A stretch of 64,000 bases of DNA from the IMG/VR virus record IMGVR_UViG_3300008459_000031, positions 1-64,000 of that record. The stretch is one strand, 5' to 3'. The position numbers were made by a program, and so were the translations under genes. This stretch comes from a virus. The notes below the pieces were generated by a model. It was not told the DNA's origin. It ran no database searches and saw nothing but the letters and a program-made list of their open reading frames with translations. This document shows, piece after piece, positions 1 to 64,000 of this stretch; positions within the stretch are counted from its first letter, which is position 1; every line of letters starts with the position of its first letter.

Positions 1-3
1 ACT

Positions 4-231
4 ATGGAAAAGAAACAAACTGCGGTTGAATGGTTAGCTGAACAATTAGTGCCAAAGGCTATGCTTACCTATGATGCTATAACTTATAATGCTATTCAAC
101 AAGCCAAGCAAATGGAGAAGGAGCAGCAAAAGTATTTCTTTGATTGTGGAAGGCAATATCAATTAAATGGGGAAGGAACATTCACCCAAGTTTACAACGA
201 AACTTACGGAGGTCAAGATGAAAACCCGTAA
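4..231 (+). CDS. small conserved phage protein, function unknown (75 aa)
   Basis: Predicted soluble 75-residue protein with no signal peptide or membrane segment. The N-terminal half is helical and charged. The C-terminal end carries an aromatic patch (YNETYGG, residues 64-70), a layout I associate with small accessory proteins of Bacteroidota phages; this resemblance is from memory and gives no function. Its last 14 bases overlap the start of the HNH gene, so the two are probably translationally coupled. It opens the window, so its own promoter lies further left. Role unknown. Confidence 0.65.
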   Translation: MEKKQTAVEWLAEQLVPKAMLTYDAITYNAIQQAKQMEKEQQKYFFDCGRQYQLNGEGTFTQVYNETYGGQDENP

Positions 232-586
232 ACATCAATGGTTCTGTGAAAAAACAAAAGTTGCTCAAGCATACACTATACCTTGTGTTGGCTGTGATTT
301 TACTTGTAAGAATGTAGTACGTCAATCTAAATCTCATGTTATAACCAGAGCTAAACGTAAAGCAATATTACAACGTGACCGTAAAAGGTGTACACAATGT
401 GGTAACACAGAAAAATTAACTGTAGACCATTTACTTCCTATTTGTGAAGGGGGTAAAAATGATAGTTGGAATCTTACTACTTTATGTCATGCTTGTAATA
501 ACAGTAAAGGAGATAAACTGGTAGATAAATTCTTGAAGTTACGGTTTAATCAACGGTACGGAATTAAAACTTACATGGGATGGTAG
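218..586 (+). CDS. HNH endonuclease (122 aa)
   Basis: A small HNH nuclease, expected to nick or cut double-stranded DNA using one metal ion. The core is clear: CxxC at residues 58-61, the catalytic DH pair at 70-71, and the second zinc knuckle CHAC at 90-93 followed by NNSKGDK. An extra Cys cluster (C23, C26, C30) lies upstream, perhaps a second metal site. The ATG at 218 was chosen over an in-frame upstream start at 167 because it follows a purine-rich GGAGGT and gives a 14-base overlap with the gene before, as seen at other junctions here. Free-standing HNH genes in phages are either homing endonucleases or packaging and recombination nucleases. No terminase is next to this one, so a homing or accessory role is the likelier reading. 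Confidence 0.85.
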   Translation: MKTRKHQWFCEKTKVAQAYTIPCVGCDFTCKNVVRQSKSHVITRAKRKAILQRDRKRCTQCGNTEKLTVDHLLPICEGGKNDSWNLTTLCHACNNSKGDKLVDKFLKLRFNQRYGIKTYMGW

Positions 587-711
587 AATTATTTTGGATT
601 ATTTTTAAAGAACCTTTTAGAATGGTCAACGATTTTATGTTTGGAGATAACCATCATATCGTATCTGAAAGCGGTTGGAAAATATTAAATAACAATAAAA
701 GGTCAAGATGA
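580..711 (+). CDS. 43-residue microprotein bridging two genes
   Basis: A 43-codon reading frame fills what would otherwise be a 121-base gap. Its ATG overlaps the last seven bases of the HNH gene, and its TGA shares an ATGA (708-711) with the start of the next gene. This exact tiling at both ends, in a region where every gene overlaps its neighbour, is the main argument that it is real. The product begins MVELFWIIFKEPFRM, an aromatic hydrophobic segment that could lie along a membrane, and then becomes polar and basic. No family was recognised. It may be a small host-directed protein, or may exist mainly to couple translation. Confidence 0.55.
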   Translation: MVELFWIIFKEPFRMVNDFMFGDNHHIVSESGWKILNNNKRSR

Positions 712-947
712 AACACTTTAAGATTATGGGTAGGATAGTCCTACTGTTTAGTATTGTAATGCTAATGTCCTTTATACCTGAAAACAACCGAGAATTCTTT
801 GGTGACTGGTATTGTGATGGACATAATCTTCATGAGCCTACTTGGCACTGGGGATTTAGACATTACATGTGGATGCTTATGGGACTTGCTTTGTTCGTCT
901 ATAATACTGTGCTTATTGTAATTAAATTAGATACAAAATCAAGATGA
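708..947 (+). CDS. small membrane protein, two predicted transmembrane helices (79 aa)
   Basis: Two hydrophobic segments, about residues 8-23 and 53-72, flank a loop rich in Trp, His and acidic residues (residues 24-52). This is the layout of a small inner-membrane hairpin protein. Its start shares an ATGA with the microprotein before it, and its stop shares another ATGA with a six-codon frame that follows. Among replication genes such proteins are often early or middle host-takeover or superinfection-exclusion factors, but nothing in the sequence fixes the function. A holin is possible but less likely, given its distance from the virion genes. Confidence 0.7.
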   Translation: MKHFKIMGRIVLLFSIVMLMSFIPENNREFFGDWYCDGHNLHEPTWHWGFRHYMWMLMGLALFVYNTVLIVIKLDTKSR

Positions 948-964
948 AAAGTAATCAATTATGA
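944..964 (+). CDS. possible six-codon coupling ORF (MKSNQL)
   Basis: A six-codon frame whose ATGA (944-947) overlaps the stop of the upstream gene and whose terminal ATGA (961-964) overlaps the next start. It would let ribosomes pass from one gene to the next without scanning an untranslated gap. The product is too short to have an obvious function of its own. The context copies the repeated TCAAGATGAAA start string, which supports real initiation, but chance cannot be excluded. Confidence 0.25.
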   Translation: MKSNQL

Positions 965-1158
965 GTCATATGAAGTTTGTTAAAAATCTCCTTGATACAG
1001 GGAGATATGTACAGTTACGTAAGGAGTACGTAAACTGTCAGAGTAATCACGTAGTCTTCGATGGGGTTACATACGATAAAAAGTATGTAGAAGCTATTCT
1101 CGATTTTATTGAGAAGAACGAAGATGCACATCAATCTACAAGAAATGAAATACTCTGA
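961..1158 (+). CDS. hypothetical small protein before DNA polymerase (65 aa)
   Basis: A 65-residue soluble protein with alternating basic and acidic patches, probably alpha/beta. The central stretch (FDGVTYDKKYVEAILDFIEK, about residues 34-53) reads as a strand followed by an amphipathic helix. No domain was recognised. It starts at an ATGA shared with the preceding six-codon frame and ends 14 bases inside the DNA polymerase gene, so it is co-translated with the polymerase. A polymerase accessory role is conceivable from position only. Confidence 0.6.
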   Translation: MSHMKFVKNLLDTGRYVQLRKEYVNCQSNHVVFDGVTYDKKYVEAILDFIEKNEDAHQSTRNEIL

Positions 1159-3061
1159 TTCTATCTATGTAGTTAATGGTGGAGATAATCTCTTTGAATA
1201 CCCATTGAATTCATGTACAATGCAAGAATGTGTAGATTACTTACGATCAATTGATTTGATTGGGGTAGATACCGAGACCGAAGGTTTCGACTTCACAGGA
1301 AAGAAATTGCTCATGATTCAATGTGGTGACAAAGAGAAACAATTTGTCATTGATTACAGAGTAACTAGTAAAGAAGATTTAGAATTGTTGAAGAAAGTTT
1401 TAGAAGATGAATCTAAAATTAAGATTCTTCATAATGCTAAATTTGATTACAAGTTCCTCAAATTCTATTGTAATATCAGCCTCAATAATGTATACGATAC
1501 ATTCTTAGTTGAGAAGATATTACACTGTGGTAAAGACGATTATGGCTTTGCTCTTGCTAAGCTTACACAACGTTACTTAGGGATAACATTAAACAAAGAA
1601 GTACGAAATAGATTCGTAGCACAAGAATCAACTCCCTTTACAGTAGACCAGATTGTGTATGGTTCAAAAGACGTAGAGTATCTAATCGATATTTATCACA
1701 AACAACAAGCAGACATAGACTTTAAGAAACTACGTAGTGTAGTTAAGCTTGAGAATATGGCTGTAATAGTTTTCTCTGAGATTGAGTATGAAGGATTAAT
1801 CCTTGATACAGAAGCTTGGAAGAAACTAGCTGTTAGAAACAAAGCAACATCACTTGAACTAGAGAAACAACTAGACAAGTCTCTTGTTGCTGATGAAAGG
1901 TTTTCTAGGTACAAAGCACAAAAGCAGATGGATTTATTTACACCTGTAGAAGAATTAAAAGATTCTACAGTTAAATGGTCATCCCCTACTCAAGTGTTAA
2001 AAGTATTTAGAACTCTAGTCCCTGAACTTGAAAGTGCTAATGGTAAGAAGCTTGCCCCTTATAGGTATAAGCATAATCTTATTGATGAGTATATCAAGTA
2101 CAAGGAGAAAGATAAGTTATCCTCTGCTTTCGGGGAGAACTTTTACACATTCCTCAGTGCTGATAAGAAAGTCAGAACGAATTTCACACAAATCCTGGAT
2201 ACAGGTCGTGTTAGTAGTTCTGAGCCAAACATGCAACAAATCCCTGCTACTAACGAGTACAGAAATTGTTTCATTGCCCCTGAAGGATATGTATTTGTCT
2301 CTAGTGACTATTCATCACAAGAATTAAATGTAATTGCATACGGGAGTCAAGACCCTGTATTCCTCAAAGCTCTAGAAAATAATGAAGACTTGCACTCAGT
2401 TTGTGCAGAACTAGTATTTGGAGATGTATGGAATAAAGCTGCTGAGCCTGATTGTGATTACGTAAAAGCAAAAGAGAAGTGCAATTGCAAAGAGCACAAG
2501 AAATTAAGAACTCAAGTTAAGACGATTAACTTTGGATTAGCTTATGGGATGGGACCTAAGAAATTATCTGAAACAATCAATTGCAACTTAAAAGAAGCAA
2601 AAGAATTGATTGCTAAATACTTCAAAGCCTTCCCTAAGATTCAGAGTTTCTTAGATGGATTGGGAGAGTTTGGGAAAAGACATGGTTATATTGAAACCTT
2701 TCCTCCGTTCAAACGAAAGAGATGGTTCAATAGCTGGACCCCAAAGATGTATAACGATAAAGATAGCTTTATGGAGCTTGGAAGTATCGAACGTGCATCA
2801 AAGAACACACCAATTCAAGGTAGCTCTGCTGATATGACTAAGCTTGCTTTAGTTTTAATTTATAAGCATATTAAAGAGAATAATCTACCAGTCAAAATAG
2901 TAATGACTGTACATGATCAGATTGATACAGTCTGCCCTATTGATTATGCTGAAGAATGGAAACTAAAGATGACTGAACTCATGGAGAAAGCAGCAAACAC
3001 TATTATTAAGAATGGCTTATTGAAAGCTGAAACATCAATTACTAAAGTTTGGAGCAAGTAA
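1145..3061 (+). CDS. DNA polymerase, family A, with 3'-5' exonuclease domain (638 aa)
   Basis: The replicative polymerase of the phage. The proofreading domain has DTE at residues 42-44 (Exo I), HNAKFDY around 97-103 (Exo II) and YGSKD at 172-176 (Exo III). The polymerase domain has motif A DYSSQE with D388, motif B (RTQVKTINFGLAYG, the O-helix Arg/Lys and FGLAYG) and motif C HDQ at 590-592. Motif C is usually HDE; the Gln replaces the last acidic residue while the catalytic Asp is kept. The length suits a phage PolA without a 5' nuclease domain; that activity is supplied by the separate FEN gene at 15.7 kb. The start at 1145 was chosen because it gives the 14-base overlap typical here; in-frame starts at 1109 and 1124 are less likely. 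Confidence 0.95.
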   Translation: MKYSDSIYVVNGGDNLFEYPLNSCTMQECVDYLRSIDLIGVDTETEGFDFTGKKLLMIQCGDKEKQFVIDYRVTSKEDLELLKKVLEDESKIKILHNAKFDYKFLKFYCNISLNNVYDTFLVEKILHCGKDDYGFALAKLTQRYLGITLNKEVRNRFVAQESTPFTVDQIVYGSKDVEYLIDIYHKQQADIDFKKLRSVVKLENMAVIVFSEIEYEGLILDTEAWKKLAVRNKATSLELEKQLDKSLVADERFSRYKAQKQMDLFTPVEELKDSTVKWSSPTQVLKVFRTLVPELESANGKKLAPYRYKHNLIDEYIKYKEKDKLSSAFGENFYTFLSADKKVRTNFTQILDTGRVSSSEPNMQQIPATNEYRNCFIAPEGYVFVSSDYSSQELNVIAYGSQDPVFLKALENNEDLHSVCAELVFGDVWNKAAEPDCDYVKAKEKCNCKEHKKLRTQVKTINFGLAYGMGPKKLSETINCNLKEAKELIAKYFKAFPKIQSFLDGLGEFGKRHGYIETFPPFKRKRWFNSWTPKMYNDKDSFMELGSIERASKNTPIQGSSADMTKLALVLIYKHIKENNLPVKIVMTVHDQIDTVCPIDYAEEWKLKMTELMEKAANTIIKNGLLKAETSITKVWSK

Positions 3062-3062
3062 T

Positions 3063-3407
3063 ATGGAAGAAGAAAGAATTAAAGTACTCACATTATTAAT
3101 GTGGTTACAAACTGCTATCTATTCTGCAGATGAATGTCAAGAGATTAAATGGTTTAATACTAAACGTAGTAAACAACTATTAAAAGCAACTGTTGATACG
3201 ATTCTGAAAGAGCATGGTAAAGTGTTCGTAGCTTTATGGGATACTGATGGTGTGCAAATGCCACAAGTCACTAAAGCTTTAGAAGAATTTACTAAACTCT
3301 TAGCTACTACTGATTATTACAAACTGCCTGAGGTATCAGCTCTTATCAGAGCTTATCAAGCAGGGGAATTTGAAGACACTTTTAATCCTATTAGAAATGA
3401 ACAGTAA
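3063..3407 (+). CDS. hypothetical protein (114 aa)
   Basis: A 114-residue soluble, mostly helical protein that starts one base after the polymerase stop, so it belongs to the same transcript. It has no signal peptide, no Cys cluster and no recognisable catalytic motif. The middle contains a Lys-rich helix (residues 36-54) and an Asp-Gly turn at about residue 64. Translation of the next gene starts inside its last codons. I do not recognise a family; a role near DNA replication is suggested only by its neighbours. Confidence 0.6.
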   Translation: MEEERIKVLTLLMWLQTAIYSADECQEIKWFNTKRSKQLLKATVDTILKEHGKVFVALWDTDGVQMPQVTKALEEFTKLLATTDYYKLPEVSALIRAYQAGEFEDTFNPIRNEQ

Positions 3408-3642
3408 CTTACCACCAGGAGCAACAAATCACCCTAATGCTCCTTGGAATGAAAGGGATACTACTTGTTACAACTGTGAATCAGATATTGTTAGTGAAAT
3501 GGTTGACAAGTATTTAGCAGAACATCCTGATTGTAAAGATTGGGATGAAGCTTATGAAAAGTTAGATGAGTCTGGTGCTTTTAGTCTTTGTAGAGATTGC
3601 TATTGTGAAGATATAATGTGGGAGTACAATGGTGATGACTAA
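3397..3642 (+). CDS. small zinc-ribbon-like protein (81 aa)
   Basis: Contains CYNC near residues 27-30 and CRDCYC near 68-73, spaced to form a four-Cys zinc site, with an acidic helical insert between them (DKYLAEHPDCKDWDEAYEKL). Such small ribbon proteins usually bind nucleic acid or a protein partner. The ATG at 3397 lies inside the end of the previous gene (11-base overlap); an in-frame start at 3370 would overlap further and adds a hydrophobic tail that looks spurious. The stop overlaps the next start. Specific role unknown. Confidence 0.65.
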   Translation: MNSNLPPGATNHPNAPWNERDTTCYNCESDIVSEMVDKYLAEHPDCKDWDEAYEKLDESGAFSLCRDCYCEDIMWEYNGDD

Positions 3643-3922
3643 AGATGAAAAGATAACCAAGCATCTAATAGATAAGATGTTTGAAATTGCTGGTCATGAT
3701 TTTACGTATGAGAATTTACTAGGTCGATTAGACAGATGGTATAATGAAAATACAATGACACAAAAACAGCATGATGAATGGAAAGAGTATTCTATCCGTT
3801 ACATTAGAAAAGAAAAGAGAATGCCATTATCATATGCAGAACGTGCATTTGCTTGGTTTGATCTTTCTTACGGGCTTAAAGTGGAGCAGCCTCAAGCTCC
3901 CGATATCGATAACATTAATTAA
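3629..3922 (+). CDS. conserved small helical protein (97 aa)
   Basis: An all-helical, charged protein with a dense basic-aromatic centre (KEYSIRYIRKEKRMPLSY, about residues 51-68) followed by an Ala/Phe/Trp-rich helix ending in DLSYGLK. The combination looks like a small nucleic-acid or protein-binding module. Two ATGs (3629 and 3635) lie within the last codons of the preceding gene; the first was used. The stop codon touches the next start (TAAATG). No family assigned. Confidence 0.6.
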   Translation: MVMTKDEKITKHLIDKMFEIAGHDFTYENLLGRLDRWYNENTMTQKQHDEWKEYSIRYIRKEKRMPLSYAERAFAWFDLSYGLKVEQPQAPDIDNIN

Positions 3923-4231
3923 ATGGAAATTTTTGCAATTATTTCAACAGTTATTGCTGTACTAGGTGTAATAGGCAGCATATTCTTTTTCTCTACAGCA
4001 GTTAAGCTTTATAAAAGACTTAAAGAAGCTGAAGAACTTGTAGATGTTAAAAACGATGCTCTTAAAGATGCATTCGATGCTTTGCATGAGCACAATGATA
4101 AGCTGTGGGATCTTAGAGACGAGCTTGTTAAGTTAAAATCTAAGACAACATCTAAAAAGCCTGGTCGTCCAGTAGGTTCTCGAAATAAAGTAGGATCTAA
4201 AAAGCCTGGTAGAAAACCTTCTAAAAAGTAG
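3923..4231 (+). CDS. membrane-anchored coiled-coil protein with AT-hook-like tail (102 aa)
   Basis: Three parts can be read. A hydrophobic N-terminal helix (residues 3-25) is a membrane anchor or uncleaved signal. A heptad-like charged segment (about 30-72) is a probable coiled coil. The last 30 residues are Lys/Arg/Gly/Pro-rich with two AT-hook-like cores, PGRP at 80-83 and PGRKP at 95-99. AT-hooks bind the minor groove of A+T-rich DNA, and this genome is A+T-rich, so the protein could tether phage DNA to the membrane. The tail is encoded partly by a 15-base direct repeat. A spanin-like protein would be the other reading, but a basic DNA-binding tail argues against it. Confidence 0.65.
   Translation: MEIFAIISTVIAVLGVIGSIFFFSTAVKLYKRLKEAEELVDVKNDALKDAFDALHEHNDKLWDLRDELVKLKSKTTSKKPGRPVGSRNKVGSKKPGRKPSKK
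4151..4210 (+). repeat. 15-base direct repeat encoding the AT-hook cores
   Basis: TCTAAAAAGCCTGGT is found at 4151-4165 and 4196-4210, in frame and 45 bases apart. Each copy encodes SKKPG, the entry to an AT-hook core. The identical codons suggest a recent internal duplication that doubled the DNA-binding element. Confidence 0.7.
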
Positions 4232-4235
4232 TTTT

Positions 4236-4418
4236 ATGGACATATCTATGTGTGAGGGGGATAATTGCCCCCTTGCTTTTAACTGCTATAGACATACAGC
4301 TAAGGCTAATCCATATTACCAAGCATACTTTACAACAGTTCCTTGGGATGAAGAGAAAAAAGAATGTAGTTACTATTTACCAAACGAAAAGATTAAAATT
4401 AAATCAAATGACGAATGA
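4236..4418 (+). CDS. small Cys-containing conserved protein (60 aa)
   Basis: A 60-residue protein with an N-terminal Cys cluster (C6, C11, C17) and a later C44 next to YY, spaced for one metal site or two disulfides. The motif CPLAFNCYRHTAK is of a type I associate with tailed phages of Bacteroidota, where the function is unknown. It sits between the AT-hook-like protein and the DnaA-like protein. Its stop overlaps the next start (ATGA), so it is part of the same operon. Confidence 0.65.
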   Translation: MDISMCEGDNCPLAFNCYRHTAKANPYYQAYFTTVPWDEEKKECSYYLPNEKIKIKSNDE

Positions 4419-4984
4419 TAAACAAAATTCAAAAAACAGTAAAGCCAGCCTTCTCAAAGAAGAAAAAGATGGAGCTGATACGTTTGATAGAATCTTCACG
4501 GGATTCATCAATAAACTTACAGAAGTCCAGAAACCCTCTCGATATTGCCGAGATGATGATCAAGATAGTTGAACATCTATTTCATATACCAAGAGAAGAA
4601 TTTACTTCACAATCTAGAGATAGGGATTATGTAATTAGAAGATGTTTAGTTGTTAATTTAATTTCTATTCACACAAACTTTAGAGAAGGTGCAATAGCAG
4701 AGTATATCAATCGTGATAGAGCTACTGTGTACCACATGTTTAATCTACATGAAGATCTAATGTATTCAGATCCAACTTATCGTGATTACTTTCAGAGAGC
4801 CTCTAGTCTTTATGCAAGAGCTAACTTTTTCCCATCTGTTCAATCTACTACCATTGATGAAATAACGGAAAAGATAATTAAGTTGAATGAAGAGATGGAG
4901 AATCTGAATGAAATGCTTGGGGTAATACTAACTAATACTAAATCTTCTGATGATGCAGAAAGTTCCCAATCTCTTACAAATTAA
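4415..4984 (+). CDS. DnaA domain IV-like DNA-binding protein (189 aa)
   Basis: The central part (about residues 55-120) resembles the DnaA C-terminal DNA-binding domain. It contains a SRDRDYVIRR segment (basic loop plus helix), then an AIAEYINRDRATVYHM segment that matches the helix-turn-helix with the DnaA signature position (TV.H). The AAA+ ATPase of DnaA is absent, and a C-terminal acidic coiled coil replaces it. Stand-alone DnaA domain IV proteins occur in phages and may mark an origin or mimic DnaA boxes. It overlaps the SF2 helicase gene by 35 bases, which fits an origin recognition plus unwinding pair. The origin itself was not identified. Confidence 0.7.
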   Translation: MINKIQKTVKPAFSKKKKMELIRLIESSRDSSINLQKSRNPLDIAEMMIKIVEHLFHIPREEFTSQSRDRDYVIRRCLVVNLISIHTNFREGAIAEYINRDRATVYHMFNLHEDLMYSDPTYRDYFQRASSLYARANFFPSVQSTTIDEITEKIIKLNEEMENLNEMLGVILTNTKSSDDAESSQSLTN

Positions 4985-6146
4985 AGATCAAGAGCAGAAG
5001 AAAGCTCTCACTGCTTGGAAGGAGGCAGACTTCGTAGGTTCAGTTATAGCTGGTACAGGATTCGGGAAGAGTCGTGTTGGTGTTATTGCCTGTGGAGCTA
5101 TGATTCGAAAACATGGAGGTAGAGGCTTGGTCTTAGTCCCTACTAATCAATTGCAAGACCAATTCGAAGAAGAATTTAAGAAGTGGGGTTATGAAGATGT
5201 ATTAGATAGTGTAGATATTCTATGTTATGCATCAGCTCATAAACTTCGAGATAAAACTTACACTGTTACAATAGCAGATGAAGTTCATCTTGGGTTGTCC
5301 CCAATCTATCGAGAAGTCTTCTTGCAGAATAACCACAACAGACTTCTTTGTATGACTGCTACTGCTCCAGAAGAAGAGGAGTACAAAGAATTACTGGATG
5401 AGATAGCCCCAACGGTTTATACCATCAGTCTAGATGAATGTGTACAGAAAGGATTAGTGGCCCCTTACACAGTGTACTGCATACCAGTTGATTTAACAGA
5501 CGAGGAGAGAACTGCCTATAAAGCAGCTAACAATATGTTTGTTCACTACAAGTATCAACTTGGGATGTATGATGCATTTAACGAAGCTGGAAGAGTTCTC
5601 AGGGATCCAACAGCTAGTCCTGTACAAAAGAAGAATGCTACTCTATTCTATAAAGCAATTAGAGATCGTAAAGATGTAGTTCAACATGCTTATAACAAAA
5701 TTCTTTATACTCAGAGAATTGCTAAAATTAAATCTGATAAGAAGATATTAACGTTTGCAGGCACAAATGAATTTACAAATCAAATGCATCAGATTCTAAA
5801 CGAAGATGGTGAAGCTAGACGATTTCATTCAGGAATAGGGAAGAAAGAGAAGACTAAAGCATTAGAAGATTTTAAAACTAACGAGTGTAGGATTCTCTGT
5901 TCTACCAAGGCTTTGAACCAAGGCTTTGATGTTCCCGATGCACAACTTGGGATCATCTGTGGCTTGGATAGTAAGACCCTTGCAATGATTCAGAGAGTGG
6001 GTAGATTACTTCGACTTAGTGAGAATAAGGTAGGGGAAGTTGTTATTCTCTACGTTAAAGATTCACAGGAAGAAAAGTGGTTGGAAAGTTCAGTGAAAAA
6101 TTTATCTAATGTTGTTTGGTTGGATGATATTTCTTCGTATATTTGA
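4950..6146 (+). CDS. superfamily 2 DNA/RNA helicase (398 aa)
   Basis: ATP-dependent helicase with all main SF2 motifs: Walker A GTGFGKSR (residues 35-42), DEVH box (110-113), motif III TATAP (136-140), and motif VI QRVGRLLR (348-355), after a SF2 C-terminal domain with the ALNQGFDVPD segment. The length equals a minimal two-RecA-domain core with a short insert. The family resembles T4 UvsW and type III restriction-like helicases, which remodel forks and recombination intermediates. Two adjacent ATGs (4950, 4953) lie inside the DnaA-like gene; the first was used. A candidate promoter for downstream genes overlaps its last codons. Confidence 0.9.
   Translation: MMQKVPNLLQIKDQEQKKALTAWKEADFVGSVIAGTGFGKSRVGVIACGAMIRKHGGRGLVLVPTNQLQDQFEEEFKKWGYEDVLDSVDILCYASAHKLRDKTYTVTIADEVHLGLSPIYREVFLQNNHNRLLCMTATAPEEEEYKELLDEIAPTVYTISLDECVQKGLVAPYTVYCIPVDLTDEERTAYKAANNMFVHYKYQLGMYDAFNEAGRVLRDPTASPVQKKNATLFYKAIRDRKDVVQHAYNKILYTQRIAKIKSDKKILTFAGTNEFTNQMHQILNEDGEARRFHSGIGKKEKTKALEDFKTNECRILCSTKALNQGFDVPDAQLGIICGLDSKTLAMIQRVGRLLRLSENKVGEVVILYVKDSQEEKWLESSVKNLSNVVWLDDISSYI
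6115..6145 (+). promoter_or_regulatory. Bacteroidota-type promoter candidate, TTTG-N19-TATATTTG
   Basis: TTTG at 6115-6118 and TATATTTG at 6138-6145 are separated by 19 bases. This fits the primary sigma factor consensus of Bacteroidota (a -33 TTTG and a -7 TAnnTTTG). Initiation about seven bases after the second box would leave a short leader before the gene at 6183. It would let the DnaB-like helicase, Sak4-like and SSB genes be transcribed separately from the upstream operon by host RNA polymerase. The boxes overlap the end of the helicase coding sequence. Confidence 0.5.
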
Positions 6147-6182
6147 ATACGATTACTTATAGAAAGTATAACAAAAACTTTT

Positions 6183-6743
6183 ATGATTATTGAAATCAAT
6201 ACTGAGGACCTTTCTAATTATGGTCTTACAGCTGATGAGTTTGTTTTCTTGACTATGCTTAATCGTAATGCCCTTGATTCTGATTTAAAGTTAAACATTG
6301 ACCGTGAGAAATTGCAAACCAACGGTTGGGTTAAGTTGGGAGAGGAGGATGAATGTTACTTACGAGAAAAATTTAACGACGAATTTCGTAAGTCCGAAAG
6401 CTCCATATGGAGTGGCCTCCTCTCTCACTACCCTATCAAAGTTATGGCTAATGGACAAGTAAGGGTATTAAGAGCAAAGGATCCAGATTGTAAAGCCAAT
6501 GCTAAAGCCAAGACACGTTATCTAAAGTACGTAGGAGATGATGCTAAAAAACATGAGCACGTTATAGAGTGCCTACAAAGAGAGCTCCAATTACGACGGT
6601 CAGGGAATGGGTTAGGGTATATGCAACAGCTTGAAACATGGATTAATAATCACACGTGGGAAAAGTATAGTGACTTAAGTGATGGAAATTCAACAGAACC
6701 TAAATCAACAGGCTCAGAAAGTAGAATCACAAGGCAACTTTGA
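6183..6743 (+). CDS. hypothetical protein before the replicative helicase (186 aa)
   Basis: A soluble 186-residue protein. The N-terminal half reads as a winged-helix-like alpha/beta fold. The C-terminal half has a basic patch (KANAKAKTRYLKYV) and long helices, and ends in a Ser/Thr-rich tail. It is the first gene after the promoter candidate and overlaps the DnaB-like helicase gene by 62 bases. The position directly before a DnaB-type helicase is where phage helicase loaders or initiator proteins often lie. No loader motif (Walker A) is present, so the role remains open. Confidence 0.65.
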   Translation: MIIEINTEDLSNYGLTADEFVFLTMLNRNALDSDLKLNIDREKLQTNGWVKLGEEDECYLREKFNDEFRKSESSIWSGLLSHYPIKVMANGQVRVLRAKDPDCKANAKAKTRYLKYVGDDAKKHEHVIECLQRELQLRRSGNGLGYMQQLETWINNHTWEKYSDLSDGNSTEPKSTGSESRITRQL

Positions 6744-7656
6744 TGAAACATTCAAAGAATTCAGACACATCTCTCTCTCAGTAAACAAGTCGATAGAAGA
6801 AATTAAGCTGGCTAAATCTGGTCAGAGAATTGTCTTCCCGACTAAATGGGATAGGTTGAATAAGAATTTGCTAGGTGGTTTACAGCCTGGAAAGATGTAT
6901 GTTATTGCCGGTCGTCCTGGTGTAGGCAAATCTGCATTTTCAAACCAACTAATCTTTGATGTGTTGGATAAGAATCATGACAAAAAACTTCTAGTTTTAT
7001 ACTGGACTTTCGAGATGCCTGATTATCAGCAAATTATGAGATCTGCTTCTCATGATGCTGGTATGACATTCTCAGAAATGTACAGCATAGATTCTAATCT
7101 AACTGATGATAGGATTACGAAGTATGAAAATGCAGTTGAGAAGTATAAGAAGTATCCTATTTACTTCTGCTCTATACCACAGAACATGGTGAAGATTAAA
7201 CAGATAAATGACAGGGTTAATACTAAATTTCCTGAGCATACAATCATTAATCTTTACGACCATTCGAGATTAATTTTAGGGACAGAAGACACAGAGCTTC
7301 AGAAACTAAATCAAGTATCGAAGACATGTATGTGGTTACAAGCTAGAATGGGTAGTATAACTATCTTATTATCTCAGCTAAACAGGAATATCGAGCAAGA
7401 GTATCGTGCCAAGCAACAGTATCAACCACAGCTTACAGACCTATTCGGTGGTGATTCTATTGGGCAAGATGCTCACGTAGTGATGATGCTACAAAGACCA
7501 TTCGACTTATACGGAATAACCGATAGTTATTGTGGGGAAGACCCTGAAGGTCTCTTAGCCTGCCACATAGAGAAGAATCGTGATGGTCAATTGGGTATGA
7601 TTCCCTACGAAGCTGATTTGTCAACATTTACGTTGACTGAAAGATTGAAAAAGTAA
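6682..7656 (+). CDS. DnaB-like replicative helicase, SF4 (324 aa)
   Basis: RecA-fold hexameric helicase, expected to unwind DNA 5'-3' ahead of the phage polymerase. Walker A is GRPGVGKS (residues 77-84), after the DnaB-type entry FPTKWDRLNKNLLGGLQPG. The Walker B strand lies in TIINLYDHSRLI, the DnaB motif QLNR follows, and the SF4 finger is suggested by EKNRDGQLG near the C-terminus. It is shorter than bacterial DnaB (about 450 aa) because the N-terminal primase-binding domain is missing. Start at the ATG 6682; a GTG just upstream is less likely. The primase is a separate gene at 9.6 kb. Confidence 0.9.
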   Translation: MEIQQNLNQQAQKVESQGNFDETFKEFRHISLSVNKSIEEIKLAKSGQRIVFPTKWDRLNKNLLGGLQPGKMYVIAGRPGVGKSAFSNQLIFDVLDKNHDKKLLVLYWTFEMPDYQQIMRSASHDAGMTFSEMYSIDSNLTDDRITKYENAVEKYKKYPIYFCSIPQNMVKIKQINDRVNTKFPEHTIINLYDHSRLILGTEDTELQKLNQVSKTCMWLQARMGSITILLSQLNRNIEQEYRAKQQYQPQLTDLFGGDSIGQDAHVVMMLQRPFDLYGITDSYCGEDPEGLLACHIEKNRDGQLGMIPYEADLSTFTLTERLKK

Positions 7657-7675
7657 ATTTAAAACTTGACAAAGA

Positions 7676-8380
7676 ATGGAGTTAGTACTTCCTACTGAAA
7701 GAGTTGCTGCTCTTCGTAAGAGTCCGAGACACATGATTATCTACGGACCACCAAAGATTGGTAAAACAACAGCACTAGCTAAACTCGACGGATGCTTAAT
7801 CATAGACCTAGAGCAAGGGTCGGATATGGTTGAAGCTCTTAAAGTTAAAGCCAATAACTTGAGTGAGTTAAGTCAAATCGGTAAAGCAATTATGAAAGCT
7901 GGAAAGCCTTACAAATATATTGCTATCGATACTTTGACACAGCTAGAAGTCTGGGCAGAATCAGATGCAAAAGAACTCTATCGTCAAACTCCGATGGGGA
8001 AGAACTTCGATCCTGATAACAAAGGATTATCAGTACTTTCTCTTCCACAAGGTGCAGGCTATTTGTATTTACGAATGGCTATCAAGAAGTGGATGGATAG
8101 ACTAGAGCAGTTATCTGATCACATTATCTACATCGGTCACTTAAAAGATAAGCAGATCGAGAAGAAAGGTAAAGAGGTATCAGCTAAAGATTTAGACTTG
8201 ACTGGTAAGATCCGTAACATTGCTTGTGCTAATTCAGATGCCATTGGGTATGTGTATAGACAAGAAGGAAAGACCATGATCTCGTTTAATTCTAACGATG
8301 ATATCAATGCAGGTTCACGTTGTGAACATCTAAAAGGTCAAGAGATGGAACTTGACTGGAGTAAAATTTATATTGATTAA
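7676..8380 (+). CDS. Sak4-like phage P-loop ATPase (AAA_24 type, 234 aa)
   Basis: RecA-like ATPase with Walker A GPPKIGKT (residues 24-31) and a Walker B strand YIAIDTLTQL with D85. The overall pattern (ATP-site, YLYLRMAIKKWMDRL helix, then IIYIGHLKDK sensor strand) matches the phage nucleotide-binding AAA_24 family. That family includes Sak4 single-strand annealing proteins. Such proteins promote annealing and recombination, often together with the phage SSB, and the SSB candidate lies two genes downstream. A role in DNA annealing is therefore inferred; the ATPase assignment is direct. Confidence 0.85.
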   Translation: MELVLPTERVAALRKSPRHMIIYGPPKIGKTTALAKLDGCLIIDLEQGSDMVEALKVKANNLSELSQIGKAIMKAGKPYKYIAIDTLTQLEVWAESDAKELYRQTPMGKNFDPDNKGLSVLSLPQGAGYLYLRMAIKKWMDRLEQLSDHIIYIGHLKDKQIEKKGKEVSAKDLDLTGKIRNIACANSDAIGYVYRQEGKTMISFNSNDDINAGSRCEHLKGQEMELDWSKIYID

Positions 8381-8400
8381 CCCCTTAAAAATTAAAGAAA

Positions 8401-8712
8401 ATGTCTATAGAGGCAAATGTTCAAAATTCACCAACAGTAGAATCAACTACTGAAAATACTGGTAAAGTTGTATTAACTGTTACTGGAATCATCAACGACT
8501 TAAACGACGGTATCGATCGTGATGGTATTGCAACTAAGTATGGCTTGACTAAAGCTGAAGTAACTGAAATCTTTAAGCACCCTAAACTTGTAGGATTACG
8601 TGCTCGTAAGAAGATTCAAGTTAGATTCACTCTAGTTGATGATACTATAGTTCCAACTTCAGCCGTAGTAGATCCTAATCAGATGTCTATATTAGATGCT
8701 GAAGGTGTATGA
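8401..8712 (+). CDS. small HTH-containing protein between Sak4-like and SSB genes (103 aa)
   Basis: The central segment (DGIATKYGLTKAEVTEIFKHPKL, residues about 40-62, in part) reads as a helix-turn-helix with a typical turn GLTKAEV. It is followed by a basic stretch GLRARKKIQVRF and a beta-rich C-terminus. It may bind DNA or serve as an adaptor for the neighbouring recombination proteins. The stop is TGA at 8710-8712; the frame stays open for 22 more codons afterwards (to TAA at 8779-8781). That extension is discussed separately. Confidence 0.7.
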   Translation: MSIEANVQNSPTVESTTENTGKVVLTVTGIINDLNDGIDRDGIATKYGLTKAEVTEIFKHPKLVGLRARKKIQVRFTLVDDTIVPTSAVVDPNQMSILDAEGV

Positions 8713-8801
8713 ATAGCAGAGTGGGAAAGCAGATTCTTAATGAGAGAAGATGCTGACCCTATTTACAAAATGTTTTATTAAATTTTAAAATCAAAATAAA
8801 A

Positions 8802-9572
8802 ATGGCAATTGCGTCAAACAATTCAGAAGAAGTAGTAGCAGGTGGTGGTATCACCTTGTACACAGGTATTGCACCAGTTAATGTAGTAGCAGTTAATCCT
8901 ACATTAACAGAGTTGCAAGCTATTGGAATCAATGCTCAGAAAGATCCTGAGTATAATGTAGAAATCAATAACGAAGAGTACAATAAGATTGTATTTTATC
9001 TTCGTCATGAGTCCCCTAACTTCACAGTTAGATTTGAGATTCTTATGCAACCAAAGCATCGTGCATCTCAATCTGGGGAGAAGTTTATGTGGGTAAATAA
9101 CATAGGTCAGATGACTTGGAGTGCAGACGTTCCAGCTTACGATTGGTGGAAGAATGCAGACAAGACTCGTAAGGCTTATGTTGGTGAGGATACTCTTATT
9201 AACTTCACTAAAGCTTGGGCTAACGTAGCTAATGGTGGAGAAGTATCATTCGATACTATCGATGCTATTGCTAAAGGTGATGTTAAAGAGCTAAAAGAGT
9301 ATGTTAAAGTCTTAGCTGACAATAAGTTACGTGTACTTATCGGTGTTAAAGATGAGAAGTATCAGACAGTTTATAACCGTCACTTCGGAAGATTAAAGCC
9401 GATGAGAGATGATTTGTTTATCAAAGCTTTAAATGAAGACTATGGCTCCTTCAATGCTGAGTATTCAAAAGATTTGAAATTAGGTATTTATAGTCCAGGC
9501 TTAATCACAGCTGACAAAGCAACTGAGAATCAAGCAGTTGCAGTAGATGCAGGTGATGATTGGGATGCATAA
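8802..9572 (+). CDS. probable single-stranded DNA-binding protein (256 aa)
   Basis: A mixed alpha/beta protein with aromatic-rich strands (KIVFYLRHESPNFTVRFEILM; FMWVNNIGQMTW) compatible with an OB-fold that stacks on ssDNA. It ends in an acidic tail with an aromatic residue (DAGDDWDA), the hallmark by which SSBs recruit partners. The gene is between a Sak4-like ATPase and the primase and is closed by a strong terminator, which suits an abundant replication protein. I did not recognise an exact family, so the SSB call rests on tail, aromatic content and context. Confidence 0.65.
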   Translation: MAIASNNSEEVVAGGGITLYTGIAPVNVVAVNPTLTELQAIGINAQKDPEYNVEINNEEYNKIVFYLRHESPNFTVRFEILMQPKHRASQSGEKFMWVNNIGQMTWSADVPAYDWWKNADKTRKAYVGEDTLINFTKAWANVANGGEVSFDTIDAIAKGDVKELKEYVKVLADNKLRVLIGVKDEKYQTVYNRHFGRLKPMRDDLFIKALNEDYGSFNAEYSKDLKLGIYSPGLITADKATENQAVAVDAGDDWDA

Positions 9573-9593
9573 ACCAACAACCAAAAAACAATT

Positions 9594-9621
9594 AGGGGGA
9601 TTTATTCCCCCTTTTGTTTTT
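9594..9621 (+). terminator. rho-independent terminator after the SSB gene
   Basis: AGGGGGA (9594-9600) pairs perfectly with TCCCCCT (9606-9612) across a five-base loop and is followed by a T-rich run (TTTGTTTTT). It lies 21 bases after the SSB stop and 15 bases before the primase start, so it splits the replication block into two transcripts or attenuates the second. Confidence 0.85.
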
Positions 9622-9635
9622 AAATTAGCAGCTTT

Positions 9636-10619
9636 ATGATTGAGTCGAGAAGTAGTGAAGCATATTTGCATAAGGATGCTATCTTATGTCAAATCTCTGA
9701 GTATGATATATTCAGATACTATTGCCATAATTTCAAGAACTTGAATGAGAAATTCTGCAGTGAGTTAAGATTAGACAATAATCCTACCTGTTCTATTGTG
9801 TATTGGAATAATAAGTTGTTGTATAAGGACTTTGGTAGTGGGGAGAGTCATGATTGTTTCTCATACATTCAAAGAAAATATGGCTTGACATATTCAGAAG
9901 CTCTTAAAGTAATAGATACTGACTTTGGGTTGGGATTGCAACGTGGGGTGGTTAACAAAGTTGCTATTGAGCTTACTTATGGAGATCCTGTTTATGTTGA
10001 GAAGAGGCCAGTTAAAATTCAGAAGAGAGCAAGAGAGTGGAATCAAGAAGATAAAAATTTCTGGTCTCAATTTAACATCCCTCGTTCACTGTTAATTAAA
10101 TTTAATGTTCAACCTATAGATTACTTTTGGATAAATGAAGCACGTTATACATGTCACACTCCTAGTTATGTATATAATTTGGGTGGTCGTTATAAAATCT
10201 ACAGACCATATGAAACTGATGGTAAGTGGTTTAGTAACACAACTAAAGAAGATATACAAGGATGGGATCAGTTGGTGGATAAAGGAGAGTTAGTTATACT
10301 TGCTTCATCTCTCAAAGATGTTATGTGTCTTAATGTATTGGGGTATCAAGCAATAGCTTTACAGAGTGAGATGCAGATGCCCAGTAAGACACTGATAGAT
10401 AATCTAAAGGAAAGATTTAAAACTGTAGCTGTATTATATGATAATGATTATGAAAAAGAAAACAATCCAGGCCAAATGATGGCTAATAAAATTTGTTCAG
10501 AGTTTAATCTTATTAATGTAATTTTGCCAGCTCACTATAAATCTAAAGATATATCGGACTTCATTAAAAATAATGGACAAGATATAGCTTATATGATAGT
10601 TAAAATACAATTACCATGA
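9636..10619 (+). CDS. DnaG-like primase, Toprim type (327 aa)
   Basis: Synthesises RNA primers for the phage replisome. The N-terminus has a zinc-site-like set of Cys residues (C30, C41, C52) and the primase signature YKDFGSGESHDCFSYI (about residues 63-78). The catalytic half is a Toprim fold (about 215-290) with VILASSLKDVMCL and the acidic strand VAVLYDNDYE. The Toprim Glu usually seen as VEG is replaced by Ser here, a variation I believe is also seen in related phage primases. Its stop overlaps the next start (ATGA). It lies directly after the SSB terminator and lacks a helicase domain. Confidence 0.8.
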   Translation: MIESRSSEAYLHKDAILCQISEYDIFRYYCHNFKNLNEKFCSELRLDNNPTCSIVYWNNKLLYKDFGSGESHDCFSYIQRKYGLTYSEALKVIDTDFGLGLQRGVVNKVAIELTYGDPVYVEKRPVKIQKRAREWNQEDKNFWSQFNIPRSLLIKFNVQPIDYFWINEARYTCHTPSYVYNLGGRYKIYRPYETDGKWFSNTTKEDIQGWDQLVDKGELVILASSLKDVMCLNVLGYQAIALQSEMQMPSKTLIDNLKERFKTVAVLYDNDYEKENNPGQMMANKICSEFNLINVILPAHYKSKDISDFIKNNGQDIAYMIVKIQLP

Positions 10620-10825
10620 ACTCACCATACTATACAGACCCTGCAGTTAGAGATAGAATAGATCAAATTCTACAAAAATGTGCAACTTTATTTTCTAATC
10701 TCGGAACTTCTACTAACTTTGACGTACAAAACACAGTTACGGCAAAGCAAACAGAAAAACAATGGCTAAAAGAAATCCAGCTCCTCGATCCAGAGTTCTA
10801 CGAAAAGGTAAAACCTCAGGATTAA
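10616..10825 (+). CDS. hypothetical small protein (69 aa)
   Basis: A 69-residue mostly helical protein. Its start shares an ATGA with the primase stop, and its last 64 bases overlap the PD-(D/E)XK nuclease gene in another frame. That overlap is the largest in this block, which suggests strong compaction or that one start is misplaced. The product has one helix with Ile/Leu repeats at residues 12-28 and a Trp-containing C-terminal helix. No function recognised. Confidence 0.5.
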   Translation: MNSPYYTDPAVRDRIDQILQKCATLFSNLGTSTNFDVQNTVTAKQTEKQWLKEIQLLDPEFYEKVKPQD

Positions 10826-11253
10826 ATAAAGGCAAAATAAAATCTAGATCTAAAGAAGTCGATGGGATTAAGTTCAAATCGATGCTAGAAGTATTTTGCT
10901 ATAAGAAGCTGAAAGAAGCCAAGTTAGATTTTGAATATGAAGAACATGTTTGGAATTTGATGGAAGGGTTTAACTACCCTGCTATGTCTTTTGAGAATAG
11001 GTCTACAGGAGTTTTTGAGGACAGGAGTAAGGATAAGGTTAGAGCCATTACCTACACTCCAGACTTTGTCTGCATGAAAGATGGTAAACCTGTATGGGTT
11101 ATAGAGTGCAAAGGTTTTGCTAATGACCGTTTCCCTAATACTTGGAAAAACTTCAAGAGAAAACTTATAGAAGACGGTACACCTTGTCCACTCTTTGTCC
11201 CCAAAAATCAAAAACAAATTATAGAAGTAATTAAGCTCATCTCAGAGCTTTAA
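10762..11253 (+). CDS. PD-(D/E)XK nuclease (163 aa)
   Basis: Restriction-fold nuclease. An N-terminal helix carries E43 (KSMLEVFCYKKL). The core has YTPDF with D101, and VIECKG with E115 and K117, giving the E...PD...ExK layout of phage endonuclease I/Holliday-junction-type enzymes. A very basic N-terminal tail (residues 1-31) should bind DNA. Such nucleases in lytic phages either resolve branched replication intermediates or degrade host DNA. The position next to primase and before rIIA suggests replication or recombination. A later start is possible because the first 64 bases overlap the previous gene, but the basic tail looks genuine. Confidence 0.85.
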   Translation: MAKRNPAPRSRVLRKGKTSGLNKGKIKSRSKEVDGIKFKSMLEVFCYKKLKEAKLDFEYEEHVWNLMEGFNYPAMSFENRSTGVFEDRSKDKVRAITYTPDFVCMKDGKPVWVIECKGFANDRFPNTWKNFKRKLIEDGTPCPLFVPKNQKQIIEVIKLISEL

Positions 11254-11264
11254 ATTAAAAGATT

Positions 11265-11630
11265 ATGAGTCTTACAATTAATGAAGACTCTAAATATCTT
11301 AAGCCACATACATTTCAGAAGGGAGATTTAATCTTCATTGCTATTGGGAATAGAATTGATATTGCTATTTACGATACAGCTGTTAGTGATGATAAGATTT
11401 ATTATTTACACCTATGCAGCTGGTGGAATCGTTTAGATGATTACAACAAAGTATATCCTGATGGTAATAAGAGTTGGTTAAATAAAAAGGTTAATAATCC
11501 AGAAGCAGGAGCAAGAGATTTTACTAACACTCATGCAAATAAGAGGATTATACCTATCCCAAGAGAAATGTGTACTAAGATGTTATTAGAGATTCAACAC
11601 GATTACAAAAAAGCTAGAAACTTATTATGA
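11265..11630 (+). CDS. hypothetical protein before rIIA (121 aa)
   Basis: An alpha/beta protein of 121 residues with an aromatic centre (YYLHLCSWWNRLDDYNKVYPDG) and a Lys-rich C-terminal helix. No metal site, membrane segment or P-loop was seen. The start is 12 bases after the nuclease stop, and its end shares ATGA with the rIIA start, so it is co-expressed with rIIA/rIIB. It could be an rII accessory protein, but that is positional inference only. Confidence 0.6.
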   Translation: MSLTINEDSKYLKPHTFQKGDLIFIAIGNRIDIAIYDTAVSDDKIYYLHLCSWWNRLDDYNKVYPDGNKSWLNKKVNNPEAGARDFTNTHANKRIIPIPREMCTKMLLEIQHDYKKARNLL

Positions 11631-14449
11631 GTATCAAACAGATTGACAACGAGTTTGTCGGATCAGACACTGGTGTTGCTAAACGAATTAATCGTGGTGC
11701 AGAAAAGCTAGTGTTTGACATATTACAAGCCACACAGTATTCTACTCCAATCCCTTCAACCGTCAGAGAGCTGGTAACAAATGCCTGCGATTCTCAACGA
11801 GAGAAGGAAATTGCAATAGAGATATTGACTGGGCAGAAAACCGTGGAAGATTATTACATCAACCGAGAAGGAGAGCAGTACGAAGACAGTAACTTCGATC
11901 CAGACTATTATAGTCTTCCTCATTTTGATGTACAGAATCACCACGTTGACGTTTATTACAAGCACAATGCTGGAGTTGGATATTGTGACCAGTTCATAAT
12001 TAAAGACTACGGTGTTGGTATCGGGGGTAGACGTTTAGAAGGTATCCTAGAATTAGGTTATTCAACTAAACGTAATACCTCAGAGAATTTTGGTGCCTTC
12101 GGTTTGGGTGCTAAAGTTGCATTATCTACCGGTGTAGACTTCTACACTATTGAAACCATTTATCAAGGGAAACGATTCAAAGCAAACTGCTTTAATTACA
12201 AGACTGATTTCTTAATTCCACGATTCAATCTTAGTACAGGCCAAGAGAATCCATACATCACATTTTCTGATGGGACAAAAGTTTATTACGAGCCAACTAC
12301 AGAGTTAAACAGAACTGAGATTTCATTTGGGGTAAAGAAGCATAATGCAGATCGTTTCATAGATGCAGTCAGTGAGCAATTAACTTACTTGAGTAATGTT
12401 AGATTTTATGTGGTTGAAGAGAATGGGTATGAAAGAGAGATTGACTTCAAGCCTAGTATTATCTACAACTCAAAGCATTTGATTATCACTGAGAGTAACT
12501 ACTATGCACGTCCACATATTGTCATTGTTAAAGCAGAAGGTGCAACCACTGGTATTAACTATGGTCACGTGGATTTCCGAGAGTTGGAGATGGAGCAGTT
12601 ATATGGGGCAGTTGGTCTGAAGTGTCCTATACGACAAGTGTACAAGAATGAACAGGGGGAAGAAGTAGTTATTCAAGAGGGAGTCGATGTTACTCCGAGC
12701 CGTGAGAAAGTAATCTGGTCTGATCATACTAAACAGTTTGTTCAGAGCTTGATTATTAAAGCAGGTGAGGAAGCAACAGAGCTTGTGCAAGAGAGGCTGA
12801 ACGAAACAGATTTCTTGAAGTGGGTAGATGCATGTAAGAATGTAGTATTCTCAGGAAGACTTGACAATGATTATTCTGCTAATGGTAAAGTACTACAGTC
12901 TATGAGTAGAATCATTGACACGAAATCTTTAAAGCCGGTATACCCAGTGAACAAACGAATTAAGTTTGAGCACATGGGGAAGGTATTTGAAGGATTCAAT
13001 GTCAGACTTCATACTTTGTCTAACAAGCTTGAGAACGGAGAGTTTAAGATAGTATCTAATACTACTGATGTTGATACTTGGGAAAAGTTCGACATCTCTA
13101 AGGTGTATTTTAGAAAGGAAGGATTTACCAGACTCAAAGATGCATATCTTATGAAAGAGAATGGTGGTTCTTTTATATCTATCAGAAAGAAATCCACTCA
13201 GGATTTAGAGGACAAGTGTGATGATCCTGCTACACGACCAGAAGATTTAGTATTGTATGAAGCTGAGTTAGGGAAGATTAAGAGAAACCAATTAGAAATT
13301 GAGAAGTACCTATCAGAGTCAGAAAGCTACAGAGTTTATGATGATGTGATAGTTCCTGATGACTTTGAGGCTAGTCTTAAACAAGAGGAAGATACTCTAG
13401 CTGCTACAGGTGGAGGAACAATTAAACTTACTCCTGCTGAACTTCGTGAGTTGAACAAGCAGATTGTAGGTTACACTGTTCGTGAGTCTACTTCAAGACA
13501 AGGAATTCATTGGAATGATTCTGTGTGGGATAAGGTAGAGCCAAAGTTATCTGAACTTAGAGCCACTGAAACTCTTATCTACTATGGTACAGATGAAGAT
13601 GGGGAGAAGCTTAAGTTAGCTGCTGAGATAATGAAAAGATTTGCTCCAAGTATTTCAGAGGTTTATCCTGGCTGTGTTCATACTCCTCCTTATTCTAATA
13701 GTAGACAGGATCCTATGCATTTCTACATGTGTACTCCTACAAGATTTACTAATAATAAAGGAGAGCTGTATGAATATACTATGGGATCTAAAGTCAATAG
13801 AGACTTTAAAACCCCACAGTTAATTAAGCTCAGTGAAGCCAATGTAAGACAAGTGAAGAATGTAGCAAATATCAGACATATCGATGAGTTTTTCTACACA
13901 GTGACTGAGAATGACTACATTACTTGTAGTCCTTATCTTAGAATATACTATGCTGCTCATCGTCTTGAAACTTGTGATCTTAAGCATTTCTTTAATCATC
14001 TGCAGTCTATCAATCCTTTGTTTGGTAAGATGTATGATCAGATTATGGAAGTTACAGGCAAGATATCTATTAAAGTAAAGAATAGCACTCATCCATTAAT
14101 TAATGAAGTGTTTACAAGACTGAATAAGATGTATGCTTTAGAGTATGTATGCAAAACTTCTCCTGATGATAAGGAGACTATTGCTAATACAGCAAGCAGC
14201 TTGTTTATGCTAGCAGACATTCCAGGAGCTGAGATTCGTATTCCAGGGTTTGAGGCTGTATATTCTTTCTATAAAGATTTCATAGAGACTTCTCAACATA
14301 TCCTAACTCAGATTTCTAGTTATAAGTTTGATGAGGAAGATACGAAACGTGAGATTCAGCTGTATCTAAAAGCAAAAGGGTTACTCGAAATGACCATTCC
14401 TGTTGAAGAAATAAATGAGTTCGAGTCATTTGTTTCACTAAATTTGTAA
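11627..14449 (+). CDS. rIIA: rIIA-like protein with GHKL ATPase domain (940 aa)
   Basis: The N-terminal 250 residues carry a GHKL (Hsp90/MutL/gyrase B) ATP site: E48-N52-D55 in VRELVTNACD, DYGVG at 127-131, and GAFGLGAKVA (156-165) with the conserved Gly and Lys. The remaining roughly 690 residues are helical and unlike any enzyme I recognise. The length and the pairing with the next gene match T4 rIIA, a membrane-associated protein that blocks lambda RexAB exclusion and influences lysis timing. Homologues are reported in crAss-like phages. Partner and target in Bacteroidota hosts are unknown. Confidence 0.85.
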   Translation: MSIKQIDNEFVGSDTGVAKRINRGAEKLVFDILQATQYSTPIPSTVRELVTNACDSQREKEIAIEILTGQKTVEDYYINREGEQYEDSNFDPDYYSLPHFDVQNHHVDVYYKHNAGVGYCDQFIIKDYGVGIGGRRLEGILELGYSTKRNTSENFGAFGLGAKVALSTGVDFYTIETIYQGKRFKANCFNYKTDFLIPRFNLSTGQENPYITFSDGTKVYYEPTTELNRTEISFGVKKHNADRFIDAVSEQLTYLSNVRFYVVEENGYEREIDFKPSIIYNSKHLIITESNYYARPHIVIVKAEGATTGINYGHVDFRELEMEQLYGAVGLKCPIRQVYKNEQGEEVVIQEGVDVTPSREKVIWSDHTKQFVQSLIIKAGEEATELVQERLNETDFLKWVDACKNVVFSGRLDNDYSANGKVLQSMSRIIDTKSLKPVYPVNKRIKFEHMGKVFEGFNVRLHTLSNKLENGEFKIVSNTTDVDTWEKFDISKVYFRKEGFTRLKDAYLMKENGGSFISIRKKSTQDLEDKCDDPATRPEDLVLYEAELGKIKRNQLEIEKYLSESESYRVYDDVIVPDDFEASLKQEEDTLAATGGGTIKLTPAELRELNKQIVGYTVRESTSRQGIHWNDSVWDKVEPKLSELRATETLIYYGTDEDGEKLKLAAEIMKRFAPSISEVYPGCVHTPPYSNSRQDPMHFYMCTPTRFTNNKGELYEYTMGSKVNRDFKTPQLIKLSEANVRQVKNVANIRHIDEFFYTVTENDYITCSPYLRIYYAAHRLETCDLKHFFNHLQSINPLFGKMYDQIMEVTGKISIKVKNSTHPLINEVFTRLNKMYALEYVCKTSPDDKETIANTASSLFMLADIPGAEIRIPGFEAVYSFYKDFIETSQHILTQISSYKFDEEDTKREIQLYLKAKGLLEMTIPVEEINEFESFVSLNL
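14439..14446 (+). promoter_or_regulatory. TAnnTTTG box before rIIB
   Basis: TAAATTTG matches the Bacteroidota -7 element and lies 26 bases before the rIIB start, overlapping the rIIA stop region. No good -33 TTTG is found 17-21 bases upstream, so it is a weak candidate for an internal promoter. Confidence 0.25.
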
Positions 14450-14472
14450 TACAAATAATAACAAAATCTTAT

Positions 14473-15642
14473 ATGATTAGTTTAAATGTAATCGATGGAA
14501 ACATCGTAGGATCTTACGGAGAGAAGTCATTCTCTGTAACGTACACTGAAGAGTTGTACAAACAAATGCAAGAGTTAGCTAAAAAAGCTGATGAGGTAAA
14601 CTCTATGGCTGATTTAAAAGTTATCTTAGATACTTTTGATGGTTTAGCTGTTGAAGATTATACTAAGCTTATTCAAGATAAGTGTGAACACATTTATGTG
14701 AATAAAGCTACTGGTGAATTCTTCTTGAAGACTGGAGATGTAATATCTAATATTCCAATGCCAGCAGCATTAGTAGAGAGAATCTACGAATCTATGGACA
14801 TGGGGTTAGATTTCATGCCACTTATCAAGATGTGGACTCGTTGGTTACGTAACCCGATTCTTTGGAAGAAGATGTATCATGGGAAAGGGGTTGAATTTTC
14901 TACAAGATTCTTTAACTTTATTAACTTGAAGTATGTTCACCCTGTTCTTTACAAAGAACTTACCGAAGAGAAAGGTTTGAGCCCTGACGTAGCAATAAAG
15001 AAAGCTACGATGTATCAAATGAAAATCACCAAGGAAGGTTTGCTCAATGGTTACAAGGTATCTACAGAAGTATTGCACAAGTTTGATGCAGAATCTGGAG
15101 AGATGGTAGACCGTTACAAACGTACATTCAATGTAGACACTGGAGAAATTGAGTCAGAAGGCTTACCAGAGTTTGTTGAAGATCGTTTGTTTCAACCAGC
15201 TATCATGGGAACAAGTGGAGATGCATTCTATTGTGAAGGACCAAATGGTTATGCTAACCCTGGCCACTTCATCAAAGTAGGATGTACTCATCGTCTTGCA
15301 TCTTGGGATCAAGTTGATACTAATGACTATAATTCTTGTGTACCTGGTTTACACTTCGGTGGTCTTGAGTATATCAACCGTATCTCAGGTGAGATTCATA
15401 ACATCTTTGTAGACCCGATGCATATCGGAGCTGTTCCAGATGATTCAACTGGTGCTATTCGTTGTCTTCAGTATTTCGTGCATTCAAGTTTGGCAGGTGT
15501 AAATGGTTCTATTTATCACTCTTCAACTTATGCATCTAAGACTGATGCTGAATGGGCAGAAGCTCGTAAAGAAGCAGTAGAGAAATGTTCTTCTAGTATT
15601 GAAGAAATAAAAGCAAAGATTGCTAGAATAAATAACATTTAA
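14473..15642 (+). CDS. rIIB: rIIB-like protein (389 aa)
   Basis: The partner of rIIA. The N-terminal part (NVIDGNIVGSYGEKSFSVTYTEELY) reads as a beta-sandwich with a DUF-like rIIB start. The middle has the block LVERIYESMDMGLDFMPLIKMWTRWLRNP, a segment I recognise from phage rIIB homologues, and a Cys/His-rich C-terminal region (residues 250-350) may bind metal. It follows rIIA by 23 bases. In T4, rIIA and rIIB act together at the host membrane. Here the pair sits inside the replication operon, as expected for early or middle genes that protect replication. Confidence 0.8.
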   Translation: MISLNVIDGNIVGSYGEKSFSVTYTEELYKQMQELAKKADEVNSMADLKVILDTFDGLAVEDYTKLIQDKCEHIYVNKATGEFFLKTGDVISNIPMPAALVERIYESMDMGLDFMPLIKMWTRWLRNPILWKKMYHGKGVEFSTRFFNFINLKYVHPVLYKELTEEKGLSPDVAIKKATMYQMKITKEGLLNGYKVSTEVLHKFDAESGEMVDRYKRTFNVDTGEIESEGLPEFVEDRLFQPAIMGTSGDAFYCEGPNGYANPGHFIKVGCTHRLASWDQVDTNDYNSCVPGLHFGGLEYINRISGEIHNIFVDPMHIGAVPDDSTGAIRCLQYFVHSSLAGVNGSIYHSSTYASKTDAEWAEARKEAVEKCSSSIEEIKAKIARINNI

Positions 15643-15652
15643 ATTAAGTTCG

Positions 15653-16453
15653 ATGGAAGAAGTATTAGACCAGAGTGTAGGATCTGTGGAACCGATATGT
15701 CTAATTGATGGGGATAGCTTGATTTATTATGAGATGGATAAACAGACTCTAGAGGAGGCCTTAAGAGGGCTAGACTCTAGGGTCTTAACCATCCTTGAGC
15801 AATGCAAAACTAGTCAGTACGTAGGATTTCTTACAGATTACAACTGCTTTAGATATAAAGTAGATGGTAATTATAAAGCTAATAGGAAACATAAACCTAA
15901 ACCAGTCATATTCTATTCCCTTAGAGAGTACCTTAAGCAGAAATGGGGATTCTATGGTATAGAAGGATTAGAGGCTGATGATCTTGTAAGCTATTATAGT
16001 AAGAATGAACCACGTAAAACAATCATCTGTTCTCCAGATAAAGATGTTCTTCATCAATGTTCAGGTATGCATTTTAATTATCGTACTGTAGAATTCCTTC
16101 ACACATCTCCAGATGAAGCTAATCAGTTTCTTTGGAAGCAAGTGTTGATGGGAGATAGTACAGATAACATTACAGGTATACCAGGAGTTGGTGTTAAGAC
16201 TGCTGAAAATTGGTTGAAGGGTAGGACTGCAGATGTCGAAGGATTTGTCTTGAGTCAATATATTAAAAAGTTTGGTAGTACTGAAGGTATTCATCAGTTC
16301 TATAGTAACTTTAGATTAGTATATTTACTACAAGATGAGAATGATGTTAAACGGGAGTATGGGAAAAACCTACCTCCACTTAGTCCAATAACCTATTTAG
16401 AACCACAGCAAGATGAGTACATCGAGTCAAAGCATGATAACTACGAATGGTAG
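15653..16453 (+). CDS. FEN-type 5'-3' exonuclease (266 aa)
   Basis: Structure-specific 5' nuclease that removes RNA primers and flaps; it supplies the activity absent from the phage polymerase. Metal ligands can be read in order: D19 and D21 (CLIDGDSL), YKANR (arch helix entry, 74-78), E107-D109-D110 (EADDL), D129 and D131 (SPDKDV), and D168/D171 (GDSTDN). A helix-hairpin-helix GIPGVGVKTA (175-184) completes the fold. The length fits T4 RNase H and T5 FEN. The end overlaps the following gene by 20-41 bases depending on its start. Confidence 0.9.
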   Translation: MEEVLDQSVGSVEPICLIDGDSLIYYEMDKQTLEEALRGLDSRVLTILEQCKTSQYVGFLTDYNCFRYKVDGNYKANRKHKPKPVIFYSLREYLKQKWGFYGIEGLEADDLVSYYSKNEPRKTIICSPDKDVLHQCSGMHFNYRTVEFLHTSPDEANQFLWKQVLMGDSTDNITGIPGVGVKTAENWLKGRTADVEGFVLSQYIKKFGSTEGIHQFYSNFRLVYLLQDENDVKREYGKNLPPLSPITYLEPQQDEYIESKHDNYEW

Positions 16454-17222
16454 TGTCACTTTTACACCAATAAATGGTAGAACAGTTCGAATGACTGGCA
16501 GCGTCATCGATTATAAACAAGAGATAGAGAACGGAAATATAATAAAGCTATCTACAGATAATTTATTTGTAGAGATAGGATCTATAGTTAAAGCTAGAGC
16601 CAAGCTTTTATATAAAGTTAATCACATCAATCCAGTTTATAATGCCGTGAATTTTTTAGTTGGTTATGATTTATCTATAGCTAAATCAAATAAGTCTAGT
16701 ATATTTATCTGTCCAATGCTTGGAGGTAATAGAGAATTATTTCTTTGGGATAAGTATCTAGTGAATACGTTTATAGGAACACCAGAAGAAGAGAATGTTA
16801 TTTGTCTTCTTTATAGATGGAGTTCTGATAAATTATTTACTAAGTTTGAAGGAGCTTTACAAGCTTTTAAAACTTATAAATATCACGTAGATACAGATCC
16901 ATTTCATGTTATGTATGTCTTTGATATACCAGACGGGATGAGAAATTCATTTGACTCTTTTGTTAAAGGTAAATATTCTGAAATAGATGATCTTGTTAAG
17001 CTAAAGATATTAGACTACCATAACTTTAATATGGACGGTACTACTGCAAAAATCCTTTTCAAGTCCCCTTCTCTAAAGAAACAATTAGAAGAAGAGTTAG
17101 ACGTTTCAATTCCGATTGAGAATGAGTTACATTCTCCTCCAAAAATGATTGAAGAAAAATTTAATCCAGAGTACTATAAAATCGTTAAAAAGAATAAAGT
17201 AAATACAAAATTTTATGAGTAA
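16434..17222 (+). CDS. hypothetical protein between FEN and uracil-DNA glycosylase (262 aa)
   Basis: A soluble alpha/beta protein with no recognised family. Features: a beta-rich N-terminal half, a segment IFICPMLGGNRELFLWDKYLVNTF near residues 94-117, and a Lys-rich C-terminus (KIVKKNKVNTKFYE). The start at 16434 gives a 20-base overlap with the FEN gene; an in-frame ATG at 16413 is possible. The end overlaps the uracil-DNA glycosylase start by eight bases. Lying between two DNA repair enzymes, it could be a DNA metabolism accessory protein. Confidence 0.6.
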   Translation: MITTNGSVTFTPINGRTVRMTGSVIDYKQEIENGNIIKLSTDNLFVEIGSIVKARAKLLYKVNHINPVYNAVNFLVGYDLSIAKSNKSSIFICPMLGGNRELFLWDKYLVNTFIGTPEEENVICLLYRWSSDKLFTKFEGALQAFKTYKYHVDTDPFHVMYVFDIPDGMRNSFDSFVKGKYSEIDDLVKLKILDYHNFNMDGTTAKILFKSPSLKKQLEEELDVSIPIENELHSPPKMIEEKFNPEYYKIVKKNKVNTKFYE

Positions 17223-18000
17223 AATGCTTAAACAACTTGGGGATTGGGTGTCTATTCGACAGGCAGTCATAGATGCTCATCCTCAAGAGTACAAGCAGCT
17301 CACAGACTTTGTTAAAACACAACGTTCAGAAGCCACTGTATATCCTGCTAGTCCAGAAGTATACAGGGCTTTTGAGTTGTGTCAACTTAAAGATCTGAGA
17401 GTTGTGATAATAGGACAAGATCCATATCACAATGGAGCTGCTACAGGTTTAGCATTTGGTGTCAAGGTTGGTAATAAAATTAATCCTAGTCTGAGAGTTA
17501 TCCGAGAAGAGATATACAATTCTCATGGTGTGGATAGCAAAGACAAGTCTATAGAATTTGATTACACTCTTGAACACCTAGCTAAACAAGGTGTGTTGTT
17601 ATTAAATACTACTTTAACAGTGACTAAAGGAAGACCTAATTCTCATGAGCAATATTGGGGATGGTTTACTAAAGGTATTGTTAAAGAAATCTGTAAACAA
17701 GTAGACGGAGTTATATTCTTGCTATGGGGTAAGTTTGCTCAACAAGCATTTGGGGATATAATTAAAGAAGCAAATATGATGCATGATAAGCAGCATATAA
17801 TGTTCAAAGCTTCTCATCCGGCTGCTGAGGTGTATGGAGGAAATGCTAAATTTATTGGGTGCAATCATTTTATTAAAGTAAATGAGATAGTTGCTACTCC
17901 TATTGACTGGTTTAAACTACCTGAAAAGTCAGATAGTTTAGACTTTGAAACTCAGTTAAATATTTATGAAAACCAAATTCATGGACAAGAACCATTTTGA
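17215..18000 (+). CDS. ung: uracil-DNA glycosylase, family 1 (261 aa)
   Basis: Removes uracil from DNA. The water-activating loop GQDPYH is at residues 67-72 (catalytic D69). The uracil-binding strand LLLNTTLTV follows, then HPAAE with H201 (the Leu-intercalation loop normally HPSPLS; here SHPAAEVYG). Length and order fit family 1. The HPSPL to HPAAE change modifies the loop that pushes into DNA, so kinetics may differ from the bacterial enzyme. It may keep the phage genome free of uracil or act on host DNA. The stop overlaps the DUF1599 gene. Confidence 0.92.
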   Translation: MSKMLKQLGDWVSIRQAVIDAHPQEYKQLTDFVKTQRSEATVYPASPEVYRAFELCQLKDLRVVIIGQDPYHNGAATGLAFGVKVGNKINPSLRVIREEIYNSHGVDSKDKSIEFDYTLEHLAKQGVLLLNTTLTVTKGRPNSHEQYWGWFTKGIVKEICKQVDGVIFLLWGKFAQQAFGDIIKEANMMHDKQHIMFKASHPAAEVYGGNAKFIGCNHFIKVNEIVATPIDWFKLPEKSDSLDFETQLNIYENQIHGQEPF

Positions 18001-18298
18001 AGAATCTGTAATTAGTGAATTACGTAAGATTCAAACTATGCTAGTTAGTAAGAACACTGCATATGGTAATGCTGCATTAAAGCCTATCAACATCTTTTCA
18101 CAGAATACTCCTGTTGATGCTATTTGTTCTAGGATAGATGACAAACTATCTAGAATAAAGAATCAAGGTATAAATGATTTATCAGAAGATTCTGTATCAG
18201 ATTTAATTGGGTATTTAGTACTGCTTAAATTATCAATGAAGCCTAAAAGCACATATGATAAAATTACTTATACTTATTCTGATGGAAAAGGATACTAG
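17981..18298 (+). CDS. DUF1599-like nucleotide-metabolism-associated protein (105 aa)
   Basis: A short helical protein with KNTAYGN (residues 24-30) and a later IDDKLSRIKN helix, matching the DUF1599 pattern, which is linked by genome context to nucleotide or base-modification genes. It directly follows uracil-DNA glycosylase, in keeping with dNTP quality control. The start at 17981 gives a 20-base overlap; an ATG at 17966 is also in frame. The enzymatic activity, if any, is unknown. The family assignment comes from the KN..YGN motif and the helical layout, not from a search. Confidence 0.65.
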   Translation: MDKNHFEESVISELRKIQTMLVSKNTAYGNAALKPINIFSQNTPVDAICSRIDDKLSRIKNQGINDLSEDSVSDLIGYLVLLKLSMKPKSTYDKITYTYSDGKGY

Positions 18299-18503
18299 GA
18301 ATGATCTAATTGCTGATTGGATTATAGGAATTCTTCTTGTGATAAGTACGATAGGGCTAATTAAATATTTAGCTGATCATAGAGTAAAATTAAAGCAACA
18401 GCATTACGAATTTAAGGCTATTAAACTTCCAGAAACTATTAATCAATATGATTCAGTGTATGTAGATCCTACTACGGTAGGAACTACTACTGATCCAAAA
18501 TAA
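18282..18503 (+). CDS. small single-span membrane protein (73 aa)
   Basis: A hydrophobic helix (ADWIIGILLVISTIGLIKYL, residues 11-30) is preceded by a short charged N-terminus and followed by a basic, then polar tail. This gives N-in or signal-anchor topology with about 43 residues on the other side. The ATG at 18282 lies inside the DUF1599 gene; an upstream in-frame start at 18255 would add a second hydrophobic piece and looks less likely. Together with the secreted protein that follows it could be an envelope-directed pair (for instance spanin-like), but no lysis gene is adjacent. Confidence 0.6.
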   Translation: MEKDTRNDLIADWIIGILLVISTIGLIKYLADHRVKLKQQHYEFKAIKLPETINQYDSVYVDPTTVGTTTDPK

Positions 18504-18508
18504 ATCTT

Positions 18509-18886
18509 ATGAAAAAATTATTAATTTTATTTTTGCTGATACTAAGTTTAGCATCGTTTGGTCAAGTTACTTATAAAGCTACAACGTTAAAGATCGGGGT
18601 TAGAGAAAATTCTTCACAAGATCTTGAGTGGAAATCTTTTGATACTGGGTTAGAGATTCCTGTACATATATCTGATGATAATGTTATCACGATTTACTCT
18701 AAGATATTTCAGAAGTATTTCCCTATAACTGAAGTACCTGCATCAGATGGTGTATCAACTATTTGGACATGTATTGATAAAGATGGTAGAAGATGTAATG
18801 TATACTTTATTGTTGTATTAGGATCTAACTATCTTCATGTAGAGTACGATGATATGGGTTGGTATTATAAACTTGAAGATTATTAA
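18509..18886 (+). CDS. exported protein with Sec signal peptide (125 aa)
   Basis: A clear signal peptide occupies residues 1-19: MKK start, a Leu/Ile-rich core and an Ala-Ser-Phe-Gly exit before Gln, a style common in Bacteroidota. The mature part of about 106 residues is beta-rich, acidic and contains two Cys (in TWTCIDKDGRRCN) that could form a disulfide in the periplasm. No lipobox Cys follows the signal, so it is not a lipoprotein. It closes the plus-strand block, six bases after the membrane protein, and is followed by a terminator. It may modify the host envelope or block superinfection. Confidence 0.7.
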   Translation: MKKLLILFLLILSLASFGQVTYKATTLKIGVRENSSQDLEWKSFDTGLEIPVHISDDNVITIYSKIFQKYFPITEVPASDGVSTIWTCIDKDGRRCNVYFIVVLGSNYLHVEYDDMGWYYKLEDY

Positions 18887-18902
18887 TACTAAAAAGATAA
18901 AG

Positions 18903-18924
18903 AAGGGGCAGTAGCCCCTTTTTT
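18903..18924. terminator. bidirectional terminator between convergent blocks
   Basis: AAGGGGC (18903-18909) pairs with GCCCCTT (18914-18920) across AGTA, followed by a T run on the plus strand. Read from the minus strand the same stem is followed by a T-rich stretch. It sits in the 48-base space between the end of the plus block and the end of the minus block and probably serves both. Confidence 0.8.
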
Positions 18925-18934
18925 ATTGCCTTTA

Positions 18935-21900
18935 TTATTTAGTTGATGTAGCAGGTAAGTCAAACCACTTAGCAGCTGTAGCTGGATCAGATGATTTTTC
19001 AATACCCCCTAATATTGGAATCATTGCTTCGAACTTAGCTAATAATTTGCTGTCCCCTTTTTGATGTATCCCAGACTTTCTTTGGTAGTATAACCCTTCT
19101 GTATCTCCTGTGAATATAGATGGGATAGCTTTGAATGCTACCATATCAACAAGCTCTATTGCTTTTGTAACAGGACGTACAGTTGCTGTAGGTGAGTTAG
19201 CAGCTTTTAAAAATTCTATAGGACGTACAAACTGAGTTAATTCTGTCTGCATACGTAAAGCTTGATATATTGCAAAGCTTTCAAACCATGAATCATCTTC
19301 ATCATCATCATCTGATAGTGACATTACAATCAAAGCACATAGAGTCCAGAATGCAATAGATACTACAGATCTTCTCATGTTCTGCTTCTCCATGTCTGTC
19401 ATCATCTTATAAACTTTAACACCATTACCAGCATTCTTATAAGTCTCTTTTATGAATCTCCATAGAGTTTCCATTGTACCTTCTGAGATAGTACCTAATT
19501 CTAAGTCACGATGAATACCACCACGAAGACCGTTATGTCCATAATGTTTACGAAGAGATGGGATAAAGTAACGACGGAATAACATAATCAATTTACCATA
19601 CCATCTTCTTTGAAGAATAGCATCATCGAATTTAGTTTTAACCTGGTTGGTTCTTTTGTTTATCCCTGATATCTTAGCCATAAATCTACTTCTATTGAAG
19701 TTGGCTACTTTAGGATCTACTCCGTATCTACCAGTTTTTTCATCTTTAACAAATACATCCCAAAGATTTGCATCTTCTCCTTTCTCATTTTTAATTACGT
19801 TTCCATCTTTGTCTTTAAGCTTTCCTCTATAGCTATCCATTAAAGCAAGCATTCTAGTAACTGCTGTCTCATGTTCAGCAATAGTTTGTAATGCCATTGG
19901 ACCTTCTTGTAAAAGCTTTAACATTCGTGGACCAGTCTTGTCTTCTTTTGTAGATCCTAGTACTTCCCCTAATGCATCAAAGTATCTAATAGCTTGCACT
20001 ATTTTAGTTTGTGGAGCAAAGGTTTTAAAGTCTTTCAATGATCCTAATCCACCTTCACTAGTTAAGTGGTAGATACCCTTAGCCCAAGTCATGTTCTTTT
20101 TATTAAAGAACTGTTGTGAGTGTGCTTCTTCCATCAAACGTACGTTATCGAGTAACATCTGATTAGTAGATTGAAGTAAGTTACCAGCTAAGTTTGCAAG
20201 AGCAGTATAAGATGCTACTTTATTTGATAATTTATTTGATGATATTTGCTTACCAAATATGTTTAAAGCAGATTTAAGTTCTTCTTCCCCAAAGAATATT
20301 TTATCAATCCATTCTGATAAGTGCTTAAAGTTATTTCCACCTTTACCAGCAGTCTGCATTTTAGTTCCTTTTAAGATCTTTGACATTCTGTGTAAAAGTG
20401 GATTGTTGTCAGCTGTTACTGCTAATACTTCTCTTTCTTGTATGATGTCTCTCATTAACATAACAGAGCCGACAATTTCAGATTTACTCTTAAACATGTT
20501 GGCCATTCCTCCAAAGAGAATTAACGAGCTAGCTACGTCTTTACTTACTAGTTTAGAATCTACAGGATTTGTGTAGAAGATAGGAATTGTTTTATCTCTA
20601 GCTTCTTTGTTAGCATTAATAACATCTCCGTAGTTTACATCAGTAGATAGGAATTGAAACGAATCTTTAACAAAATCTTTAGCTGCTGTAAAAGCTCCAT
20701 CTTTTTGTACTTTCTCTAATCCTTCTGATCTAACTGATGGTACTATATAACTAAACTTATCCCAAGAGTTTTTAGCAAGACTATTCTGCCCTAACATCTT
20801 CTGCTTTTTGTAGTAGAAGTTCATCATGGCTTTATAGTAAGTAAATGCAGGAGCATTATTTTTTAATGCCTCATATTTAGCATTTTTATACTTATCATTA
20901 GGACGTACTGCTGAAATCTTCCACTGCTCATTTATAGGATCATACATCTTATCCATCAAAGATTTTAGTGAAGATTGTTCCCCTTCTAAATATTGAATCT
21001 TATCTGGATCTATAAGAGCTGCATCTTTTGATTTCTCTTCTACTAATTTTTTACGTACATTTTTAAGCTTCTCTGATAGTACATTATACTTTTCTTGAGA
21101 ATCTTTACTTGGTACAGAGTTTTCTTTATACCATTTAGCAACTTCTTTATAGTATTCTCTTACAGTAGATTTATTTTTTAACCACTCTTGTATCTCTTCG
21201 TCACCCTTCTCTGGTTTATTATACTTTGTAGCTAAATCTGCATACATTTTAGATTCAGCATTCTTATATCTAGTGACATCAAATTCTTGTACAAATGAAA
21301 GAAGAGTTACTTTCTCTGACTTTTCTTTATCAGGATTGTAAACCATGTATTCAACTTCTTCTAAAATATCTTCGTTGAATTTATTAGGATTTAAACCACT
21401 TCCTTTTGCTTTCTCAAATTCTTTATAAGCTGCAGCTAGTTCATAGATATCATTCTGTGTCTCATCATTTGCTTGATACATTTTATCTTTAAGCATAGAT
21501 GCAAACATTTGTATCCCTACTTGAGAAGAATAAATAATTGGATCTAGAAGATAACTAAATGCAGACTTATCTTTTTGAGCTTCAGTAAGTTCTTTGATTA
21601 ATGTATCTCTTGTAATCAGCTTATTTTCTAACTGCTTTATATTCAATGCTTTTAATGCAGCAAACTCATCAGCTTTATCTAGCTTTTGAGATTTTATTTT
21701 ATTGTACTCCTCATCTCTTTCAATAGCTACTAAACGATCATTGTCTTTGATATTTTGTATGAGTTTATTAATCTCATCATTTATATCATCGTTTGAATAT
21801 TCCATTAGCAAGTCAGCCATAAGTGGGATACCTACTTCTCTATAGGTTTCCTCCACCATATTCATTCTATGTATAGCTTCAGTAATTTTCTTTTCAAATA

Positions 21901-23482
21901 ATGAAAGTGATTTAAATTTAGGGTCGTCTTGTAACTGTTCTACACTTAAACCTTTTTTAAGTCTTAACAAGTCTTTTGAAACTGCAAAACCAATTTTTTG
22001 CATTATACTATCTTTCCCATCTACTCCACCATAAAAGCTTCTTACCCATTCACTTACTTTGTATAATTCATGAATAAGCTGTAATCTTTCTGTGGTAGGA
22101 AGAACTTCATTATATCTCTCATTAATTTTATCTAAGTTTTCTTCAGCTCTGTCTGCAAGTCTAGATGCATAATTTACAAACTCTACTAATTCTTCTACAT
22201 CTTGAATCTTATCAAGTCTTTTCTGCATGAGAGATAATCTTTCTATTGCAGTTTCATTTAAATCACCAGGAGTACTTTTAAGTTTGTTGATGCTCTCTTG
22301 TGTTGCAATACGAACATCATCTACAATCTTCATGAAGTCTTCTTCTCTCTTATTTACTTTACTATCAGCCATTAAGAAAGTAATAGAACCTTTTAAATCT
22401 GCAGCAGTATATCTTCTTTCTAGAAGCATACGTGTCAGATCTTCAACTGCAGATGGTTTAGCCTCTGTACCAAATAACTTTGATAATGCTCTTACAACTC
22501 TATTAAATATTCTTTGGAAGAGATTAGGGTTTTCTCTTTTAATCTTAGCCCCACTTAATCCCATAGCAGATACTAGAACTTCTTTATTTAAAGCTTTCTC
22601 ATCTAGTTCTGGGTATGCTTCTTTAACTTTTTGATAAAGATTAGTAGACTTCAATTCATTTATAGCTCTTACTACTACAGGATGATCTTCCCCTAAAAGT
22701 TCTACAAGAATATGACTGAATTCGTGGATATGAGTATCCTCAGTCATAAGTAGTGGATTTAGAACAACTGTTAATATTTTACCTGGAGTGTTAATAACTC
22801 TACCTTTTACTTCTAGAGTAGGGTCAATTTTAACTTCTATGTTTATCCCAGCTTTAGCAAAGTCAGATATAAAATTGTTAATATCTTTTTGTATAGAAGG
22901 CATCTCTGCTCTTTCCATATCTTCAAGATCTAAACGACTATCTAAATCTTCGAATAAATCTAGTTGTTTTCCAGCTTCTCTAGATAATTTTTTTGTTAGT
23001 TCTTGTTCAGCTTTTGCTATGCTCAACTCTTCTTTACTTAATTCAATTACTCTTGGTCTAAGTATAGGGTTAAATTCATAAGCATTTAGAGCAAACTCAT
23101 ATGGATCTACTCTGTTAGGTAACTTAGTGGCTACATTTTTAGTCAGAGCTAGAGTTGCTTTTTGAGAAATTTGGACATCGTAATGAGTCTTACCTTTATC
23201 TTTATATGGGGTTATTACTGCAAGTGGAGTAGGAGAACCATAATATAAGGCTGCTACTGCATTTAAATCTGCTATCTCTTGAAATAGAACATCTTGCATA
23301 GTAACCGATATCCTATTCCCAAGACCTATAACACCATCATTAAGAAGAATGTAATTGATCGTATAAGGATCTACTACATCGTTATTTGCTAACTGATTAT
23401 CTATGTATTCAATAACCTTACTAGTCGTAGGAGATTTTCTTACATTTCCGTTTTCGTCTGTTTTAAAGTATCCACATGCCAT
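18935..23482 (-). CDS. giant probable virion cargo protein with zincin-like domain (1515 aa)
   Basis: Last gene of the virion block, next to the virion RNA polymerase. HEFSH at residues 253-257 (HExxH) within THIHEFSHILVELLG is a zincin-type metalloprotease site and is preceded by a beta-strand pair (GRVINTPGKILTVVLNPL) as in that fold. The middle 700 residues are long charged helices and coiled coils. Near the C-terminus a hydrophobic helix (about 1373-1391) is followed by SDDDDEDD. In characterised crAss-like phages the proteins encoded beside the RNA polymerase are packaged in the capsid and delivered with it. A role in cleaving cargo or host proteins after ejection is inferred. A possible promoter box lies just before the ATG. 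Confidence 0.75.
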   Translation of the reverse strand: MACGYFKTDENGNVRKSPTTSKVIEYIDNQLANNDVVDPYTINYILLNDGVIGLGNRISVTMQDVLFQEIADLNAVAALYYGSPTPLAVITPYKDKGKTHYDVQISQKATLALTKNVATKLPNRVDPYEFALNAYEFNPILRPRVIELSKEELSIAKAEQELTKKLSREAGKQLDLFEDLDSRLDLEDMERAEMPSIQKDINNFISDFAKAGINIEVKIDPTLEVKGRVINTPGKILTVVLNPLLMTEDTHIHEFSHILVELLGEDHPVVVRAINELKSTNLYQKVKEAYPELDEKALNKEVLVSAMGLSGAKIKRENPNLFQRIFNRVVRALSKLFGTEAKPSAVEDLTRMLLERRYTAADLKGSITFLMADSKVNKREEDFMKIVDDVRIATQESINKLKSTPGDLNETAIERLSLMQKRLDKIQDVEELVEFVNYASRLADRAEENLDKINERYNEVLPTTERLQLIHELYKVSEWVRSFYGGVDGKDSIMQKIGFAVSKDLLRLKKGLSVEQLQDDPKFKSLSLFEKKITEAIHRMNMVEETYREVGIPLMADLLMEYSNDDINDEINKLIQNIKDNDRLVAIERDEEYNKIKSQKLDKADEFAALKALNIKQLENKLITRDTLIKELTEAQKDKSAFSYLLDPIIYSSQVGIQMFASMLKDKMYQANDETQNDIYELAAAYKEFEKAKGSGLNPNKFNEDILEEVEYMVYNPDKEKSEKVTLLSFVQEFDVTRYKNAESKMYADLATKYNKPEKGDEEIQEWLKNKSTVREYYKEVAKWYKENSVPSKDSQEKYNVLSEKLKNVRKKLVEEKSKDAALIDPDKIQYLEGEQSSLKSLMDKMYDPINEQWKISAVRPNDKYKNAKYEALKNNAPAFTYYKAMMNFYYKKQKMLGQNSLAKNSWDKFSYIVPSVRSEGLEKVQKDGAFTAAKDFVKDSFQFLSTDVNYGDVINANKEARDKTIPIFYTNPVDSKLVSKDVASSLILFGGMANMFKSKSEIVGSVMLMRDIIQEREVLAVTADNNPLLHRMSKILKGTKMQTAGKGGNNFKHLSEWIDKIFFGEEELKSALNIFGKQISSNKLSNKVASYTALANLAGNLLQSTNQMLLDNVRLMEEAHSQQFFNKKNMTWAKGIYHLTSEGGLGSLKDFKTFAPQTKIVQAIRYFDALGEVLGSTKEDKTGPRMLKLLQEGPMALQTIAEHETAVTRMLALMDSYRGKLKDKDGNVIKNEKGEDANLWDVFVKDEKTGRYGVDPKVANFNRSRFMAKISGINKRTNQVKTKFDDAILQRRWYGKLIMLFRRYFIPSLRKHYGHNGLRGGIHRDLELGTISEGTMETLWRFIKETYKNAGNGVKVYKMMTDMEKQNMRRSVVSIAFWTLCALIVMSLSDDDDEDDSWFESFAIYQALRMQTELTQFVRPIEFLKAANSPTATVRPVTKAIELVDMVAFKAIPSIFTGDTEGLYYQRKSGIHQKGDSKLLAKFEAMIPILGGIEKSSDPATAAKWFDLPATSTK

Positions 23483-23486
23483 AGTA

Positions 23487-23494
23487 CAAATATA
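23487..23494 (-). promoter_or_regulatory. TATATTTG box 4 bases before the 1515-aa gene
   Basis: On the minus strand TATATTTG ends four bases before the ATG. It fits the Bacteroidota -7 element, but a TTTG at -33 is not evident. If used, initiation would fall at or near the start codon, giving a leaderless mRNA. The same arrangement precedes the 2222-aa and scaffold-like genes. Confidence 0.3.
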
Positions 23495-23499
23495 CGGTA

Positions 23500-26400
23500 T
23501 TATATTGAGCAGGACATATTTCCAGCTTCAATTGGTAATTTTCCTCTGTCTAATAAATAAGTAGTGCTTCTTGCTATGTTGTTCTTTATTTGAGGAAGTA
23601 CTTCTTTATTTTGAATCTTCATATAATTTAACCCATAAAGCTTCACACTACCTTTAGTTGTATACGTACCTTCTAATCTTCCGTATTGAGTCATAATAGA
23701 TCCATCTCCAGATTTTACTTGGTCTAACTTAGCAAATACTGCACTTGTACCAGTCTTACGATTTCTTACTACTATAAAGTTATCAGTGCTCTTATCTAAA
23801 ATAGTCTCTGTTCCTGAAGAAAGTGTATCATTACTAACCCTTTTAACTAAGTTACTTCCACCAGCTCTCATCTTTCCAAATGCAGCCATGTAGTTAATAA
23901 TGTCTTGTGAATCAAAGTACTGAGATTGTCTAGCTTTAAATGCTTCTTGTCTGAAGAAATCTAAAATGCTTATTCTATCTTGTACTTCTACTCCAGGTTC
24001 TGATGGGCCTTGCTCAACCTTCATAGGAGTTGTGAAGAATTCTAGAGGAACAATATCAGCATATGAACTAGCTCCTTGTCTAAATCCATTTACAAAGAAG
24101 CTGTGCATTGCTAGTTTTATAGCAAAGAGTTTGACTTCTCTTATACCAGCAGCAACTGATGGATCAGTATAGTTACCTTCACTATCCATTGTTTTATCTC
24201 CTGGTACATAGAATTGTGGGTTATACAGTAGATTATACAATCCGTCTGTATAAGATTGCTTTTCAGTTGCAGTAGCTTTAAATGTATTATCAAACTTAAT
24301 TCCATAGTATCTAGCTTCTGTATCTGTATCAGGTTCTAAGTTAGCTATGAATGGGTTTGTATTCAATGCACGATACTTTGTTTTTAAAGCTTGTAATTTT
24401 GTATAAATATTATTATCTGGCTTATTATACAAGTTTGTCATGCTATCCATCAAAGAAGCAAATGGAGAGCCAGGTTTCATAAGCATCATGAACATCAAGT
24501 TGTAATCAATCAACTGATGCATTTCAGGAGTTAACTCTTCAGTACTTACATTCCCTAGTAGCCCTTTCTTAAATAGTTTAAAAGATTCAGATAATCTAGT
24601 AGGGAAGAATACTCCTGCAAAGTCAAGACCGTTTCTTAATAGATTATCGTAACCTCTTTCTAATCCATAATTAGACTTCTCACCGATAAATTGGTCAGTG
24701 ACATTATCCATAGACCCTGGTTCAAAGAATATTGGAGTCTTTAGAGAATCTTCATTCTGATCAAATGTATTAGCTCTATCTAAATAAGATTGTATAGAAC
24801 CTATCCTTCCCAATCCATCCATTGAATCTGGGGTTACTCTCTTCCCTAGTTTCATAAGAGTTTTACCAGCTTCATAGAACTTCATGAAGTTAGCAAGCAT
24901 CTTTAATTGTTCATCTACATTTCTATTCTCTTTACTTAAGTTTTCTAATTCTTCTACATTCATGTTAAATGTACCGGGCTTATTTAGATTTAAGTAGCCA
25001 TTTGGATCTTTTAGTTTAGAAGTAAAAATTTTATAAGCTGTTGTAAGATTCATCAAATTACCAGCTTCGGTGGTCTCAAAGTAATTTGTAAATTCTTTAA
25101 CCAATGGTTGATTTAAGAACAAAGAACAAAGTCTTGAAGAATACTCTGGGAAGAATCCTGAGAATAAAATTCTGATACGAGATGTTAAAACTGTATCGTT
25201 AAGTTCATATTGTACGGGAAACTTAGCAGCATCCACAGCAGCAGATAAGAATAATGATATGCTTTTATCTGTTGGATAAGATCTGCTTGTAGTATCAAAT
25301 GGATTTTCATAAGAAGTCTTTATATAATCTCTATATTCCTCTCCATTAATTTTGATAGAGTAATCGTTATGTATTCTAACATTACCATGTTGTAATACGT
25401 TACGTGCAGCTAGTGCATTTGCATAGATACCACGAAGCTTATTTCCAAGAGTACTACGACGAGCTGTAATAGCTTCTGTGTTATAATCACTCCAATCTAA
25501 TTCTTTTCCAAGGTCTGGAGATTTAGATTTAATCTCATCTACAACAGTATTCAATGTAGTATCATCAAGTGGAGTAAACACTTCTTTGAAGTGAGCAGGG
25601 TTTGAATACACTGCCTCCATCAAATCTAATATTACATTATTAATCTGTTCATTAGACAACTTCGATAAGTTCTTTGATTTTATTATACTAGCATAATCTA
25701 CAGATACTTTTTCTAGTTGTTTAGTTTCTTTATTAACTCTAACTTCTGGGAATAAGAGATTTAACTTATCGACGTCAAAGTCAGATCCCATCAATTTAGT
25801 TAGCTGTCCCGGTACAACAACTGCTTTTGCATAGTTGTTCGGTAAGATTTTAGCAATCTTAAGCATGACTACAGAAGCTTTATCCTGATTAGGGATACGA
25901 TAACCTACAATTCTTCTAAGTTCTTCTGGGATAGAGTCTAAAGATTGTCCTGGTTGTATTCCAAACTTACGAGCTACATCCTCACGGATCATAACTTCTG
26001 CATGGATTACTCTTCTACCATCTTCAGATATTTGTAAGAACTTTAATGCACCACTTCCATCAACTTCTGATCCACCTAATTGTGTAACCTGAACTGCTTC
26101 AAACCCTTTAACTTTCTGTTTGAATACTTCATTGTTTATTACAGACATTATGATAGACTCATACTTCTTATTGTATAGAGGTATATCAAGTGGAGCTACA
26201 AATCTAGGAGTACCATCATTTTCAAATACAATATCTAAAGCTCTTTCATAGTTAGAGTGAAGCTCTTTTGTTCTAGCTTGCTTGAGTACTTTTTCTCTTA
26301 CAGTTTTTAATATATCTAACTTAGCTGCATTTATCTTATTGATATCATTGCTTTCAGAAGCTTTATAAAGCTCAGTTAATCCAAATTCATCTTCAACCTT

Positions 26401-29400
26401 CTTTGTATCTCTAGCAAGTTTCTCTTCTATTGAAGCATGATAAAGATCTTTTAAATCTTGACCTGAGATATTTATATCTAAAATTCCAGGAGAGATTTGG
26501 TACATGGTAGCATCTTCAACATTGGCCACCATATTTTTTTTAATCTGACGGTTGAGAGCATTTTTTGGATCTTCTTTTGCAGAAGGGATAAATTGTGGGA
26601 ATCTTAATCCTGATGAATTATGAGTATTAACTCCTGCTTCTCCTAGCATTCCCAATCTACCTGTATGTCTATAGATATTTCTCTTAGATAGCTTTTTACC
26701 AGATACAAAGTTTACTACATGCACTGGCTCTAAACCTGTATATTCTTCTACAGATTCCATTCTTCTTCGTATATCTTCTAAGAATGGAGAATTTTTAGTA
26801 TAAGATTTTAATAGTACGAAGTAAGAGTTCTTTTGAGAATCAACAGATAATGTTCTTCCAACATTGTTGTAAGACATTTTTTCGTAGTATCCTTTATGTC
26901 CTAATGTTGGAACAGGATCCCCAACTTTTTTACCATCAGGAACAAATCCTTTTTGATATACAAACTCTCCTGTTACCTTATATGCTTTATAAGCTTCTTC
27001 ATCTTCTCTCTCCCACTTCCCTAAACCTTGCATAATGCTTCTATGCATATCTAAGCTAATGAAAGCCTGAGCATCTGTAGATTCGTATTTACCTGGCCTA
27101 AATGCATCAGAAATTGTTTTAGCCTCTTCTTCAGAAACACCACTTTTAACTAGCCCAATATATATGTTATCAGCTTGAGCATTTGTTTCTACAGTTTGTT
27201 CTGGAGTAAGATTCATTCTGATATCTCTCATAGCAATCTCATTGAACTCTTTCATCATTCCATAAGATTCACTAATGTCTCCAACCATAACCATTTTGGT
27301 TCCAGGAGTAGTCAAGTGACCCATACGTTTGTAGAAGTCTTCTTGACTTTTATGTAGAGCTCTATTTCCACGGAATAGTTTTACTATTTCGTTTCTCATA
27401 ATAGCATTCTCTACTACAAATCCTTTTAGCAAGCCTTTTAGATCTACTCCGATAGCTCCACTCATTCCAATCTCTCCTAATTTTTTTGCTTTCTTTAACT
27501 CTGCCTCTAAAGCTAAAGCTTGAGAAGAGAAGTATTCAAGCATCTCATTAGTCATTCTATCTAAACGAGCATCAAATAATTTCTGAGATTCTGCATCCAT
27601 AGACTTATCTACATAATCCATGATCTTATCACTCATCTGAGTTACTCCATTAATCCTTACTCCAGGATCATCTTGCAGAGTTTCATCTGTTACTATATAT
27701 TTACCATCAGCATTCTTAGCTCTAAACTGGAAGAAAGATTCTTTGAATGCATTACCAAGGTATTGACCATTCTCTACTAATCTTGTTGGATCTCCAGAAG
27801 CTGTATGATAACCTTCTTCTAAATCTGCATAATCTATTTTACCATTCAAGGCACTTTTTACAACTGCTTTAGCTTGGTTTACTCTCACTAAGTCTTGTAC
27901 AATTTGAGCTTTAATCAAATCTTTATGAGACATAAATTGTTTAGAGAAAGCATTCTTGCTAATTCTAGGTACTTTTACAAATGTAAATTTGTCACGGTCT
28001 GATTGAATTGGTACAGCAATATATGTATATTCACTATCTGTTCTGTTATTTATAAAAGCATTTATAAGAGTAACCATTGTATCGACTTCTGAAAAGTCTT
28101 CATATGCAAGAGCCTCTTCATATTCTGACCCCATCTTACTTGCATCAAAGTCAAATACCCCAAACTCTTCTAAAAACTTGCCATCCATTAGATGCTTAAA
28201 TAATACACTTGTAAACTCAGGTCTCCCTTTTACATTTATGAATTCATCTTTAAGATATTCTTTTAGAAGTTCTGCAGAGTTTTGAGATTTCTCTTTCAAT
28301 ATACTTACAATCTGAGCCATATGTGTCTCAGTGTTTGTACCGTAAATTGCTTTTCCCTTTCCATTAACAAAGCTGATACCTGCAATAGGCATAGTTGATT
28401 TGAATATCTTTGCAAAATCTATAGCTGCAGATTTACGAGCAGTTATAAAATCTAAGTTTCTATCATTCTTTACAGATACAAATTCAGCAAGTTCTGAAGA
28501 TTTGTCTCTAGTAAACTCTCCTACTTGACGAATGAATGACAGAAGTTGAGTTTTAATAGTTCTCATAGAATCTACTCCTGTCTTACCGTCTATTCCATTA
28601 TCAGCAATAACTTGTAATATCTTTTGAGTATCTCCTACATTAGTATTATCTCCTATGTATAATCCTAATTGAAACATAGTTTCTGCTAAATGAACTACAA
28701 CAGGATTTACTTGTCCATTTATATTAGCCACATTTACATTACCAAATTTTGGTAATAACTTCTCAGCTTCTTTCCAAGCTTTTGCAGCATCTAGTACTCT
28801 CTTTTTATTTGTAGTAAGGGTCTCTATAACTGTCCCATCTTCTTTAGTGATGATGTCTTTTCTATATAAGGCCATTCCATCTACTTCAGAAATAAGTGTA
28901 TTTTTCCACTTCTCTGCAATAGCTGTTGGAATGTCTTTACGATTAGGATTGAAGACTTCAACATAGTTTACTTTATCATCTACCTTTTGTTTTAGCATTA
29001 CAAATTCAGTATTGCTAAGTGCAAATGCAGAGAATATCATAGCCTTTTCAGACTCTGTTAATTCGTTTAAGAAGTTAAGAACATTTCTTAATTGAGGCTT
29101 TAACTTAACTTCTTGTACAAGAGCATTCCTCATTGCAGTATAAGTCTGCTTACCACTAAATATGTTTAATAACTCTTTGAATACAACATCTCTATTTAAG
29201 TATGTTTTAACACCTAAGCTATTATATTCATTTGACATAATAGTAGATAGCAATTCTCTTACTCTTGCCGTAAGTCTTTTTGCAGGGCTAATCTCCATAC
29301 TACTTTGTCCATATATTTTTCCTACTGCTTCATCTATGATTGCAAATTCATCGTTCAATTGATCTAATTCATCTTCAGCTTCTGAAGGAGTTTCTAGATC

Positions 29401-30603
29401 AGTATCGTATTTAAACTTAGAATCAATGTATATACCAGCATCTGTAAGTCTGTTTACTAAAGCTGTTCTCCAACCTTCTTGAATAATATTTCCAGATTTA
29501 GATTGTACTACATCTTCCCAAGTGGTGTATATGTTTTTATAAACTGTTCTCTTACGTAGATTGTCCCCCATTGCAAAAACTAAATTGTTTTTAGCAAGTA
29601 CATCTCTAAGAGCTTGCAGATTTTCTTGAGATTTATTTTCTGTATAGGCTTCTTCAGCAGCTATAGTTTCAATCATTGCAGCATAGTCTGTTGACATGTT
29701 TAATTTAGAACCATCTGCTTTAGCATATATTTTTGTTAAGAATGAGTTTGCTATTGCTCCTTTATTAGTTCCAGATCCTAAAGCAATTGTAGATTCAAAA
29801 CTATTTTTATAGCTATTTCTCATCTTTAGAAAGTCTGTATACAGAACATCGATAGCATCTGTAATAGTCTTATCTCCTAATCCAGGACGACTTAAGTATG
29901 CTTTTTTAGTTCCTTTAAACTTTTCTGCATTTCTGAATACTCCTCTACCAAGAATAGAAGAGTTCATTTTATTACTTTCAATTAAAGAATAAACCTGCTT
30001 TAATCCAACACTGTCACTAAACATTGCTTTAATGAAGTTCCACAAATCTCTAAAGAACTTAGCAATCTTACCAGGAATAGACTTTTCAGTAGCTTGATCA
30101 GTAAGAACATACTCTCTGAATTCCTCAGACATTTTTTCTTCAAGAACTAACTTATAAGCATCTTCATCAGAAATTTCTGGGAATTGATTTTTAATAGCAG
30201 CTATTTCAGAGTCAGTAGGTTTTCCAAAACTTTTCTCAGCTTCTGCATATAACCCTTGTCTTTGCTCTTCACTAAGCATTGTTCTAAATACTAAGTGATA
30301 AGCTTCGTGATACTCTGTACCAACTTCAGCAGCAGACCAAAGGTATATCGATGCATTCTCTACATATCCGTGAACTTCTTCATTTCCAACAGATTGTGCA
30401 GTCTCAAAGATATTTACAGCATCTTCTCCAAATCTTTCTGCTAACCAAGACTTTGCTTTATTAGATCTATCAGAATTATTTACATAAAACATTGAAGGAA
30501 CATTCCCCATGTATTTATCCCAAAGGAAATATGCTAAGTTTTCACCTTGAACACTTACAAGGTCTTTCCATTCTTTAGATGATGTGTTTGGACAAAATGC
30601 CAT
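23500..30603 (-). CDS. giant virion RNA polymerase with N-terminal zincin-like domain (2367 aa)
   Basis: Single-subunit crAss-type RNA polymerase. DFDVD at residues 1608-1612 is the metal-binding DxDxD of the second double-psi beta-barrel. It sits in a context (KILPNNYAKAVVVPGQLTKLMGS before it, KLNLLFPEV after it) that I recognise as the crAss-like catalytic loop. The best-studied relative, phi14:2 gp66, is carried in the virion and transcribes early genes after injection. At the N-terminus HEAYH (99-103) is an HExxH zincin site followed by an acidic helix, so a protease-like domain and a polymerase share one chain. The size is in the range of the known family (about 2,200 aa). It lies between two other giant genes with gaps of 3-17 bases. 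Confidence 0.9.
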   Translation of the reverse strand: MAFCPNTSSKEWKDLVSVQGENLAYFLWDKYMGNVPSMFYVNNSDRSNKAKSWLAERFGEDAVNIFETAQSVGNEEVHGYVENASIYLWSAAEVGTEYHEAYHLVFRTMLSEEQRQGLYAEAEKSFGKPTDSEIAAIKNQFPEISDEDAYKLVLEEKMSEEFREYVLTDQATEKSIPGKIAKFFRDLWNFIKAMFSDSVGLKQVYSLIESNKMNSSILGRGVFRNAEKFKGTKKAYLSRPGLGDKTITDAIDVLYTDFLKMRNSYKNSFESTIALGSGTNKGAIANSFLTKIYAKADGSKLNMSTDYAAMIETIAAEEAYTENKSQENLQALRDVLAKNNLVFAMGDNLRKRTVYKNIYTTWEDVVQSKSGNIIQEGWRTALVNRLTDAGIYIDSKFKYDTDLETPSEAEDELDQLNDEFAIIDEAVGKIYGQSSMEISPAKRLTARVRELLSTIMSNEYNSLGVKTYLNRDVVFKELLNIFSGKQTYTAMRNALVQEVKLKPQLRNVLNFLNELTESEKAMIFSAFALSNTEFVMLKQKVDDKVNYVEVFNPNRKDIPTAIAEKWKNTLISEVDGMALYRKDIITKEDGTVIETLTTNKKRVLDAAKAWKEAEKLLPKFGNVNVANINGQVNPVVVHLAETMFQLGLYIGDNTNVGDTQKILQVIADNGIDGKTGVDSMRTIKTQLLSFIRQVGEFTRDKSSELAEFVSVKNDRNLDFITARKSAAIDFAKIFKSTMPIAGISFVNGKGKAIYGTNTETHMAQIVSILKEKSQNSAELLKEYLKDEFINVKGRPEFTSVLFKHLMDGKFLEEFGVFDFDASKMGSEYEEALAYEDFSEVDTMVTLINAFINNRTDSEYTYIAVPIQSDRDKFTFVKVPRISKNAFSKQFMSHKDLIKAQIVQDLVRVNQAKAVVKSALNGKIDYADLEEGYHTASGDPTRLVENGQYLGNAFKESFFQFRAKNADGKYIVTDETLQDDPGVRINGVTQMSDKIMDYVDKSMDAESQKLFDARLDRMTNEMLEYFSSQALALEAELKKAKKLGEIGMSGAIGVDLKGLLKGFVVENAIMRNEIVKLFRGNRALHKSQEDFYKRMGHLTTPGTKMVMVGDISESYGMMKEFNEIAMRDIRMNLTPEQTVETNAQADNIYIGLVKSGVSEEEAKTISDAFRPGKYESTDAQAFISLDMHRSIMQGLGKWEREDEEAYKAYKVTGEFVYQKGFVPDGKKVGDPVPTLGHKGYYEKMSYNNVGRTLSVDSQKNSYFVLLKSYTKNSPFLEDIRRRMESVEEYTGLEPVHVVNFVSGKKLSKRNIYRHTGRLGMLGEAGVNTHNSSGLRFPQFIPSAKEDPKNALNRQIKKNMVANVEDATMYQISPGILDINISGQDLKDLYHASIEEKLARDTKKVEDEFGLTELYKASESNDINKINAAKLDILKTVREKVLKQARTKELHSNYERALDIVFENDGTPRFVAPLDIPLYNKKYESIIMSVINNEVFKQKVKGFEAVQVTQLGGSEVDGSGALKFLQISEDGRRVIHAEVMIREDVARKFGIQPGQSLDSIPEELRRIVGYRIPNQDKASVVMLKIAKILPNNYAKAVVVPGQLTKLMGSDFDVDKLNLLFPEVRVNKETKQLEKVSVDYASIIKSKNLSKLSNEQINNVILDLMEAVYSNPAHFKEVFTPLDDTTLNTVVDEIKSKSPDLGKELDWSDYNTEAITARRSTLGNKLRGIYANALAARNVLQHGNVRIHNDYSIKINGEEYRDYIKTSYENPFDTTSRSYPTDKSISLFLSAAVDAAKFPVQYELNDTVLTSRIRILFSGFFPEYSSRLCSLFLNQPLVKEFTNYFETTEAGNLMNLTTAYKIFTSKLKDPNGYLNLNKPGTFNMNVEELENLSKENRNVDEQLKMLANFMKFYEAGKTLMKLGKRVTPDSMDGLGRIGSIQSYLDRANTFDQNEDSLKTPIFFEPGSMDNVTDQFIGEKSNYGLERGYDNLLRNGLDFAGVFFPTRLSESFKLFKKGLLGNVSTEELTPEMHQLIDYNLMFMMLMKPGSPFASLMDSMTNLYNKPDNNIYTKLQALKTKYRALNTNPFIANLEPDTDTEARYYGIKFDNTFKATATEKQSYTDGLYNLLYNPQFYVPGDKTMDSEGNYTDPSVAAGIREVKLFAIKLAMHSFFVNGFRQGASSYADIVPLEFFTTPMKVEQGPSEPGVEVQDRISILDFFRQEAFKARQSQYFDSQDIINYMAAFGKMRAGGSNLVKRVSNDTLSSGTETILDKSTDNFIVVRNRKTGTSAVFAKLDQVKSGDGSIMTQYGRLEGTYTTKGSVKLYGLNYMKIQNKEVLPQIKNNIARSTTYLLDRGKLPIEAGNMSCSI

Positions 30604-30606
30604 TGG

Positions 30607-33600
30607 TTATTTATTTGTAATACATTTATTTTTCTTTCTCTCCCCTTCTTCAGCAGATTCTTTTATTACGTCTGATAAGCTTTGCATAGCTCCACCCATT
30701 GGATTCAAGCCTCTTAGTTCTGCTTCCATCTCTGCTTTAAGAGCTTTTTGCATTTCTGCATTAGGCTTTAAGTGTGCAAAAGGGTTAGAAGGGTCCATCA
30801 AAGGTACAGATTTTTGTTCAGTTTTTGGAGCAGCACCAAATAAATCTGCAGGTAATTCATCAACAACTACATCTAAAGTAGATTGTGCAACTGGGGCAGG
30901 AGCTGCCGGTGTAACAACAGCTGGTGTTGTGGGTTGAGTTTGAGTTTTAGAAAGTGATCCAGGTCCGTAGAAAGATTTAGCATTGTATATCACATAAAAA
31001 GGATCTACTTTTTGTTTACCAATTATATGATTTAAAACTTTAACTCCTTTTACTTCAGGGTTTGATTTCTGAAAATCATTGAATAGGTTTATAATTGCAG
31101 GACTTTGATTTGCTTTTTCTGTATCATTGTACTCAGCATCAGGATTGTCAGATATGTAAGATCCTGTAGCTGGATTGCTAAATTTATAACCTTTTGCTTT
31201 TAGCTCTTCATAAATTTCTTTCTCAGATTTATTAGCATCTATAACTATAAACTCAGATTCATTTATCTCACCTGCAATTGGCTGACCATATCTTTGAACA
31301 AGGAATGGAGTAGTAGTAGAAGATGCATTTAAGCCATCTCCAAACTGGCTGATTTGATCTTTACCTCTTTGGAAATTACCAAAATCAAAGTTTTGTGGAG
31401 CAACACTTGTGTGATGATACACAGTAACTACATTTTCTGGTGTTGTAGTTGCAGGTATTGCATTATCAGCAAGCCTAACAATTCTTAATATTCCATATTT
31501 AGAATCATTAGGTTCTTCAAAAACACCATTTTCATCTATAGCATCGATAGTTTGAATACCTCCAGCTTGATTTTTGTAATCCAAACTTGTAGAAGCCCCA
31601 TCATATCTTATACCTTCAATTTTTGTAGTTGCCTCAGAAGTTCTTTTGCTGCTACTTGCTGTAATAATTATAGTATCACCTACTTTCCAAGTAGAAGGTG
31701 AGGCTTTTTGAGCAGGAGCTAGTGTTGCAGGAGCAGTAGGGGCTTCGATGCTATCTAATACTTTTACAGCATTTGATACTTCTAATTGAGCTTGAGTTGC
31801 AATTCCTCCTCCAACACCTGTTAATGGTGTGAATTCAATTCCAACATCATAGAATGGGGATTTGTTAACACTGCCTGGAGAGTCAGTAGTTAAGATTACA
31901 TTAGCCCCTAGTCCTTCAGTTCTAGGTTCTGTGAATTCTTTATCACTATTTAAGTAATCAAAGTATGAAGGATACTCAATACCAGTAAGAGCACTAATAT
32001 AAGGTTCTGTGTTATTAATTCTATTGATATCAACTTGATACTTCTTATCCATAATAATGTCTAAGAATTCTTGTTTTAAGTTTGGAGTTACTCTTGCATA
32101 CTCAGCTTTCTCTCCTTTTATTGTAACTAGAGATTTCCATCCTTTTTCGTTAGTACCTAGCTCAGAGAATGTGAACTTAAATGGTTGCCCTAGTAAAGCT
32201 TTCTTAAGTTCATCTTCATTTATTCTGACAAGTTTGTTTGCAGATTTAGAGTAGAAAGTAAATAATACTTTACCATCTGTAAGAGTAACTTGAGACATGT
32301 ATTTCTTAAAGTCTTCTGTAGATATGTCTTCCCCTTCATTTAAATCTATTGCATCGTTTTCATCTGCAACTTCTACAGGAAGTTTATTTAATCCTACAAT
32401 CTCCCCGAATAGTTGAGCCTCAGGGTTTTCCTTAATTAAATGATTAACTGCAATTGTTCTTCCTTCTTCAGTCATAGACTTTGTAGAAGCCATTACAAGA
32501 GCAGGATTACCATTAGGATCTTTTACTATAATTGCTACTTGTCCAAGTGCAACATTGCTTGTATCGAATGGTAGATCATTTCCATTCTGATCCATGAAGA
32601 CTCGAATACCATCTTGAATTCTTACTACAGCAATATTTGAAGAACCTTTTACAATGTTTGAAGATGGATAGAAGAATATCTGACCATTAGATGTTCTAGC
32701 ATTAGCTATATTCGTAGAGTTAAAAAGCTTTCTACTAATAGTAGAAGATGCAGTAATTCCTTGCTTATAAAGATTATATATGTCTTGTCTAGATAATCCA
32801 GTATTCTCATCTGCTTTATAAGCAGCTAACATTCCTACTCTAACTGATTGACCATTAGGAAGTTGGGCAACTACGTAGATAGGAACTTGTTCCCAATATC
32901 TATCTTCTGTTAAATCTTTTTTGTTATTTTTTGTTTCAGGATTTTCAGAATTCCACCAATCACTAGATTCATCTACTTCAAATGTAATGACTGTACCTGC
33001 AGGAGTTATGTCACTATCTGTTAGCATTTCTGGATAAATAGAGACAGTCTCTCCACCTACCTTTTGCTCTATCATATTAGATACAGGATCTCCAGATTCA
33101 GTTACAGTTTGCTCTGTAAAATTAGAGTTAGATTTAATTTCCCCTTTAGCAAGTGGAGCATCTACAGGACCTTCTGCAACTACAGCAGTTACTTGTGGTT
33201 CTTCAGGATCTTTTTGATCATCGTCGAATGGAGATGGAGTCTCATTAAATGTTCTTTCTATCTGCTCCCACTGCTCTCTTTTCTGACGGATTATTTCAAG
33301 TTCTTCTGCTGTGGTTGTGCCATCCACCCCTTCCTCCGTAGATCCTGCTCTAGAATCGATATTCGTTGCTTCAGGCTCTTGCCCTTCAGTTGCAATGTCA
33401 GTTCCTTCGGTAGCGTTACTTGCTTGACGAAGTTTTTCAGATTCACGTTCTTCATTTATTCTTTGTATTAGTTCTTTAGATTTACGAATACTCTCTTCCC
33501 TTCTCTTAATCTTATTCTGAGTATTTCTAATTTCTTTCTTAGCAGCCTCTACATCTTGTCCAGGATAAGTTCCATCTGCTATCTTTTTAAGTTCAGTTTC

Positions 33601-36600
33601 TACAAGTTTTAACTGAGCTATTTCATCCTCTAATCTGCTAATTTTAGATTCTTCCCCTTTAGTTATTTCATCAACCTCTTCTTCTAGTGGGGCTTGTTCG
33701 ATTTCTTCTGCAACAACTTCTTCATCAGTATTTTCTTGAATATTAGAAGCTTTCTTTCTTTTAGCAAGTTCTTTAATTTTCTTAGTTAATAAAGCTTTGT
33801 GAGACTTTTTAATAGCCTTTAAAGTTTTAACATTTCCATCAGCATTAAACTCTGCTTCTGTAAATCCGGCTTCCATAGCTACTTGTCTTTCAGCAGCTAG
33901 AATCTCATCTATCTCAATTAAGTCTTGTTTAATTACTTCAATCTGAGCTCTTATCTGACCATCTGTTAGACCAGCAGTTTTACCAATGTCAGTAGTAGCT
34001 ACTAATTTTTCAAGTTCCTCTTCCATTTCAACAATGGTATCTGGATCTTCTACAGAGTCTAATACTTCAAATTGTTTAGCCTTACCTTTTAACGTATCTT
34101 CTTGAGCTGCTACCTCTTTCTTATGTTTCTTAAGTACATCTTCTGTAATAACTTCTCCACGAACTCTTTGAATTTCTTTAAACTCTTCTGCAGACATGTT
34201 AGCTATAGCTTCTACATCTCTAATAGAAGATGCCTGTACAAGAATAGCATAAGTAATTGTATCAGCTATTGCTGAATCTTCTTCATTCTGATCATCTAGC
34301 ATCCAAGTAACTTCGTTACCTGTAGCAGCATCAGTTAATCTAACTCCTATTCTATTACCTTCTTCATCATAGATAATAGCATCAGTTGGAGTTTCATTTA
34401 GATTTAAATATGTTCTTCCATTTATAGTAAATATAAATCCACCAGAAGATACTGATATATTTCCTAAAGCTGCGGCTTCTGCATCTGATAGTTCTTGTGC
34501 ATATTCTGTATAACTTGCTGTTGGAGCAAATTCATCTCTTCTTTGCAGTTGTCCATTCTGATATTCTACAGTTCTTTCAGCAGTTCTTTTCTTATCTCTT
34601 GCATCTTTCTCCTTTGCTAATGCTGCTGCAGCAATTGGGGGAAGAGATTCTTCATCAATAGCTTCTAACATATCGTCAGTCATGCTACTAAATTTAGCTC
34701 TTTCTTCTTTTTCTAATTGCTCTAATTCTTCTACTTTTGCCTCAGCTGCTGCTATTATTTCTGCAGGAGCATCTTCAGGCATATTCTCTCTAACTTCATC
34801 AGCTGTTTCTGCATTCTGAACTACTTGAGCAGCTCTATCTGCAGAAGCCTTCTTCTCTTCCTGCTGTCTACGGGCATATTCAGCTTCTACATATAAATCC
34901 ATGTTTTCTGGATTACGACGTAAGTTATCAAAAGATGTTACAATACCTTCTCTTCTTTTTACTAAGTTCTGCAGGGCCCATGTGGCAGTTTGAAACTCTT
35001 CAGCATCTGCAGGGTTTAATGCATACTTAGCTTGAAATATCTCATTAAATTTTTCAAATAGTTTAGCTTCAGGAGATATTGTAGATTTAAATGCAAAGCT
35101 TAGTTTACCCTCTTCATCTATATTTACTTGACCTATTTTTACTCTGTAAGTAAAATCTTCTTTTGATATTGCCCCTAACTCTGGAGCAATTTTAACTAAG
35201 TGGTCATATACATCATCTATCTGTTCGTCTATAACATCTATGTCCATTAAGCCTGCATGCAGTACTTGAGAATATTGATTTCTAACTAACCTTTGAAGTT
35301 CTTTGTTATTTTTAGTTTCTTCGTTTTGAAAAGAATCTAAAAGTTTTGGGAGTAAAGTATTTTTAGGTTGGTATTTAGCTAAGATATCTTGTACTTGCTT
35401 AGATCTTTTTATAGATAATTCTACTTTATTTTTAACATCTTGTACAAGTTCAGATTGAGTTTTACCAGTCTGAGTTTTTAGACTAGAATTCATTCTATAT
35501 CCAAATGCTTTTTTAAACTCATCTTCTGACATAGATGCAGCATCATCTAACTGCTCCAACATGTAATCAGTAGCACCCATAGCATTCATTCTTGCTGCTT
35601 CTGATCTAATTAGTTGAACACGAGCTCTTTCTGCATCTTGTTTTGCAACAGCTTTTTGAACTGGTGTAGCTTCTTCTGATTCTAAAACTTTATTATTCTT
35701 TTCTATTATGTTTACCAATGCTGTATTATAAGCATTAGATTCCATATTTTCTATAACTTTTGTTAAGCCACCACTGTTTATATATTGTAAAACTTTAGCT
35801 GTATTAGCTGTACGAGCTTTTGCTAGTTTAGAATCTGCTCCAGCTATACGACTTACAGCTCCTGTTCCTCCCCCTACAATAGCTCCAATCAATATATTTT
35901 CTAAACCTTCTTTACTTCCTAATGTTTTACTTAAGGATTCAGACAATGATTTAGACATGTCTCCAATACCATCACTAAATTTATCTCCATAATAATCTCT
36001 TGAAAACTCAGATGCAGCAAATTGAGAACCTTCTTGGAATCCTTCTGTAGCCATATTTTTAACAGGGCCTCCAAATATTCTAGATGATTTTGTCCAAGCT
36101 TTTGCAAACTTACCATCCATTCCAGCTTCAACTAATTTTCCAGAAGCATCTTTGGTAGCTTTATACATCTGACCTTCTCCAATAGCTGCTCCCTTAAACA
36201 TTTTACCAAACATAATAATGTTAGATGTAGCTAGGATTGGAAGGTTAATAGCAAAAGCAGCATTACCAGCAGCATCAGCAGATTCCTCTATCCCGTTCAT
36301 TACATCAGTTGGGACTTCTTGGCCAGGATTTTCTTCTTGCCATTTAGCTACCTGTTCTTCTATAAATCTAGTTCTAGTCTCACGAGCTTCAACAGATGCT
36401 TCTGCTAATGACATTTGAGTAGCTACTCCTAATCTTTGAGTAGCAGTAGATATCCTAGCCATTCTAGCAGCTTTTTCTAGATCTTCTCCAGTCTGTATAG
36501 CTTTACCAGCTCTGTATAATGCTAGCTGTCTACTACCTAATGTCGAAGCATCTTCTACAACATTAGCAGCTCTTGCACCTTTTTCAGCTAATCCTGCAAT

Positions 36601-37275
36601 ATCTAATGCAGTATCCCCAGCTTTTAAGGCTTTACCAGCTCCAGCAATTCTGCTAGCTAACCCTAGTTCTCCTGTTCCAAGCCACATTGTAGCAATAGAA
36701 CCTAATGTATAACCAAGACCGTTAGCTACTTTGTCTGCCCAAAAGTTTGCAGTACCTAGATTAGATAGTAAGCTTCCGTTTATTTCTTCTTGTGTATAAT
36801 AGTTTGGTAGCTTCTCTTGAGCCCAGTCATTTACTGCATCTACTTGTTTACCTACAAAGTTGTCATAGTATTCACCACCAGTAGCTAATGAACCTAGACC
36901 TGCTAATACTCCTACTGTGTTTTCATAGATAGCTCCTAAAGTAGTAATACCAGCTTTAGTTAATCCATTTACCCACTTATCATATGTGGTTTGCCTTTGA
37001 GCTCTTTCTTCATTTAAATCTGCAAATGGATTAAGTGGTACCCCATATTCTCTGTAGCTTTCTAATGGATCTGTATAAATAGCAGATACATTTTGAACCC
37101 TAGAAGCAATATCAAAAGGGTTTATATTTCCTGTATTCGGAGCTACAACTGGTTTACCAAAAAAATCTTCTACAAAACTTTTTTTTGGGTCTGCATTATC
37201 TCCAGAGGGAGATACTATATTTGTTTTAGGTAATCCTGTGATCTCACTTATAAAGCTTGTAGATTCTTCTGACAT
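30607..37275 (-). CDS. giant probable ejected protein with ADP-ribosyltransferase-like C-terminus (2222 aa)
   Basis: N-terminal 500 residues contain several glycine-rich hydrophobic stretches (for example ILIGAIVGGGTGAVSRI near 460-476), suggesting membrane insertion during DNA ejection. The centre (about 550-1400) is Glu/Lys/Ala-rich coiled coil. A C-terminal segment (about residues 1945-2105) reads as an ADP-ribosyltransferase-like fold: YHHTS, then GDGLNASSTTTPFLVQRYG, ending with PFYVIYNAKSF. The His and Tyr positions look right; the usual final Glu is not obvious, so activity is uncertain. Pro/Thr/Ala-rich linkers flank this domain. The combination of ART-like and zincin-like domains in neighbouring giants fits the polyvalent-protein concept of phages. 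Confidence 0.75.
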   Translation of the reverse strand: MSEESTSFISEITGLPKTNIVSPSGDNADPKKSFVEDFFGKPVVAPNTGNINPFDIASRVQNVSAIYTDPLESYREYGVPLNPFADLNEERAQRQTTYDKWVNGLTKAGITTLGAIYENTVGVLAGLGSLATGGEYYDNFVGKQVDAVNDWAQEKLPNYYTQEEINGSLLSNLGTANFWADKVANGLGYTLGSIATMWLGTGELGLASRIAGAGKALKAGDTALDIAGLAEKGARAANVVEDASTLGSRQLALYRAGKAIQTGEDLEKAARMARISTATQRLGVATQMSLAEASVEARETRTRFIEEQVAKWQEENPGQEVPTDVMNGIEESADAAGNAAFAINLPILATSNIIMFGKMFKGAAIGEGQMYKATKDASGKLVEAGMDGKFAKAWTKSSRIFGGPVKNMATEGFQEGSQFAASEFSRDYYGDKFSDGIGDMSKSLSESLSKTLGSKEGLENILIGAIVGGGTGAVSRIAGADSKLAKARTANTAKVLQYINSGGLTKVIENMESNAYNTALVNIIEKNNKVLESEEATPVQKAVAKQDAERARVQLIRSEAARMNAMGATDYMLEQLDDAASMSEDEFKKAFGYRMNSSLKTQTGKTQSELVQDVKNKVELSIKRSKQVQDILAKYQPKNTLLPKLLDSFQNEETKNNKELQRLVRNQYSQVLHAGLMDIDVIDEQIDDVYDHLVKIAPELGAISKEDFTYRVKIGQVNIDEEGKLSFAFKSTISPEAKLFEKFNEIFQAKYALNPADAEEFQTATWALQNLVKRREGIVTSFDNLRRNPENMDLYVEAEYARRQQEEKKASADRAAQVVQNAETADEVRENMPEDAPAEIIAAAEAKVEELEQLEKEERAKFSSMTDDMLEAIDEESLPPIAAAALAKEKDARDKKRTAERTVEYQNGQLQRRDEFAPTASYTEYAQELSDAEAAALGNISVSSGGFIFTINGRTYLNLNETPTDAIIYDEEGNRIGVRLTDAATGNEVTWMLDDQNEEDSAIADTITYAILVQASSIRDVEAIANMSAEEFKEIQRVRGEVITEDVLKKHKKEVAAQEDTLKGKAKQFEVLDSVEDPDTIVEMEEELEKLVATTDIGKTAGLTDGQIRAQIEVIKQDLIEIDEILAAERQVAMEAGFTEAEFNADGNVKTLKAIKKSHKALLTKKIKELAKRKKASNIQENTDEEVVAEEIEQAPLEEEVDEITKGEESKISRLEDEIAQLKLVETELKKIADGTYPGQDVEAAKKEIRNTQNKIKRREESIRKSKELIQRINEERESEKLRQASNATEGTDIATEGQEPEATNIDSRAGSTEEGVDGTTTAEELEIIRQKREQWEQIERTFNETPSPFDDDQKDPEEPQVTAVVAEGPVDAPLAKGEIKSNSNFTEQTVTESGDPVSNMIEQKVGGETVSIYPEMLTDSDITPAGTVITFEVDESSDWWNSENPETKNNKKDLTEDRYWEQVPIYVVAQLPNGQSVRVGMLAAYKADENTGLSRQDIYNLYKQGITASSTISRKLFNSTNIANARTSNGQIFFYPSSNIVKGSSNIAVVRIQDGIRVFMDQNGNDLPFDTSNVALGQVAIIVKDPNGNPALVMASTKSMTEEGRTIAVNHLIKENPEAQLFGEIVGLNKLPVEVADENDAIDLNEGEDISTEDFKKYMSQVTLTDGKVLFTFYSKSANKLVRINEDELKKALLGQPFKFTFSELGTNEKGWKSLVTIKGEKAEYARVTPNLKQEFLDIIMDKKYQVDINRINNTEPYISALTGIEYPSYFDYLNSDKEFTEPRTEGLGANVILTTDSPGSVNKSPFYDVGIEFTPLTGVGGGIATQAQLEVSNAVKVLDSIEAPTAPATLAPAQKASPSTWKVGDTIIITASSSKRTSEATTKIEGIRYDGASTSLDYKNQAGGIQTIDAIDENGVFEEPNDSKYGILRIVRLADNAIPATTTPENVVTVYHHTSVAPQNFDFGNFQRGKDQISQFGDGLNASSTTTPFLVQRYGQPIAGEINESEFIVIDANKSEKEIYEELKAKGYKFSNPATGSYISDNPDAEYNDTEKANQSPAIINLFNDFQKSNPEVKGVKVLNHIIGKQKVDPFYVIYNAKSFYGPGSLSKTQTQPTTPAVVTPAAPAPVAQSTLDVVVDELPADLFGAAPKTEQKSVPLMDPSNPFAHLKPNAEMQKALKAEMEAELRGLNPMGGAMQSLSDVIKESAEEGERKKNKCITNK

Positions 37276-37279
37276 TTTA

Positions 37280-37287
37280 CAAATATA
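37280..37287 (-). promoter_or_regulatory. TATATTTG box 4 bases before the 2222-aa gene
   Basis: TATATTTG on the minus strand, four bases before the ATG, with a TTTG 13 bases further upstream (37301-37304). The spacing is shorter than the 17-21 expected for Bacteroidota promoters, so the assignment is tentative. If active, the mRNA would be nearly leaderless. Confidence 0.3.
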
Positions 37288-37295
37288 ATAAATTA

Positions 37296-39671
37296 TTATT
37301 CAAATAGTGGCATACCTGTTACTCTATCAAATCCTGCAATTTCTAATACTTGAGGATCCGTAGCTCTCATTTTTTCAGAAGTTTTTCCGGTTTGAGGATT
37401 GTACAATTGAACTAATGGAGGTGAACCAGGACCTTCAGATTGTACTCTAACAATTACTTGATTACCAGTTCTATTTCCATCTTTATCAACTGCATTCTTA
37501 CTAAACTCTCTTATATCTCCTTTTTTGCCAGTATCATGATTAATGATATCTAAACTTAATTGAGTAGCTGAAGAGTTCTGCCAGTTAGATATAATAGGAT
37601 TAGAAACTTGATTTCCAGAAAGTCTTACTGTTTTGATATCTTTAACACCTGCTACGTTTGCTTCTAATGTAAGTACCCAATCTCCAGTTCTTGTATCATA
37701 CCCATATCTCTTAGTAGAGTATTGTTCTAGATCTTTACCTGACTGTGTTTCTCCAGATTCCTGATCTACGACAGTCATGCTAGCTGTAAGTGATTTGTCT
37801 TTAAAGTAAGCATCAGCTGCTTTAGTTACAATTCTAGATTGCTCATTAGTTAGTCCAGGAAGAACTCCGTATATTATAGGAGAAGCTATTTTAATTTCTT
37901 TAAGTTTATCACTAACATTTTGAGCATTAACTCCAAGCCTATCTTTAATCATACTAAATCCTGATACCATATCTGTATAATGGTAAAAATCATCTCCATA
38001 AATATTCTCTCCAGGGCCTTCAACCTTTCCACCTGCGGCTCTCCACTCTGCTTCTGCTAAAGTTTCTGAAGTTCCTCCAGCCCCATATTTAGTAGCAACA
38101 TATTTATCCCAATCTGCAGACATAACTCTATCTGCTGCTCCTGATGATACATTTACTTGCCAGCCACTTCCAGCTTTTTTGTTCCAAGCATTTTTAAAGT
38201 CTATATAATCTTGGTCATTTGTATTATCAAATATTCTATTAATTATAGCAGCATATTCCCCAGCTGATTTGTTTGGGTACATTTCTTTAACTACTGACAT
38301 GATGTTACCATCAGCCTTTTCAAGTTGAGCTGTAGTAAGTGACATATCTCCAGCCTTGATAATATTCTGCTCAATTAAACTAGCTTGTTTCTTTAAGTTA
38401 GCTGCTTGCTTAAGTTTCTCTTGCCTAACTTGTAAAGATAACCCCATATCAGTAGCTTCTTTTTCTAATTCTGCAGCTAATGCTAGTTTATCTCTAGCAT
38501 TTGTCATTTGATCTTCAATAGTCTTACCATTTAAATCAGCAGTGATTTCTGACATCTCCTCCATTGGAGTTCCATAAGCCTCTTCAAAGTCTTTTTGACG
38601 TTTATATTCATCCATCCAAAGTGCATCATAACTTTCTTTGTAAACAGAAGTTTGTTCATAAACCCCAGCCTTAAGGCCTGCATACTCTTCTATAGGTTTA
38701 ATTATCTCATCAGCAGCTTTTGATTTAATATAAGCATACATACTTGCTTCATCCCCACTAGCTTTATTTAGAGTAGCTAATTCTTTATTTAAAGTTGCTA
38801 ATTGTGATTTAACTTGAAGTCTCTCATTAGAATTTAAAGATCCAGAAGAGAGCATATTATTAAGTTGATTAATAGCACTCTTGTATCCTGTAATTTGATT
38901 TTCGAATACAGCAGGTAATTGACCAGAAGCTTGGAAAGAATATGTTTTCATATCCGATAATTGATCTACATATGCTTTTACATCTGGTTCAGCCATAACA
39001 GCTTTCATTACTGCATCTACTTTACTTTGTGGTATTACACTCATAGTACCACCTTGCTCAATTACATACATTCCACCAGGACCTTGACCTACTTTTTGTA
39101 CAGTACTTCCTGTCTTTTCTTCATGTAGAATTTTAAGACGTTCAGTAACTCTATCCATAATCTTAGGATCTTTATAGATAGTAGGACCAGTAAATAAAGA
39201 TCCTTCTTTAACTCTTCCAGTCTCAGGGTCTATCTCAAAACCTTTGTACTGACCTTGAGCTGTTCTAAGCATATACTGTGAGAGATACTTTTGCTGCTCA
39301 GCATTATAGTCTCCCTTTTTTAAAGCTTCGTTGAATTCATTAACATAGTTAGAATATCTCTGATAGTTTTCCTTTATAGGAGCATATTGTTCAGAAAAAT
39401 CTTTTGCCCCTTTACGAATAGACATTCCTAGATTTTCATAATCTCCTCTTTCAGATAATAGAGCTAGAGTATTATCCATCTCTCTTTGTAACTCTCTTTT
39501 CCTTTGAACATCGTTTTCAAAAGGAAGAGCAGCCTGCATCTGATCTACAGCCATAGCAAGTTGATCATTTACCTGCATATTCTCCATGAAACGATTTCTT
39601 AATGTTTCAGATATTCTTGCTGATTGAGGATCTACATATGTGCTTACGTATTCTCCAAATTTATATGCCAT
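37296..39671 (-). CDS. probable virion cargo or ejection protein (791 aa)
   Basis: An almost entirely helical, soluble protein with long coiled-coil-like segments and a small beta-rich C-terminal part. No enzyme motif, Cys cluster or signal was seen. It lies between two large virion-type genes with gaps of 5 and 20 bases. In crAss-like phages, medium-large helical proteins at this position have been found in the virion as cargo packed with or ejected beside the RNA polymerase. The name rests on position, size and composition rather than on a recognised domain. Confidence 0.65.
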   Translation of the reverse strand: MAYKFGEYVSTYVDPQSARISETLRNRFMENMQVNDQLAMAVDQMQAALPFENDVQRKRELQREMDNTLALLSERGDYENLGMSIRKGAKDFSEQYAPIKENYQRYSNYVNEFNEALKKGDYNAEQQKYLSQYMLRTAQGQYKGFEIDPETGRVKEGSLFTGPTIYKDPKIMDRVTERLKILHEEKTGSTVQKVGQGPGGMYVIEQGGTMSVIPQSKVDAVMKAVMAEPDVKAYVDQLSDMKTYSFQASGQLPAVFENQITGYKSAINQLNNMLSSGSLNSNERLQVKSQLATLNKELATLNKASGDEASMYAYIKSKAADEIIKPIEEYAGLKAGVYEQTSVYKESYDALWMDEYKRQKDFEEAYGTPMEEMSEITADLNGKTIEDQMTNARDKLALAAELEKEATDMGLSLQVRQEKLKQAANLKKQASLIEQNIIKAGDMSLTTAQLEKADGNIMSVVKEMYPNKSAGEYAAIINRIFDNTNDQDYIDFKNAWNKKAGSGWQVNVSSGAADRVMSADWDKYVATKYGAGGTSETLAEAEWRAAGGKVEGPGENIYGDDFYHYTDMVSGFSMIKDRLGVNAQNVSDKLKEIKIASPIIYGVLPGLTNEQSRIVTKAADAYFKDKSLTASMTVVDQESGETQSGKDLEQYSTKRYGYDTRTGDWVLTLEANVAGVKDIKTVRLSGNQVSNPIISNWQNSSATQLSLDIINHDTGKKGDIREFSKNAVDKDGNRTGNQVIVRVQSEGPGSPPLVQLYNPQTGKTSEKMRATDPQVLEIAGFDRVTGMPLFE

Positions 39672-39676
39672 ACAAC

Positions 39677-42600
39677 TTAAATGTTAAATTTTGGTTTGGT
39701 GCTTCTTACTTTATTCAACTCCCCTAGTCTAGATACATACTGTCTAACTCCACCTAATTTTGCTTCTTGTTTATCTTTCTTCTCTTTCTTCTCTTCTTCC
39801 TCTAGGAATTTTTTATATTTAGTGCTAGATACATATAAATCTGGGTTCAAATCTTTTGCTAAAGCAGCTGCAATACGACGTAATTCTGAATCATTCATAT
39901 TAGCATATGGTGAGTTCTTACGTTTAGACTCTCTTTGTAATTGTTCTAATATTGTAAAACGATCGTAAGAGCCAGTTTCATCAAGAGCTTTAGCTAAACG
40001 TTCTTGTGCTTTATAAGCTCTATCATCTTTAACTATTCCAGCTATTCTTGAAGCAGCTGTATCTATAGCTCCTAGAATAGTTTCGTATCTATCTTTAATT
40101 TGATTGTCTCTAGCTTCTTTATTAAACATCTGCCTTCTCATTTCATTCTCAATGTTAGAAGTGCTAGCTTGTAATCCTAATCTTCCTTCTTCAGCTGCTA
40201 ATTGCTTGTTTGCATCTTGCTCTTGTTTAGCAATTTTAAGCATGTTAGTATTAGCATTATTCAAACCAGCCTGCAGTGCTGCAATAGCACCAGGCCCTGC
40301 ATTCTGACTTCCGATAAAGTTTTTCATTGCAGTTAGTCCTTGAATAGTAGAAGCTCTTTCTTGGTTTAAATTCATTCTAGGTAGAAGTGGTCCACTAACA
40401 CCACCAACAGAAGACACTCCAGGAGTAATTTTTGGTGGATTCATTAAAGCATATCCTACAGGAAGTAACTGACCTAATCCTGCTAAGATAGAATTATTTA
40501 TATCTCCTTTCTGCTTAAAACCCGGTATTGGCTTACAACTTCCATCAGTACTTCTATACATACCAGGAGGACAAGGAGTAACTCTATCTTCTAAAGGTTT
40601 CTTTTCTTCTATCTTTTCTTTCTCTTCAATTTTTATTTTACCAGCCCCACCTTCAGCTGTATAACTTCCTAATGCATTGTGAATAGGACCAACAGCAGAG
40701 TTAGTAGCTTGTTTTTCTAAATAGTCAGATAAAGCCTCTTCTTTGCCTGCTATTATATTTCCATCTTTATCAATAAATCCTTTAGTTTTAAGATTATCTC
40801 TAATCTGCTTTGCATCTTCCCCTAAATACGAACTAGTGTTGTTAGGATCTCCCCCATCAATAATATATTTAAAATAGCCTAATATTTCTTCAGGGTTGTT
40901 AGCAAATAAAGAGTGTACATCTGCTTCGAACTTACCGTGAGCAACTTTAGCTTCTTCTGCAGACATTCCTTTTTTATACCCATACTTTTTCCCCCAGTTA
41001 CTTTCAGCAATTTTATCTCTGTCTGCTATATAGTCAGAGTAGCTTAACTTACCACTTTCAGTTGACTTCTTTGCATATAAAGCATCAGATTTATTTTCCC
41101 AAGCTGCATCATATCTATTAGTAAGAATACCTTCTAATGCTTTTTCATCTCCTGTTGTAGTTCCTAATCTAGAACCTTCCATAGCTCCTACCCCCATTAA
41201 AGGTCTAGATTTATTTATAGTAACTTCTCCAGTATCAGGATTAACTGTTCTTTGAAAGCCCATAAAATATCTAGGAAGCCCTGCTAATCTAGCTGCTTCT
41301 TTTTCTTCTGCAGTTTGTGGAACTTGAGTAAGATCTTCGTCAGTTATATAAGTAGTCTTAGGATCTGTGTAACCACTAGCATCTCCAGGATTTGGTCCAG
41401 TCTGAGTAACTGTACCTGCACCTGTTGTTGTAGTATTTACTGTACTATTAGCTGTAACATTATCATTTGTTGTATTACCACCTGTAGTAGTATTAGAGGC
41501 AAATCTTTCAGTATCAGCTTTTCTTTTTTCTTCCAATTTTTTAGCAAACTCCTCATCATCATATGCTTCATTTTTTGGAACGTCATATCCTAACTTTTCT
41601 GCAAAAGCTGGGTTATCTTTAAAGTCTATCCAATTACCTTTTTCGTCATCCCAACCCTCTCTTCTCCAATCTGAAGTTGTACCCTCTGGATTTTTCTTTT
41701 TATAAAAACCTGCTTTGTGGAATGCAGCAATATCTTCTGGGTTCTCTCTATAGGCTATTTCTCCAGTTGGCTTTCCGTCTTTGTATAGTATTCTAACTGG
41801 AGTGCTATTCTCTGGATTTGTAGAAGTTCTTACATCATTATAGTACCCAGTAAATGGATCGTAGTTATAAGGATAAACAGTACCATCAGAAGTCGACATA
41901 TTAGCATCCATTGCTTTTTTCTTCTCAGCATCGTATGCATCTGATGCAGCTAAAGCTTCAGCTAATCTTTTCTTTTGATCCTCTCTAAAAGATGTAGTTA
42001 TTTGATTTAACCCTGGTAATCTTTGGGTACTTTGATCTAATGGTAGTGTAACATCTGATTTAGAGGCTACAGTTTGATCTGTTACGGCACCTTCATTTTT
42101 AGCTTTCTCATCATTAATGGCAGCAATTTTCTGCTCATTATTCTTTTGCCGTATATAGTAGTCGTAATCAGATTGACTTATTCTTTTTCCTTTTGGCTTA
42201 TCCTCAACTTTAACCTCTGGTTGAGTTTGTGGATTTTGTGTATAATACATCACATCTGAAATTGGGATACAATTACCAAATTCATCCATTATATATCCTT
42301 CTGGACAAGGAGCTCCACCTTCTGCATATTTACCTAATCCACCGTATCTAGCTATTTTCTTTGGATTACGTCCAGCAACTTCTTCTTGCTTTGTAGCTAA
42401 GTCTTGAATATCTTTTTGAGAAGCACCAGATTTAACCATCTCTTCATGCCTTTTAGCAAATGATTTTCCACCAAGCTTTAAGTACTCAGAGAAAAAGTAA
42501 TCTCTCTTACCACCATTTTTCATTTCTACTTTGTCTTTAGTTTCGTTATTCTCAACTTCTACATTACTGCTTTCTTGTATTCCTCCCTCTTCATGTGTCT

Positions 42601-43579
42601 GTCCGATATATTTTTTAGCTCCACCTGGTAGAGAGATTTCTACTCCTCCAGGAAGTGGCTTTATTCCACCTTTCTTAGCTAAGTATGAACCAGTAAATTG
42701 ATTATTCATATTTGTAGAAGAATTTAAACCAAATCCAGTATCTGCTCCAGTTAATCTAGATTGTACATATGAGTTTTGAAATGCAGCTCTTCTAGCTGAC
42801 TGCTCTCTTTGAAGCTCCTCTGCAAGATCTTGATTCTCTCTATTCTCTTTTATTCCTTTATAAACTCCAATACCTCCACCTATTATTGCACCACCTATTC
42901 CACCTACAACATTTCCTACACCTGGAAAGAGGCTTCCTAGTGTAGCACCTGTTGTAAATCCAGTTCCAGCACCTTTAAATCCTTCTGCAACTATATTTCC
43001 AGTATTCTCTTTATTACTTGTTTCATACTGTGATTTGTCATCAGTCAATTTTTCAGTAACCATTCCTGCGGCTGTTGCACCTGCTCCTATACCTGCTACT
43101 GCTAAGTTCGACATCTGTGATCCCATAAGTCCACCTGATGGAGCCACAGGAGCAGCACCTGATTGTGACATTTTAGAGAACATAACTCCTTGATTTCCAC
43201 CAGTAGTCTTTCCCATAGTCATCTGTAAAGGTTGACCTGTTTGAGGATTTATTAGACCAGTATTTAGAACTGTTGGAGTGGTATCTGTTAGTGCTGTAGT
43301 AGTTAAGTCTTTTGATAGAGATTTAACTAAATCTACTCCTGCTTTCTTTGCAAATTCTCTCTCTTGCTGTTTTCTTGCTAATTCTTGTTCTTTAGCATTT
43401 TGCATAGCTGTGTTAGCAGCCTGAGTTAATTCCCTCTGTGTAGATGCAAAATTAGATTGAGCATCTTCTGCTATCGATTTATCTAGATAATATGGGTTCT
43501 GTCTAGTCTGTGATACAGAAGACATGTTGTATCCACCTGCTGCATATTTCTTTGTAAGTTTCTTAAGTTTTTTAGCCAT
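39677..43579 (-). CDS. virion protein with glycine-zipper and CP-motif modules (1300 aa)
   Basis: Basic N-terminus (MAKKLKKLTKKYAAGGY) followed by a disordered Gln/Ala stretch. A glycine-zipper hydrophobic block at about 203-243 (GNVVGGIGGAIIGGGIG) could span a membrane as a pore. Then come several Lys-Gly-Gly motifs (KKGGI, LPGGA, KLGGK, RYGGLGKYAEGG) and two short Cys motifs (CPEGYIMDEFGNCIP and CPPGMYRSTDGSCKP). The C-terminus ends EAKLGGVRQY plus a basic tail. The long middle is disordered and Asn/Thr-rich. Position before the tail protein and glycine-zipper content suggest an ejected pore-forming or internal core protein. Confidence 0.7.
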   Translation of the reverse strand: MAKKLKKLTKKYAAGGYNMSSVSQTRQNPYYLDKSIAEDAQSNFASTQRELTQAANTAMQNAKEQELARKQQEREFAKKAGVDLVKSLSKDLTTTALTDTTPTVLNTGLINPQTGQPLQMTMGKTTGGNQGVMFSKMSQSGAAPVAPSGGLMGSQMSNLAVAGIGAGATAAGMVTEKLTDDKSQYETSNKENTGNIVAEGFKGAGTGFTTGATLGSLFPGVGNVVGGIGGAIIGGGIGVYKGIKENRENQDLAEELQREQSARRAAFQNSYVQSRLTGADTGFGLNSSTNMNNQFTGSYLAKKGGIKPLPGGVEISLPGGAKKYIGQTHEEGGIQESSNVEVENNETKDKVEMKNGGKRDYFFSEYLKLGGKSFAKRHEEMVKSGASQKDIQDLATKQEEVAGRNPKKIARYGGLGKYAEGGAPCPEGYIMDEFGNCIPISDVMYYTQNPQTQPEVKVEDKPKGKRISQSDYDYYIRQKNNEQKIAAINDEKAKNEGAVTDQTVASKSDVTLPLDQSTQRLPGLNQITTSFREDQKKRLAEALAASDAYDAEKKKAMDANMSTSDGTVYPYNYDPFTGYYNDVRTSTNPENSTPVRILYKDGKPTGEIAYRENPEDIAAFHKAGFYKKKNPEGTTSDWRREGWDDEKGNWIDFKDNPAFAEKLGYDVPKNEAYDDEEFAKKLEEKRKADTERFASNTTTGGNTTNDNVTANSTVNTTTTGAGTVTQTGPNPGDASGYTDPKTTYITDEDLTQVPQTAEEKEAARLAGLPRYFMGFQRTVNPDTGEVTINKSRPLMGVGAMEGSRLGTTTGDEKALEGILTNRYDAAWENKSDALYAKKSTESGKLSYSDYIADRDKIAESNWGKKYGYKKGMSAEEAKVAHGKFEADVHSLFANNPEEILGYFKYIIDGGDPNNTSSYLGEDAKQIRDNLKTKGFIDKDGNIIAGKEEALSDYLEKQATNSAVGPIHNALGSYTAEGGAGKIKIEEKEKIEEKKPLEDRVTPCPPGMYRSTDGSCKPIPGFKQKGDINNSILAGLGQLLPVGYALMNPPKITPGVSSVGGVSGPLLPRMNLNQERASTIQGLTAMKNFIGSQNAGPGAIAALQAGLNNANTNMLKIAKQEQDANKQLAAEEGRLGLQASTSNIENEMRRQMFNKEARDNQIKDRYETILGAIDTAASRIAGIVKDDRAYKAQERLAKALDETGSYDRFTILEQLQRESKRKNSPYANMNDSELRRIAAALAKDLNPDLYVSSTKYKKFLEEEEKKEKKDKQEAKLGGVRQYVSRLGELNKVRSTKPKFNI

Positions 43580-43584
43580 GTTAA

Positions 43585-46500
43585 TTATCTATTAGATATT
43601 CGATAAGCAGCTTTTGCTGTATACAAATTTATTAAATTTCCAGCCTTATTGTTAGAAATTAATCTAATTGCTATAAATTTATCCACAAACTTTCTTTGCT
43701 CATACCAAGGTTTAGTTAAGTCTAGATAGTCTGAGTTTATAATACCTTCTGAGGTAAACATAAATTCTGTATTAGTGGGAGTGTATGTTCCACTATAGAT
43801 GTCACCCTGAACAGTTATCTGATTTTGATCCATAGAAGTATTAAACTCTATCTTTGATAAGTCTCTAAAATCATTTGTAACCCAGGAATTATCTACTTTT
43901 CTGATGTTCTGTAGATATGTAATATCCTTATAACCAGATATTTGTGTTGTATTGTAGACATAGAATTCTGTAAATCCTGTACTGAATTGCTGTTTAACTT
44001 CTGGGAGAGTCTCTCTTTTTTTAGTTACCACATCTGCTACATAAGATAAAGATGTGAATATTTTATTTAAGGCTTTGGTAGTTGATACAACTCCCGAAGT
44101 ACTTGTAGTACTCTCTCCAGTATATACAAACTCAAATTCAAAGTTATAAATATTATTATAAAAACTGCCAGGTGTACTAGGGTTATTATGAACGAAGAAG
44201 TTCGAAGGACTTTCTTGATCAAAGCTGTATAAATATTTTGAGTTAAAGGCATACAATGGAGGAGTGTAAGAATGTCTACTTGCCCATACAGAAAAGTCAG
44301 TTGAAAAAGATATTGTCCATCCACCTTTTTTAAACCAGATTCCCTCCTCAATTACAATAGGGTGACCTGTTGGTGGATTTACTGTACCATTTATAAATTG
44401 ATTATTTGCTTGGTCAAACTGAACTTTATCTAATTCCCACTCAGTTAAGAATTTATCTGTAGGTATAAGTTCTTGTTTTGTAATGATAATCCTCTTAAAC
44501 AATGGATCGTATGTAGTTATAAACCCAAAGTTGCCTGTTGGGGCATCTAGGTTGAAATCTAATCCATCTAGATTTATCCCATAGTTCTCTAGTACAAATG
44601 GTATATTCTCTCTACTCCACACATCCATCCCTAGGTCAGATAGGTCATTAACCTTTTGCTGAATTAAAAATATTTTTCGAGTTTTTCTAGAGATAAATAC
44701 ATACCCATCTTTAGTAACAAGAGATGATAATAAGTTATAATTCCCTAAGAACCCTTCTGAAGATTGTACGATTTCATCTGGCTCTTGAGCAAACAAGTCA
44801 CCAGAACCTATATATGCTTGACTTGCATCTGCCAGTTCTACATTCTGCTTACCTTTAGTTCTAAAAAGACTTCTTTGTGTATGTATGTAAAGTAAGCTGT
44901 CTAAAGCAAATATATTATTTATCTCTCCTTTGCTTTGTGCAAAGTCTTTATAATCTAATCCTAAGAAATACCTATAAGCATCTGAGAAATTACCATCTTG
45001 AACATTAGATCTTATTACACGATTTGGATAAAGATTTGTAGACCTTTCTTTTTTAGGGAATGGGACTGTAACTCTTTTATCCTGTTGAGCAGAATACTGA
45101 TCTTCATATAGAAGATTATCCATCTTAGTTAAATCATAAAGAGGAGATTTATATAATACATCTGCTGCAGTAAACTTATCAAAGTAAGCTGAATTTGCTG
45201 GACTTACTCCTTTTTCAACATCTCCACAATGACGGAAGTTAATATTATCATCAGATTCTACTATGAATTGGTATAGTGTAGTATAAGGATTAACATCTCC
45301 ATTATACCAGTTACTACTATTATCTATTGTAGCAAGCCTCTGTAATTCATTACCTGCAGACCATAATACATGATAATCTCCAGTATATCCTGTTGGTATA
45401 TCAAATGGTATATCCCCATATATCTGATCATCTGGACCTGCAGATCCTTCAGCATTATCCCCTTTCTTAAAGTAAGCTAATGCAAAACTTTGTGCAGTAG
45501 TTCTATAACCATATCTAACTATGTAAGTATCTCCACCAAATATTGTATCTGATTCTGTACCTAAATAATAGTTTAATTTTGAGTTAGCTGTATCTTCTCC
45601 TGTGACTGTGTCGACAGTTAAAGTTGATTTATAATAGCCAGTTGATACTAATAGTTGTTGGTCAAATGGTTCAAATACATCTGTTTTAGCTGAGCATAAG
45701 TTTACTAGATAAACATTAGGTCTACCTTTAGCTGTTAATCCAGCTATAAAAGGCATTTTATTTATGTAGTCATACTCAACATTATCACTCCAATTATCCC
45801 CACCATATCCATATAATGCAGGTAATCCAGAGTCTAACCCTATTGCTATCCCACTTTCCCCAACGTTGTTAACTATATAACTTGCACCTTTAAATCCTGT
45901 GGCTGATATATTCTTTAAGAAAGTTAATCCAGATATATATGTAGCACTCTCAGGAGCTATTGTAAATACTGTTTGAAGATTTGTTAGATATTGTGCAGGA
46001 TTTCTAACATCACTAACATTCGTAGGGGCCCAATATTTTGCTCCTATGAATACATTTCCAAGCATGCTAGTTGGACCTATTACGTCGTAAGCTGGGTCGT
46101 CTTCATTTACATCAAAGTTGTTTGTATTCCCTAAATCTGGGTGAACCCATGCATACTCGTCATCTCCATGTCCTGCTCTAAATGTAGGGTAGTAACCATC
46201 ATCATCTTTTTGAGCACCTTTATAGTTACCCTGCCAGTTCTGCATTGTTACTATATATTGTATATCAACGTGAGTTGCAGTTGCTAATGTATGCTTCTTT
46301 CTTAAAAGATTGAAATCGTGGAATTTAAATACTGAATAACCTTCATAATCATTTGGTGCCCAAGCAGTATCTCTTTGAGTTATACCCTCTTTTAATAAAT
46401 CTCCTCTGCTATACCATACATTAAAGTAAGGTCCTTTCTTAGCATCATTTATCTCTAATGATAAGTTAGCAGCAAGTATAGGATTAGATGGGTGAACTCC

Positions 46501-48456
46501 ACTCTGACCTATAATGGTTTTATTTCCTTGAGTTCTTTTAGCATAATAAACTTTATATCCCTGTATCTGTTCTAAAATAAATTTAGGGATACGTATATTT
46601 CCAAGCTTTATCCCTAATATTCTTACCTCTTCTTCGAATCTAACACCACCATCATTGAATGTATTTGAATTTATATTCGGGGTAGAGAAGTCTTCATTCT
46701 GCTTAATGTAAGAATAAGTTGCATTTTTATTAGATGGTAACTTATGGTGACGAACCTTTTGACCTCTTAATGTTCCAGCTATGACTGGATTACCTGATAC
46801 ATCAGTAGTCCATACATCAAAGTCATCGGTATTTGGGTAGAATTCATTTTGATTTTCCCAGAATGCAGTACTTTGAAATGGTGCAATTATACTAGTATCT
46901 AGATATTGAAATACTCTAGAATCTGGATTTGATGCAATAACCTCTCCTGGTCTAAAATTAACTTGAGCTCCAGGAGCCACATTTGGAGATGTCATTAAAT
47001 CTCTTTCATATTCTGCTACTACATTTCTACCTGGGATATGGTAAGCATATGACTCTGATCCATCTTTTAGTATGAACGATATGTAGAAAGCATATACTTC
47101 CCCTCTTCTATATGTCTTCTTTTTGAATAATAACTCTTCTACATCTCTGTAACCTTTGCTTGTCCCTAACTGCACTGGCTTAATTACATCATGTATGTAT
47201 GGGAATATTTCAGCCCTAGCTGCATAATCCTGATGCACTAGTCTAGTATATCCTTCATTTATATTGAAGATGTCATACAGTCTAGGATCAAACTTTTCAA
47301 TAGTCTCAACCTGTGCAGTAAGCTGAATACTGTTTGCAAATCTTTGATACCCTAAATCTTTTCTAGCAGTTAGGTTAGCTGCATATAATCTATTGTCTAA
47401 TTGAGTTATAGATTTAGCAGTTAAGTATCTAACTTTATCTATTACAGCTTCTTCCAATGAAGACTGAGCTGCATTTTCTATTCCACTATAAACTATTTCA
47501 ACTTCGTTTGGTAGTAAATTACCTACTGCAATTTTGTTTATTTCAACAGGTTCTAGTTTGTATACAAATTCGGCTTCTCCGATTCTCTGTACTATATAAG
47601 GAACTACGTACTTATAATCTGTATTTAGATTATTGAGAATCCATTTAATTGACTTATTAGTTTGAGACTCATTAGGGGAACCACTGATAATTTCTCTTGG
47701 GATGGTATCCTCATTAGATTGCACAATGTACACAGGATTTGATAATGTGAGTACATTAGTTTCAGTAAAATCTTTGTCTGCATAAGCTACCCCTAAAAAA
47801 TAAGTTCCACTTTCTACTCCACCACCTTGTAATATTTCAAGAGTTTTAAACTCTGGAATTCTACCTGAATCTAAGAATAGGTTTAGTGATGATATATTAA
47901 CTGGATTTAAGTTATCGTATAATGCACTTTCGGAACCTCCGTTATTTATATGTAACAGTTGCCTTGTAACATCTAAAACTCTTACAGGATTATATTCGTT
48001 TATATAGGATATACCTGTATTTGGTTCTTCTATTTCTGAATATTTGTTATCAGTAAAATATATAATATTGTTTCCAGTTGGGGAAACTCTAAAATCTCCA
48101 GTAACTGGATGTTCTTTATCAAAATTAAGATGTCCTCTAGCTGATGTAGGGGTTGTTAATAATAGAAGTGTAGATACATGAGTAGATGTGTTTATATGGA
48201 ATATAGCCGAATCGTCTCCATTAACAGCAAATATTATAAAGTTATCATCTGACAAAGCAATTTGCCCTACTGGCTCATATAAGTCATCTTTAAATTTTAA
48301 AGAAGAAACAAAGCTATTACCATACTCTGAAGTTATTGAACCCTTTTGGTTTTCAAGTATTGCATTCAAAGCATCTCTGTACGTATTATCGATTTGATCG
48401 ATACGTCCAGTATCTTTGTTCATTCCTTTTATAAACTTAATATCTTGTCCAGCCAT
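43585..48456 (-). CDS. large tail protein, possible stabilisation/muzzle type (1623 aa)
   Basis: Beta-rich throughout. The N-terminus KFIKGMNKDTGRIDQIDNTYRDALNA is a start I associate with crAss-like tail stabilisation proteins. The next 500 residues have regularly spaced strand-turn patterns compatible with a beta-propeller (P22 gp10/T7 gp12 style). Later parts are Asn/Tyr/Gly-rich, as in surface-exposed tail nozzle proteins. In the phicrAss001 structure a large protein from the corresponding gene position forms the muzzle at the tail tip; I infer the same here. The gene follows the 297-aa neck protein by ten bases. Confidence 0.7.
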   Translation of the reverse strand: MAGQDIKFIKGMNKDTGRIDQIDNTYRDALNAILENQKGSITSEYGNSFVSSLKFKDDLYEPVGQIALSDDNFIIFAVNGDDSAIFHINTSTHVSTLLLLTTPTSARGHLNFDKEHPVTGDFRVSPTGNNIIYFTDNKYSEIEEPNTGISYINEYNPVRVLDVTRQLLHINNGGSESALYDNLNPVNISSLNLFLDSGRIPEFKTLEILQGGGVESGTYFLGVAYADKDFTETNVLTLSNPVYIVQSNEDTIPREIISGSPNESQTNKSIKWILNNLNTDYKYVVPYIVQRIGEAEFVYKLEPVEINKIAVGNLLPNEVEIVYSGIENAAQSSLEEAVIDKVRYLTAKSITQLDNRLYAANLTARKDLGYQRFANSIQLTAQVETIEKFDPRLYDIFNINEGYTRLVHQDYAARAEIFPYIHDVIKPVQLGTSKGYRDVEELLFKKKTYRRGEVYAFYISFILKDGSESYAYHIPGRNVVAEYERDLMTSPNVAPGAQVNFRPGEVIASNPDSRVFQYLDTSIIAPFQSTAFWENQNEFYPNTDDFDVWTTDVSGNPVIAGTLRGQKVRHHKLPSNKNATYSYIKQNEDFSTPNINSNTFNDGGVRFEEEVRILGIKLGNIRIPKFILEQIQGYKVYYAKRTQGNKTIIGQSGVHPSNPILAANLSLEINDAKKGPYFNVWYSRGDLLKEGITQRDTAWAPNDYEGYSVFKFHDFNLLRKKHTLATATHVDIQYIVTMQNWQGNYKGAQKDDDGYYPTFRAGHGDDEYAWVHPDLGNTNNFDVNEDDPAYDVIGPTSMLGNVFIGAKYWAPTNVSDVRNPAQYLTNLQTVFTIAPESATYISGLTFLKNISATGFKGASYIVNNVGESGIAIGLDSGLPALYGYGGDNWSDNVEYDYINKMPFIAGLTAKGRPNVYLVNLCSAKTDVFEPFDQQLLVSTGYYKSTLTVDTVTGEDTANSKLNYYLGTESDTIFGGDTYIVRYGYRTTAQSFALAYFKKGDNAEGSAGPDDQIYGDIPFDIPTGYTGDYHVLWSAGNELQRLATIDNSSNWYNGDVNPYTTLYQFIVESDDNINFRHCGDVEKGVSPANSAYFDKFTAADVLYKSPLYDLTKMDNLLYEDQYSAQQDKRVTVPFPKKERSTNLYPNRVIRSNVQDGNFSDAYRYFLGLDYKDFAQSKGEINNIFALDSLLYIHTQRSLFRTKGKQNVELADASQAYIGSGDLFAQEPDEIVQSSEGFLGNYNLLSSLVTKDGYVFISRKTRKIFLIQQKVNDLSDLGMDVWSRENIPFVLENYGINLDGLDFNLDAPTGNFGFITTYDPLFKRIIITKQELIPTDKFLTEWELDKVQFDQANNQFINGTVNPPTGHPIVIEEGIWFKKGGWTISFSTDFSVWASRHSYTPPLYAFNSKYLYSFDQESPSNFFVHNNPSTPGSFYNNIYNFEFEFVYTGESTTSTSGVVSTTKALNKIFTSLSYVADVVTKKRETLPEVKQQFSTGFTEFYVYNTTQISGYKDITYLQNIRKVDNSWVTNDFRDLSKIEFNTSMDQNQITVQGDIYSGTYTPTNTEFMFTSEGIINSDYLDLTKPWYEQRKFVDKFIAIRLISNNKAGNLINLYTAKAAYRISNR

Positions 48457-48466
48457 TACTTATATA

Positions 48467-49360
48467 TTAATAGTACCCTCTACCGTATGATCCCCTGTTT
48501 AATTCTTCTCTTGTTCCTAAGTTTTCAAAGAAGTTTGCATGTCTATTTAAGTTAGGGATAAGTCTAACCCATTGATTCATAAACGATTCATACTTATCGA
48601 TACTTGGGAAGTTAGCTTGATTACGAGCTTGAGTGCAATAGAATTTCCATTTAGCATCTGCAAAGTCATATCCAATTCCATTCATAGATGGGGTATATCC
48701 CCCTAATAGCATTTGTTTGTATATATACCAGAACATAGCTTCTTTATAGCTAATATCGTCTGGAACCATTGGATAACAATCTTCATCTACTGGAAATGCT
48801 GTATAGCTCAAACAAATCTGCCCATCTTGAAAAGATGTCTTGATATAATCCCCATCTACAGTATAAGTTTCTTTAGCCTTAGCAAATTGATTTACACATT
48901 CTTCACAGTGGATATGTGCAGGGAATGTACTTGTACCATATTGCAATGGAGTTAGTGGTTGGCTAGAGTTTAAGTATAGATTTTCAAGAACAGCCATTCT
49001 TGCATTTAGCTGTCTTAACTCATAATTATATCCTATTGCATCATTTGGATTAGCTACAATAAGTGCATTCAGCTCATCTATCTTTTCAGATATAGCTGTG
49101 AATTCTGTGGATATCTCAGGAGTTACAGCATTATTAATAGCTATCTGATTTATGTAATATAAGTCAGTAGGCATTAATGCTTTAAAGTTAGCTATTGTTA
49201 AAACACATCCTTTTGTAAGCAATTGTGGAGCTGCCCCGATATGTTCTAAAGCTTCCCCAATCCACTCAATTGAATCATCAAGCCAGTTATCTCCAGGAGG
49301 TTTTAAGTCCCTCATAACCTTCCTTACGATTGCTTTACTAGATATTGTTTTCTGTATCAT
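48467..49360 (-). CDS. neck/ring protein, possible tail-tube adaptor (297 aa)
   Basis: A helical N-terminal half (RKVMRDLKPPGDNWLDDSIEWIGEALEHIGA) and a compact beta C-terminal half with four Cys. The N-terminal DW..DSIEWI.EAL.HIG pattern resembles head-to-tail connector proteins of podoviruses (P22 gp4, T7 gp11 type). In crAss-like phages genes just before the large tail protein encode ring proteins beneath the portal. Its start overlaps the previous gene by four bases (ATGA). The fold assignment is by pattern and context. Confidence 0.65.
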   Translation of the reverse strand: MIQKTISSKAIVRKVMRDLKPPGDNWLDDSIEWIGEALEHIGAAPQLLTKGCVLTIANFKALMPTDLYYINQIAINNAVTPEISTEFTAISEKIDELNALIVANPNDAIGYNYELRQLNARMAVLENLYLNSSQPLTPLQYGTSTFPAHIHCEECVNQFAKAKETYTVDGDYIKTSFQDGQICLSYTAFPVDEDCYPMVPDDISYKEAMFWYIYKQMLLGGYTPSMNGIGYDFADAKWKFYCTQARNQANFPSIDKYESFMNQWVRLIPNLNRHANFFENLGTREELNRGSYGRGYY

Positions 49361-49860
49361 GATCTATACTTAGGTGTTCTTTTCTTAAATTTTAAATAAG
49401 CTATATCATCAGATTTCAACAATGCTGTTAATTTTTCTTTATTCCCTTTAAGTCCACGAGTTGGATCAAATCTATATGCTGACTTGTTTTTAAGCAAGCA
49501 TTTATACTTTGCCCAGTGGTATTTACAGTAATACTTGTCAGTATAGTAAATCTGCCACTTTTCTCCTTCTCCTGTTAAAGAGTCATAAAGCTTAACACCT
49601 TTGTCAATTAGCTCCTTTTTATATCGGTTGGTCTCAGCCCAATCTACTGATTTGTTTCTTGGGTCTCGATCCACTTTTCTAATTGACAAAGTTCCGAGGT
49701 TATTTTGCATATTGAACTCATAACCGTCAAGTATAGTATCAATAATGCCAAGGTTAAACTCGGAACAAATGTCATAGAAAGTTTTGAAACTTATTTGTTC
49801 CTCTGCTTTCTCATTATAATCTTTATGTATAGTTCTTAACGTGTGTGATTTGGTTTGCAT
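49357..49860 (-). CDS. conserved small virion-block protein, possibly DNA-binding (167 aa)
   Basis: Very basic, with a recognisable conserved core: FNLGIIDTILDGYEFNM, NLGTLSIRKV and SAYRFDPTRGLKG. Crassvirales genomes encode a small protein of this type among the tail genes, sometimes annotated as an integration host factor-like or transcription factor-like subunit. The positive charge suits DNA or RNA contact, perhaps near the portal channel. The start at ATG 49860 was chosen over an in-frame GTG at 49872 that overlaps the gene before. Confidence 0.6.
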   Translation of the reverse strand: MQTKSHTLRTIHKDYNEKAEEQISFKTFYDICSEFNLGIIDTILDGYEFNMQNNLGTLSIRKVDRDPRNKSVDWAETNRYKKELIDKGVKLYDSLTGEGEKWQIYYTDKYYCKYHWAKYKCLLKNKSAYRFDPTRGLKGNKEKLTALLKSDDIAYLKFKKRTPKYRS

Positions 49861-49865
49861 TCTAA

Positions 49866-50672
49866 TCAACACTTTTTACCACCCATCTTTTTCTTACCTG
49901 CAGCAGCCATTTCTTGAAAACGTGATTTACCGTATTTCTTACGACCTACACTAGCAGCAATAGCTTTAGCAGACTCTTCAGATTTACCTTTGCTTTTTAG
50001 TTTCCCAACTAAAGCAGCAAATCTTCCACCACCACCTGGCTCCATAGATTTAGCTCCACCCTTTTTCTTTTTACCTAATGCCTCTTCTGCTGCTTTTCTC
50101 ATATCATAGTCATAGTCAAATGTTACAGGTCCATAAGACATTGGGTCGTTACTATTAGCAAAAGGATCAGATAGAATTCCTTCTACACCAGATGATACTC
50201 TCCAATCATTAATTTTTTCCTTGGTCTTTTCTTTTACTAAATTTCTTGCTCGTTCTCGATTAGCTTTTTCAGTCACCTGCTGTTTAGTAGAAGGTTTTTT
50301 AGCTCTTTCTTTCATATCAGCCCTTACCTCTGCAGCAGATAGTTTTTTATCTTTATTAGTGTCGGGATTACCTCCTTGCTCATATTTCATCATACCACCT
50401 TTTTTCATTTGTGGTGCTCCGAAAGATAGTTCTTTGTTTTCTTGGATAAAAGATTCACCTTCCATTTTGGCTTCTTTCATCACTTTTTTCTTAGAGGTCT
50501 TCTTGCCTCCTTTTTTATACATTGAGTTCATGTTTTCTTCTTTTTTAATTTTAGATTCTTGCTTAAGCATATCTTTAGTAGGTTCTTTACCAGATCCTTT
50601 ATTGGCACGAATATTATCCCAAAGTCCTCTTTGAGAGTATGACCCATCTTTTCTTTTAATCATTTTCTTCAT
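49866..50672 (-). CDS. Lys-rich virion protein with repeated Gly-Gly motifs (268 aa)
   Basis: Predicted mostly disordered, with over a fifth Lys. Gly-Gly motifs in a basic context recur (YKKGGKK, MKKGGMM, KKKKGGAK, KKMGGKKC at the very C-terminus), plus EQGGN. The C-terminal 60 residues (FAALVGKLKSKGKSEESAKAIAASVGRKKYGKSRFQEMAAAGKKK, given here in part) match a short conserved phage module that likely binds DNA. It is probably a minor head protein or internal basic protein that neutralises packaged DNA. Overlaps the following membrane protein gene by 17 bases. Confidence 0.65.
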   Translation of the reverse strand: MKKMIKRKDGSYSQRGLWDNIRANKGSGKEPTKDMLKQESKIKKEENMNSMYKKGGKKTSKKKVMKEAKMEGESFIQENKELSFGAPQMKKGGMMKYEQGGNPDTNKDKKLSAAEVRADMKERAKKPSTKQQVTEKANRERARNLVKEKTKEKINDWRVSSGVEGILSDPFANSNDPMSYGPVTFDYDYDMRKAAEEALGKKKKGGAKSMEPGGGGRFAALVGKLKSKGKSEESAKAIAASVGRKKYGKSRFQEMAAAGKKKMGGKKC

Positions 50673-50883
50673 CTTTCGAAGTATTAAGCATTTGACGTTC
50701 TTTTCTAGCTTTTAAAGCTCTTTCTATATTGAACCATATAAGAGTTCCTCCACCTACTATTCCTATAATCCAACTGATACTATTGGTTAACATAGCCCAG
50801 GAGAAAGTTCCCCAGATTATATTAAGTCCTATCCATTCTCCGTATTCAGTCAATTTCTGTGTATCTAAATTAAAGTTTGTCAT
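50656..50883 (-). CDS. small two-helix membrane protein, possible holin (75 aa)
   Basis: Two adjacent hydrophobic segments (about residues 18-32 and 34-52, the second with GIVGGGTLIW) are followed by a strongly charged C-terminal tail (RALKARKERQ...KDEEND). This is the layout of a small class II-type holin or a virion membrane protein. It is in the middle of late structural genes, as phage holins often are, but no endolysin was recognised beside it. The second helix has the Gly-rich face that helps helix packing in the membrane. Confidence 0.55.
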   Translation of the reverse strand: MTNFNLDTQKLTEYGEWIGLNIIWGTFSWAMLTNSISWIIGIVGGGTLIWFNIERALKARKERQMLNTSKDEEND

Positions 50884-50894
50884 TTGATTAAAAG

Positions 50895-51158
50895 TTAAGA
50901 CCAGTTGCTACAACTGCCACAGTTCCAGATTCTTAGTGATTTATTAATTCTTGATTGAGGATCATTAGCAGTCTTTGCAGAAGTAAGACGACGTTTCATT
51001 CCACACATTCTAGAGCAGAATGAGTTTCTCCTTTTACCACCTTTAGGTTGAGGGGCTTTTAGGTTAGAGCCAGGGTTCTCTCTTTCGTAAGATTTTCTAC
51101 CTTTTTCGTTTAATCCTCCTTTGGGATTTTTACCTGCTTTATTTTGCCAAGCTGCCAT
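50895..51158 (-). CDS. DUF6321-like Cys- and Arg/Lys-rich small protein (87 aa)
   Basis: Has the pattern KAGKNPKGGLNEKGR then SFCSRMCGMKRRLTS and NDPQSRINKSLRIWNCGSC, which I recognise as the DUF6321 family found in tailed phages. Four to five Cys in the last 40 residues suggest a metal site. It is basic, presumably nucleic-acid-bound or part of the head. ATG at 51158 is preferred to a GTG at 51164. Two Lys-Gly-Gly motifs (NPKGGL and PKGGKRR) are shared in style with its neighbours. Confidence 0.75.
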   Translation of the reverse strand: MAAWQNKAGKNPKGGLNEKGRKSYERENPGSNLKAPQPKGGKRRNSFCSRMCGMKRRLTSAKTANDPQSRINKSLRIWNCGSCSNWS

Positions 51159-51176
51159 AGTCACAAAGTTATAAAA

Positions 51177-51890
51177 TTATTCTGGTTGTACGTTAGGATT
51201 TTGTTGAATTTGTGGAGCATTAGGTGTTAAATCTTGCATACGGTCCGTAGACGTGTCTGCAAATGTTCCAGCTAATAGTCTTAATTCTCCAGCCATCATA
51301 CCTTGTGTAATAGCTTGAACCATATCCATAGGCATAGGAAAGTCGGTATTGTCTGTATAACAAGCATTACCGTTACAATCAGTAAAATTAGAAACGTCCT
51401 CAGGATTTTCAAAAATACCTCTGAGATTAACATACTTAGCTCCTTTAGGGTTTAAGATATAAAGATAATCCTCAATCATATAAGCTTTAGGATTATTTTT
51501 AGTGTGCTTGTCATATCCAATATAAGCTACTTCATAAGGCTTAATCATCTGATATCTTCCAATACCTGTTACATCCCCTACATATGTAATAGCTTCTTCA
51601 AAGTTAAATCTTACAGTTCTTGGAATTTTATTTACACTACGATATGCAGGACATTCTATATCTATGTTACAACATTTTGATAAATCAACTTGCTTAAGTT
51701 CTACACATCTTAAATCTTGTTCTAAATGTCTAGTAACCAATCCATTACGTGCATAGTCACGACGTATGAATACAGCACGATAGTGCTTAATATTAAATTT
51801 TATTTGGTCGATAGATATATTCTCATCTTGAGAACTTCTACCACCTCTAAAAGAGTTAAGCAGGTTGTATGCAATTTCGTCTAAAGTCAT
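51177..51890 (-). CDS. conserved neck/ring protein (237 aa)
   Basis: Reads as an alpha/beta protein: a helical start (TLDEIAYNLLNSFRGG...ISIDQIKFNIKHYRAVFIRRDYARNG), then beta strands with paired Cys (C71, C77/C83 region) and a Cys pair in DCNGNACYTD. The start is typical of head-tail connector-like proteins in marine and gut podoviruses. Found between the phosphoesterase and a DUF6321 gene. Its C-terminus is Asn/Gln/Pro-rich and likely flexible. Assigned to the neck from gene order in related phages. Confidence 0.6.
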   Translation of the reverse strand: MTLDEIAYNLLNSFRGGRSSQDENISIDQIKFNIKHYRAVFIRRDYARNGLVTRHLEQDLRCVELKQVDLSKCCNIDIECPAYRSVNKIPRTVRFNFEEAITYVGDVTGIGRYQMIKPYEVAYIGYDKHTKNNPKAYMIEDYLYILNPKGAKYVNLRGIFENPEDVSNFTDCNGNACYTDNTDFPMPMDMVQAITQGMMAGELRLLAGTFADTSTDRMQDLTPNAPQIQQNPNVQPE

Positions 51891-51892
51891 CT

Positions 51893-53071
51893 TTATTTAA
51901 CGTTACTTTGTAAATATCCATCTAATCCTTCGTCGTAGTTATAAATAAATCCTTGTGCTGATCTTAGAGATTCGTATCCCATCATTTTATGCCAATCATC
52001 TGATGCACATATTGATGGTACTACTCTCACTTTTACTCCCCTAAATTCATTTACTTGTTCTTTATGAAAATGCCCAACATGAGCTTCTCTATAAGAACAT
52101 CTAGCAAACATTTCAGGCTGTTCTGTAGCCATTATTAGTGGTAGGTCTGCAAACTTTTCTTTATCTCCATGAGTATATAAAATCATATTTTTACCATACT
52201 CAAAATACTTACGTGAGGCAGGAGTATTATCAACAGTTACGTTATCATCATTTCTGTACCACCCAGCTAAAACATCTCCTGCATAAAACATTCTCTCGAA
52301 ATCGTGGTTTCCTGGTACAACAATAATTTGGACTGGAGCATACTGCTTTAAATAATCGACAGCTTTTACAATTAGTTGCCAATATCCTCTAAAGGTTGAT
52401 CTCCAGTGAAGTACATCTTGCTGTGGAGTTCCTTTAGTTGTAGCCATTCTCATACCTTCAGAATTCATTCCATCATTACCGATAGGAAGTACAATCTTTT
52501 GTATGTTTAATCCTGTGGCTTTATCCATTAAATCTTGGATAGTATCTAAAAATTGATTCTCCATTGCTTCTACAGAAAGTTCTGTTAACTTGCCGTAATG
52601 GATATCTGGAAGAGATATTTCGTAAGCAATATGCCCATGTTTTGGTTTAGTGCTATTATGATAAGCATGTATACCTATGTACTGTGTTGGACTGTATGTT
52701 GCTGCAAACTCTTCAATCTCTTTCTTTATATCTTCAGAGTTTCTATCATTTTTAGTTACTACTGAGAACCTTTGTTCCCCTTTCATATTCTGCCAGTATT
52801 TGACAGAATTAATATTTGCTGGGTCTATCCCATTGTTTTTGATATACTCTTCAAATTCTGTAATTGTATTAGAGTTATCATTTGATAATTCAATCTTAAT
52901 TAACTTATCTGCAGTGATATTACTAACTTTATTAAGAGTAATCTTCACTGCTCTTATAGCTGCTACAGCTGTTTGTAATGAAACGTTAAACTTTTTCGAT
53001 ACTCTAGCAGGCCCAGCTTTTAAGTAGCCAGGCTTGCTTTCAAGTATCGATATTAGTTTTTGAAGTTTCAT
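51893..53071 (-). CDS. HTH-fused calcineurin-like metallophosphoesterase (392 aa)
   Basis: Binuclear metallophosphoesterase with the complete motif series: DIH at 156-158, GND at 198-200, GNHD at 254-257, H301 in THGDK, and GHFH at 333-336. This fits an SbcD/Mre11-like nuclease, a 2',3' phosphoesterase or a protein phosphatase. The first 45 residues form a probable winged helix-turn-helix (RVSKKFNVSLQTAVAAIRAVK), which favours a DNA-directed enzyme. Unlike most such nucleases it is encoded among structural genes, between two small virion genes with a one-base overlap. It may be packaged, or process DNA during packaging. The activity is inferred from motifs. Confidence 0.85.
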   Translation of the reverse strand: MKLQKLISILESKPGYLKAGPARVSKKFNVSLQTAVAAIRAVKITLNKVSNITADKLIKIELSNDNSNTITEFEEYIKNNGIDPANINSVKYWQNMKGEQRFSVVTKNDRNSEDIKKEIEEFAATYSPTQYIGIHAYHNSTKPKHGHIAYEISLPDIHYGKLTELSVEAMENQFLDTIQDLMDKATGLNIQKIVLPIGNDGMNSEGMRMATTKGTPQQDVLHWRSTFRGYWQLIVKAVDYLKQYAPVQIIVVPGNHDFERMFYAGDVLAGWYRNDDNVTVDNTPASRKYFEYGKNMILYTHGDKEKFADLPLIMATEQPEMFARCSYREAHVGHFHKEQVNEFRGVKVRVVPSICASDDWHKMMGYESLRSAQGFIYNYDEGLDGYLQSNVK

Positions 53072-53511
53072 TATTCTGAAATCCAGATATTAGCTATTAC
53101 TCTTACCTTTTGAATATTTTTAACAATAGCTCCTAAAGAGTCATGAGTATACTCAGAATCTATTTTTATATCAATTACTTCAGCTAACACTGTAGCTAAC
53201 GAAGTTGAAAAAGCCGCATCTATGTCACCTAGAATTGTACCTAATTGTGATGGAAGATTATCATTCAAAATAGCAGATGAGTAAAAAGTTACACCTCTAG
53301 TTCCAGGAGCATCTATTCCTATTTCTATAACCATTTGATCATATACTACAGGAATACTAGCTCCAAATTCTGAAGGTTTTTTAAAACTTCTAAAATCCCC
53401 AGCTGCAGGTTTTCCGTAGTTACTGCCATTATCTACCCAAAAAGGAATAATAGGAGTTGCTGTATTAGATACGATATTGCTGAGCAATATTTCTTCGTTA
53501 GTTTGTGCCAT
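53071..53511 (-). CDS. hypothetical virion-block protein (146 aa)
   Basis: Beta-rich N-terminal half followed by a helical stretch (GTILGDIDAAFSTSLATVLAEVIDI) and a last beta strand with basic residues (IVKNIQKVRVIANIWI). The mix and size are like head completion or tail-terminator proteins, whose fold is an antiparallel sheet with helices. No motif proves this. Its stop and the phosphoesterase start share one base, so they are translationally linked. Confidence 0.55.
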   Translation of the reverse strand: MAQTNEEILLSNIVSNTATPIIPFWVDNGSNYGKPAAGDFRSFKKPSEFGASIPVVYDQMVIEIGIDAPGTRGVTFYSSAILNDNLPSQLGTILGDIDAAFSTSLATVLAEVIDIKIDSEYTHDSLGAIVKNIQKVRVIANIWISE

Positions 53512-53516
53512 TTTAT

Positions 53517-53945
53517 CTAGTTTATTAATTTTATTATAGTTTCTATTTGAGTAGCAGAAAGAGATTCTGGCAAAATCTTTTCATTAATCATTTTAAGTTC
53601 AAGAGTAGCCTCTTTATCTAACTCTGCATTTACAGCAGCTAGTTGTTCTTTTCTTTTCTCTACTACTTCTTTGTTCTGTTCTTCAAAAGCTTTTAATCCA
53701 GCTTCGTCTTCTGCATCAATAAACTTTTTAGCTTCAATAGCTACTTGCACAAATTCTTCTGACGGCTTAGCTAATTCTTCTAAAGCATCTAAATGTGTTT
53801 TAATAACTTCACAATTTTTAAGTACTATTAAAGCATATTTTACTCCCTTCTCTCCACGAGTTTCATGTAACACTTGATACATGTTTAGAAACTCTCTGTT
53901 AGTTGCAGTAATCATTACTCCGTACTTTTCTGTTTGGTTTTGCAT
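53517..53945 (-). CDS. helical/coiled-coil virion-block protein (142 aa)
   Basis: Nearly all helical and acidic. The central third (EEFVQVAIEAKKFIDAEDEAGLKAFEEQNKEVVEKRKEQ, read in part) forms a probable coiled coil. Possible roles are scaffold, chaperone or tail assembly protein; nothing specific was recognised. It ends in a TAG stop, which shows that TAG terminates in the late block. It lies between the fibre-like gene and the 146-aa gene. Confidence 0.55.
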   Translation of the reverse strand: MQNQTEKYGVMITATNREFLNMYQVLHETRGEKGVKYALIVLKNCEVIKTHLDALEELAKPSEEFVQVAIEAKKFIDAEDEAGLKAFEEQNKEVVEKRKEQLAAVNAELDKEATLELKMINEKILPESLSATQIETIIKLIN

Positions 53946-53963
53946 ATATATTTATTTTTGGTT

Positions 53964-55142
53964 TTACTCTCCACTTGCATACACTCGAATCCAAGCATCA
54001 ACTCCGTTGATTTGAATTCTAATAGCTCCAGTTTTACTTGAAGCTGACGCAGTTGAACTTGATACAGAATTTGCAGATGCAGCTCCTGAAGTTCCTACAA
54101 AGTTGATTAATGGTCCTGCTGTTCCAGTTGCATTAACTACTGTTTTACCACCTGTTCCTGAACCACTAGTTCCTGGACCAAGTACTACGTCACCTCCAGT
54201 TCCAGAACCTGCAGCATCACCACCTGCAACAGTAGTAGTACCACCATTACCTGTTCCTGAAGCTCCACCACCTTCAATTGACATTGCTCCACCATTAACA
54301 TTAGATACAGAAGCAGTCGATGCTGCTACACCCAATGAACCCGGAGTAGAAGATGTTGTTAATTCTATTCTCTGAGCTAATGCTCCATTTAAAGCTATAC
54401 TTTGATTTACGTTAAAGTCATATGTATAGAATGCTGTTGGGGTAGAGCTACCTGCAAACACTCTACCTGCAGAGTTAATTGCAATGCCTTCATTGTTACC
54501 ATCACCACTTAACCATGCAAATCCATAAACGTTATAAGAACTTGCATTTAAGTTTGCAGCTAGTGTAGATAAGCTAGCAGCAATTGTAATAGAACCAGAA
54601 CCATTCGTAATAGTTACGTTAGCACCAGCTGTTAGACTAGCAAGAGCAGGAGATAATCCAGTTCTTCCTATAACTAATTGCCCATTAGTGGCAGCACCTA
54701 AAGCAGTAAATGCAGAAGTACCATTCCCTAATAAAAGAGAATTAGCTGTTAAACTCGTAGCCCCTGTACCTCCATTAGCAACAGGGAGTGTTCCTGTAAC
54801 ATCAGAGGCTAAAGCTACTGATGATAAGAATGCCGAAGTTGAATTATCACAATTAGATAAATCTATTAGAGACTCATTTACTTGTAAAGTAATATTATTA
54901 CTAGCTGTGGCAACTGTCAATAAAGAGTTTAATGATTTAATCCCTTTAAAGTTTAAAGTGTTCTTATTAGTCACACTTACAAATAATGCTTCACTCGATG
55001 TCCCAAGTGTAGTCATAGCTGGGAAAAAATCTGATGCTAAAAACTTATAGTTAGTAGGTACAGATGAATTTGCAATTAACAAGTAATCATTTGCTGATAC
55101 ACTGGTTTTTGCTAAAGTTGATAATGAAGTAATAGTTGCCAT
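53964..55142 (-). CDS. fibre-like protein with phage collar motif (392 aa)
   Basis: Ser/Thr/Gly/Ala-rich, beta-structured. Residues 117-130 contain GTLPVANGGTGATS, the motif widespread at the shaft of tail and head fibres, followed by LLLGNGTSAFTALG. A Gly-rich block (about 285-355: GGGASGTGNGGTTTVAGG, then SGTGG twice) looks like a triple-helical or beta-helix stalk. The last 40 residues (RIQINGVDAWIRVYASGE) form a small C-terminal head. This should be a trimeric host-binding or head-decorating fibre. Which end it is attached to cannot be told from the sequence. Confidence 0.8.
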   Translation of the reverse strand: MATITSLSTLAKTSVSANDYLLIANSSVPTNYKFLASDFFPAMTTLGTSSEALFVSVTNKNTLNFKGIKSLNSLLTVATASNNITLQVNESLIDLSNCDNSTSAFLSSVALASDVTGTLPVANGGTGATSLTANSLLLGNGTSAFTALGAATNGQLVIGRTGLSPALASLTAGANVTITNGSGSITIAASLSTLAANLNASSYNVYGFAWLSGDGNNEGIAINSAGRVFAGSSTPTAFYTYDFNVNQSIALNGALAQRIELTTSSTPGSLGVAASTASVSNVNGGAMSIEGGGASGTGNGGTTTVAGGDAAGSGTGGDVVLGPGTSGSGTGGKTVVNATGTAGPLINFVGTSGAASANSVSSSTASASSKTGAIRIQINGVDAWIRVYASGE

Positions 55143-55577
55143 TTATTGTAAGTTTATGTGTCCCCCTGATTCTAAAGTAATTTCTGTTGTACCATTCTCT
55201 GCATATAAATAATATGTAGCTGCTGGAGGAACAACAGCGGCAGGAGGATCTGATACAATGCAATCTTTGCAGAATCTTAAGGCATGATCTACAAAGACAT
55301 TTAAGTAAGTCGTAGTATCTGTTGGAGTAGTCGTAGTACCATATATTACTCCAGGCATAGGTTGTCCTGAGAATATACAATCTAACGAAGCTCTATTATC
55401 GTATTTATTTAGTAAATAGATTATTAAATCTAATTTAGATAGCTCTAGATTAGAGCATTTAACACCTCCTGATATTTTATTATAGTAGGAAGTGCCCTTA
55501 GATGCCATACAAGCTTGTAGATCTGATACCAGTTCTGCAAAGTCTTGACCATTTATTGTACTTGGAACGTAACCCAT
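55143..55577 (-). CDS. small probable virion protein (144 aa)
   Basis: A helical N-terminal half with four Cys (C23, C41, C67 and later two in RFCKDCIV) and a Pro/Thr-rich C-terminus. Its last residues (YYLYAENGTTEITLESGGHINLQ, read in part) are beta-rich and fibre-like. It directly precedes the fibre-like gene and touches the Cys-rich gene with no gap, so the three are co-expressed. It might be a fibre base or an attachment adaptor; position and composition are the only evidence. Confidence 0.55.
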   Translation of the reverse strand: MGYVPSTINGQDFAELVSDLQACMASKGTSYYNKISGGVKCSNLELSKLDLIIYLLNKYDNRASLDCIFSGQPMPGVIYGTTTTPTDTTTYLNVFVDHALRFCKDCIVSDPPAAVVPPAATYYLYAENGTTEITLESGGHINLQ

Positions 55578-56051
55578 TTAGCATCCACATGCACATGAAG
55601 CTGTGCAAAATTCTTTAGCTTTGTTATACTTATTTATAGCATCAGTGAGGTTGAGCTCAACAGCACTGTAGATAGCAGATTGAGAAAGTAATCTAACCTT
55701 CTCAGCTGTACGTAAATCCTCATCACATTTATCACATTCACAAGTACAGTTAATAGCAGAAGTGACTAGTCCAGCAATACAACAATCTAATTCACAAGTT
55801 CCAACAGCATATTTCTCTATATCCCCGTCTGGATATGATATAGTGATAACACCATTAAATGTTTCCCCAGCTGTAGTAGAAGATAAGGTCCATGTCCCAC
55901 TTCCTCCTACATTTGTGACAGTAGCAGTTACTTCTGTCTCTGTCATATTGTTGTAATAAGTTGCATCAATATTTCCAGTTAATCCTGAAAATGTTGTTGA
56001 TATAGATTTACAATCTGGTGAGATTGTTATTGTTCCTATTGATACTGGCAT
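55578..56051 (-). CDS. Cys-rich virion protein (157 aa)
   Basis: The first 80 residues are an Ig-like or beta-sandwich region (SISTTFSGLTGNIDATYYNN, then GSGTWTLSS). The rest is Cys-dense: CELDCC, CTCECDKC and, at the end, CTASCACGC, in all fourteen or so Cys around two amphipathic helices. This suits metal or disulfide stabilisation. The C-terminal helices (KVRLLSQSAIYSAVELNLTDAINKYNKAKEF) form a hairpin. Proteins of this style occur at this position in crAss-like genomes. It opens the transcript that follows the terminator at 56.1 kb. Confidence 0.6.
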   Translation of the reverse strand: MPVSIGTITISPDCKSISTTFSGLTGNIDATYYNNMTETEVTATVTNVGGSGTWTLSSTTAGETFNGVITISYPDGDIEKYAVGTCELDCCIAGLVTSAINCTCECDKCDEDLRTAEKVRLLSQSAIYSAVELNLTDAINKYNKAKEFCTASCACGC

Positions 56052-56079
56052 GTCTACTTAATTGATTGTAAAGATATTA

Positions 56080-56109
56080 AAAAGTAGGGGATTTGACTCC
56101 CCTACTTTT
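56080..56109 (-). terminator. rho-independent terminator after the auxiliary capsid gene
   Basis: A perfect 12-base stem, AAAAGTAGGGGA (56080-56091) with TCCCCTACTTTT (56098-56109), and a six-base loop. On the minus strand it is followed by TTTTT-like bases. It lies 15 bases after the 336-aa gene stop, before the Cys-rich gene. Confidence 0.85.
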
Positions 56110-56124
56110 AAAATTAATTTAAGA

Positions 56125-57135
56125 TTAGAACAATCTTTCAGTGTTAGTACTTCCCCAGTTAACTGCATCTGCTCCAAGGAATACTGTATCAGCAACTGTG
56201 CTACCAGCAGCAGTATCTACAAAGTAGATTTTAACAGTATTTAATTCTGCAGCACGAGCAATACCAGTATCAGCAGCGTGAGAGTGAGCATACTGAATCT
56301 CAACAACATCGTAAGCTGTTCCACTAACTGCAAACTCAGGGAATGCAAATGGGAAATACATACGGTTGAAGTTGCCATAACGAGAACGTTGAGATTTCTC
56401 ATCAGACAAAGCTTGCCAGTAGTTACCGCAACCTGCGTCAAATCCGGTAGTAGAAGTAGTAATCACACTAGCATCAGTAGAAGAGTTGAAAGCAACTACA
56501 TCAAATACAACTCCAGCATGACGAGCTACTATAGTAACAACTCCAGCTCCGTTATCAGATACTGTGAATAGCTTGCTTAGAGCAGTGCTATTTGTAATAG
56601 CACTAGTTACAGCAATACCACAGTTAGCAGCAGATGTACCAGCAGCAATTTCTACAACTTGTAGGATATTACGACCAGCTGAGAAATTTCCTAAGATTGG
56701 GAACTCATAACCAGCTCCAGATAAATCTACTGCTGCATTATTGGTGTAGTTAGCATAAGCAGTAGGTGCAGTACGAAGTGCAATTTTTACTAAGTAAGAA
56801 TTACCAGTTGGTACAGCAGCTGAAAAAGTAGCAGCCACAGTATGACGTTGTGAAGCAACATACTGAGTATACTTAATTCTTTTGATATCTTTTACATCAA
56901 TGATAGGAGATGCAATAGGATTACCAGAAGGCATAGCCTGTACAAGCTGAATTCTTTTTAAGCTTGCGATATCAACTGGAGATGCAATATCGATAAATGC
57001 AGGAGTAGCTGCATCTAGATTCCATACTCCAATTTTAGATGCAGATGCGGCAGCAGTTGTGTTAAATGCTTGAGCATCGTCTAGTAATGTAGCATTGTTA
57101 GCTACAAATACTTGGTTTAGGTTTTGAGGTGCCAT
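56125..57135 (-). CDS. probable auxiliary/decoration capsid protein (336 aa)
   Basis: An Ala/Thr/Val-rich beta protein (strings such as AAGTSAANCGIAVTSAITN) with little charge, compatible with a stable shell protein. It has its own terminator immediately downstream, as the major capsid gene has, which suggests high copy number. In Crassvirales a second capsid protein is encoded downstream of the major one. No exact family was recognised, so a tail-tube or other abundant structural protein remains possible. Confidence 0.6.
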   Translation of the reverse strand: MAPQNLNQVFVANNATLLDDAQAFNTTAAASASKIGVWNLDAATPAFIDIASPVDIASLKRIQLVQAMPSGNPIASPIIDVKDIKRIKYTQYVASQRHTVAATFSAAVPTGNSYLVKIALRTAPTAYANYTNNAAVDLSGAGYEFPILGNFSAGRNILQVVEIAAGTSAANCGIAVTSAITNSTALSKLFTVSDNGAGVVTIVARHAGVVFDVVAFNSSTDASVITTSTTGFDAGCGNYWQALSDEKSQRSRYGNFNRMYFPFAFPEFAVSGTAYDVVEIQYAHSHAADTGIARAAELNTVKIYFVDTAAGSTVADTVFLGADAVNWGSTNTERLF

Positions 57136-57172
57136 TTTAATTTAAGTTTTAGGCAGTTAAACATTTATTTAA

Positions 57173-58291
57173 TTATTCACTCTCGAATGTTTCCATTGTT
57201 TGAGTTTGATACCTAGGGTCTTGTATTCCCTCAAGTATGCTTTTTATAGTCATCTCTACAATTTCTGTATGAGTGTGTTCTGGAAGTTCACACCCAATAC
57301 CATTAATTATTGAGATGCTATCAGGTCTACGAATATACTTAATAGTAACTTCGGGGACCACAAATTCATCGTCTGTGTGTATGTCAACATAATTCTCTTC
57401 TATCGTGTATAGAGGAGTTTTATAATCAGTTCTATTAAATGGATCATCAAGCATAATGATGATGTCATCGTGTTGTGCAAATTTACATAAACTTATTCTT
57501 TCTGTAGCATTTGCATCTCGAACATTTTTGATAATAGTTTTGATATAATCATGTTCAACATACTGAGCTGTAGACATTCCATTATTAATCCAAATAGCTC
57601 TTATATAGCTATTAGAAGTACTTGGACTCCAGCTTGTACTGCTTAGATATAAGTGATTGCTATTCAATACTGGACTAATATGCACTGTATTTCCTAAAGA
57701 AGCTTGATTAGGGAATGATGTTGATGGGGCTATACCAAAATTATAATTATTATTATCTAGTAAAGATTCTGTGGTAATCTCTTCCCCTAGTGGAGAATTA
57801 GTTATTAATTCCCAAACAGAACCAGCTGCATCCCATCTTTCTATTCCTGTAAGAACATATCCTTCTGCAGGAGGAGTTAATTCCAATCTAACCATGCTAT
57901 ATGTGATTGGTGTTAACGTTATCCCAGTTAGTGGAGTATTGCATGCATATTTAACTTTTCCTCTAACTGATACTAAAAATAAGTAATCTAGTGGAAATGT
58001 ATATCTATCTACACTAATATCAGAATAGTTAGATGTAAACTCTACTCCTTCAAAATTTGTATATCCTGTATGCTCTACTACAAGAGTTCTTAAATCATCA
58101 ATACGTTTCTGTGACTGTTCGAAGCCTCTACCATATCTATTAGACATAGCACTATATCTCTGCTTTATAAATCTCAGCATAGATAAGTTTAACTCATGAT
58201 CTATCTCTTGAGGTAAAAGGTTATCAACCTGAAAGGATGCAATTTTTTGCACCCCCAGGTTGACAGCTATATGCATTTCGTTAACAGTCAT
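57173..58291 (-). CDS. conserved virion protein, probable head-tail connector type (372 aa)
   Basis: The start (EMHIAVNLGVQKIASFQVDNLLPQEIDHELNLSMLRFIKQRYSAM, read in part) is a helical segment I associate with crAss-like structural proteins. The next 250 residues alternate strands with conserved aromatic spots (YTFPLDYLFLVSVRGKVKY). A C-terminal helix contains EHTHTEIVEMTIKSILEGI. It is probably part of the head-tail interface, based on its position two genes after the major capsid gene. No catalytic motif was found. Confidence 0.65.
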   Translation of the reverse strand: MTVNEMHIAVNLGVQKIASFQVDNLLPQEIDHELNLSMLRFIKQRYSAMSNRYGRGFEQSQKRIDDLRTLVVEHTGYTNFEGVEFTSNYSDISVDRYTFPLDYLFLVSVRGKVKYACNTPLTGITLTPITYSMVRLELTPPAEGYVLTGIERWDAAGSVWELITNSPLGEEITTESLLDNNNYNFGIAPSTSFPNQASLGNTVHISPVLNSNHLYLSSTSWSPSTSNSYIRAIWINNGMSTAQYVEHDYIKTIIKNVRDANATERISLCKFAQHDDIIIMLDDPFNRTDYKTPLYTIEENYVDIHTDDEFVVPEVTIKYIRRPDSISIINGIGCELPEHTHTEIVEMTIKSILEGIQDPRYQTQTMETFESE

Positions 58292-58302
58292 TAACAGTTA
58301 GT

Positions 58303-59106
58303 TTAGTATTGTAAGTCTTTAAGTTTAGCTCTCATTACATTAACAGCACCAGAATTTTTCTTGTTCTTGAAGTAAACGATTGTGTCTTTAATATCTTCTC
58401 CGATTGTCTCATCTTCATGGATATGTTGATTACCAATCTTACGAATTACTCCTCTCTCAACCATTTCTTCAATTTCTGCTCTGATTTCTAAATTGTCATC
58501 TTTACAGTATTTCAAGAATCTTTCTGCATTATCTTCTTTATAGTCGTATAAGCTGTTTTCAAGTTCTAAGTCTGAAAGACGTTCTGGATCTGCATTCATC
58601 AATACTCTTACAAGCATCTTCATCTTATCCTTATTGTCTCCAAGCTTAATAAATTCTTTGTCAGCTTCTTTCTTAACTTGAACTCTAGTGTTCTTCTTAA
58701 TCAAGTCTTTTTGAGGATCGTAAATGTAGAATCTTTTAGATCCATCACTTTTCATCTCCTCTTCTGACATAGCAACTTGTCTATGCTTTTTACACCAGCT
58801 GTAATAGATATAATCCATTACATTATACGGCATCCCATTATCATCTTTGCTAAGATCAAGTTCTACTCCTTCGAAAGGAACTTTTAAACTTAAACTTGCC
58901 CAGAAGTCTTTGGTTTTCTCTGGCCACTTTTCATGTCCAGGTGGTACGTCAATTACTTTAGAGAGTACTTTGTTTTCCTCTTCTCCATCCAATCCTTTGA
59001 GTGGAAGACGATTCACAAATAGTGAACCGATTTTTACCTTGGCTCCTGCACGGATTTCCTTAGGAAGGTGATTCAACACCTCTTTTCTTCTAATAATTAC
59101 TTTCAT
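58303..59106 (-). CDS. conserved crAss-like protein after the capsid gene (267 aa)
   Basis: A charged alpha/beta protein: beta-rich N-terminus with the segment VIDVPPGHEKWPEKTKDFWASLSLKVPFEGVELD (read in part), then mainly helices with DDN/DGN spots and Lys-rich loops (RVQVKKEADKEFIKLGDNKDKMKMLV). It begins after the capsid gene terminator, so it starts a new transcript. The protein probably belongs to the head vertex or head completion set. Function not known. Confidence 0.65.
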   Translation of the reverse strand: MKVIIRRKEVLNHLPKEIRAGAKVKIGSLFVNRLPLKGLDGEEENKVLSKVIDVPPGHEKWPEKTKDFWASLSLKVPFEGVELDLSKDDNGMPYNVMDYIYYSWCKKHRQVAMSEEEMKSDGSKRFYIYDPQKDLIKKNTRVQVKKEADKEFIKLGDNKDKMKMLVRVLMNADPERLSDLELENSLYDYKEDNAERFLKYCKDDNLEIRAEIEEMVERGVIRKIGNQHIHEDETIGEDIKDTIVYFKNKKNSGAVNVMRAKLKDLQY

Positions 59107-59147
59107 TTTATTGTTCTTTTTCTTATCCTTAGGAAGAATAACCTAAG

Positions 59148-59160
59148 TTTTTTATAGTTT
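59148..59160 (-). promoter_or_regulatory. 13-base motif before the 267-aa gene, shared with the scaffold leader
   Basis: TTTTTTATAGTTT on the plus strand (AAACTATAAAAAA on the minus strand) lies 42 bases before the ATG of the 267-aa gene, directly after the capsid terminator. The identical 13-mer occurs at 61808-61820, 47 bases before the scaffold-like gene. Shared placement suggests a phage-specific late promoter element. Confidence 0.4.
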
Positions 59161-59161
59161 A

Positions 59162-59195
59162 AAAAAGGGAGGCAGGCTTTCCTGCCCCCTTTTTA
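59162..59195 (-). terminator. rho-independent terminator after the major capsid gene
   Basis: GGGAGGCAGG (59167-59176) pairs with CCTGCCCCCT (59181-59190) with one mismatch and a four-base loop. The minus-strand transcript runs into six T residues after the stem. It is 26 bases after the capsid stop codon. Confidence 0.85.
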
Positions 59196-59215
59196 TATGC
59201 AAACCAAAAACACAA

Positions 59216-60631
59216 TTACGATGCAACACATTGTAAATCCAAACTAGTATCGAAACGACGAAGTAAGATACCAGCAGTCTTTAACATGTGAACAGATGCA
59301 CCGTCAATATCACTTGCACGAGTGTCGTTTCCAGTAAATCCTTTTGGAACTACTGAACCAGCAACACACCAACGAAGCATTTCACGGCCTTTCTTGTTGA
59401 TCATTTGAAGGTTGTTTTCACCATCATAAGTAGATTGGTCAACAAATACCATACGGTAAGACTCAAGTGGCAATCCAGAAACTGGGTGTTTCTTAGAAGC
59501 TTGAGCAACAGGACCGTGATCAAATAAAGGAGATTTAACTACGTTAACTCTATGTCCATCAACGTGCTCATAAGTAGTGAAGTAACCAGTGATACCTAAG
59601 TTACGACCAGAACCTGTGATGAAGGTAGGCTGAGTAGTTTGTAAGTAAGTGTTTGTAGTATAGTAAGATTTAAGAGCACGGTCAAATTCACGAGCTCCAC
59701 CTACACCAGTGTACAAAGTAACTTGCTTGTCAGTAGCGTCAGTCATACCATAGAACAAGTCACCGATAGTTTCTTCAATCTTAGCTTGAGTAAGAGTTGA
59801 GTAAGTATCTTTATTGATGATTTGCTCAAGAAGTCCAGGACCTGAAATAACTGGCTGACCATTCTCATCAAGCATGGTAGAAGTACCATTTGCATCGTGA
59901 GTTTTTTGACCGTACCAGTAGTACATTTCACACTCTTCTTTGAACTTCAACATGTGACGGTACTCTTCGTAATCCATCCACAATTTAGTTTTGCTACCTT
60001 CTTTTAATGGAAGCTCGAATTGAGCAACATAATCTTTAGCATTACCAGCAAAGTGATAAGATTTACGGATAGTTCCGATTTTAGAACGAACTAGACCAGG
60101 TGCAGTCCAGTTAGAAGCATTACCACGAGAGAAATCTATTCCCACGTTAGCAAACAACTGACCCCACAAAGCTCCATCAGCTACATCAGCAGCAGGAACT
60201 GCAGATACATCTGGAGAAACTAATTTTAAGGTATATTTCCAACCAGCTCCGTCAGCAATTGGCTCATTCATAATACGAGCTAAAACACCAGACTGAGAAA
60301 CCAAAGTGTAAGGGAAAATAAACCATTTGTCTGGGAAGGTAAGAGTGAAAGGTGCTCCACCAGTTCCTACACCAGAGCTTGCGATAACAGGACGAACATT
60401 GATTTCGTGAGTTTTAACACGATATTCATATTCGTAGCGGTCGATAGATTTAGTGTTACCAACACCTTCTGTTAAGAAAGATAGTGGGAACTTCTTCTCT
60501 TCACGACCAGCCAAGTGAGTGATAATAGGAGATAACTCCTCAGGACGTTCCATAAGAGCATTAACCAACGAGTTTGTGTCGGTCATTTGTGCATCGTTAT
60601 AGTACGTTTTAAGTACTTGCATTAGTGCCAT
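59216..60631 (-). CDS. major capsid protein (471 aa)
   Basis: Crassvirales-type HK97-fold shell protein. The start MALMQVLKTYYNDAQMTDTN and the segments SPIITHLAGREEKKFPLSFL and YRVKTHEINVRPV are ones I recognise from crAss-like capsid proteins. The remainder has the expected alternation of long spine-like helix (LKFKEECEMYYWYGQKTH) and beta P-domain stretches. Length and position (after an acidic scaffold-like gene, before head completion genes) fit. No cleavable delta-domain was noticed. It has its own terminator downstream, in line with high expression. Confidence 0.93.
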   Translation of the reverse strand: MALMQVLKTYYNDAQMTDTNSLVNALMERPEELSPIITHLAGREEKKFPLSFLTEGVGNTKSIDRYEYEYRVKTHEINVRPVIASSGVGTGGAPFTLTFPDKWFIFPYTLVSQSGVLARIMNEPIADGAGWKYTLKLVSPDVSAVPAADVADGALWGQLFANVGIDFSRGNASNWTAPGLVRSKIGTIRKSYHFAGNAKDYVAQFELPLKEGSKTKLWMDYEEYRHMLKFKEECEMYYWYGQKTHDANGTSTMLDENGQPVISGPGLLEQIINKDTYSTLTQAKIEETIGDLFYGMTDATDKQVTLYTGVGGAREFDRALKSYYTTNTYLQTTQPTFITGSGRNLGITGYFTTYEHVDGHRVNVVKSPLFDHGPVAQASKKHPVSGLPLESYRMVFVDQSTYDGENNLQMINKKGREMLRWCVAGSVVPKGFTGNDTRASDIDGASVHMLKTAGILLRRFDTSLDLQCVAS

Positions 60632-60663
60632 GATTCTTTATTTTTTAAAAGTTAAATTGCGTT

Positions 60664-61761
60664 TTATTCAAACAGCTTCTTCATGTCCAGTTGGTCTGGA
60701 TCAAATGTTTTTATTTTTCTATCGGCTTTACCGTAGTTCTTAATTTTTTCTTGGTTAGACTGAATCTTATCTCTTAAACTCTTTGCACTTTCAGTTCTAA
60801 CTTTAGCAGTAATAATATCTTGTAAGTTTAGCTTTTTATACATTAAGTAGTCAATTGCTAACTTTACTTCAAGTTCTGCATTAGAATAATCAATGTCTCT
60901 TTGAGTCTTACCTGACTTATCTCTTGGTTCAGATATATAATCAAAGAATTTAGATTTTTCTTTATCTGGGATACGAATTCCTGCAAATTCTTTTCCTGAT
61001 TCAATAGTAGATGCAATATTTTCCCAGAACTCTTCTTGTTGTTTCTGCTGCATAACTTGTTCTTGCTTTTGACGTGCTACAATTTCTTCACGTTCTCTAG
61101 CTTGAATACCTGCTAATTGCTTTTGAGCATTTACAGCTCTATCATACAACTTTCCAGAGTCTTCGTAATCTTCTACCATATCTCTAATGAACTCTTCGTC
61201 GTGTCCTTTAGTTCTTAAGTATTCTACTACAAATCCTTGTTGAGTTCTAACATCACTTTTTTCAATTTGGATATTAGCATAATCTAAACTTGGATTATAA
61301 GTTTCAAAGAACTTCTCTGGATCACCACCAGCTAGTACAAAATCTAAATGCTTCTGCACTGTGGGGAACTGTTCGAATAAAGATTGAATCTGATCTTCTG
61401 CAATCTCTTTAGCAATATCTTTAGTAAATTCTATCAAACCTTCTTCAGTGTCTGCATATTCATTTTCTAATTCGTATCCTAAAGCTTTTGCAATTGATGC
61501 TGCTACTGAACCTTCTAAGTCTTCATCAGATTCTTCTAACTCATCGTCATCGTCATCTTCTAAATTGTTTTCAGATTCTTTATCATCAAAGTCTTCTTGA
61601 TCATCATCTTGGTCTTCTAGATCATCTTGATCTTCTAACTCGTCTTGATTGTCAATGTTTTCATCTTTCAGATCTTTATCTGTAGATGTCTCAATTCCAT
61701 CACCTATTACGTCGTCGAATGTGATGTCTGAGAAATTTAGTTTTGTGTCTTGTTTTGCCAT
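60664..61761 (-). CDS. acidic scaffold-like protein (365 aa)
   Basis: After about 25 residues comes a very acidic disordered region (roughly 26-85, with LEDQDDLEDQDD and DDDDDELEESDEDLEG). Residues 85-365 are helical with a strong coiled coil (about 220-260: QAREREEIVARQKQEQVMQQ, in part) and a basic C-terminus ending DPDQLDMKKLFE. Scaffold proteins of tailed phages are encoded directly before the capsid gene, are acidic and helical, and carry a basic C-terminal capsid-binding tail. All hold here. A packaging-associated role remains possible. Confidence 0.75.
   Translation of the reverse strand: MAKQDTKLNFSDITFDDVIGDGIETSTDKDLKDENIDNQDELEDQDDLEDQDDDQEDFDDKESENNLEDDDDDELEESDEDLEGSVAASIAKALGYELENEYADTEEGLIEFTKDIAKEIAEDQIQSLFEQFPTVQKHLDFVLAGGDPEKFFETYNPSLDYANIQIEKSDVRTQQGFVVEYLRTKGHDEEFIRDMVEDYEDSGKLYDRAVNAQKQLAGIQAREREEIVARQKQEQVMQQKQQEEFWENIASTIESGKEFAGIRIPDKEKSKFFDYISEPRDKSGKTQRDIDYSNAELEVKLAIDYLMYKKLNLQDIITAKVRTESAKSLRDKIQSNQEKIKNYGKADRKIKTFDPDQLDMKKLFE
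61590..61660 (-). repeat. imperfect repeat of acidic codons in the scaffold-like gene
   Basis: Several GATCATCTTGATCTTCTA-like units of about 18 bases follow one another on the plus strand. They encode LEDQDD-type repeats in the acidic region. The pattern looks like replication-slippage expansion, with variants between units. Confidence 0.5.
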
Positions 61762-61766
61762 ATATA

Positions 61767-61774
61767 CAAAGGTA
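61767..61774 (-). promoter_or_regulatory. TACCTTTG box 5 bases before the scaffold-like gene
   Basis: On the minus strand TACCTTTG fits the Bacteroidota -7 element TAnnTTTG and ends five bases before the ATG. A TTTT about 18 bases upstream may serve as a poor -33. It is the third late gene with such a box right at its start. Confidence 0.3.
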
Positions 61775-61792
61775 TTGGTTTACTTTATACGT

Positions 61793-61821
61793 AAAACTAT
61801 AAATTTATTTTTTATAGTTTT
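61793..61821 (-). other. perfect 11-base A+T-rich hairpin before the scaffold-like gene
   Basis: AAAACTATAAA (61793-61803) pairs with TTTATAGTTTT (61811-61821) across a seven-base loop. It fills most of the 79-base gap between the 584-aa gene and the scaffold-like gene and contains the 13-base motif shared with 59148. It could be a weak terminator, an operator-like dyad or an mRNA leader hairpin. Confidence 0.45.
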
Positions 61822-61840
61822 GATTAATATATAACACTTG

Positions 61841-63595
61841 CTATTTTTTCACTTTATGTATTTTTTGACAAGTGTAACATTTATCTTTAACTCCACCTAG
61901 TTTCTTTTTCTTTTTATTATCTAAGAAACCAGTTTTAATAGCACCAGTCACTGGTACAGCTTCTTCCATATCTGGGGAATACTTTGTAAGAATTGGGTTT
62001 TTACTTTCATAGGGTAGTGCTGGTGGTATAATAGTATATTTAGTATTAATATACTGTTTGTAACTATCTTGTCCTATTGTATTAATAACTTTTTGCTTAG
62101 CTTCTTCAGATATATTCGGATCAGATAGGAATTCATCAAGATATCCTTCAGACACTTTATTAAGATCTTCATAAGATAAAATAGGCTGTTCCCCATACTC
62201 AGAAAATTTATAAAAGTTACTTACATTGTTTACAAATCTATCTTCAAGCCTAGTATAGAAATCTTTACGAACTTTATCAGGATTTACTGTTTTAGCTCTT
62301 TCTTTTCTTTCTTCGTCTGTCTCTATATTAATAGTCGACCCGAAGAACGGTCCTGGTACGTTTTTCGTAGGATCAGATGATTGTTCTACATACTTATTTC
62401 TAAGTATCTCATCATCATCAGATGGTTTATAGGATTTTACGTAGTCTTTACTATTAGCAATACCTGAACCAGCATAAGCAAGTTGTGTACTTAAATGCAT
62501 AGGATTTTTTTGATATCCTGTTTTACCTGCTTCATAATTAAAGCATCCTGGTTCTTTACATAACCTATTTTGTGCTGGAAAAGATCTATAGTATTGTGCT
62601 AAATCTTGACCTTCAAAACCGTCTACTCCTTCTTCTATTGGCTTTAATAATGGAATGCAATTACCATTAATATCTTTAAAATATCCATCAGGACAACCTG
62701 GACCCATTCCTTTAAATCCACCTTCCTTTTTATTTTCATTAGAATGCTCTGACATATCCTTACCGAGTCCTATAGCATTTAATATCTGCTGCCAAGGGAT
62801 ATATTTATTTACAGGTTTTACACCTTGTTTTACATACTTAATTTTTCCAAACTTACCTAAAGCAGGAACAGCACCAAACATTTCTAAACCTTCTTCAGGA
62901 GTTGGATCTTTTCTTCCAGATTCTTTCCAACTTCTATATGCTCTTTTAGCATCATCATGAGATAAAACCCCTGTTGGATCTATAAATTCTAAAACATCTT
63001 CGGTTATATCATCTTTACCCCATTGTTTATAAAAGTCGGGTACTTGATTCCAATATATTTCTTCTTGCAATGTAGAGTTTCTTATTGGTCTAAAGTTAGG
63101 AAGGGATTGAGTAATTCCTAAATTTGGATAACTAGTTGTATCAAATCTATTACGTTTAACTTCTACCGGATTTAAAGTATTCATAGGTGGAAGTAGTGGA
63201 GGATCTGTCTTGAATCCCCCTTTAGCAAATATGGCTCTCCCCTTGTAAGACCCAGTTTGATTAGGTACTATCCCTACATTAGTTTGTTTAGATGAATCTA
63301 CTAATTCAGTATTTGCAGGTTGTACGTTTAACGGTACATTAGCTTGTACAGATGGGGGACTAGACGGAACCTGAGGTACTTGAGGTTGAAATTGAGGTTG
63401 AGCCTGTGGCTGTTGTAAAGTTTGAGCCCCTACAAAATCTGACATTTGCTGGGCTTGTTGCATTCTTTGTTCTTGTTGATATTCTGCTATTAAATCTTTA
63501 CCTTGGCTATAAGCTGCAAACACATCTAAGATGCTTCCAGGATAACCTGCAGCTCTTGCTTTATATAGTAATTCTTTTCTAGTATTATTATCCAT
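61841..63595 (-). CDS. virion-type protein with Gly-Gly and CP motifs (584 aa)
   Basis: N-terminal helix (KELLYKARAAGYPGSILDVFAAYSQGKDLIAEY, read in part) is a start I associate with virion proteins of Bacteroidota phages. Next comes a Gln/Pro-rich linker (about 50-100), then a helical middle. A two-Cys loop CPDGYFKDINGNCIP follows GG in KKEGGFKGMGPG. The C-terminus ends KKKLGGVKDKCYTCQKIHKVKK (read in part), a Gly-Gly motif followed by a CxxC. It thus shares both short motifs with the 1300-aa protein. Probably a minor head or ejected protein. Confidence 0.65.
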   Translation of the reverse strand: MDNNTRKELLYKARAAGYPGSILDVFAAYSQGKDLIAEYQQEQRMQQAQQMSDFVGAQTLQQPQAQPQFQPQVPQVPSSPPSVQANVPLNVQPANTELVDSSKQTNVGIVPNQTGSYKGRAIFAKGGFKTDPPLLPPMNTLNPVEVKRNRFDTTSYPNLGITQSLPNFRPIRNSTLQEEIYWNQVPDFYKQWGKDDITEDVLEFIDPTGVLSHDDAKRAYRSWKESGRKDPTPEEGLEMFGAVPALGKFGKIKYVKQGVKPVNKYIPWQQILNAIGLGKDMSEHSNENKKEGGFKGMGPGCPDGYFKDINGNCIPLLKPIEEGVDGFEGQDLAQYYRSFPAQNRLCKEPGCFNYEAGKTGYQKNPMHLSTQLAYAGSGIANSKDYVKSYKPSDDDEILRNKYVEQSSDPTKNVPGPFFGSTINIETDEERKERAKTVNPDKVRKDFYTRLEDRFVNNVSNFYKFSEYGEQPILSYEDLNKVSEGYLDEFLSDPNISEEAKQKVINTIGQDSYKQYINTKYTIIPPALPYESKNPILTKYSPDMEEAVPVTGAIKTGFLDNKKKKKLGGVKDKCYTCQKIHKVKK

Positions 63596-63601
63596 ATAAG
63601 A

Positions 63602-63991
63602 TTACGATAAAAACTTAAGTTTATATTTAGCAGAATTTAGACTAGATTTTATAGCATCTAAATCATTTACAATTTCCGTGTATGTAATTGTGTCTTGCAG
63701 TTTACTTATTTTATCGTGAAGCTCCTCTATATAACTTATAGCTTCTTTAACTGATTTTAACTTTGGGGCAGATACTTCTGGGTAATCTAAGATTTCCCCA
63801 GTTACTCCTTGGTAACCTTCAGCAATTGTATCTGCTTGTCCTGGTAAAGATTCATATAATTCATTAAGAGCTTTGTGAGCTGAGTAACTTCCAGGCCCAG
63901 TAACTGTTAAATGTAGGATATGAAATTTATTAGCTGCATCTAACATCTCTACTACTACAGATCCAACATTTATTTTAGATGCTTTTTGCAT
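63602..63991 (-). CDS. Dps/ferritin-like protein (129 aa)
   Basis: Helical bundle with FHILHLTVTG (H24 and H27), SAHKALNELYESL (H39, E44) and DTIAEGYQG (D54, E58). This set of His, Asp and Glu is the ferroxidase layout of the Dps/ferritin-like superfamily, and I recognise it as a DUF5856-like phage member. A late phage gene of this kind could bind iron or DNA, or may simply use the bundle as a structural part. It is the rightmost complete gene; its ATG is nine bases from the window edge. Confidence 0.75.
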   Translation of the reverse strand: MQKASKINVGSVVVEMLDAANKFHILHLTVTGPGSYSAHKALNELYESLPGQADTIAEGYQGVTGEILDYPEVSAPKLKSVKEAISYIEELHDKISKLQDTITYTEIVNDLDAIKSSLNSAKYKLKFLS

Positions 63992-64000
63992 CTTATCTAT

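What the first reader, a model, noticed from the sequence alone, without database searches (positions are those of the whole stretch)
18935..37275. Three adjacent giant genes look like polyvalent ejected proteins
Together they carry two HExxH sites, an ART-like domain, an RNA polymerase, glycine-rich membrane stretches and a C-terminal membrane helix. The mix is the pattern described for polyvalent proteins that disarm a host at entry. The 1515-aa protein in particular has no other assigned function.
Basis: partly seen in the sequence, partly recalled or inferred. Interest (0 to 1): 0.7.

Follow-up and report, generated by a model that had tools for sequence, protein, structure and literature searches.

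The report
Cysteine-coupled train of ejected phage proteins
These three giant genes are the polymerase cargo that a crAss-like phage carries in its particle, and comparison across many relatives suggests the cargo is one cysteine-poor chain which, wherever it is cut into separate proteins, carries a matching pair of end cysteines that probably couple the pieces end to end.

Summary
The three genes are real, at the stated coordinates, and are the virion RNA-polymerase cargo block of a crAss-like phage: orthologs of crAss001 gp47/gp50/gp49 and, in the same order and strand, of phi14:2 g067/g066/g065, which others found in virions. So "ejected" is supported by orthology, but the 1515-aa protein is not unassigned. 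The HExxH of the polymerase lies in a zincin-like domain; the 1515-aa one is a homologous, weaker case. Both are pseudoenzymes in some relatives. The window's ART-like stretch has no profile support, though a sister phage carries a true ART-PolyVal insert. "Disarming the host" is unproven.

The surprise is elsewhere. The block is cysteine-poor (window: 6 Cys in 6,104 aa). Relatives encode it as one, two or three proteins. At split junctions the upstream protein ends with a Cys and the downstream one starts with a Cys: 61 of 61 in the first set, 119 of 122 calls in a second, two of the three failures being mis-called junctions. None of 235 counted outer ends has one. Split/fused states changed at least 13 times on the tree. 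I infer head-to-tail disulfide couplers. The bond itself is untested.

The parts
30607..37275 (-). gp47-like cargo protein, 2222 aa, first (N-terminal) piece of the chain
   Evidence: blastp to crAss001 gp47 (E 9e-18) and phi14:2 g067 (E 1e-8); order and strand as in phi14:2
35872..37059 (-). conserved Gly-rich N-terminal region of gp47 (residues 73-468)
   Evidence: profile found in gp47 orthologs
   Evidence: 7 related loci found; no ART profile match
30622..30624 (-). only Cys codon of gp47, 5th residue from the C-terminus: proposed tail coupler of junction 1
23500..30603 (-). virion RNA polymerase, 2367 aa, middle piece
   Evidence: matches crAss001 gp50 and phi14:2 g066 and PDB 6vr4
30592..30594 (-). 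Cys4 of the polymerase: proposed head coupler of junction 1
30490..30603 (-). N-terminal tag MAFCPN..W..L (residues 1-38), found at the polymerase head here and at the gp49 head in other lineages
30028..30462 (-). Z1 zincin-like domain (residues 48-192), HEAYH 99-103, candidate third ligand E156
   Evidence: alignment A4 and AlphaFold2 model
25075..27429 (-). RNA polymerase core
   Evidence: profile search
25768..25788 (-). GSDFDVD catalytic motif
23509..23511 (-). Cys2365 of the polymerase, 3rd residue from the C-terminus: proposed tail coupler of junction 2
18935..23482 (-). gp49-like RNAP-associated cargo protein, 1515 aa, last piece
   Evidence: matches phi14:2 g065 (E 1e-29) and crAss001 gp49 (E 9e-27)
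23474..23476 (-). Cys3 of the gp49-like protein: proposed head coupler of junction 2
22469..22885 (-). Z2 domain (residues 200-338), HEFSH 253-257, candidate third ligand E301
   Evidence: alignment A5, homologous to Z1 by hhalign, probability 96%
19106..20890 (-). conserved gp49 core
19307..19372 (-). C-terminal hydrophobic helix (residues 1371-1392)
   Evidence: hydropathy scan

Best explanation
The three genes encode one functional cargo unit of a crAss-like phage: gp47, virion RNA polymerase, gp49, packed in the head and ejected at entry so that early phage genes are transcribed by the phage's own polymerase. The unit behaves in evolution as a single chain (6,104 residues in the window, 4,630-5,677 in the triple fusions, longer in a few lineages such as cr272) in the order gp47 - Z1 - polymerase - Z2 - gp49 core, encoded as one, two or three proteins. 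Where it is cut, one Cys near the new C-terminus and one Cys near the new N-terminus are present; the rest is Cys-poor. Most likely these two cysteines form a disulfide that couples the pieces head to tail, so that they are packed in fixed ratio and threaded through the narrow tail in fixed order, and are released by reduction in the host cytoplasm. Scarcity of other Cys would limit wrong pairings. Shown: orthology, order, the Cys pattern, its tracking of gene splits. Inferred: the disulfide, the threading role, release by reduction. The zincin-like domains are intact in this phage and may cut or bind something, but their catalytic sites are dispensable for the chain elsewhere.
For: Orthology and virion location. 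Cys census of window and 16 named phages. First IMG/VR set (79 loci, 77 used, 62 clusters at 90% identity): junction 1 split with both Cys 21 of 21, junction 2 split 40 of 40, gp47 N-terminus 0 of 29, last C-terminus 0 of 59 (L059's apparent junction 1 excluded as a frame break); 9 of 9 triple fusions have no Cys in the protein. Second set (158 loci, 124 usable, 105 clusters, none within 90% of the first set): junction 2 71 of 71, junction 1 48 of 51, outer ends 0 of 63 and 0 of 84. Three further loci not counted (L081, L094, L103), where another ORF separates polymerase and gp49, also have tail and head Cys. On a tree of 77 polymerase cores the split/fused state changed at least 8 times at junction 1 and 5 at junction 2; L061, inside a clade of triple fusions, is split again and has both Cys. 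Junction 1 lies before Z1 in the window and after Z1 in crAss001, cr128, Dulem41 and L108, with a Cys pair in each. Outside Crassvirales: phi17:2 gp039 (gp47-like) tail, gp038 head and tail, gp036 (gp49 core, E 8e-54) head; Leptolyngbya phage Lbo-JY46, two pieces, tail and head. Fused junctions: from the gp47 region to the polymerase core 21 of 24 fused chains of the first set have no Cys (3 Cys in 53,353 aa), and from polymerase core to gp49 core 14 of 15. Controls: 3 of 32 other ORFs in the first-set loci have a head Cys, 1 of 32 a tail Cys, 0 both; in the window 0 of 46 other ORFs have a head Cys and 5 of 46 a tail Cys. Virion disulfides exist in crAss001 in other proteins (passages). Comparison: N4 gp50, gp51, gp52 have no Cys in 4,294 aa.
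Against: No disulfide was observed; all evidence is comparative. Host cytoplasm is reducing, so when the bond would form is open. Exceptions: L204 (its only gp47 Cys is about 34 residues from the end); L266 and L272 were mis-called junctions, and L266 has its only Cys at residue 11 of what is then probably an outer N-terminus. Fused chains are not always Cys-free: in the second set 9 of 18 chains fused at junction 1 have one or two Cys somewhere in the roughly 2,200 aa between gp47 region and polymerase core, and in the first set L105 has six between polymerase and gp49 core. Two of 12 triple fusions have internal Cys (L177 one, L146 three). Some lineages are not Cys-poor (cr272 39 and 21 Cys, L099, L106). 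In Intestiviridae another cargo protein also has a lone tail Cys without an evident partner. In 9 of the 21 first-set and 5 of the 51 second-set junction-1 cases the upstream piece was taken as gp47 by position, without a profile hit. Sequences share ancestry, so the naive log10 probability of -246.6 is not a real probability.
Confidence: 0.65

Rival explanations
1. Polyvalent effectors: the giants are mainly host-takeover proteins, with zincins and ART acting on host targets at entry.
For: Zincin-like Z1 with intact ligands in the window; ART-PolyVal insert in the sister phage polymerase; variable C-terminal region of gp47 with GNAT-like stretches in relatives, weak; polyvalent proteins described as delivered by phages (abstract and passages of PMC5512222).
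Against: All three proteins are explained by the conserved transcription cargo. Z1 and Z2 are pseudoenzymes in a part of the relatives. The window ART is not supported.
Confidence: 0.2
2. Z1 and Z2 are the processing proteases that separate the pieces of an ancestral polyprotein; splitting of genes replaced cleavage.
For: Where detected, Z1 lies between the gp47 region and the polymerase, and Z2 between the polymerase and the gp49 core; processing by zincin-like domains is a role proposed for polyvalent proteins (PMC5512222 abstract and passages).
Against: Intact sites do not go with fusion: Z1 fused 17 live, 5 dead, 2 undetected; split 16 live, 1 dead, 5 undetected; Z2 fused 6 live, 7 dead, 2 undetected; split 19 live, 10 dead, 11 undetected (the one split-dead Z1 row is L059, a frame break). 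Triple fusions L054, L055, L063, L078 have both sites dead.
Confidence: 0.2
3. The terminal Cys pairs serve something other than a head-to-tail disulfide for threading: locking the folded polymerase complex, binding a metal or another virion protein, or linking copies to each other.
For: Only sequence data exist; two thiols could also meet a metal or a third protein; in the folded complex the ends may simply lie close, as they must in the fusions.
Against: Counted Cys occur at ends that face a partner and not at the two outer ends, which links between identical copies would not predict; one Cys per side without an obvious conserved neighbouring ligand fits a disulfide better than a metal site (reading). 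Locking of the folded complex by the same disulfide is not excluded.
Confidence: 0.25
4. The pattern is a by-product: ejected proteins are Cys-poor, and end Cys are tolerated by drift.
For: Cys depletion alone is seen in N4 gp50-gp52.
Against: Outer ends have a Cys in 0 of 88 and 0 of 147 cases, against 61 of 61 and 119 of 122 split junctions with both; at least 13 split/fused changes on the tree; other window ORFs have a head Cys in 0 of 46 and a tail Cys in 5 of 46.
Confidence: 0.03

Closest known systems
Crassvirales virion RNA polymerase cargo (crAss001 gp47, gp49, gp50; phi14:2 g065, g066, g067)
   Same: Order, sizes, homology, polymerase core, virion proteins. The block of large multidomain proteins is in print (PMC7886860 passages), as are 1-3 large subunits and sizes up to about 6000 aa (PMC10136315 passages); the LMMB record names fusion proteins and a zincin protease.
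   Different: The end-cysteine pairs and Cys depletion were not mentioned in the passages I read or found by the searches made; the gp47/polymerase boundary lies before Z1 here, after Z1 in crAss001.
Polyvalent proteins with MPTase and ART domains (PMC5512222)
   Same: Giant multidomain proteins delivered at invasion, zincin-like HExxH domain, RNA polymerase; sister phage has ART-PolyVal.
   Different: No Pfam MPTase-PolyVal match; window ART unsupported; zincins dead in part of the relatives.
Coliphage N4 virion RNA polymerase gp50
   Same: Giant ejected polymerase with a HExxH domain (PMC12633501 abstract and passage); Cys-free, as are gp51 and gp52 (that these two are its ejection partners is recalled).
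   Different: One polypeptide of 3,500 aa with a different (T7-like, PMC5512222 passage) polymerase, no end cysteines on gp50-gp52.
Lightbulbvirus phi17:2 gp039/gp038/gp036
   Same: gp47-like first piece, gp49-core last piece and Cys pairs at both junctions.
   Different: Middle piece only 517 aa with no polymerase-core profile hit; its record does not place it in Crassvirales.

Membership tests
Crassvirales virion RNAP cargo block | single-chain polymerase with DxDxD motif homologous to phi14:2 g066 | tested here: met
   GSDFDVD and matches to crAss001 gp50, phi14:2 g066, PDB 6vr4
Crassvirales virion RNAP cargo block | gp47-like and gp49-like partners adjacent in conserved order | tested here: met
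   same order and strand as phi14:2 g067-g066-g065, converging on plus-strand genes
Crassvirales virion RNAP cargo block | proteins packaged in the virion and ejected | not testable with these tools
   virion presence known for orthologs from MS; not shown for this phage
Polyvalent proteins | zincin-like metallopeptidase domain with HExxH and a downstream Glu (polymerase, Z1) | tested here: met
   motif, E156, model resembling IrrE, ArdC, PPEP-1 at Z 5 to 6 (below the Z 8 the tool advises), three ligands co-lost in one clade
Polyvalent proteins | second zincin (1515-aa protein, Z2) | tested here: inconclusive
   HEFSH and E301 present, homologous to Z1 (hhalign 96%), but structural matches weak, Z at most 5 and mixed
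Pfam MPTase-PolyVal | significant match to a Pfam metallopeptidase model | tested here: not met
   none for the four window proteins; in the first 25 families listed for 42 Z1 and 44 Z2 rows only weak single or double hits, e.g. Tox-MPTase4 (1 row, 0.004), SprT-like (2 rows, best 0.064)
Pfam ART-PolyVal (PF18760) | match to PF18760 in the window protein | tested here: not met
   no match; met only in sister locus L007, E 2.4e-10, inside its polymerase
Pfam ART-PolyVal (PF18760) | homology of the window stretch to a proven ART-PolyVal domain | tested here: inconclusive
   hhalign probability 0.5% with a shallow alignment
Cys-coupled cargo chain (proposed here) | tail Cys and head Cys at each split junction, none at outer ends | tested here: met
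   window: gp47 Cys at -5, polymerase Cys at 4 and -3, gp49 Cys at 3, outer ends none
Cys-coupled cargo chain (proposed here) | disulfide between tail and head | not testable with these tools
   needs protein chemistry

The most novel reading that the evidence does not exclude
Crass-like and some other phages build a single ejectable cargo chain by end-to-end disulfide couplers between otherwise Cys-poor giant proteins. Gene fusion and disulfide coupling are interchangeable solutions to the same need: covalent continuity for ordered, stoichiometric threading of proteins through the tail, with reduction in the host as the release step. The rule may be older than Crassvirales, since phi17:2 and a cyanophage follow it with partly different pieces.
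Probability: 0.6. Interest if true: 0.88.

Novelty: new variant of a known kind. Interest (0 to 1): 0.76.

Why it matters
How giant proteins are packed into a phage head and driven through a narrow channel is open. [quoted passage not shown] The same rule could mark members of ejected chains in uncultured phages, including phages without a recognisable polymerase.

Tried and rejected
ART in the 2222-aa protein: Pfam, PDB sequence search, phage tblastn and profile comparison gave no support, so I do not count it as an ART. Relatives of that stretch from L112-L115 gave no ART match either.

Zincin cleavage at the junctions, my first mechanistic idea: rejected as a general rule because live and dead sites do not follow fusion.

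A conserved N-terminal tag (MAFCPN..W..L) as a cargo sorting signal: it moves between the polymerase head and the gp49 head, but many heads carry only the Cys, so I kept it as a side observation.

Fold search: Foldseek against PDB gave no match at E 0.001 or better for either model; the VIA second look gave a list dominated by zincin-fold proteins for Z1 at Z 5 to 6 (with some toxin N-terminal domains, such as row 2) and a mixed list at Z 5 or less for Z2. The PDB profile searches with A4 and A5 gave nothing convincing.

Scans with gp49-core alignments were not possible, so the second set came from polymerase alignments with another first row.

Rows dropped before counts: first set, L096 and L097 (frames broken by stop codons) and L059's junction 1; junctions at contig edges or not resolved were not counted (of 62 clusters, junction 1 was 24 fused, 22 called split including L059, 16 edge or unresolved; junction 2 was 40 split, 15 fused, 7 unresolved). 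Second set, 34 of 158 loci without 400 aa of polymerase core in one frame; of the 105 clusters, junctions at edges or unresolved were not counted. The scans themselves were capped: each kept the best 80 of about 550 relatives found. The second set is not wholly independent of the discovery genomes: L120 and L200 match the cr50 and phi14:2 queries at 100%; in the first set L101 has a core identical to crAss001. In the tree, states of 11 rows were set by reading, L059 was set to fused, and those of the window and 14 named phages by hand; the program warned of a long-branch pair (L099 with cr126).

Literature: abstract or passages only of PMC10172136, PMC5512222, PMC7886860, PMC12633501, PMC10136315; search listings otherwise. 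The papers on the phi14:2 polymerase (PMC12127119) and Yutin 2018 (PMC5736458) were not held, so they could mention the cysteines. Searches whose listings showed no report of the coupler; for the protease.

Full report
What was checked. The window is part of a 71,630-base virus record. The three ORFs are present at the stated places with one HExxH each in the 1515-aa and 2367-aa proteins and none in the 2222-aa protein. Scans of the full proteins gave no Pfam family above its cut-off and one significant PHROG, of unknown function, for the 2222-aa protein.

What they are. The 2367-aa protein is the single-chain crAss-type RNA polymerase: GSDFDVD motif, matches to crAss001 gp50 and phi14:2 g066 and to PDB 6vr4. 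The 1515-aa protein matches phi14:2 g065 and crAss001 gp49 over its C-terminal 600 or so residues. The N-terminal part of the 2222-aa protein matches crAss001 gp47 and phi14:2 g067. In phi14:2 the three genes have the same order and strand and end against plus-strand genes as here, and all three are noted as found by MS/MS. In crAss001 gp47, gp49 and gp50 were detected in virions by mass spectrometry and are thought to lie in the capsid cargo zone and to pass the tail partly unfolded (PMC10172136, passages). The neighbours upstream, 791 and 1300 aa, sit where the other cargo proteins lie; the 1300-aa protein matches crAss001 gp45 weakly (E 5e-4).

The HExxH sites. Z1, in the polymerase N-terminal part, matches the C-terminal HEAFH domain of crAss001 gp47 (33% identity, E 3e-9). 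Where I found it, it lies between the gp47 region and the polymerase, now on one side of the gene boundary, now on the other, and inside the protein when the two are fused. An AlphaFold2 model (mean pLDDT 74.8; ten-residue blocks 73 to 96 from residue 41 to 210) has strands before the HExxH helix and a further long helix that holds E156, and its list of solved neighbours is dominated by zincin-fold proteins at Z 5 to 6 (Certhrax 4gf1 5.9; IrrE 3dte 5.5, rmsd 2.7 over 88; ArdC 6sna 5.4; PPEP-1 5.2), with an edema-factor complex at rank 2. These Z values are below the level at which the tool advises trust. Separate support comes from co-loss: in six rows of one clade H99, H103 and E156 become W, R and T together (6 of 42 rows). 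Z2, in the 1515-aa protein, aligns with Z1 (hhalign probability 96%) and has E70, H73 and E117 (alignment numbering) in 44 of 44 rows, but the first His is Glu in 18 of 44; its model (pLDDT 83.9) finds only weak, mixed neighbours.

ART. A sister locus (L007, about 88% identical in the polymerase) carries an ART-PolyVal domain inserted between the polymerase's N-terminal tag and Z1 (PF18760, E 2.4e-10).

The cysteine rule. Looking at termini I noticed that gp47 ends in a Cys, the polymerase begins and ends with one, and gp49 begins with one, while these proteins have few other Cys. In the window the three proteins have 6 Cys in 6,104 aa (0.098%), four of them at these places, against 87 in 5,918 aa (1.47%) for the 24 plus-strand ORFs listed and 63 in 8,748 aa (0.72%) for the other minus-strand ones. 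In the 16 named phages the same holds at each unfused junction I could read; several of their proteins were cut by the stretch fetched, and in crAss002 the head Cys follows an internal Met of the annotated protein. In crAss001 and cr128 gp47 is encoded on the opposite strand from the polymerase, and the pair is still present.

Test on a larger set. A polymerase alignment found 79 IMG/VR loci, the best 80 hits of 550. All four architectures occur: three proteins, gp47-polymerase fused, polymerase-gp49 fused, and all three fused. With 77 loci in 62 clusters, junction 1 when split had a Cys in the last 12 residues upstream and in the first 9 residues downstream in 21 of 21, junction 2 in 40 of 40; the gp47 N-terminus had one in 0 of 29 and the last C-terminus in 0 of 59; 9 of 9 triple fusions (frames of 4,630-5,641 aa) had none in the protein, L075's one Cys lying before its first Met. 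In 9 of the 21 junction-1 cases gp47 was identified by position only. Positions vary (head 3 to 8, tail -1 to -9) and both Cys codons are used, which speaks for selection on the residue rather than on a nucleotide signal. As a control, of 32 other ORFs in these loci 3 have a head Cys, 1 a tail Cys and none both.

Fused junctions. Between gp47 region and polymerase core, 21 of 24 fused chains of the first set have no Cys; between polymerase core and gp49 core, 14 of 15 (L105 has six). In the second set it is 9 of 18 and 4 of 5. So fused chains are usually, not always, free of Cys there.

Second set. Two further scans ranked by other queries gave 158 distinct loci, 124 usable, 105 clusters, none within 90% of the first set, though L120 and L200 match the cr50 and phi14:2 queries at 100%. 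Junction 2: 71 of 71. Junction 1: 48 of 51; of the three failures L266 and L272 are not gp47/polymerase junctions and in L204 the only gp47 Cys lies about 34 residues from the end. Outer ends: 0 of 63 and 0 of 84. Three more triple fusions have 0, 1 and 3 Cys in about 5,600 aa each.

Independence. On a tree of 77 polymerase cores the state of junction 1 changed at least 8 times and that of junction 2 at least 5 (quick search, no bootstrap; some states set by inspection). L061, nested in triple fusions, is split again at junction 1 and shows KKDCK before the stop and MPFCPN after the start. The cut lies upstream of Z1 in the window's group and downstream of Z1 in the crAss001 group, so the junction was probably not made once. 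The rule also holds in phi17:2 and Lbo-JY46, whose records do not place them in Crassvirales.

How it most likely works. A pair of lone cysteines that is present where two pieces must be joined, and usually absent when they are fused, is best read as a coupler. In the virion it would make gp47, polymerase and gp49 one covalent chain, N-terminus of gp47 first, that can be threaded through portal and tail in order; in the host cytoplasm reduction would release the polymerase. Scarcity of other Cys would limit wrong bonds. The bond, its timing and the threading role are inference. Disulfides are known elsewhere in the crAss001 virion, in gp57, tail hubs and rings (passages). N4 gp50, gp51 and gp52 are also Cys-free but carry no such end cysteines.

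Relation to known work. The cargo block, its large subunits and its polymerase are known, and the record of crAssphage LMMB already names fusion proteins and a zincin protease. I found no statement of the cysteine rule in the searches and passages named under Tried and rejected; two key papers were not available to me.

Noticed in passing
L007:2280-9983 (residues 61-235): A Pfam-significant ART-PolyVal domain is inserted in the polymerase of a close sister phage, between the N-terminal tag and Z1; the window lacks it there.
   Followed up: partly
L011:3950-4900: The gp47 C-terminal region of the sister phage holds an extra stretch that looks acetyltransferase-like by eye, with an apparent frameshift, yet the reading frame before the polymerase still ends in KKKEC; phi14:2 g067 has a sub-threshold GNAT match in the same region.
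   Followed up: partly
window 30490-30603; L016, L017, L018, L020, L022, L028: A 38-residue N-terminal tag (MAFCPN..W..L..LW) sits at the polymerase head in the window group but at the gp49 head in other lineages: it travels with the gene boundary.
   Followed up: partly
L027:24333-26918 and L026:548-2221: In Intestiviridae another upstream cargo protein has a lone Cys near its C-terminus with no evident partner.
   Followed up: no
L110:10355-18601: Leptolyngbya phage protein of 2748 aa with two HExxH motifs and a gp49 core but no polymerase-core profile hit; follows the Cys rule.
   Followed up: partly
L002:35361-37142: phi14:2 g070 (annotated tail protein) has two HExxH motifs and no Cys.
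   Followed up: no
window 55578-56051 and 167-586: Small Cys-rich ORFs (12 Cys in 157 aa; 9 Cys in 139 aa).
   Followed up: no
window 11627-14449: 940-aa protein with RIIA-like PHROG matches (best E 1e-18).
   Followed up: no
L054, L055, L058, L059, L063, L078, L088: A clade in which both zincin-like domains are dead; in Z1 the three ligands are replaced together by W, R and T in the six rows aligned.
   Followed up: yes

What the first reader, a model, noticed from the sequence alone, without database searches (positions are those of the whole stretch)
23500..30603. Virion RNA polymerase with an N-terminal HExxH domain in one 2367-residue chain
DFDVD at residues 1608-1612 marks a crAss-type double-barrel polymerase, and HEAYH at 99-103 marks a zincin-like domain 1,500 residues earlier. 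One chain combining a candidate protease with an ejected RNA polymerase suggests self-release or host cleavage on entry.
Basis: partly seen in the sequence, partly recalled or inferred. Interest (0 to 1): 0.75.

Follow-up and report, generated by a model that had tools for sequence, protein, structure and literature searches.

The report
Phage RNA polymerase carrying a protease
In a relative of the common gut phage crAssphage, the RNA polymerase thought to be carried in the particle and injected with the DNA begins with a protease-like domain, and comparison with many relatives shows that this is one arrangement of a widespread order of parts in which protease domains flank the polymerase.

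Summary
Window 23500-30603, minus strand, is one 2367-residue frame with HEAYH at 99-103 and DFDVD at 1608-1612. The polymerase is crAss-type: a family profile matches phi14:2 gp66 (PDB 6vr4) at E 1.8e-176. Residues ~49-210 (Z1) form a zincin. H99, E100, H103 and E156 are invariant in 68 relatives, and E156 was not part of the search motif. The predicted fold has the active-site helix and the glutamate helix, and its best PDB alignments are zincins.

The fusion is not peculiar to this phage. Crass-like phages share a module order: upstream cargo protein, Z1, polymerase, second zincin (Z2), downstream cargo protein. Gene boundaries move along it. Z1 lies on the polymerase here, on the upstream protein in crAss001, and inside one giant frame in Suoliviridae. 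Z1 and Z2 are paralogous.

"Self-release" is not supported as a general rule. Intact zincins are not significantly commoner where modules are fused, and one fused clade has W, R and T in place of the zinc ligands. Host cleavage is untested. I favour an injected protease acting after entry, mainly on phage cargo. New variant of a known kind: zincins in N4-type virion polymerases and crAss cargo are already described.

The parts
23500..30603 (-). crAss-type RNA polymerase with N-terminal zincin (P0001, 2367 aa)
29974..30459 (-). Z1: zincin domain, residues ~49-210
   Evidence: tblastn to Crassvirales zincins, alignment A3, AlphaFold2 model, VIA-align
30295..30309 (-). HEAYH, residues 99-103: predicted zinc ligands H99, H103 and catalytic E100
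30136..30138 (-). E156: predicted third zinc ligand, invariant in A3 and not part of the scan pattern
24691..27543 (-). polymerase region used as profile A4 (residues 1021-1971), homologous to phi14:2 gp66 850-1765
25768..25782 (-). DFDVD, residues 1608-1612, catalytic motif of the polymerase
18935..23482 (-). P0003 (1515 aa): Z2 zincin followed by 'dn' module, homologue of phi14:2 gp65 and crAss001 gp49
22388..22900 (-). Z2: second zincin, residues ~195-365 of P0003
   Evidence: hhalign with Z1, probability 96.7, E 4.2e-10; model m9cfd35abe39b; VIA-align
22712..22726 (-). HEFSH, residues 253-257 of P0003
18938..20992 (-). 'dn' module of P0003, residues ~831-1515
   Evidence: tblastn to gp65/gp49 families
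30607..37275 (-). P0002 (2222 aa): 'up' module, family of p-crAssphage KP06_gp45 and crAss001 gp47, here without HExxH
   Evidence: phrog_32390 E 7.5e-22
48467..49360 (-). tail ring protein 1 (Crassvirales marker)
   Evidence: PF24228 E 1.9e-56
59216..60631 (-). major capsid protein (Crassvirales marker)
   Evidence: PF23898 E 3.7e-84

Best explanation
P0001 is the catalytic RNA polymerase of a Crassvirales phage and carries a zincin metallopeptidase domain (Z1) at its N-terminus. Z1 is an old part of a conserved module order (up, Z1, polymerase, Z2, dn) whose gene boundaries have moved; here the boundary falls just before Z1. Shown by computation: domain identity, order, paralogy of Z1 and Z2, intact catalytic residues, a lineage that lost them. 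Inferred: the chain is packaged, ejected and refolds in the host, as for crAss001 cargo, and Z1 binds zinc. My preferred function: once inside the cell, Z1 and Z2 act as proteases on the injected phage cargo (up, polymerase, dn or channel proteins), in cis or in trans, to free the polymerase from the ejection complex. Anatomy about 0.93; this mechanism about 0.4.
For: Polymerase: A4 profile hits 6vr4 at E 1.8e-176 through GSDFDIDK. Zincin: T96, H99, E100, H103, E156 invariant in 68 sequences; model strands 63-66, 70-72, 75-82, 85-89, helices 96-108 and 146-172, 10-residue mean pLDDT 83-96 for residues 81-170; the top VIA-align rows are nearly all zincin-family chains, led by IrrE/PprI and PPEP-1. 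Conserved order with moving boundaries; Z1, polymerase, Z2 and dn in single frames in L055, L150, L154, L155, L156, L184. HExxH-to-DxDxD spacing 1280-1633, median 1467, n=38. Virion presence by homology: crAss001 gp47 (which bears Z1), gp49 and gp50 are detected in virions by mass spectrometry (PMC10172136 passages); phi14:2 gp65-gp67 are annotated from MS/MS. Catalytic residues intact in 38 of 44 recognised Z1, the six losses in one clade.
Against: No experiment shows zinc, proteolysis or a substrate. Foldseek alone gives no significant PDB match (best E 0.26 for Z1, 0.13 for Z2), and VIA Z scores are below 8. No Pfam family is recognised for Z1 in the window. Z1 is undetected in 17 and degenerate in 5 of the 58 surveyed polymerases whose 5' boundary is known, so it is dispensable. 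Cargo as substrate is inference from location alone.
Confidence: 0.5

Rival explanations
1. Self-processing: Z1 and Z2 cut the chain at their own junctions, maturing a giant precursor into up, polymerase and dn.
For: Z1 and Z2 sit at the two junctions where other lineages have gene boundaries. Iyer et al. 2017 propose autoprocessing by such domains and cite P1 DdrB (passages). Z1 is undetected more often in split (14 of 29) than fused (3 of 29, plus 5 degenerate) contigs.
Against: Association not significant for Z1 (p 0.18), absent for Z2 (p 1.0); phylogenetically independent pairs 6, median p 0.625. The window clade keeps both zincins although the parts are already separate genes. Five fused frames of 5178-5641 aa (L160, L161, L163, L168, L169) have W-E-R..T in Z1, and no frame over 150 residues in those loci has an HExxH. 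N4 vRNAP is packaged uncut (Iyer 2017 passage).
Confidence: 0.25
2. Host-directed effector: Z1 and/or Z2 enter with the polymerase and cleave host proteins (regulators, RNA polymerase factors, defence).
For: The best structural analogues include IrrE/PprI and the antirestriction protein ArdC. Z1 relatives also occur in five cellular-genome loci without a polymerase in view (L208, L212, L215, L216, L217). Retention regardless of fusion state suits a substrate outside the junction. Iyer 2017 lists effector action as an alternative.
Against: No substrate, no sequence link to a known effector; fold resemblance shows no function. Those five loci are short and may be partial phage genomes.
Confidence: 0.25
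3. Structural or packaging module: the zincin fold serves assembly, docking or encapsidation; catalysis is secondary.
For: One clade keeps the domain with all ligands replaced; crAss001 gp49 has EEFAH at the Z2 site. The zincin region of N4 vRNAP is required for encapsidation (Iyer 2017 passage).
Against: Catalytic residues are intact in 38 of 44 recognised Z1 and HExxH in 43 of 53 Z2, more than a scaffold alone would need.
Confidence: 0.15
4. Chance HExxH in an unrelated helical domain.
For: HExxH turns up in 1.2% of shuffles; no Pfam match.
Against: Conserved third ligand, predicted zincin fold, homology to other crAss HExxH domains.
Confidence: 0.03

Closest known systems
Cellulophaga phage phi14:2 gp66 (PDB 6vr4) and crAss001 gp50, crAss-type two-barrel virion polymerases
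   Same: Homologous polymerase region and DxDxD motif; flanked by the same up and dn families.
   Different: gp66 and gp50 carry no HExxH and no recognisable Z1; in crAss001 Z1 is on gp47, on the opposite strand.
p-crAssphage KP06_gp45 ('putative RNAP associated protein fused to zincin protease') and jaberico homologue (note ZnMc_tr)
   Same: A zincin in the transcription block, already annotated; HExxH in register with Z1 and Z2 in weak hhalign alignments.
   Different: Sits at the C-terminus of the upstream protein, not on the polymerase; homology to Z1 inconclusive (probability 13%, two sequences).
Suoliviridae giant proteins (cr50_1 4774 aa and others)
   Same: Same Z1; spacing to the polymerase motif 1489 residues versus 1509 in the window.
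   Different: Upstream module fused in the same frame; Z2 not detected in cr50_1.
N4-like virion RNA polymerases with MPTase domains (polyvalent proteins, Iyer et al. 2017)
   Same: Works-like parallel: injected phage polymerase in one chain with a zincin.
   Different: The N4 polymerase is T7-like, unrelated to the two-barrel type; its zincin lies C-terminal (residues 2130-2448).
IrrE/PprI (M78), PPEP-1, ATLF-like and ArdC zincins
   Same: Predicted fold.
   Different: No significant sequence or Foldseek link.

Membership tests
Crassvirales | Crassvirus capsid and tail-ring proteins | tested here: met
   PF23898 E 3.7e-84; PF24228 E 1.9e-56
crAss-type two-barrel virion RNA polymerase (phi14:2 gp66) | DxDxD catalytic motif in GSDFD(V/I)DK context | tested here: met
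   (DHDVD in L004/L005)
crAss-type two-barrel virion RNA polymerase (phi14:2 gp66) | homology to the solved polymerase over the core | tested here: met
   6vr4 850-1765, E 1.8e-176
crAss-type two-barrel virion RNA polymerase (phi14:2 gp66) | two double-psi beta-barrels in one chain | not tested
crAss-type two-barrel virion RNA polymerase (phi14:2 gp66) | present in the virion and injected | not testable with these tools
   inferred from crAss001 and phi14:2
Zincin metallopeptidases | HExxH plus third ligand on a following helix | tested here: met
   H99, E100, H103, E156 invariant in 68 sequences; the H/E/H part was selected by the scan, E156 was not
Zincin metallopeptidases | beta-sheet, active-site helix, glutamate helix | tested here: met
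   AlphaFold2 model; best VIA rows are zincins, Z up to 5.4; Foldseek alone not significant
Zincin metallopeptidases | zinc binding and proteolysis | not testable with these tools
   needs protein
M78 / IrrE peptidases | sequence membership | tested here: inconclusive
   M78 is not among the 25 of 49 families shown for Z1; one of 54 Z2 members matched at E 0.048
N4-like virion RNA polymerase | T7-like single-subunit polymerase | tested here: not met
   homologous to the two-barrel polymerase 6vr4 instead
Polyvalent-protein MPTase (Iyer 2017) | zincin fused to other effector or enzyme modules in a delivered protein | tested here: inconclusive
   architecture fits; their family profile was not available, and BFVD matches named as polyvalent have E 0.088 or more

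The most novel reading that the evidence does not exclude
The Crassvirales polymerase descends from a single delivered chain in which two paralogous zincins bracket the polymerase, one at each junction, and act after entry to release and deploy its parts. Gene boundaries have since slid along the chain (at least six changes at the first junction), the protease staying with whichever neighbour kept it, and one clade has turned Z1 into a pseudoprotease while keeping everything fused. Phi17:2, with up and dn modules but no polymerase or zincin detected among six large proteins, would mark the bracketed unit as a separable cassette.
Probability: 0.3. Interest if true: 0.7.

Novelty: new variant of a known kind. 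Interest (0 to 1): 0.5.

Why it matters
Crassvirales are among the most abundant human gut viruses (PMC10172136 abstract), and how megadaltons of cargo leave the particle and start working in the cell is open. A conserved protease pair flanking the injected polymerase gives a concrete, testable candidate for a step after ejection. The natural variants (zincin on the polymerase, on the neighbour, inside a giant chain, or dead) are ready-made controls. The parallel with N4, an unrelated polymerase also fused to a zincin, suggests a convergent need for a protease beside an injected polymerase.

Tried and rejected
Chance motif: rejected (conserved third ligand, fold, homology). Pfam, PHROGs and direct PDB sequence search of P0001: nothing; only the A4 profile reached 6vr4. 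Foldseek against PDB: no significant match for either model; BFVD gave 12 matches at E<=0.001, those named being crAss-like proteins. Self-processing as a general rule: tested by contingency tables and tree pairs and not supported. Stop-codon read-through between P0002 and P0001: in the window the two frames are in phase, separated by TAA CCA, but in 9 of the 13 relatives compared the frames differ, so I do not favour it. An ADP-ribosyltransferase guess for the P0002 C-terminus (~1949-2100): no Pfam match at E<=10 and no phage match at E<=1; unsupported. Alpha-group zincin as orthologue of Z1: inconclusive. Papers: searches for crAss terms with zincin, metalloprotease, protease, metallopeptidase or polyprotein listed no paper on this fusion in the held open-access library; the 2018 crAssphage annotation paper and the 2021 phi14:2 structure paper are recalled, not seen (not held), so prior description there cannot be excluded.

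Limits of the counts. The Z1 scan selected on Tx[YF]HEA[YF]H, so HExxH frequency in L028-L107 means nothing; only E156 and the polymerase-based survey count. The Z1 profile was built from intact sequences and may miss divergent ones. The 'fused' state was partly assigned by frame length. Ten named phages were added to the tree; several were fetched through zincin hits, so they are left out of the 66. For A3, rows L125 and L126 (weak) and all named-phage rows were dropped. In one search three negative spacings came from a later zincin overwriting Z1; one search uses another set of loci and method.

Full report
What is there. The window is part of a 71,630-base virus record. Its minus strand carries the late genes, including a Crassvirales major capsid protein and tail ring protein 1. 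P0002, P0001 and P0003 follow one another with gaps of 3 and 17 bases. P0001 (23500-30603, minus) has 2367 residues, HEAYH at 99-103 and DFDVD at 1608-1612. P0003 has a second HExxH, HEFSH at 253.

The polymerase. Tblastn of P0001 finds 86 of 50,697 phage records, mostly crAss-like, aligned mainly over residues 1056-1626 in the 60 rows listed. A profile of 34 sequences (A4; window plus 33 of 67 available rows) matches the solved phi14:2 polymerase 6vr4 at E 1.8e-176, chain residues 850-1765, with the DxDxD block in register. Two relatives, L004 and L005, read DHDVD.

The zincin. Tblastn of residues 1-217 finds 68 phage records at E<=1, best 4e-12. Only 60 rows were listed; those that carry a phage name are crAss-like or relatives from animal faeces. 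In an alignment of 68 sequences (A3: window plus 67 of 69 IMG/VR rows), T96, H99, E100, H103 and E156 are invariant. E156 was not part of the search pattern, so it is independent evidence. AlphaFold2 (mean pLDDT 78.7, pTM 0.74) gives four strands, then the helix with HEAYH, then the helix with E156. VIA-align ranks IrrE/PprI (Z 5.4, rmsd 2.8, 88 residues), PPEP-1 and other zincin-family chains first; Z is below 8 and Foldseek alone is not significant. Against predicted viral proteins the 12 matches at E<=0.001 are crAss-like proteins where named.

The second zincin. In 54 Z2 sequences, not selected on their own HExxH, E254, H257, Y290 and E301 (P0003 numbering) are invariant; 43 of 53 non-window rows keep HExxH. 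Z1 and Z2 profiles align with probability 96.7 and E 4.2e-10 over 151 columns. The Z2 model (pLDDT 83.3, core 94-98) aligns best to zincin-family chains, Z up to 7.1. crAss001 gp49 reads EEFAH at the site.

Order and boundaries. Profiles for up, Z1, polymerase, Z2 and dn were run on the fetched loci. The order is constant and the gene boundaries are not. Window clade: up | Z1-polymerase | Z2-dn. crAss001, cr128_1, Dulem virus 41: up-Z1 and polymerase in separate genes, then degenerate Z2-dn. Suoliviridae and many environmental contigs: up-Z1-polymerase | dn. L055, L150, L154, L155, L156, L184: Z1, polymerase, Z2 and dn in one frame of 4656-5557 aa. phi14:2 has no recognisable Z1 but keeps Z2. 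The Z1-to-DxDxD distance is 1280-1633 residues, median 1467, in 38 contigs. In 13 relatives the gap between the up frame and the first Met of the polymerase frame is 1-15 bases.

Survey without selection on HExxH. From the polymerase scan (best 80 of 517 relatives), 66 non-redundant contigs remain. Z1 is recognised in 44: 38 intact, 6 degenerate, the six forming one clade with SH-aLRT support 100. First junction: fused 21 intact, 5 degenerate, 3 none; split 15 intact, 14 none; 8 with the 5' end open. Second junction: fused 9 intact, 1 degenerate, 5 none; split 27 intact, 3 degenerate, 18 none, 1 without dn; 2 open at the 3' end. Fisher tests of fusion against intact zincin: p 0.18 and 1.0. On a 77-row tree (66 plus the window and ten named phages) the first junction changed state at least 6 times and Z1 at least 8; the test on independent pairs has only 6 pairs and median p 0.625. 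The window clade has 14 rows with support 93.

The dead clade. L160, L161, L163, L164, L168 and L169 read GTxYWEAFRR in place of GTxYHEAFH, with T for E156, in recognisable Z1 domains; no frame over 150 residues in those loci has an HExxH. Five of the six have all modules fused in frames of 5178-5641 aa; L164 is open at its 5' end. These zincins cannot be expected to cut those chains by the usual chemistry.

Elsewhere. A scan of genome contigs (84,980 bacterial and archaeal species) gave 10 relatives of 38 pattern matches. Four have the polymerase in the same frame, one has up-Z1 with dn nearby, five show Z1 without a polymerase in the short locus. Phi17:2 belongs to the Epsilon group, said to lack the transcription block (PMC7886860 section 3 part 2, read). 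It has an up match (gp039, 1.5e-38) and a dn match (gp036, 1.4e-42), with no convincing polymerase or zincin match in six large proteins.

How it probably works. crAss001 virions contain gp45, gp46, gp47, gp49 and gp50 by mass spectrometry; these cargo proteins are thought to pass the tail partly unfolded (PMC10172136, passages). gp47 bears Z1, so a Z1-bearing protein is a virion component in that phage; that the domain itself persists is inference. The catalytic residues are kept across fused and split arrangements, so the substrate is probably not only the junction. I favour phage cargo as substrate after entry, with host proteins close behind.

Known and new. A zincin in the crAss transcription block is annotated in public records. 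N4-like virion polymerases fused to zincins were described by Iyer et al. 2017 (PMC5512222, passages), who proposed autoprocessing or effector roles. I found no paper in the held library that describes the two paralogous zincins flanking the crAss polymerase, the moving boundaries, or the dead clade; most subscription papers are not held.

Noticed in passing
L160, L161, L163, L164, L168, L169: Clade with recognisable Z1 in which both histidines and the third ligand are replaced (W, R, T); five of the six have giant fused frames, one is open at the 5' end.
   Followed up: yes
L218 (Cellulophaga phage phi17:2), gp039 and gp036: Up and dn modules present without a detectable polymerase or zincin in the six large proteins tested.
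   Followed up: partly
window 30604-30609, minus: P0002 and P0001 are in the same frame, separated only by TAA CCA; 4 of the 13 relatives compared are also in frame.
   Followed up: partly
window 30607-37275, residues ~1949-2100 of P0002: YHHT...FGDGLN stretch reminiscent (recalled) of ADP-ribosyltransferase domains of polyvalent proteins; no tool support.
   Followed up: partly
L015, 8067-16313 (Leptolyngbya phage Lbo-JY46): A cyanophage protein of 2748 aa carries the dn module and two HExxH motifs.
   Followed up: no
L004 and L005, polymerase: Catalytic motif reads DHDVD instead of DFDVD.
   Followed up: no
window 11627-14449, plus: 940-aa frame with a GHKL-type ATPase match (PF13589, E 1e-5).
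   Followed up: no
L212 and L215: Z1-like zincins on contigs binned as Aenigmatarchaeota and Woesearchaeota; could be binning errors or unknown viruses.
   Followed up: no
L016, L018, L020, L022, L023, L026, L027: Giant transcription frames annotated as intact are broken under table 11, consistent with stop-codon recoding reported for crAss-like phages.
   Followed up: no

Follow-up and report, generated by a model that had tools for sequence, protein, structure and literature searches.

An ART-like module with altered catalytic positions in a probable cargo protein of a crAss-like phage

The locus raises the question whether a very large protein of a crAss-like phage carries an ADP-ribosyltransferase (ART) domain near its end and, if so, whether this domain acts by catalysis or by binding. 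We analysed a stretch of 64,000 nucleotides, hereafter the window (positions 1 to 64,000 of the IMG/VR record IMGVR_UViG_3300008459_000031), whose source phage is crAss-like, judging by its capsid and ring proteins. The carrier protein of 2222 amino acids is encoded in a single open frame without interruption (Table 1). Its N-terminal ~400 residues (74-468) aligned with gp47 of PhiCrAss001 at 25% identity (blastp, E=1e-23), PHROG 32390 matched residues 88-476, and a relative search obtained one close relative of the N-terminal region. Mass spectrometry places PhiCrAss001 gp47 in the virion, and a model of ejection has been put forward (PMC10172136). Packaging of the 2222-aa protein is plausible because its N-terminal part resembles this virion protein, and by analogy with this distant relative it probably travels in the virion and is ejected into the host.

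Table 1. Features of the carrier protein, its ART-like module and the adjoining gene (window coordinates)
Feature	Position	Strand	Remarks
2222-aa carrier protein	30607..37275	-	residues 74-468 resemble PhiCrAss001 gp47 (cargo/RNAP-associated protein)
2367-aa neighbour, crAss-like virion RNA polymerase-like	23500..30603	-	DFDVD motif and HExxH
ART-like module, residues ~1948-2106	30958..31434	-	limits are where similarity between carriers starts and stops; alignments; AF2
YHHTS, residues 1953-1957, strand 1, His1954 at the ART His position	31405..31419	-	His in 9/9; strand in both AF2 models
GDGLNASS, residues 1979-1986, strand-2 region	31318..31341	-	Asn1983 at the position of Tyr/Phe/Trp in canonical PolyVal ARTs
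DPFYVIYNAKSFYG, residues 2091-2104, strand 5	30964..31005	-	Pro2092 and Phe2093 at the canonical Asp (-5)/Glu (-4) positions

A first-pass annotation of the window had read an ART-like domain into positions 30955-31440 (residues 1946-2107) from three motifs in a given order. We located all three in that order, YHHTS at residue 1953 (31419), GDGLNASS at 1979 (31341) and PFYVIYN from residue 2092 (31002). A pattern for the ART-like motif order gave a single match among six large late proteins and none among 2000 residue shuffles, a weak, post hoc result since the pattern was written after the domain had been seen. Better evidence that the module is a real unit comes from its conservation and the selection acting on it. 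About 55 residues across the module are invariant in nine non-identical relatives (the window and eight other loci). The module is under purifying selection: codon comparisons of the window with its relatives gave dN/dS values of 0.09-0.23, rising to 0.5 in comparisons with locus L010, and many polar residues in the putative pocket loops are among those kept invariant.

Two AF2 models were built; their input sequences overlap almost entirely, and the models are therefore not fully independent. The first, with the window module as lead member (8 sequences; pLDDT 65, pTM 0.62), placed strands and helices in an ART-like order, and the model led by L010 (9 sequences) reached pLDDT 73 and pTM 0.70. 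In Foldseek searches of the PDB, tankyrases took ranks 1-4 for the window-led model (best E 0.58), with a diphtheria-toxin homologue at rank 15. For the L010-led model, PARP4, a diphtheria-toxin homologue and tankyrases took ranks 1-5 and PARPs filled most of the remaining top 24; rank 12 was an anti-CRISPR protein (6kyf), which we take to be the ART AcrIF11. The ART ranks thus agree across 350,542 PDB chains, with no single match significant (best E 0.29 across models, every match above 0.25, query TM-scores of ART matches 0.28-0.41) and with a small number of proteins accounting for many of the matches. The best BFVD matches reached E 2.5e-3 with probability 1.00, and several were named PolyVal ART, including one from cr130_1.

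Profile-profile similarity was weak. The hhalign scores of the module against PolyVal ARTs exceeded those of all column shuffles (31.2 against a maximum of 17.8, 23.3 against 21.3 and 24.1 against 18.5), at probabilities of just 7-52% that varied with the alignment chosen, and the strand-5 match was not recovered by hhalign; it is a reading by eye together with the AF2 secondary structure. No Pfam or PHROG profile matched the module. The gathering score of PF18760 was not reached by any member, with no match in the window protein and six others at E<=10 or in L010 and L021 at E<=1, these last two modules having been searched against Pfam only, with no ART match; the ART-PolyVal search of the genome record was likewise negative. 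Pfam hits to Tn7_TnsC_Int, DUF937 and AHH (E 0.06-0.2) were dismissed, as they involved one or two members and mostly short stretches, and PHB depolymerase matches in a PDB sequence search were set aside as chance. Altogether, the models support an ART fold for the module, as the first-pass annotation had suggested; the structural matches were almost exclusively ARTs of the diphtheria-toxin/PARP type in solved structures and PolyVal ARTs in viral models, with weak single E-values.

Canonical domains of this kind are present in other crAss-like phages, where, unlike the module, they are readily detected by Pfam. ART-PolyVal (E 7e-18 to 1e-26) was found in cr85_1 gp056, cr271_1 gp47, ctcc615 and cr130_1 gp80, and it lies near the C-terminus in the first three, which are large cargo-type proteins. 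Two of these are also similar to the window protein in their N-terminal part (cr85_1 gp056, E 7e-22; ctcc615, E 5e-6), and cr85_1 gp056 is annotated by reference to PhiCrAss001 gp47. By eye, GKGLYLSS and FEEIVV of cr85_1 gp056 align with GDGLNASS and DPFYVIY of the window. We also observed that two genes with canonical ARTs, cr4_1 gp27 (L100, 8713-14124) and cr130_1 gp80 (L045, 5698-11922), contain in-frame stops under table 11. Stop codon reassignment is known in some crAss-like phages, and these stops are possibly reassigned codons.

The comparison with canonical relatives shows how the putative active site has changed. Thirty canonical relatives were picked with patterns containing FNPNQIK. 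Of these, 28 keep the strand-1 His, 28 have an aromatic residue (Y/F/W) in strand 2, and 24 have an acid in strand 5, at either -4 or -5. The module family has the strand-1 His (His1954 in the window) in 9/9 members, as in the DTX/PARP-like ART superfamily. The strand-2 aromatic of the ART-PolyVal/Tox-ART-HYD2 clade is replaced by Asn in 9/9 (Asn1983), and on an ungapped reading of strand 5 its Asp/Glu is replaced by Phe at -4 (Phe2093), preceded by Pro or Ser at -5 (Pro2092), again in every member. The nearest acid, Asp2091 at -6, is present in 7/9 members; it is Ala in L010 and L021, where all other motifs are kept. As read from these alignments, the triad of the module is degenerate (H-N-F). 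The earlier suspicion of a degenerate or different catalytic residue was therefore well placed and can be specified as Tyr to Asn and Glu/Asp to Phe after Pro/Ser, while of the conserved triad sought among homologues only the His held up.

We further studied how the module is distributed. Scans of IMG/VR yielded the loci L001, L007, L008, L009, L010, L012, L013 and L021 and the fragment L004; L011 is a second record whose match statistics and frame are the same as those of L010. The module occurs once in each of ten carrier records and once in the window's own record. A crAss capsid gene was found in 6 of the 11 carrier records, the window's included, and the remaining records are fragments of 23-60 kb. 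Among the collections searched, carriers were viral contigs only: tblastn identified no real relative in phage records (window query at E<=1, L010 and L021 queries at E<=10) or in plasmids (E<=1), none was found in the contigs of the genome collection, and DNA patterns for strands 2 and 5 retrieved no carrier beyond those already known.

Between most carriers the module is 50-85% identical, and outside it the proteins mostly show 22-35% identity or cannot be aligned. Only the window and L001 are alike throughout the compared part (80%), and a few pairs also share stretches adjoining the module. Its distance from the protein ends differs between carriers, which when complete measure 1478-3241 aa, apart from one open frame of 6253 codons in which the L021 module lies (record IMGVR_UViG_3300034374_009468). 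The carriers are very large multidomain phage proteins with shuffled domains, in keeping with polyvalent proteins. Judged from these alignments, the module is a mobile cassette exchanged between crAss-like carriers.

In L021 the module is bracketed by the strings ADIEKRRQEEL and INAKYDAELAALE, and near-same strings bracket a different stretch in L007. The strings ADIE[RK]RRQEEL and INAKYDAELAALE recur with near-identical DNA at L021 9626-10201, L007 9437-9748, L008 9959 and L013 9365, and they might possibly be recombination handles for payload swapping.

The gene adjoining the carrier encodes a protein of 2367 aa which resembles crAss-like putative RNA polymerases (24-25%, E down to 5e-24). 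Its DFDVD motif is at residue 1608, and an HExxH (HEAYH) is at residue 99. In PhiCrAss001 it is gp47 that has such a motif (HEAFH), which suggests that this domain, like the module, has moved between carriers. A further protein of 1515 aa (18935-23482, minus strand) carries HEFSH at residue 253 and had no Pfam match.

Based on these results, we consider it quite likely that the module is an ART-fold, PolyVal-related cassette in a probably ejected cargo protein, with its His kept and Asn and Phe fixed at the aromatic and acid positions. The module would be related to the PolyVal ARTs that other crAss-like phages have towards the C-terminal end of cargo-type proteins, and it passes between crAss-like carriers as a cassette. 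Its carrier would be packaged and ejected into the host, where the module would exert its effect in the early phase of infection. The NAD-orienting His would be retained, with the fixed Asn in place of the nicotinamide-stacking aromatic and the fixed Phe in place of the catalytic acid. If the fold is that of an ART, there is about an even chance that the module is a pseudo-ART binding nucleotide, nucleic acid or a host protein; an active non-canonical mono-ART without a Glu of its own, like the H-Y-phi PARPs, holds a sizeable minority share, and some other activity takes the rest.

Loss of the Glu alone does not imply inactivity, because PARPs with a hydrophobic residue in its place are active mono-ARTs, the H-Y-I/L/Y enzymes working by substrate-assisted catalysis (PMC9189837). 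In the same way the module could mono-ADP-ribosylate a host protein with Phe for Glu/Asp, the Asn or an invariant neighbour (the second His, or Gln33, Ser35 and Gln36 of the module) assisting, and the invariant His and the selected polar residues of the putative pocket loops fit such an enzyme. However, the aromatic kept in nearly all canonical relatives is also gone from every member; we know of no active H-N-phi ART and regard this activity as possible but doubtful. A near-canonical enzyme, in which Asp2091 is the HYD-clade catalytic Asp, is improbable. PolyVal ARTs do use a strand-5 Asp (PMC5512222), and a one-residue bulge would place this residue correctly in the seven members that have it, but L010 and L021 retain everything else with an Ala there, and the aromatic is Asn throughout. 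It is equally improbable that the module is an unrelated alpha/beta unit with coincidental motifs: model confidence is moderate and no family-level sequence match was found, yet two models, each led by another member, put ARTs first in two structure libraries, and comparable crAss-like proteins have ARTs recognised by Pfam close to their C-terminal end.

The first-pass annotation had also proposed that the ejected domain could modify the RNA polymerase of the host in the manner of T4 Alt. Its place in a gp47-like protein, next to a virion RNAP-like gene, would suit this proposal; however, Alt is an R-S-E enzyme (PMC5512222), and inspection of the alignment showed no such motif of Alt or VIP2 in the module, where H lies in strand 1 and N and F occupy the other two positions. 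With the catalytic positions altered, no sign of any target, and RNA polymerase one candidate among many, the Alt reading was rejected and we hold it to be very unlikely. We favour a virion-delivered pseudo-ART over a non-canonical mono-ART; a binding role is somewhat likelier because the aromatic is lost as well as the Glu. Tentatively, the horizontally exchanged H-N-F clade might catalyse a new reaction, either NAD-dependent or directed at RNA, or be a recurrent injected pseudo-ART that neutralises host NAD/ADP-ribose-based defence by binding. ARTs are reported to outnumber by a wide margin every other predicted protein-modifying domain in the polyvalent proteins of phages, with postulated targets (PMC5512222), and a literature search for degenerate ARTs returned nothing on phages. 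A small, delimited, selected and swapping family without two of the three catalytic positions offers a concrete test of catalysis versus binding.

Among known systems, ART-PolyVal (Pfam PF18760; the Tox-ART-HYD2 clade of Iyer et al. 2017) has the predicted fold and element order in common with the module: a [YF]H-x-T start that includes the His, a G-x-G that precedes strand 2, a strand 5 of hydrophobic character, and carriage in very large phage polyvalent or cargo proteins, other crAss-like phages included. The module differs in being unmatched by the Pfam model, in having His rather than Gly after the first His, in its Asn for the strand-2 aromatic and Phe after Pro/Ser for the strand-5 Glu/Asp, in Y[DN]xKSFYG where ART-PolyVal has FNPNQIKS, and in what looks like an insertion, with one more helix, ahead of strand 4. 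The H-Y-phi mono-PARPs (PARP7, 10, 14 and 16) likewise have a hydrophobic residue in place of the catalytic Glu, but they retain the Tyr where the module family has Asn. T4 Alt shares the presumed delivery together with the phage genome, but belongs to the R-S-E clade, whereas the module belongs to the H-x-x type and has altered residues. Over its N-terminal ~400 residues the carrier is related to PhiCrAss001 gp47, which ends in an HExxH (zincin-like) region; the ART start motif was sought in gp47 and not found. Carriage in an ejected protein is plausible by analogy. The module would be a variant related to known PolyVal ARTs, in which the always-same replacements at the catalytic tyrosine and acid point either to new chemistry or to a binding role.
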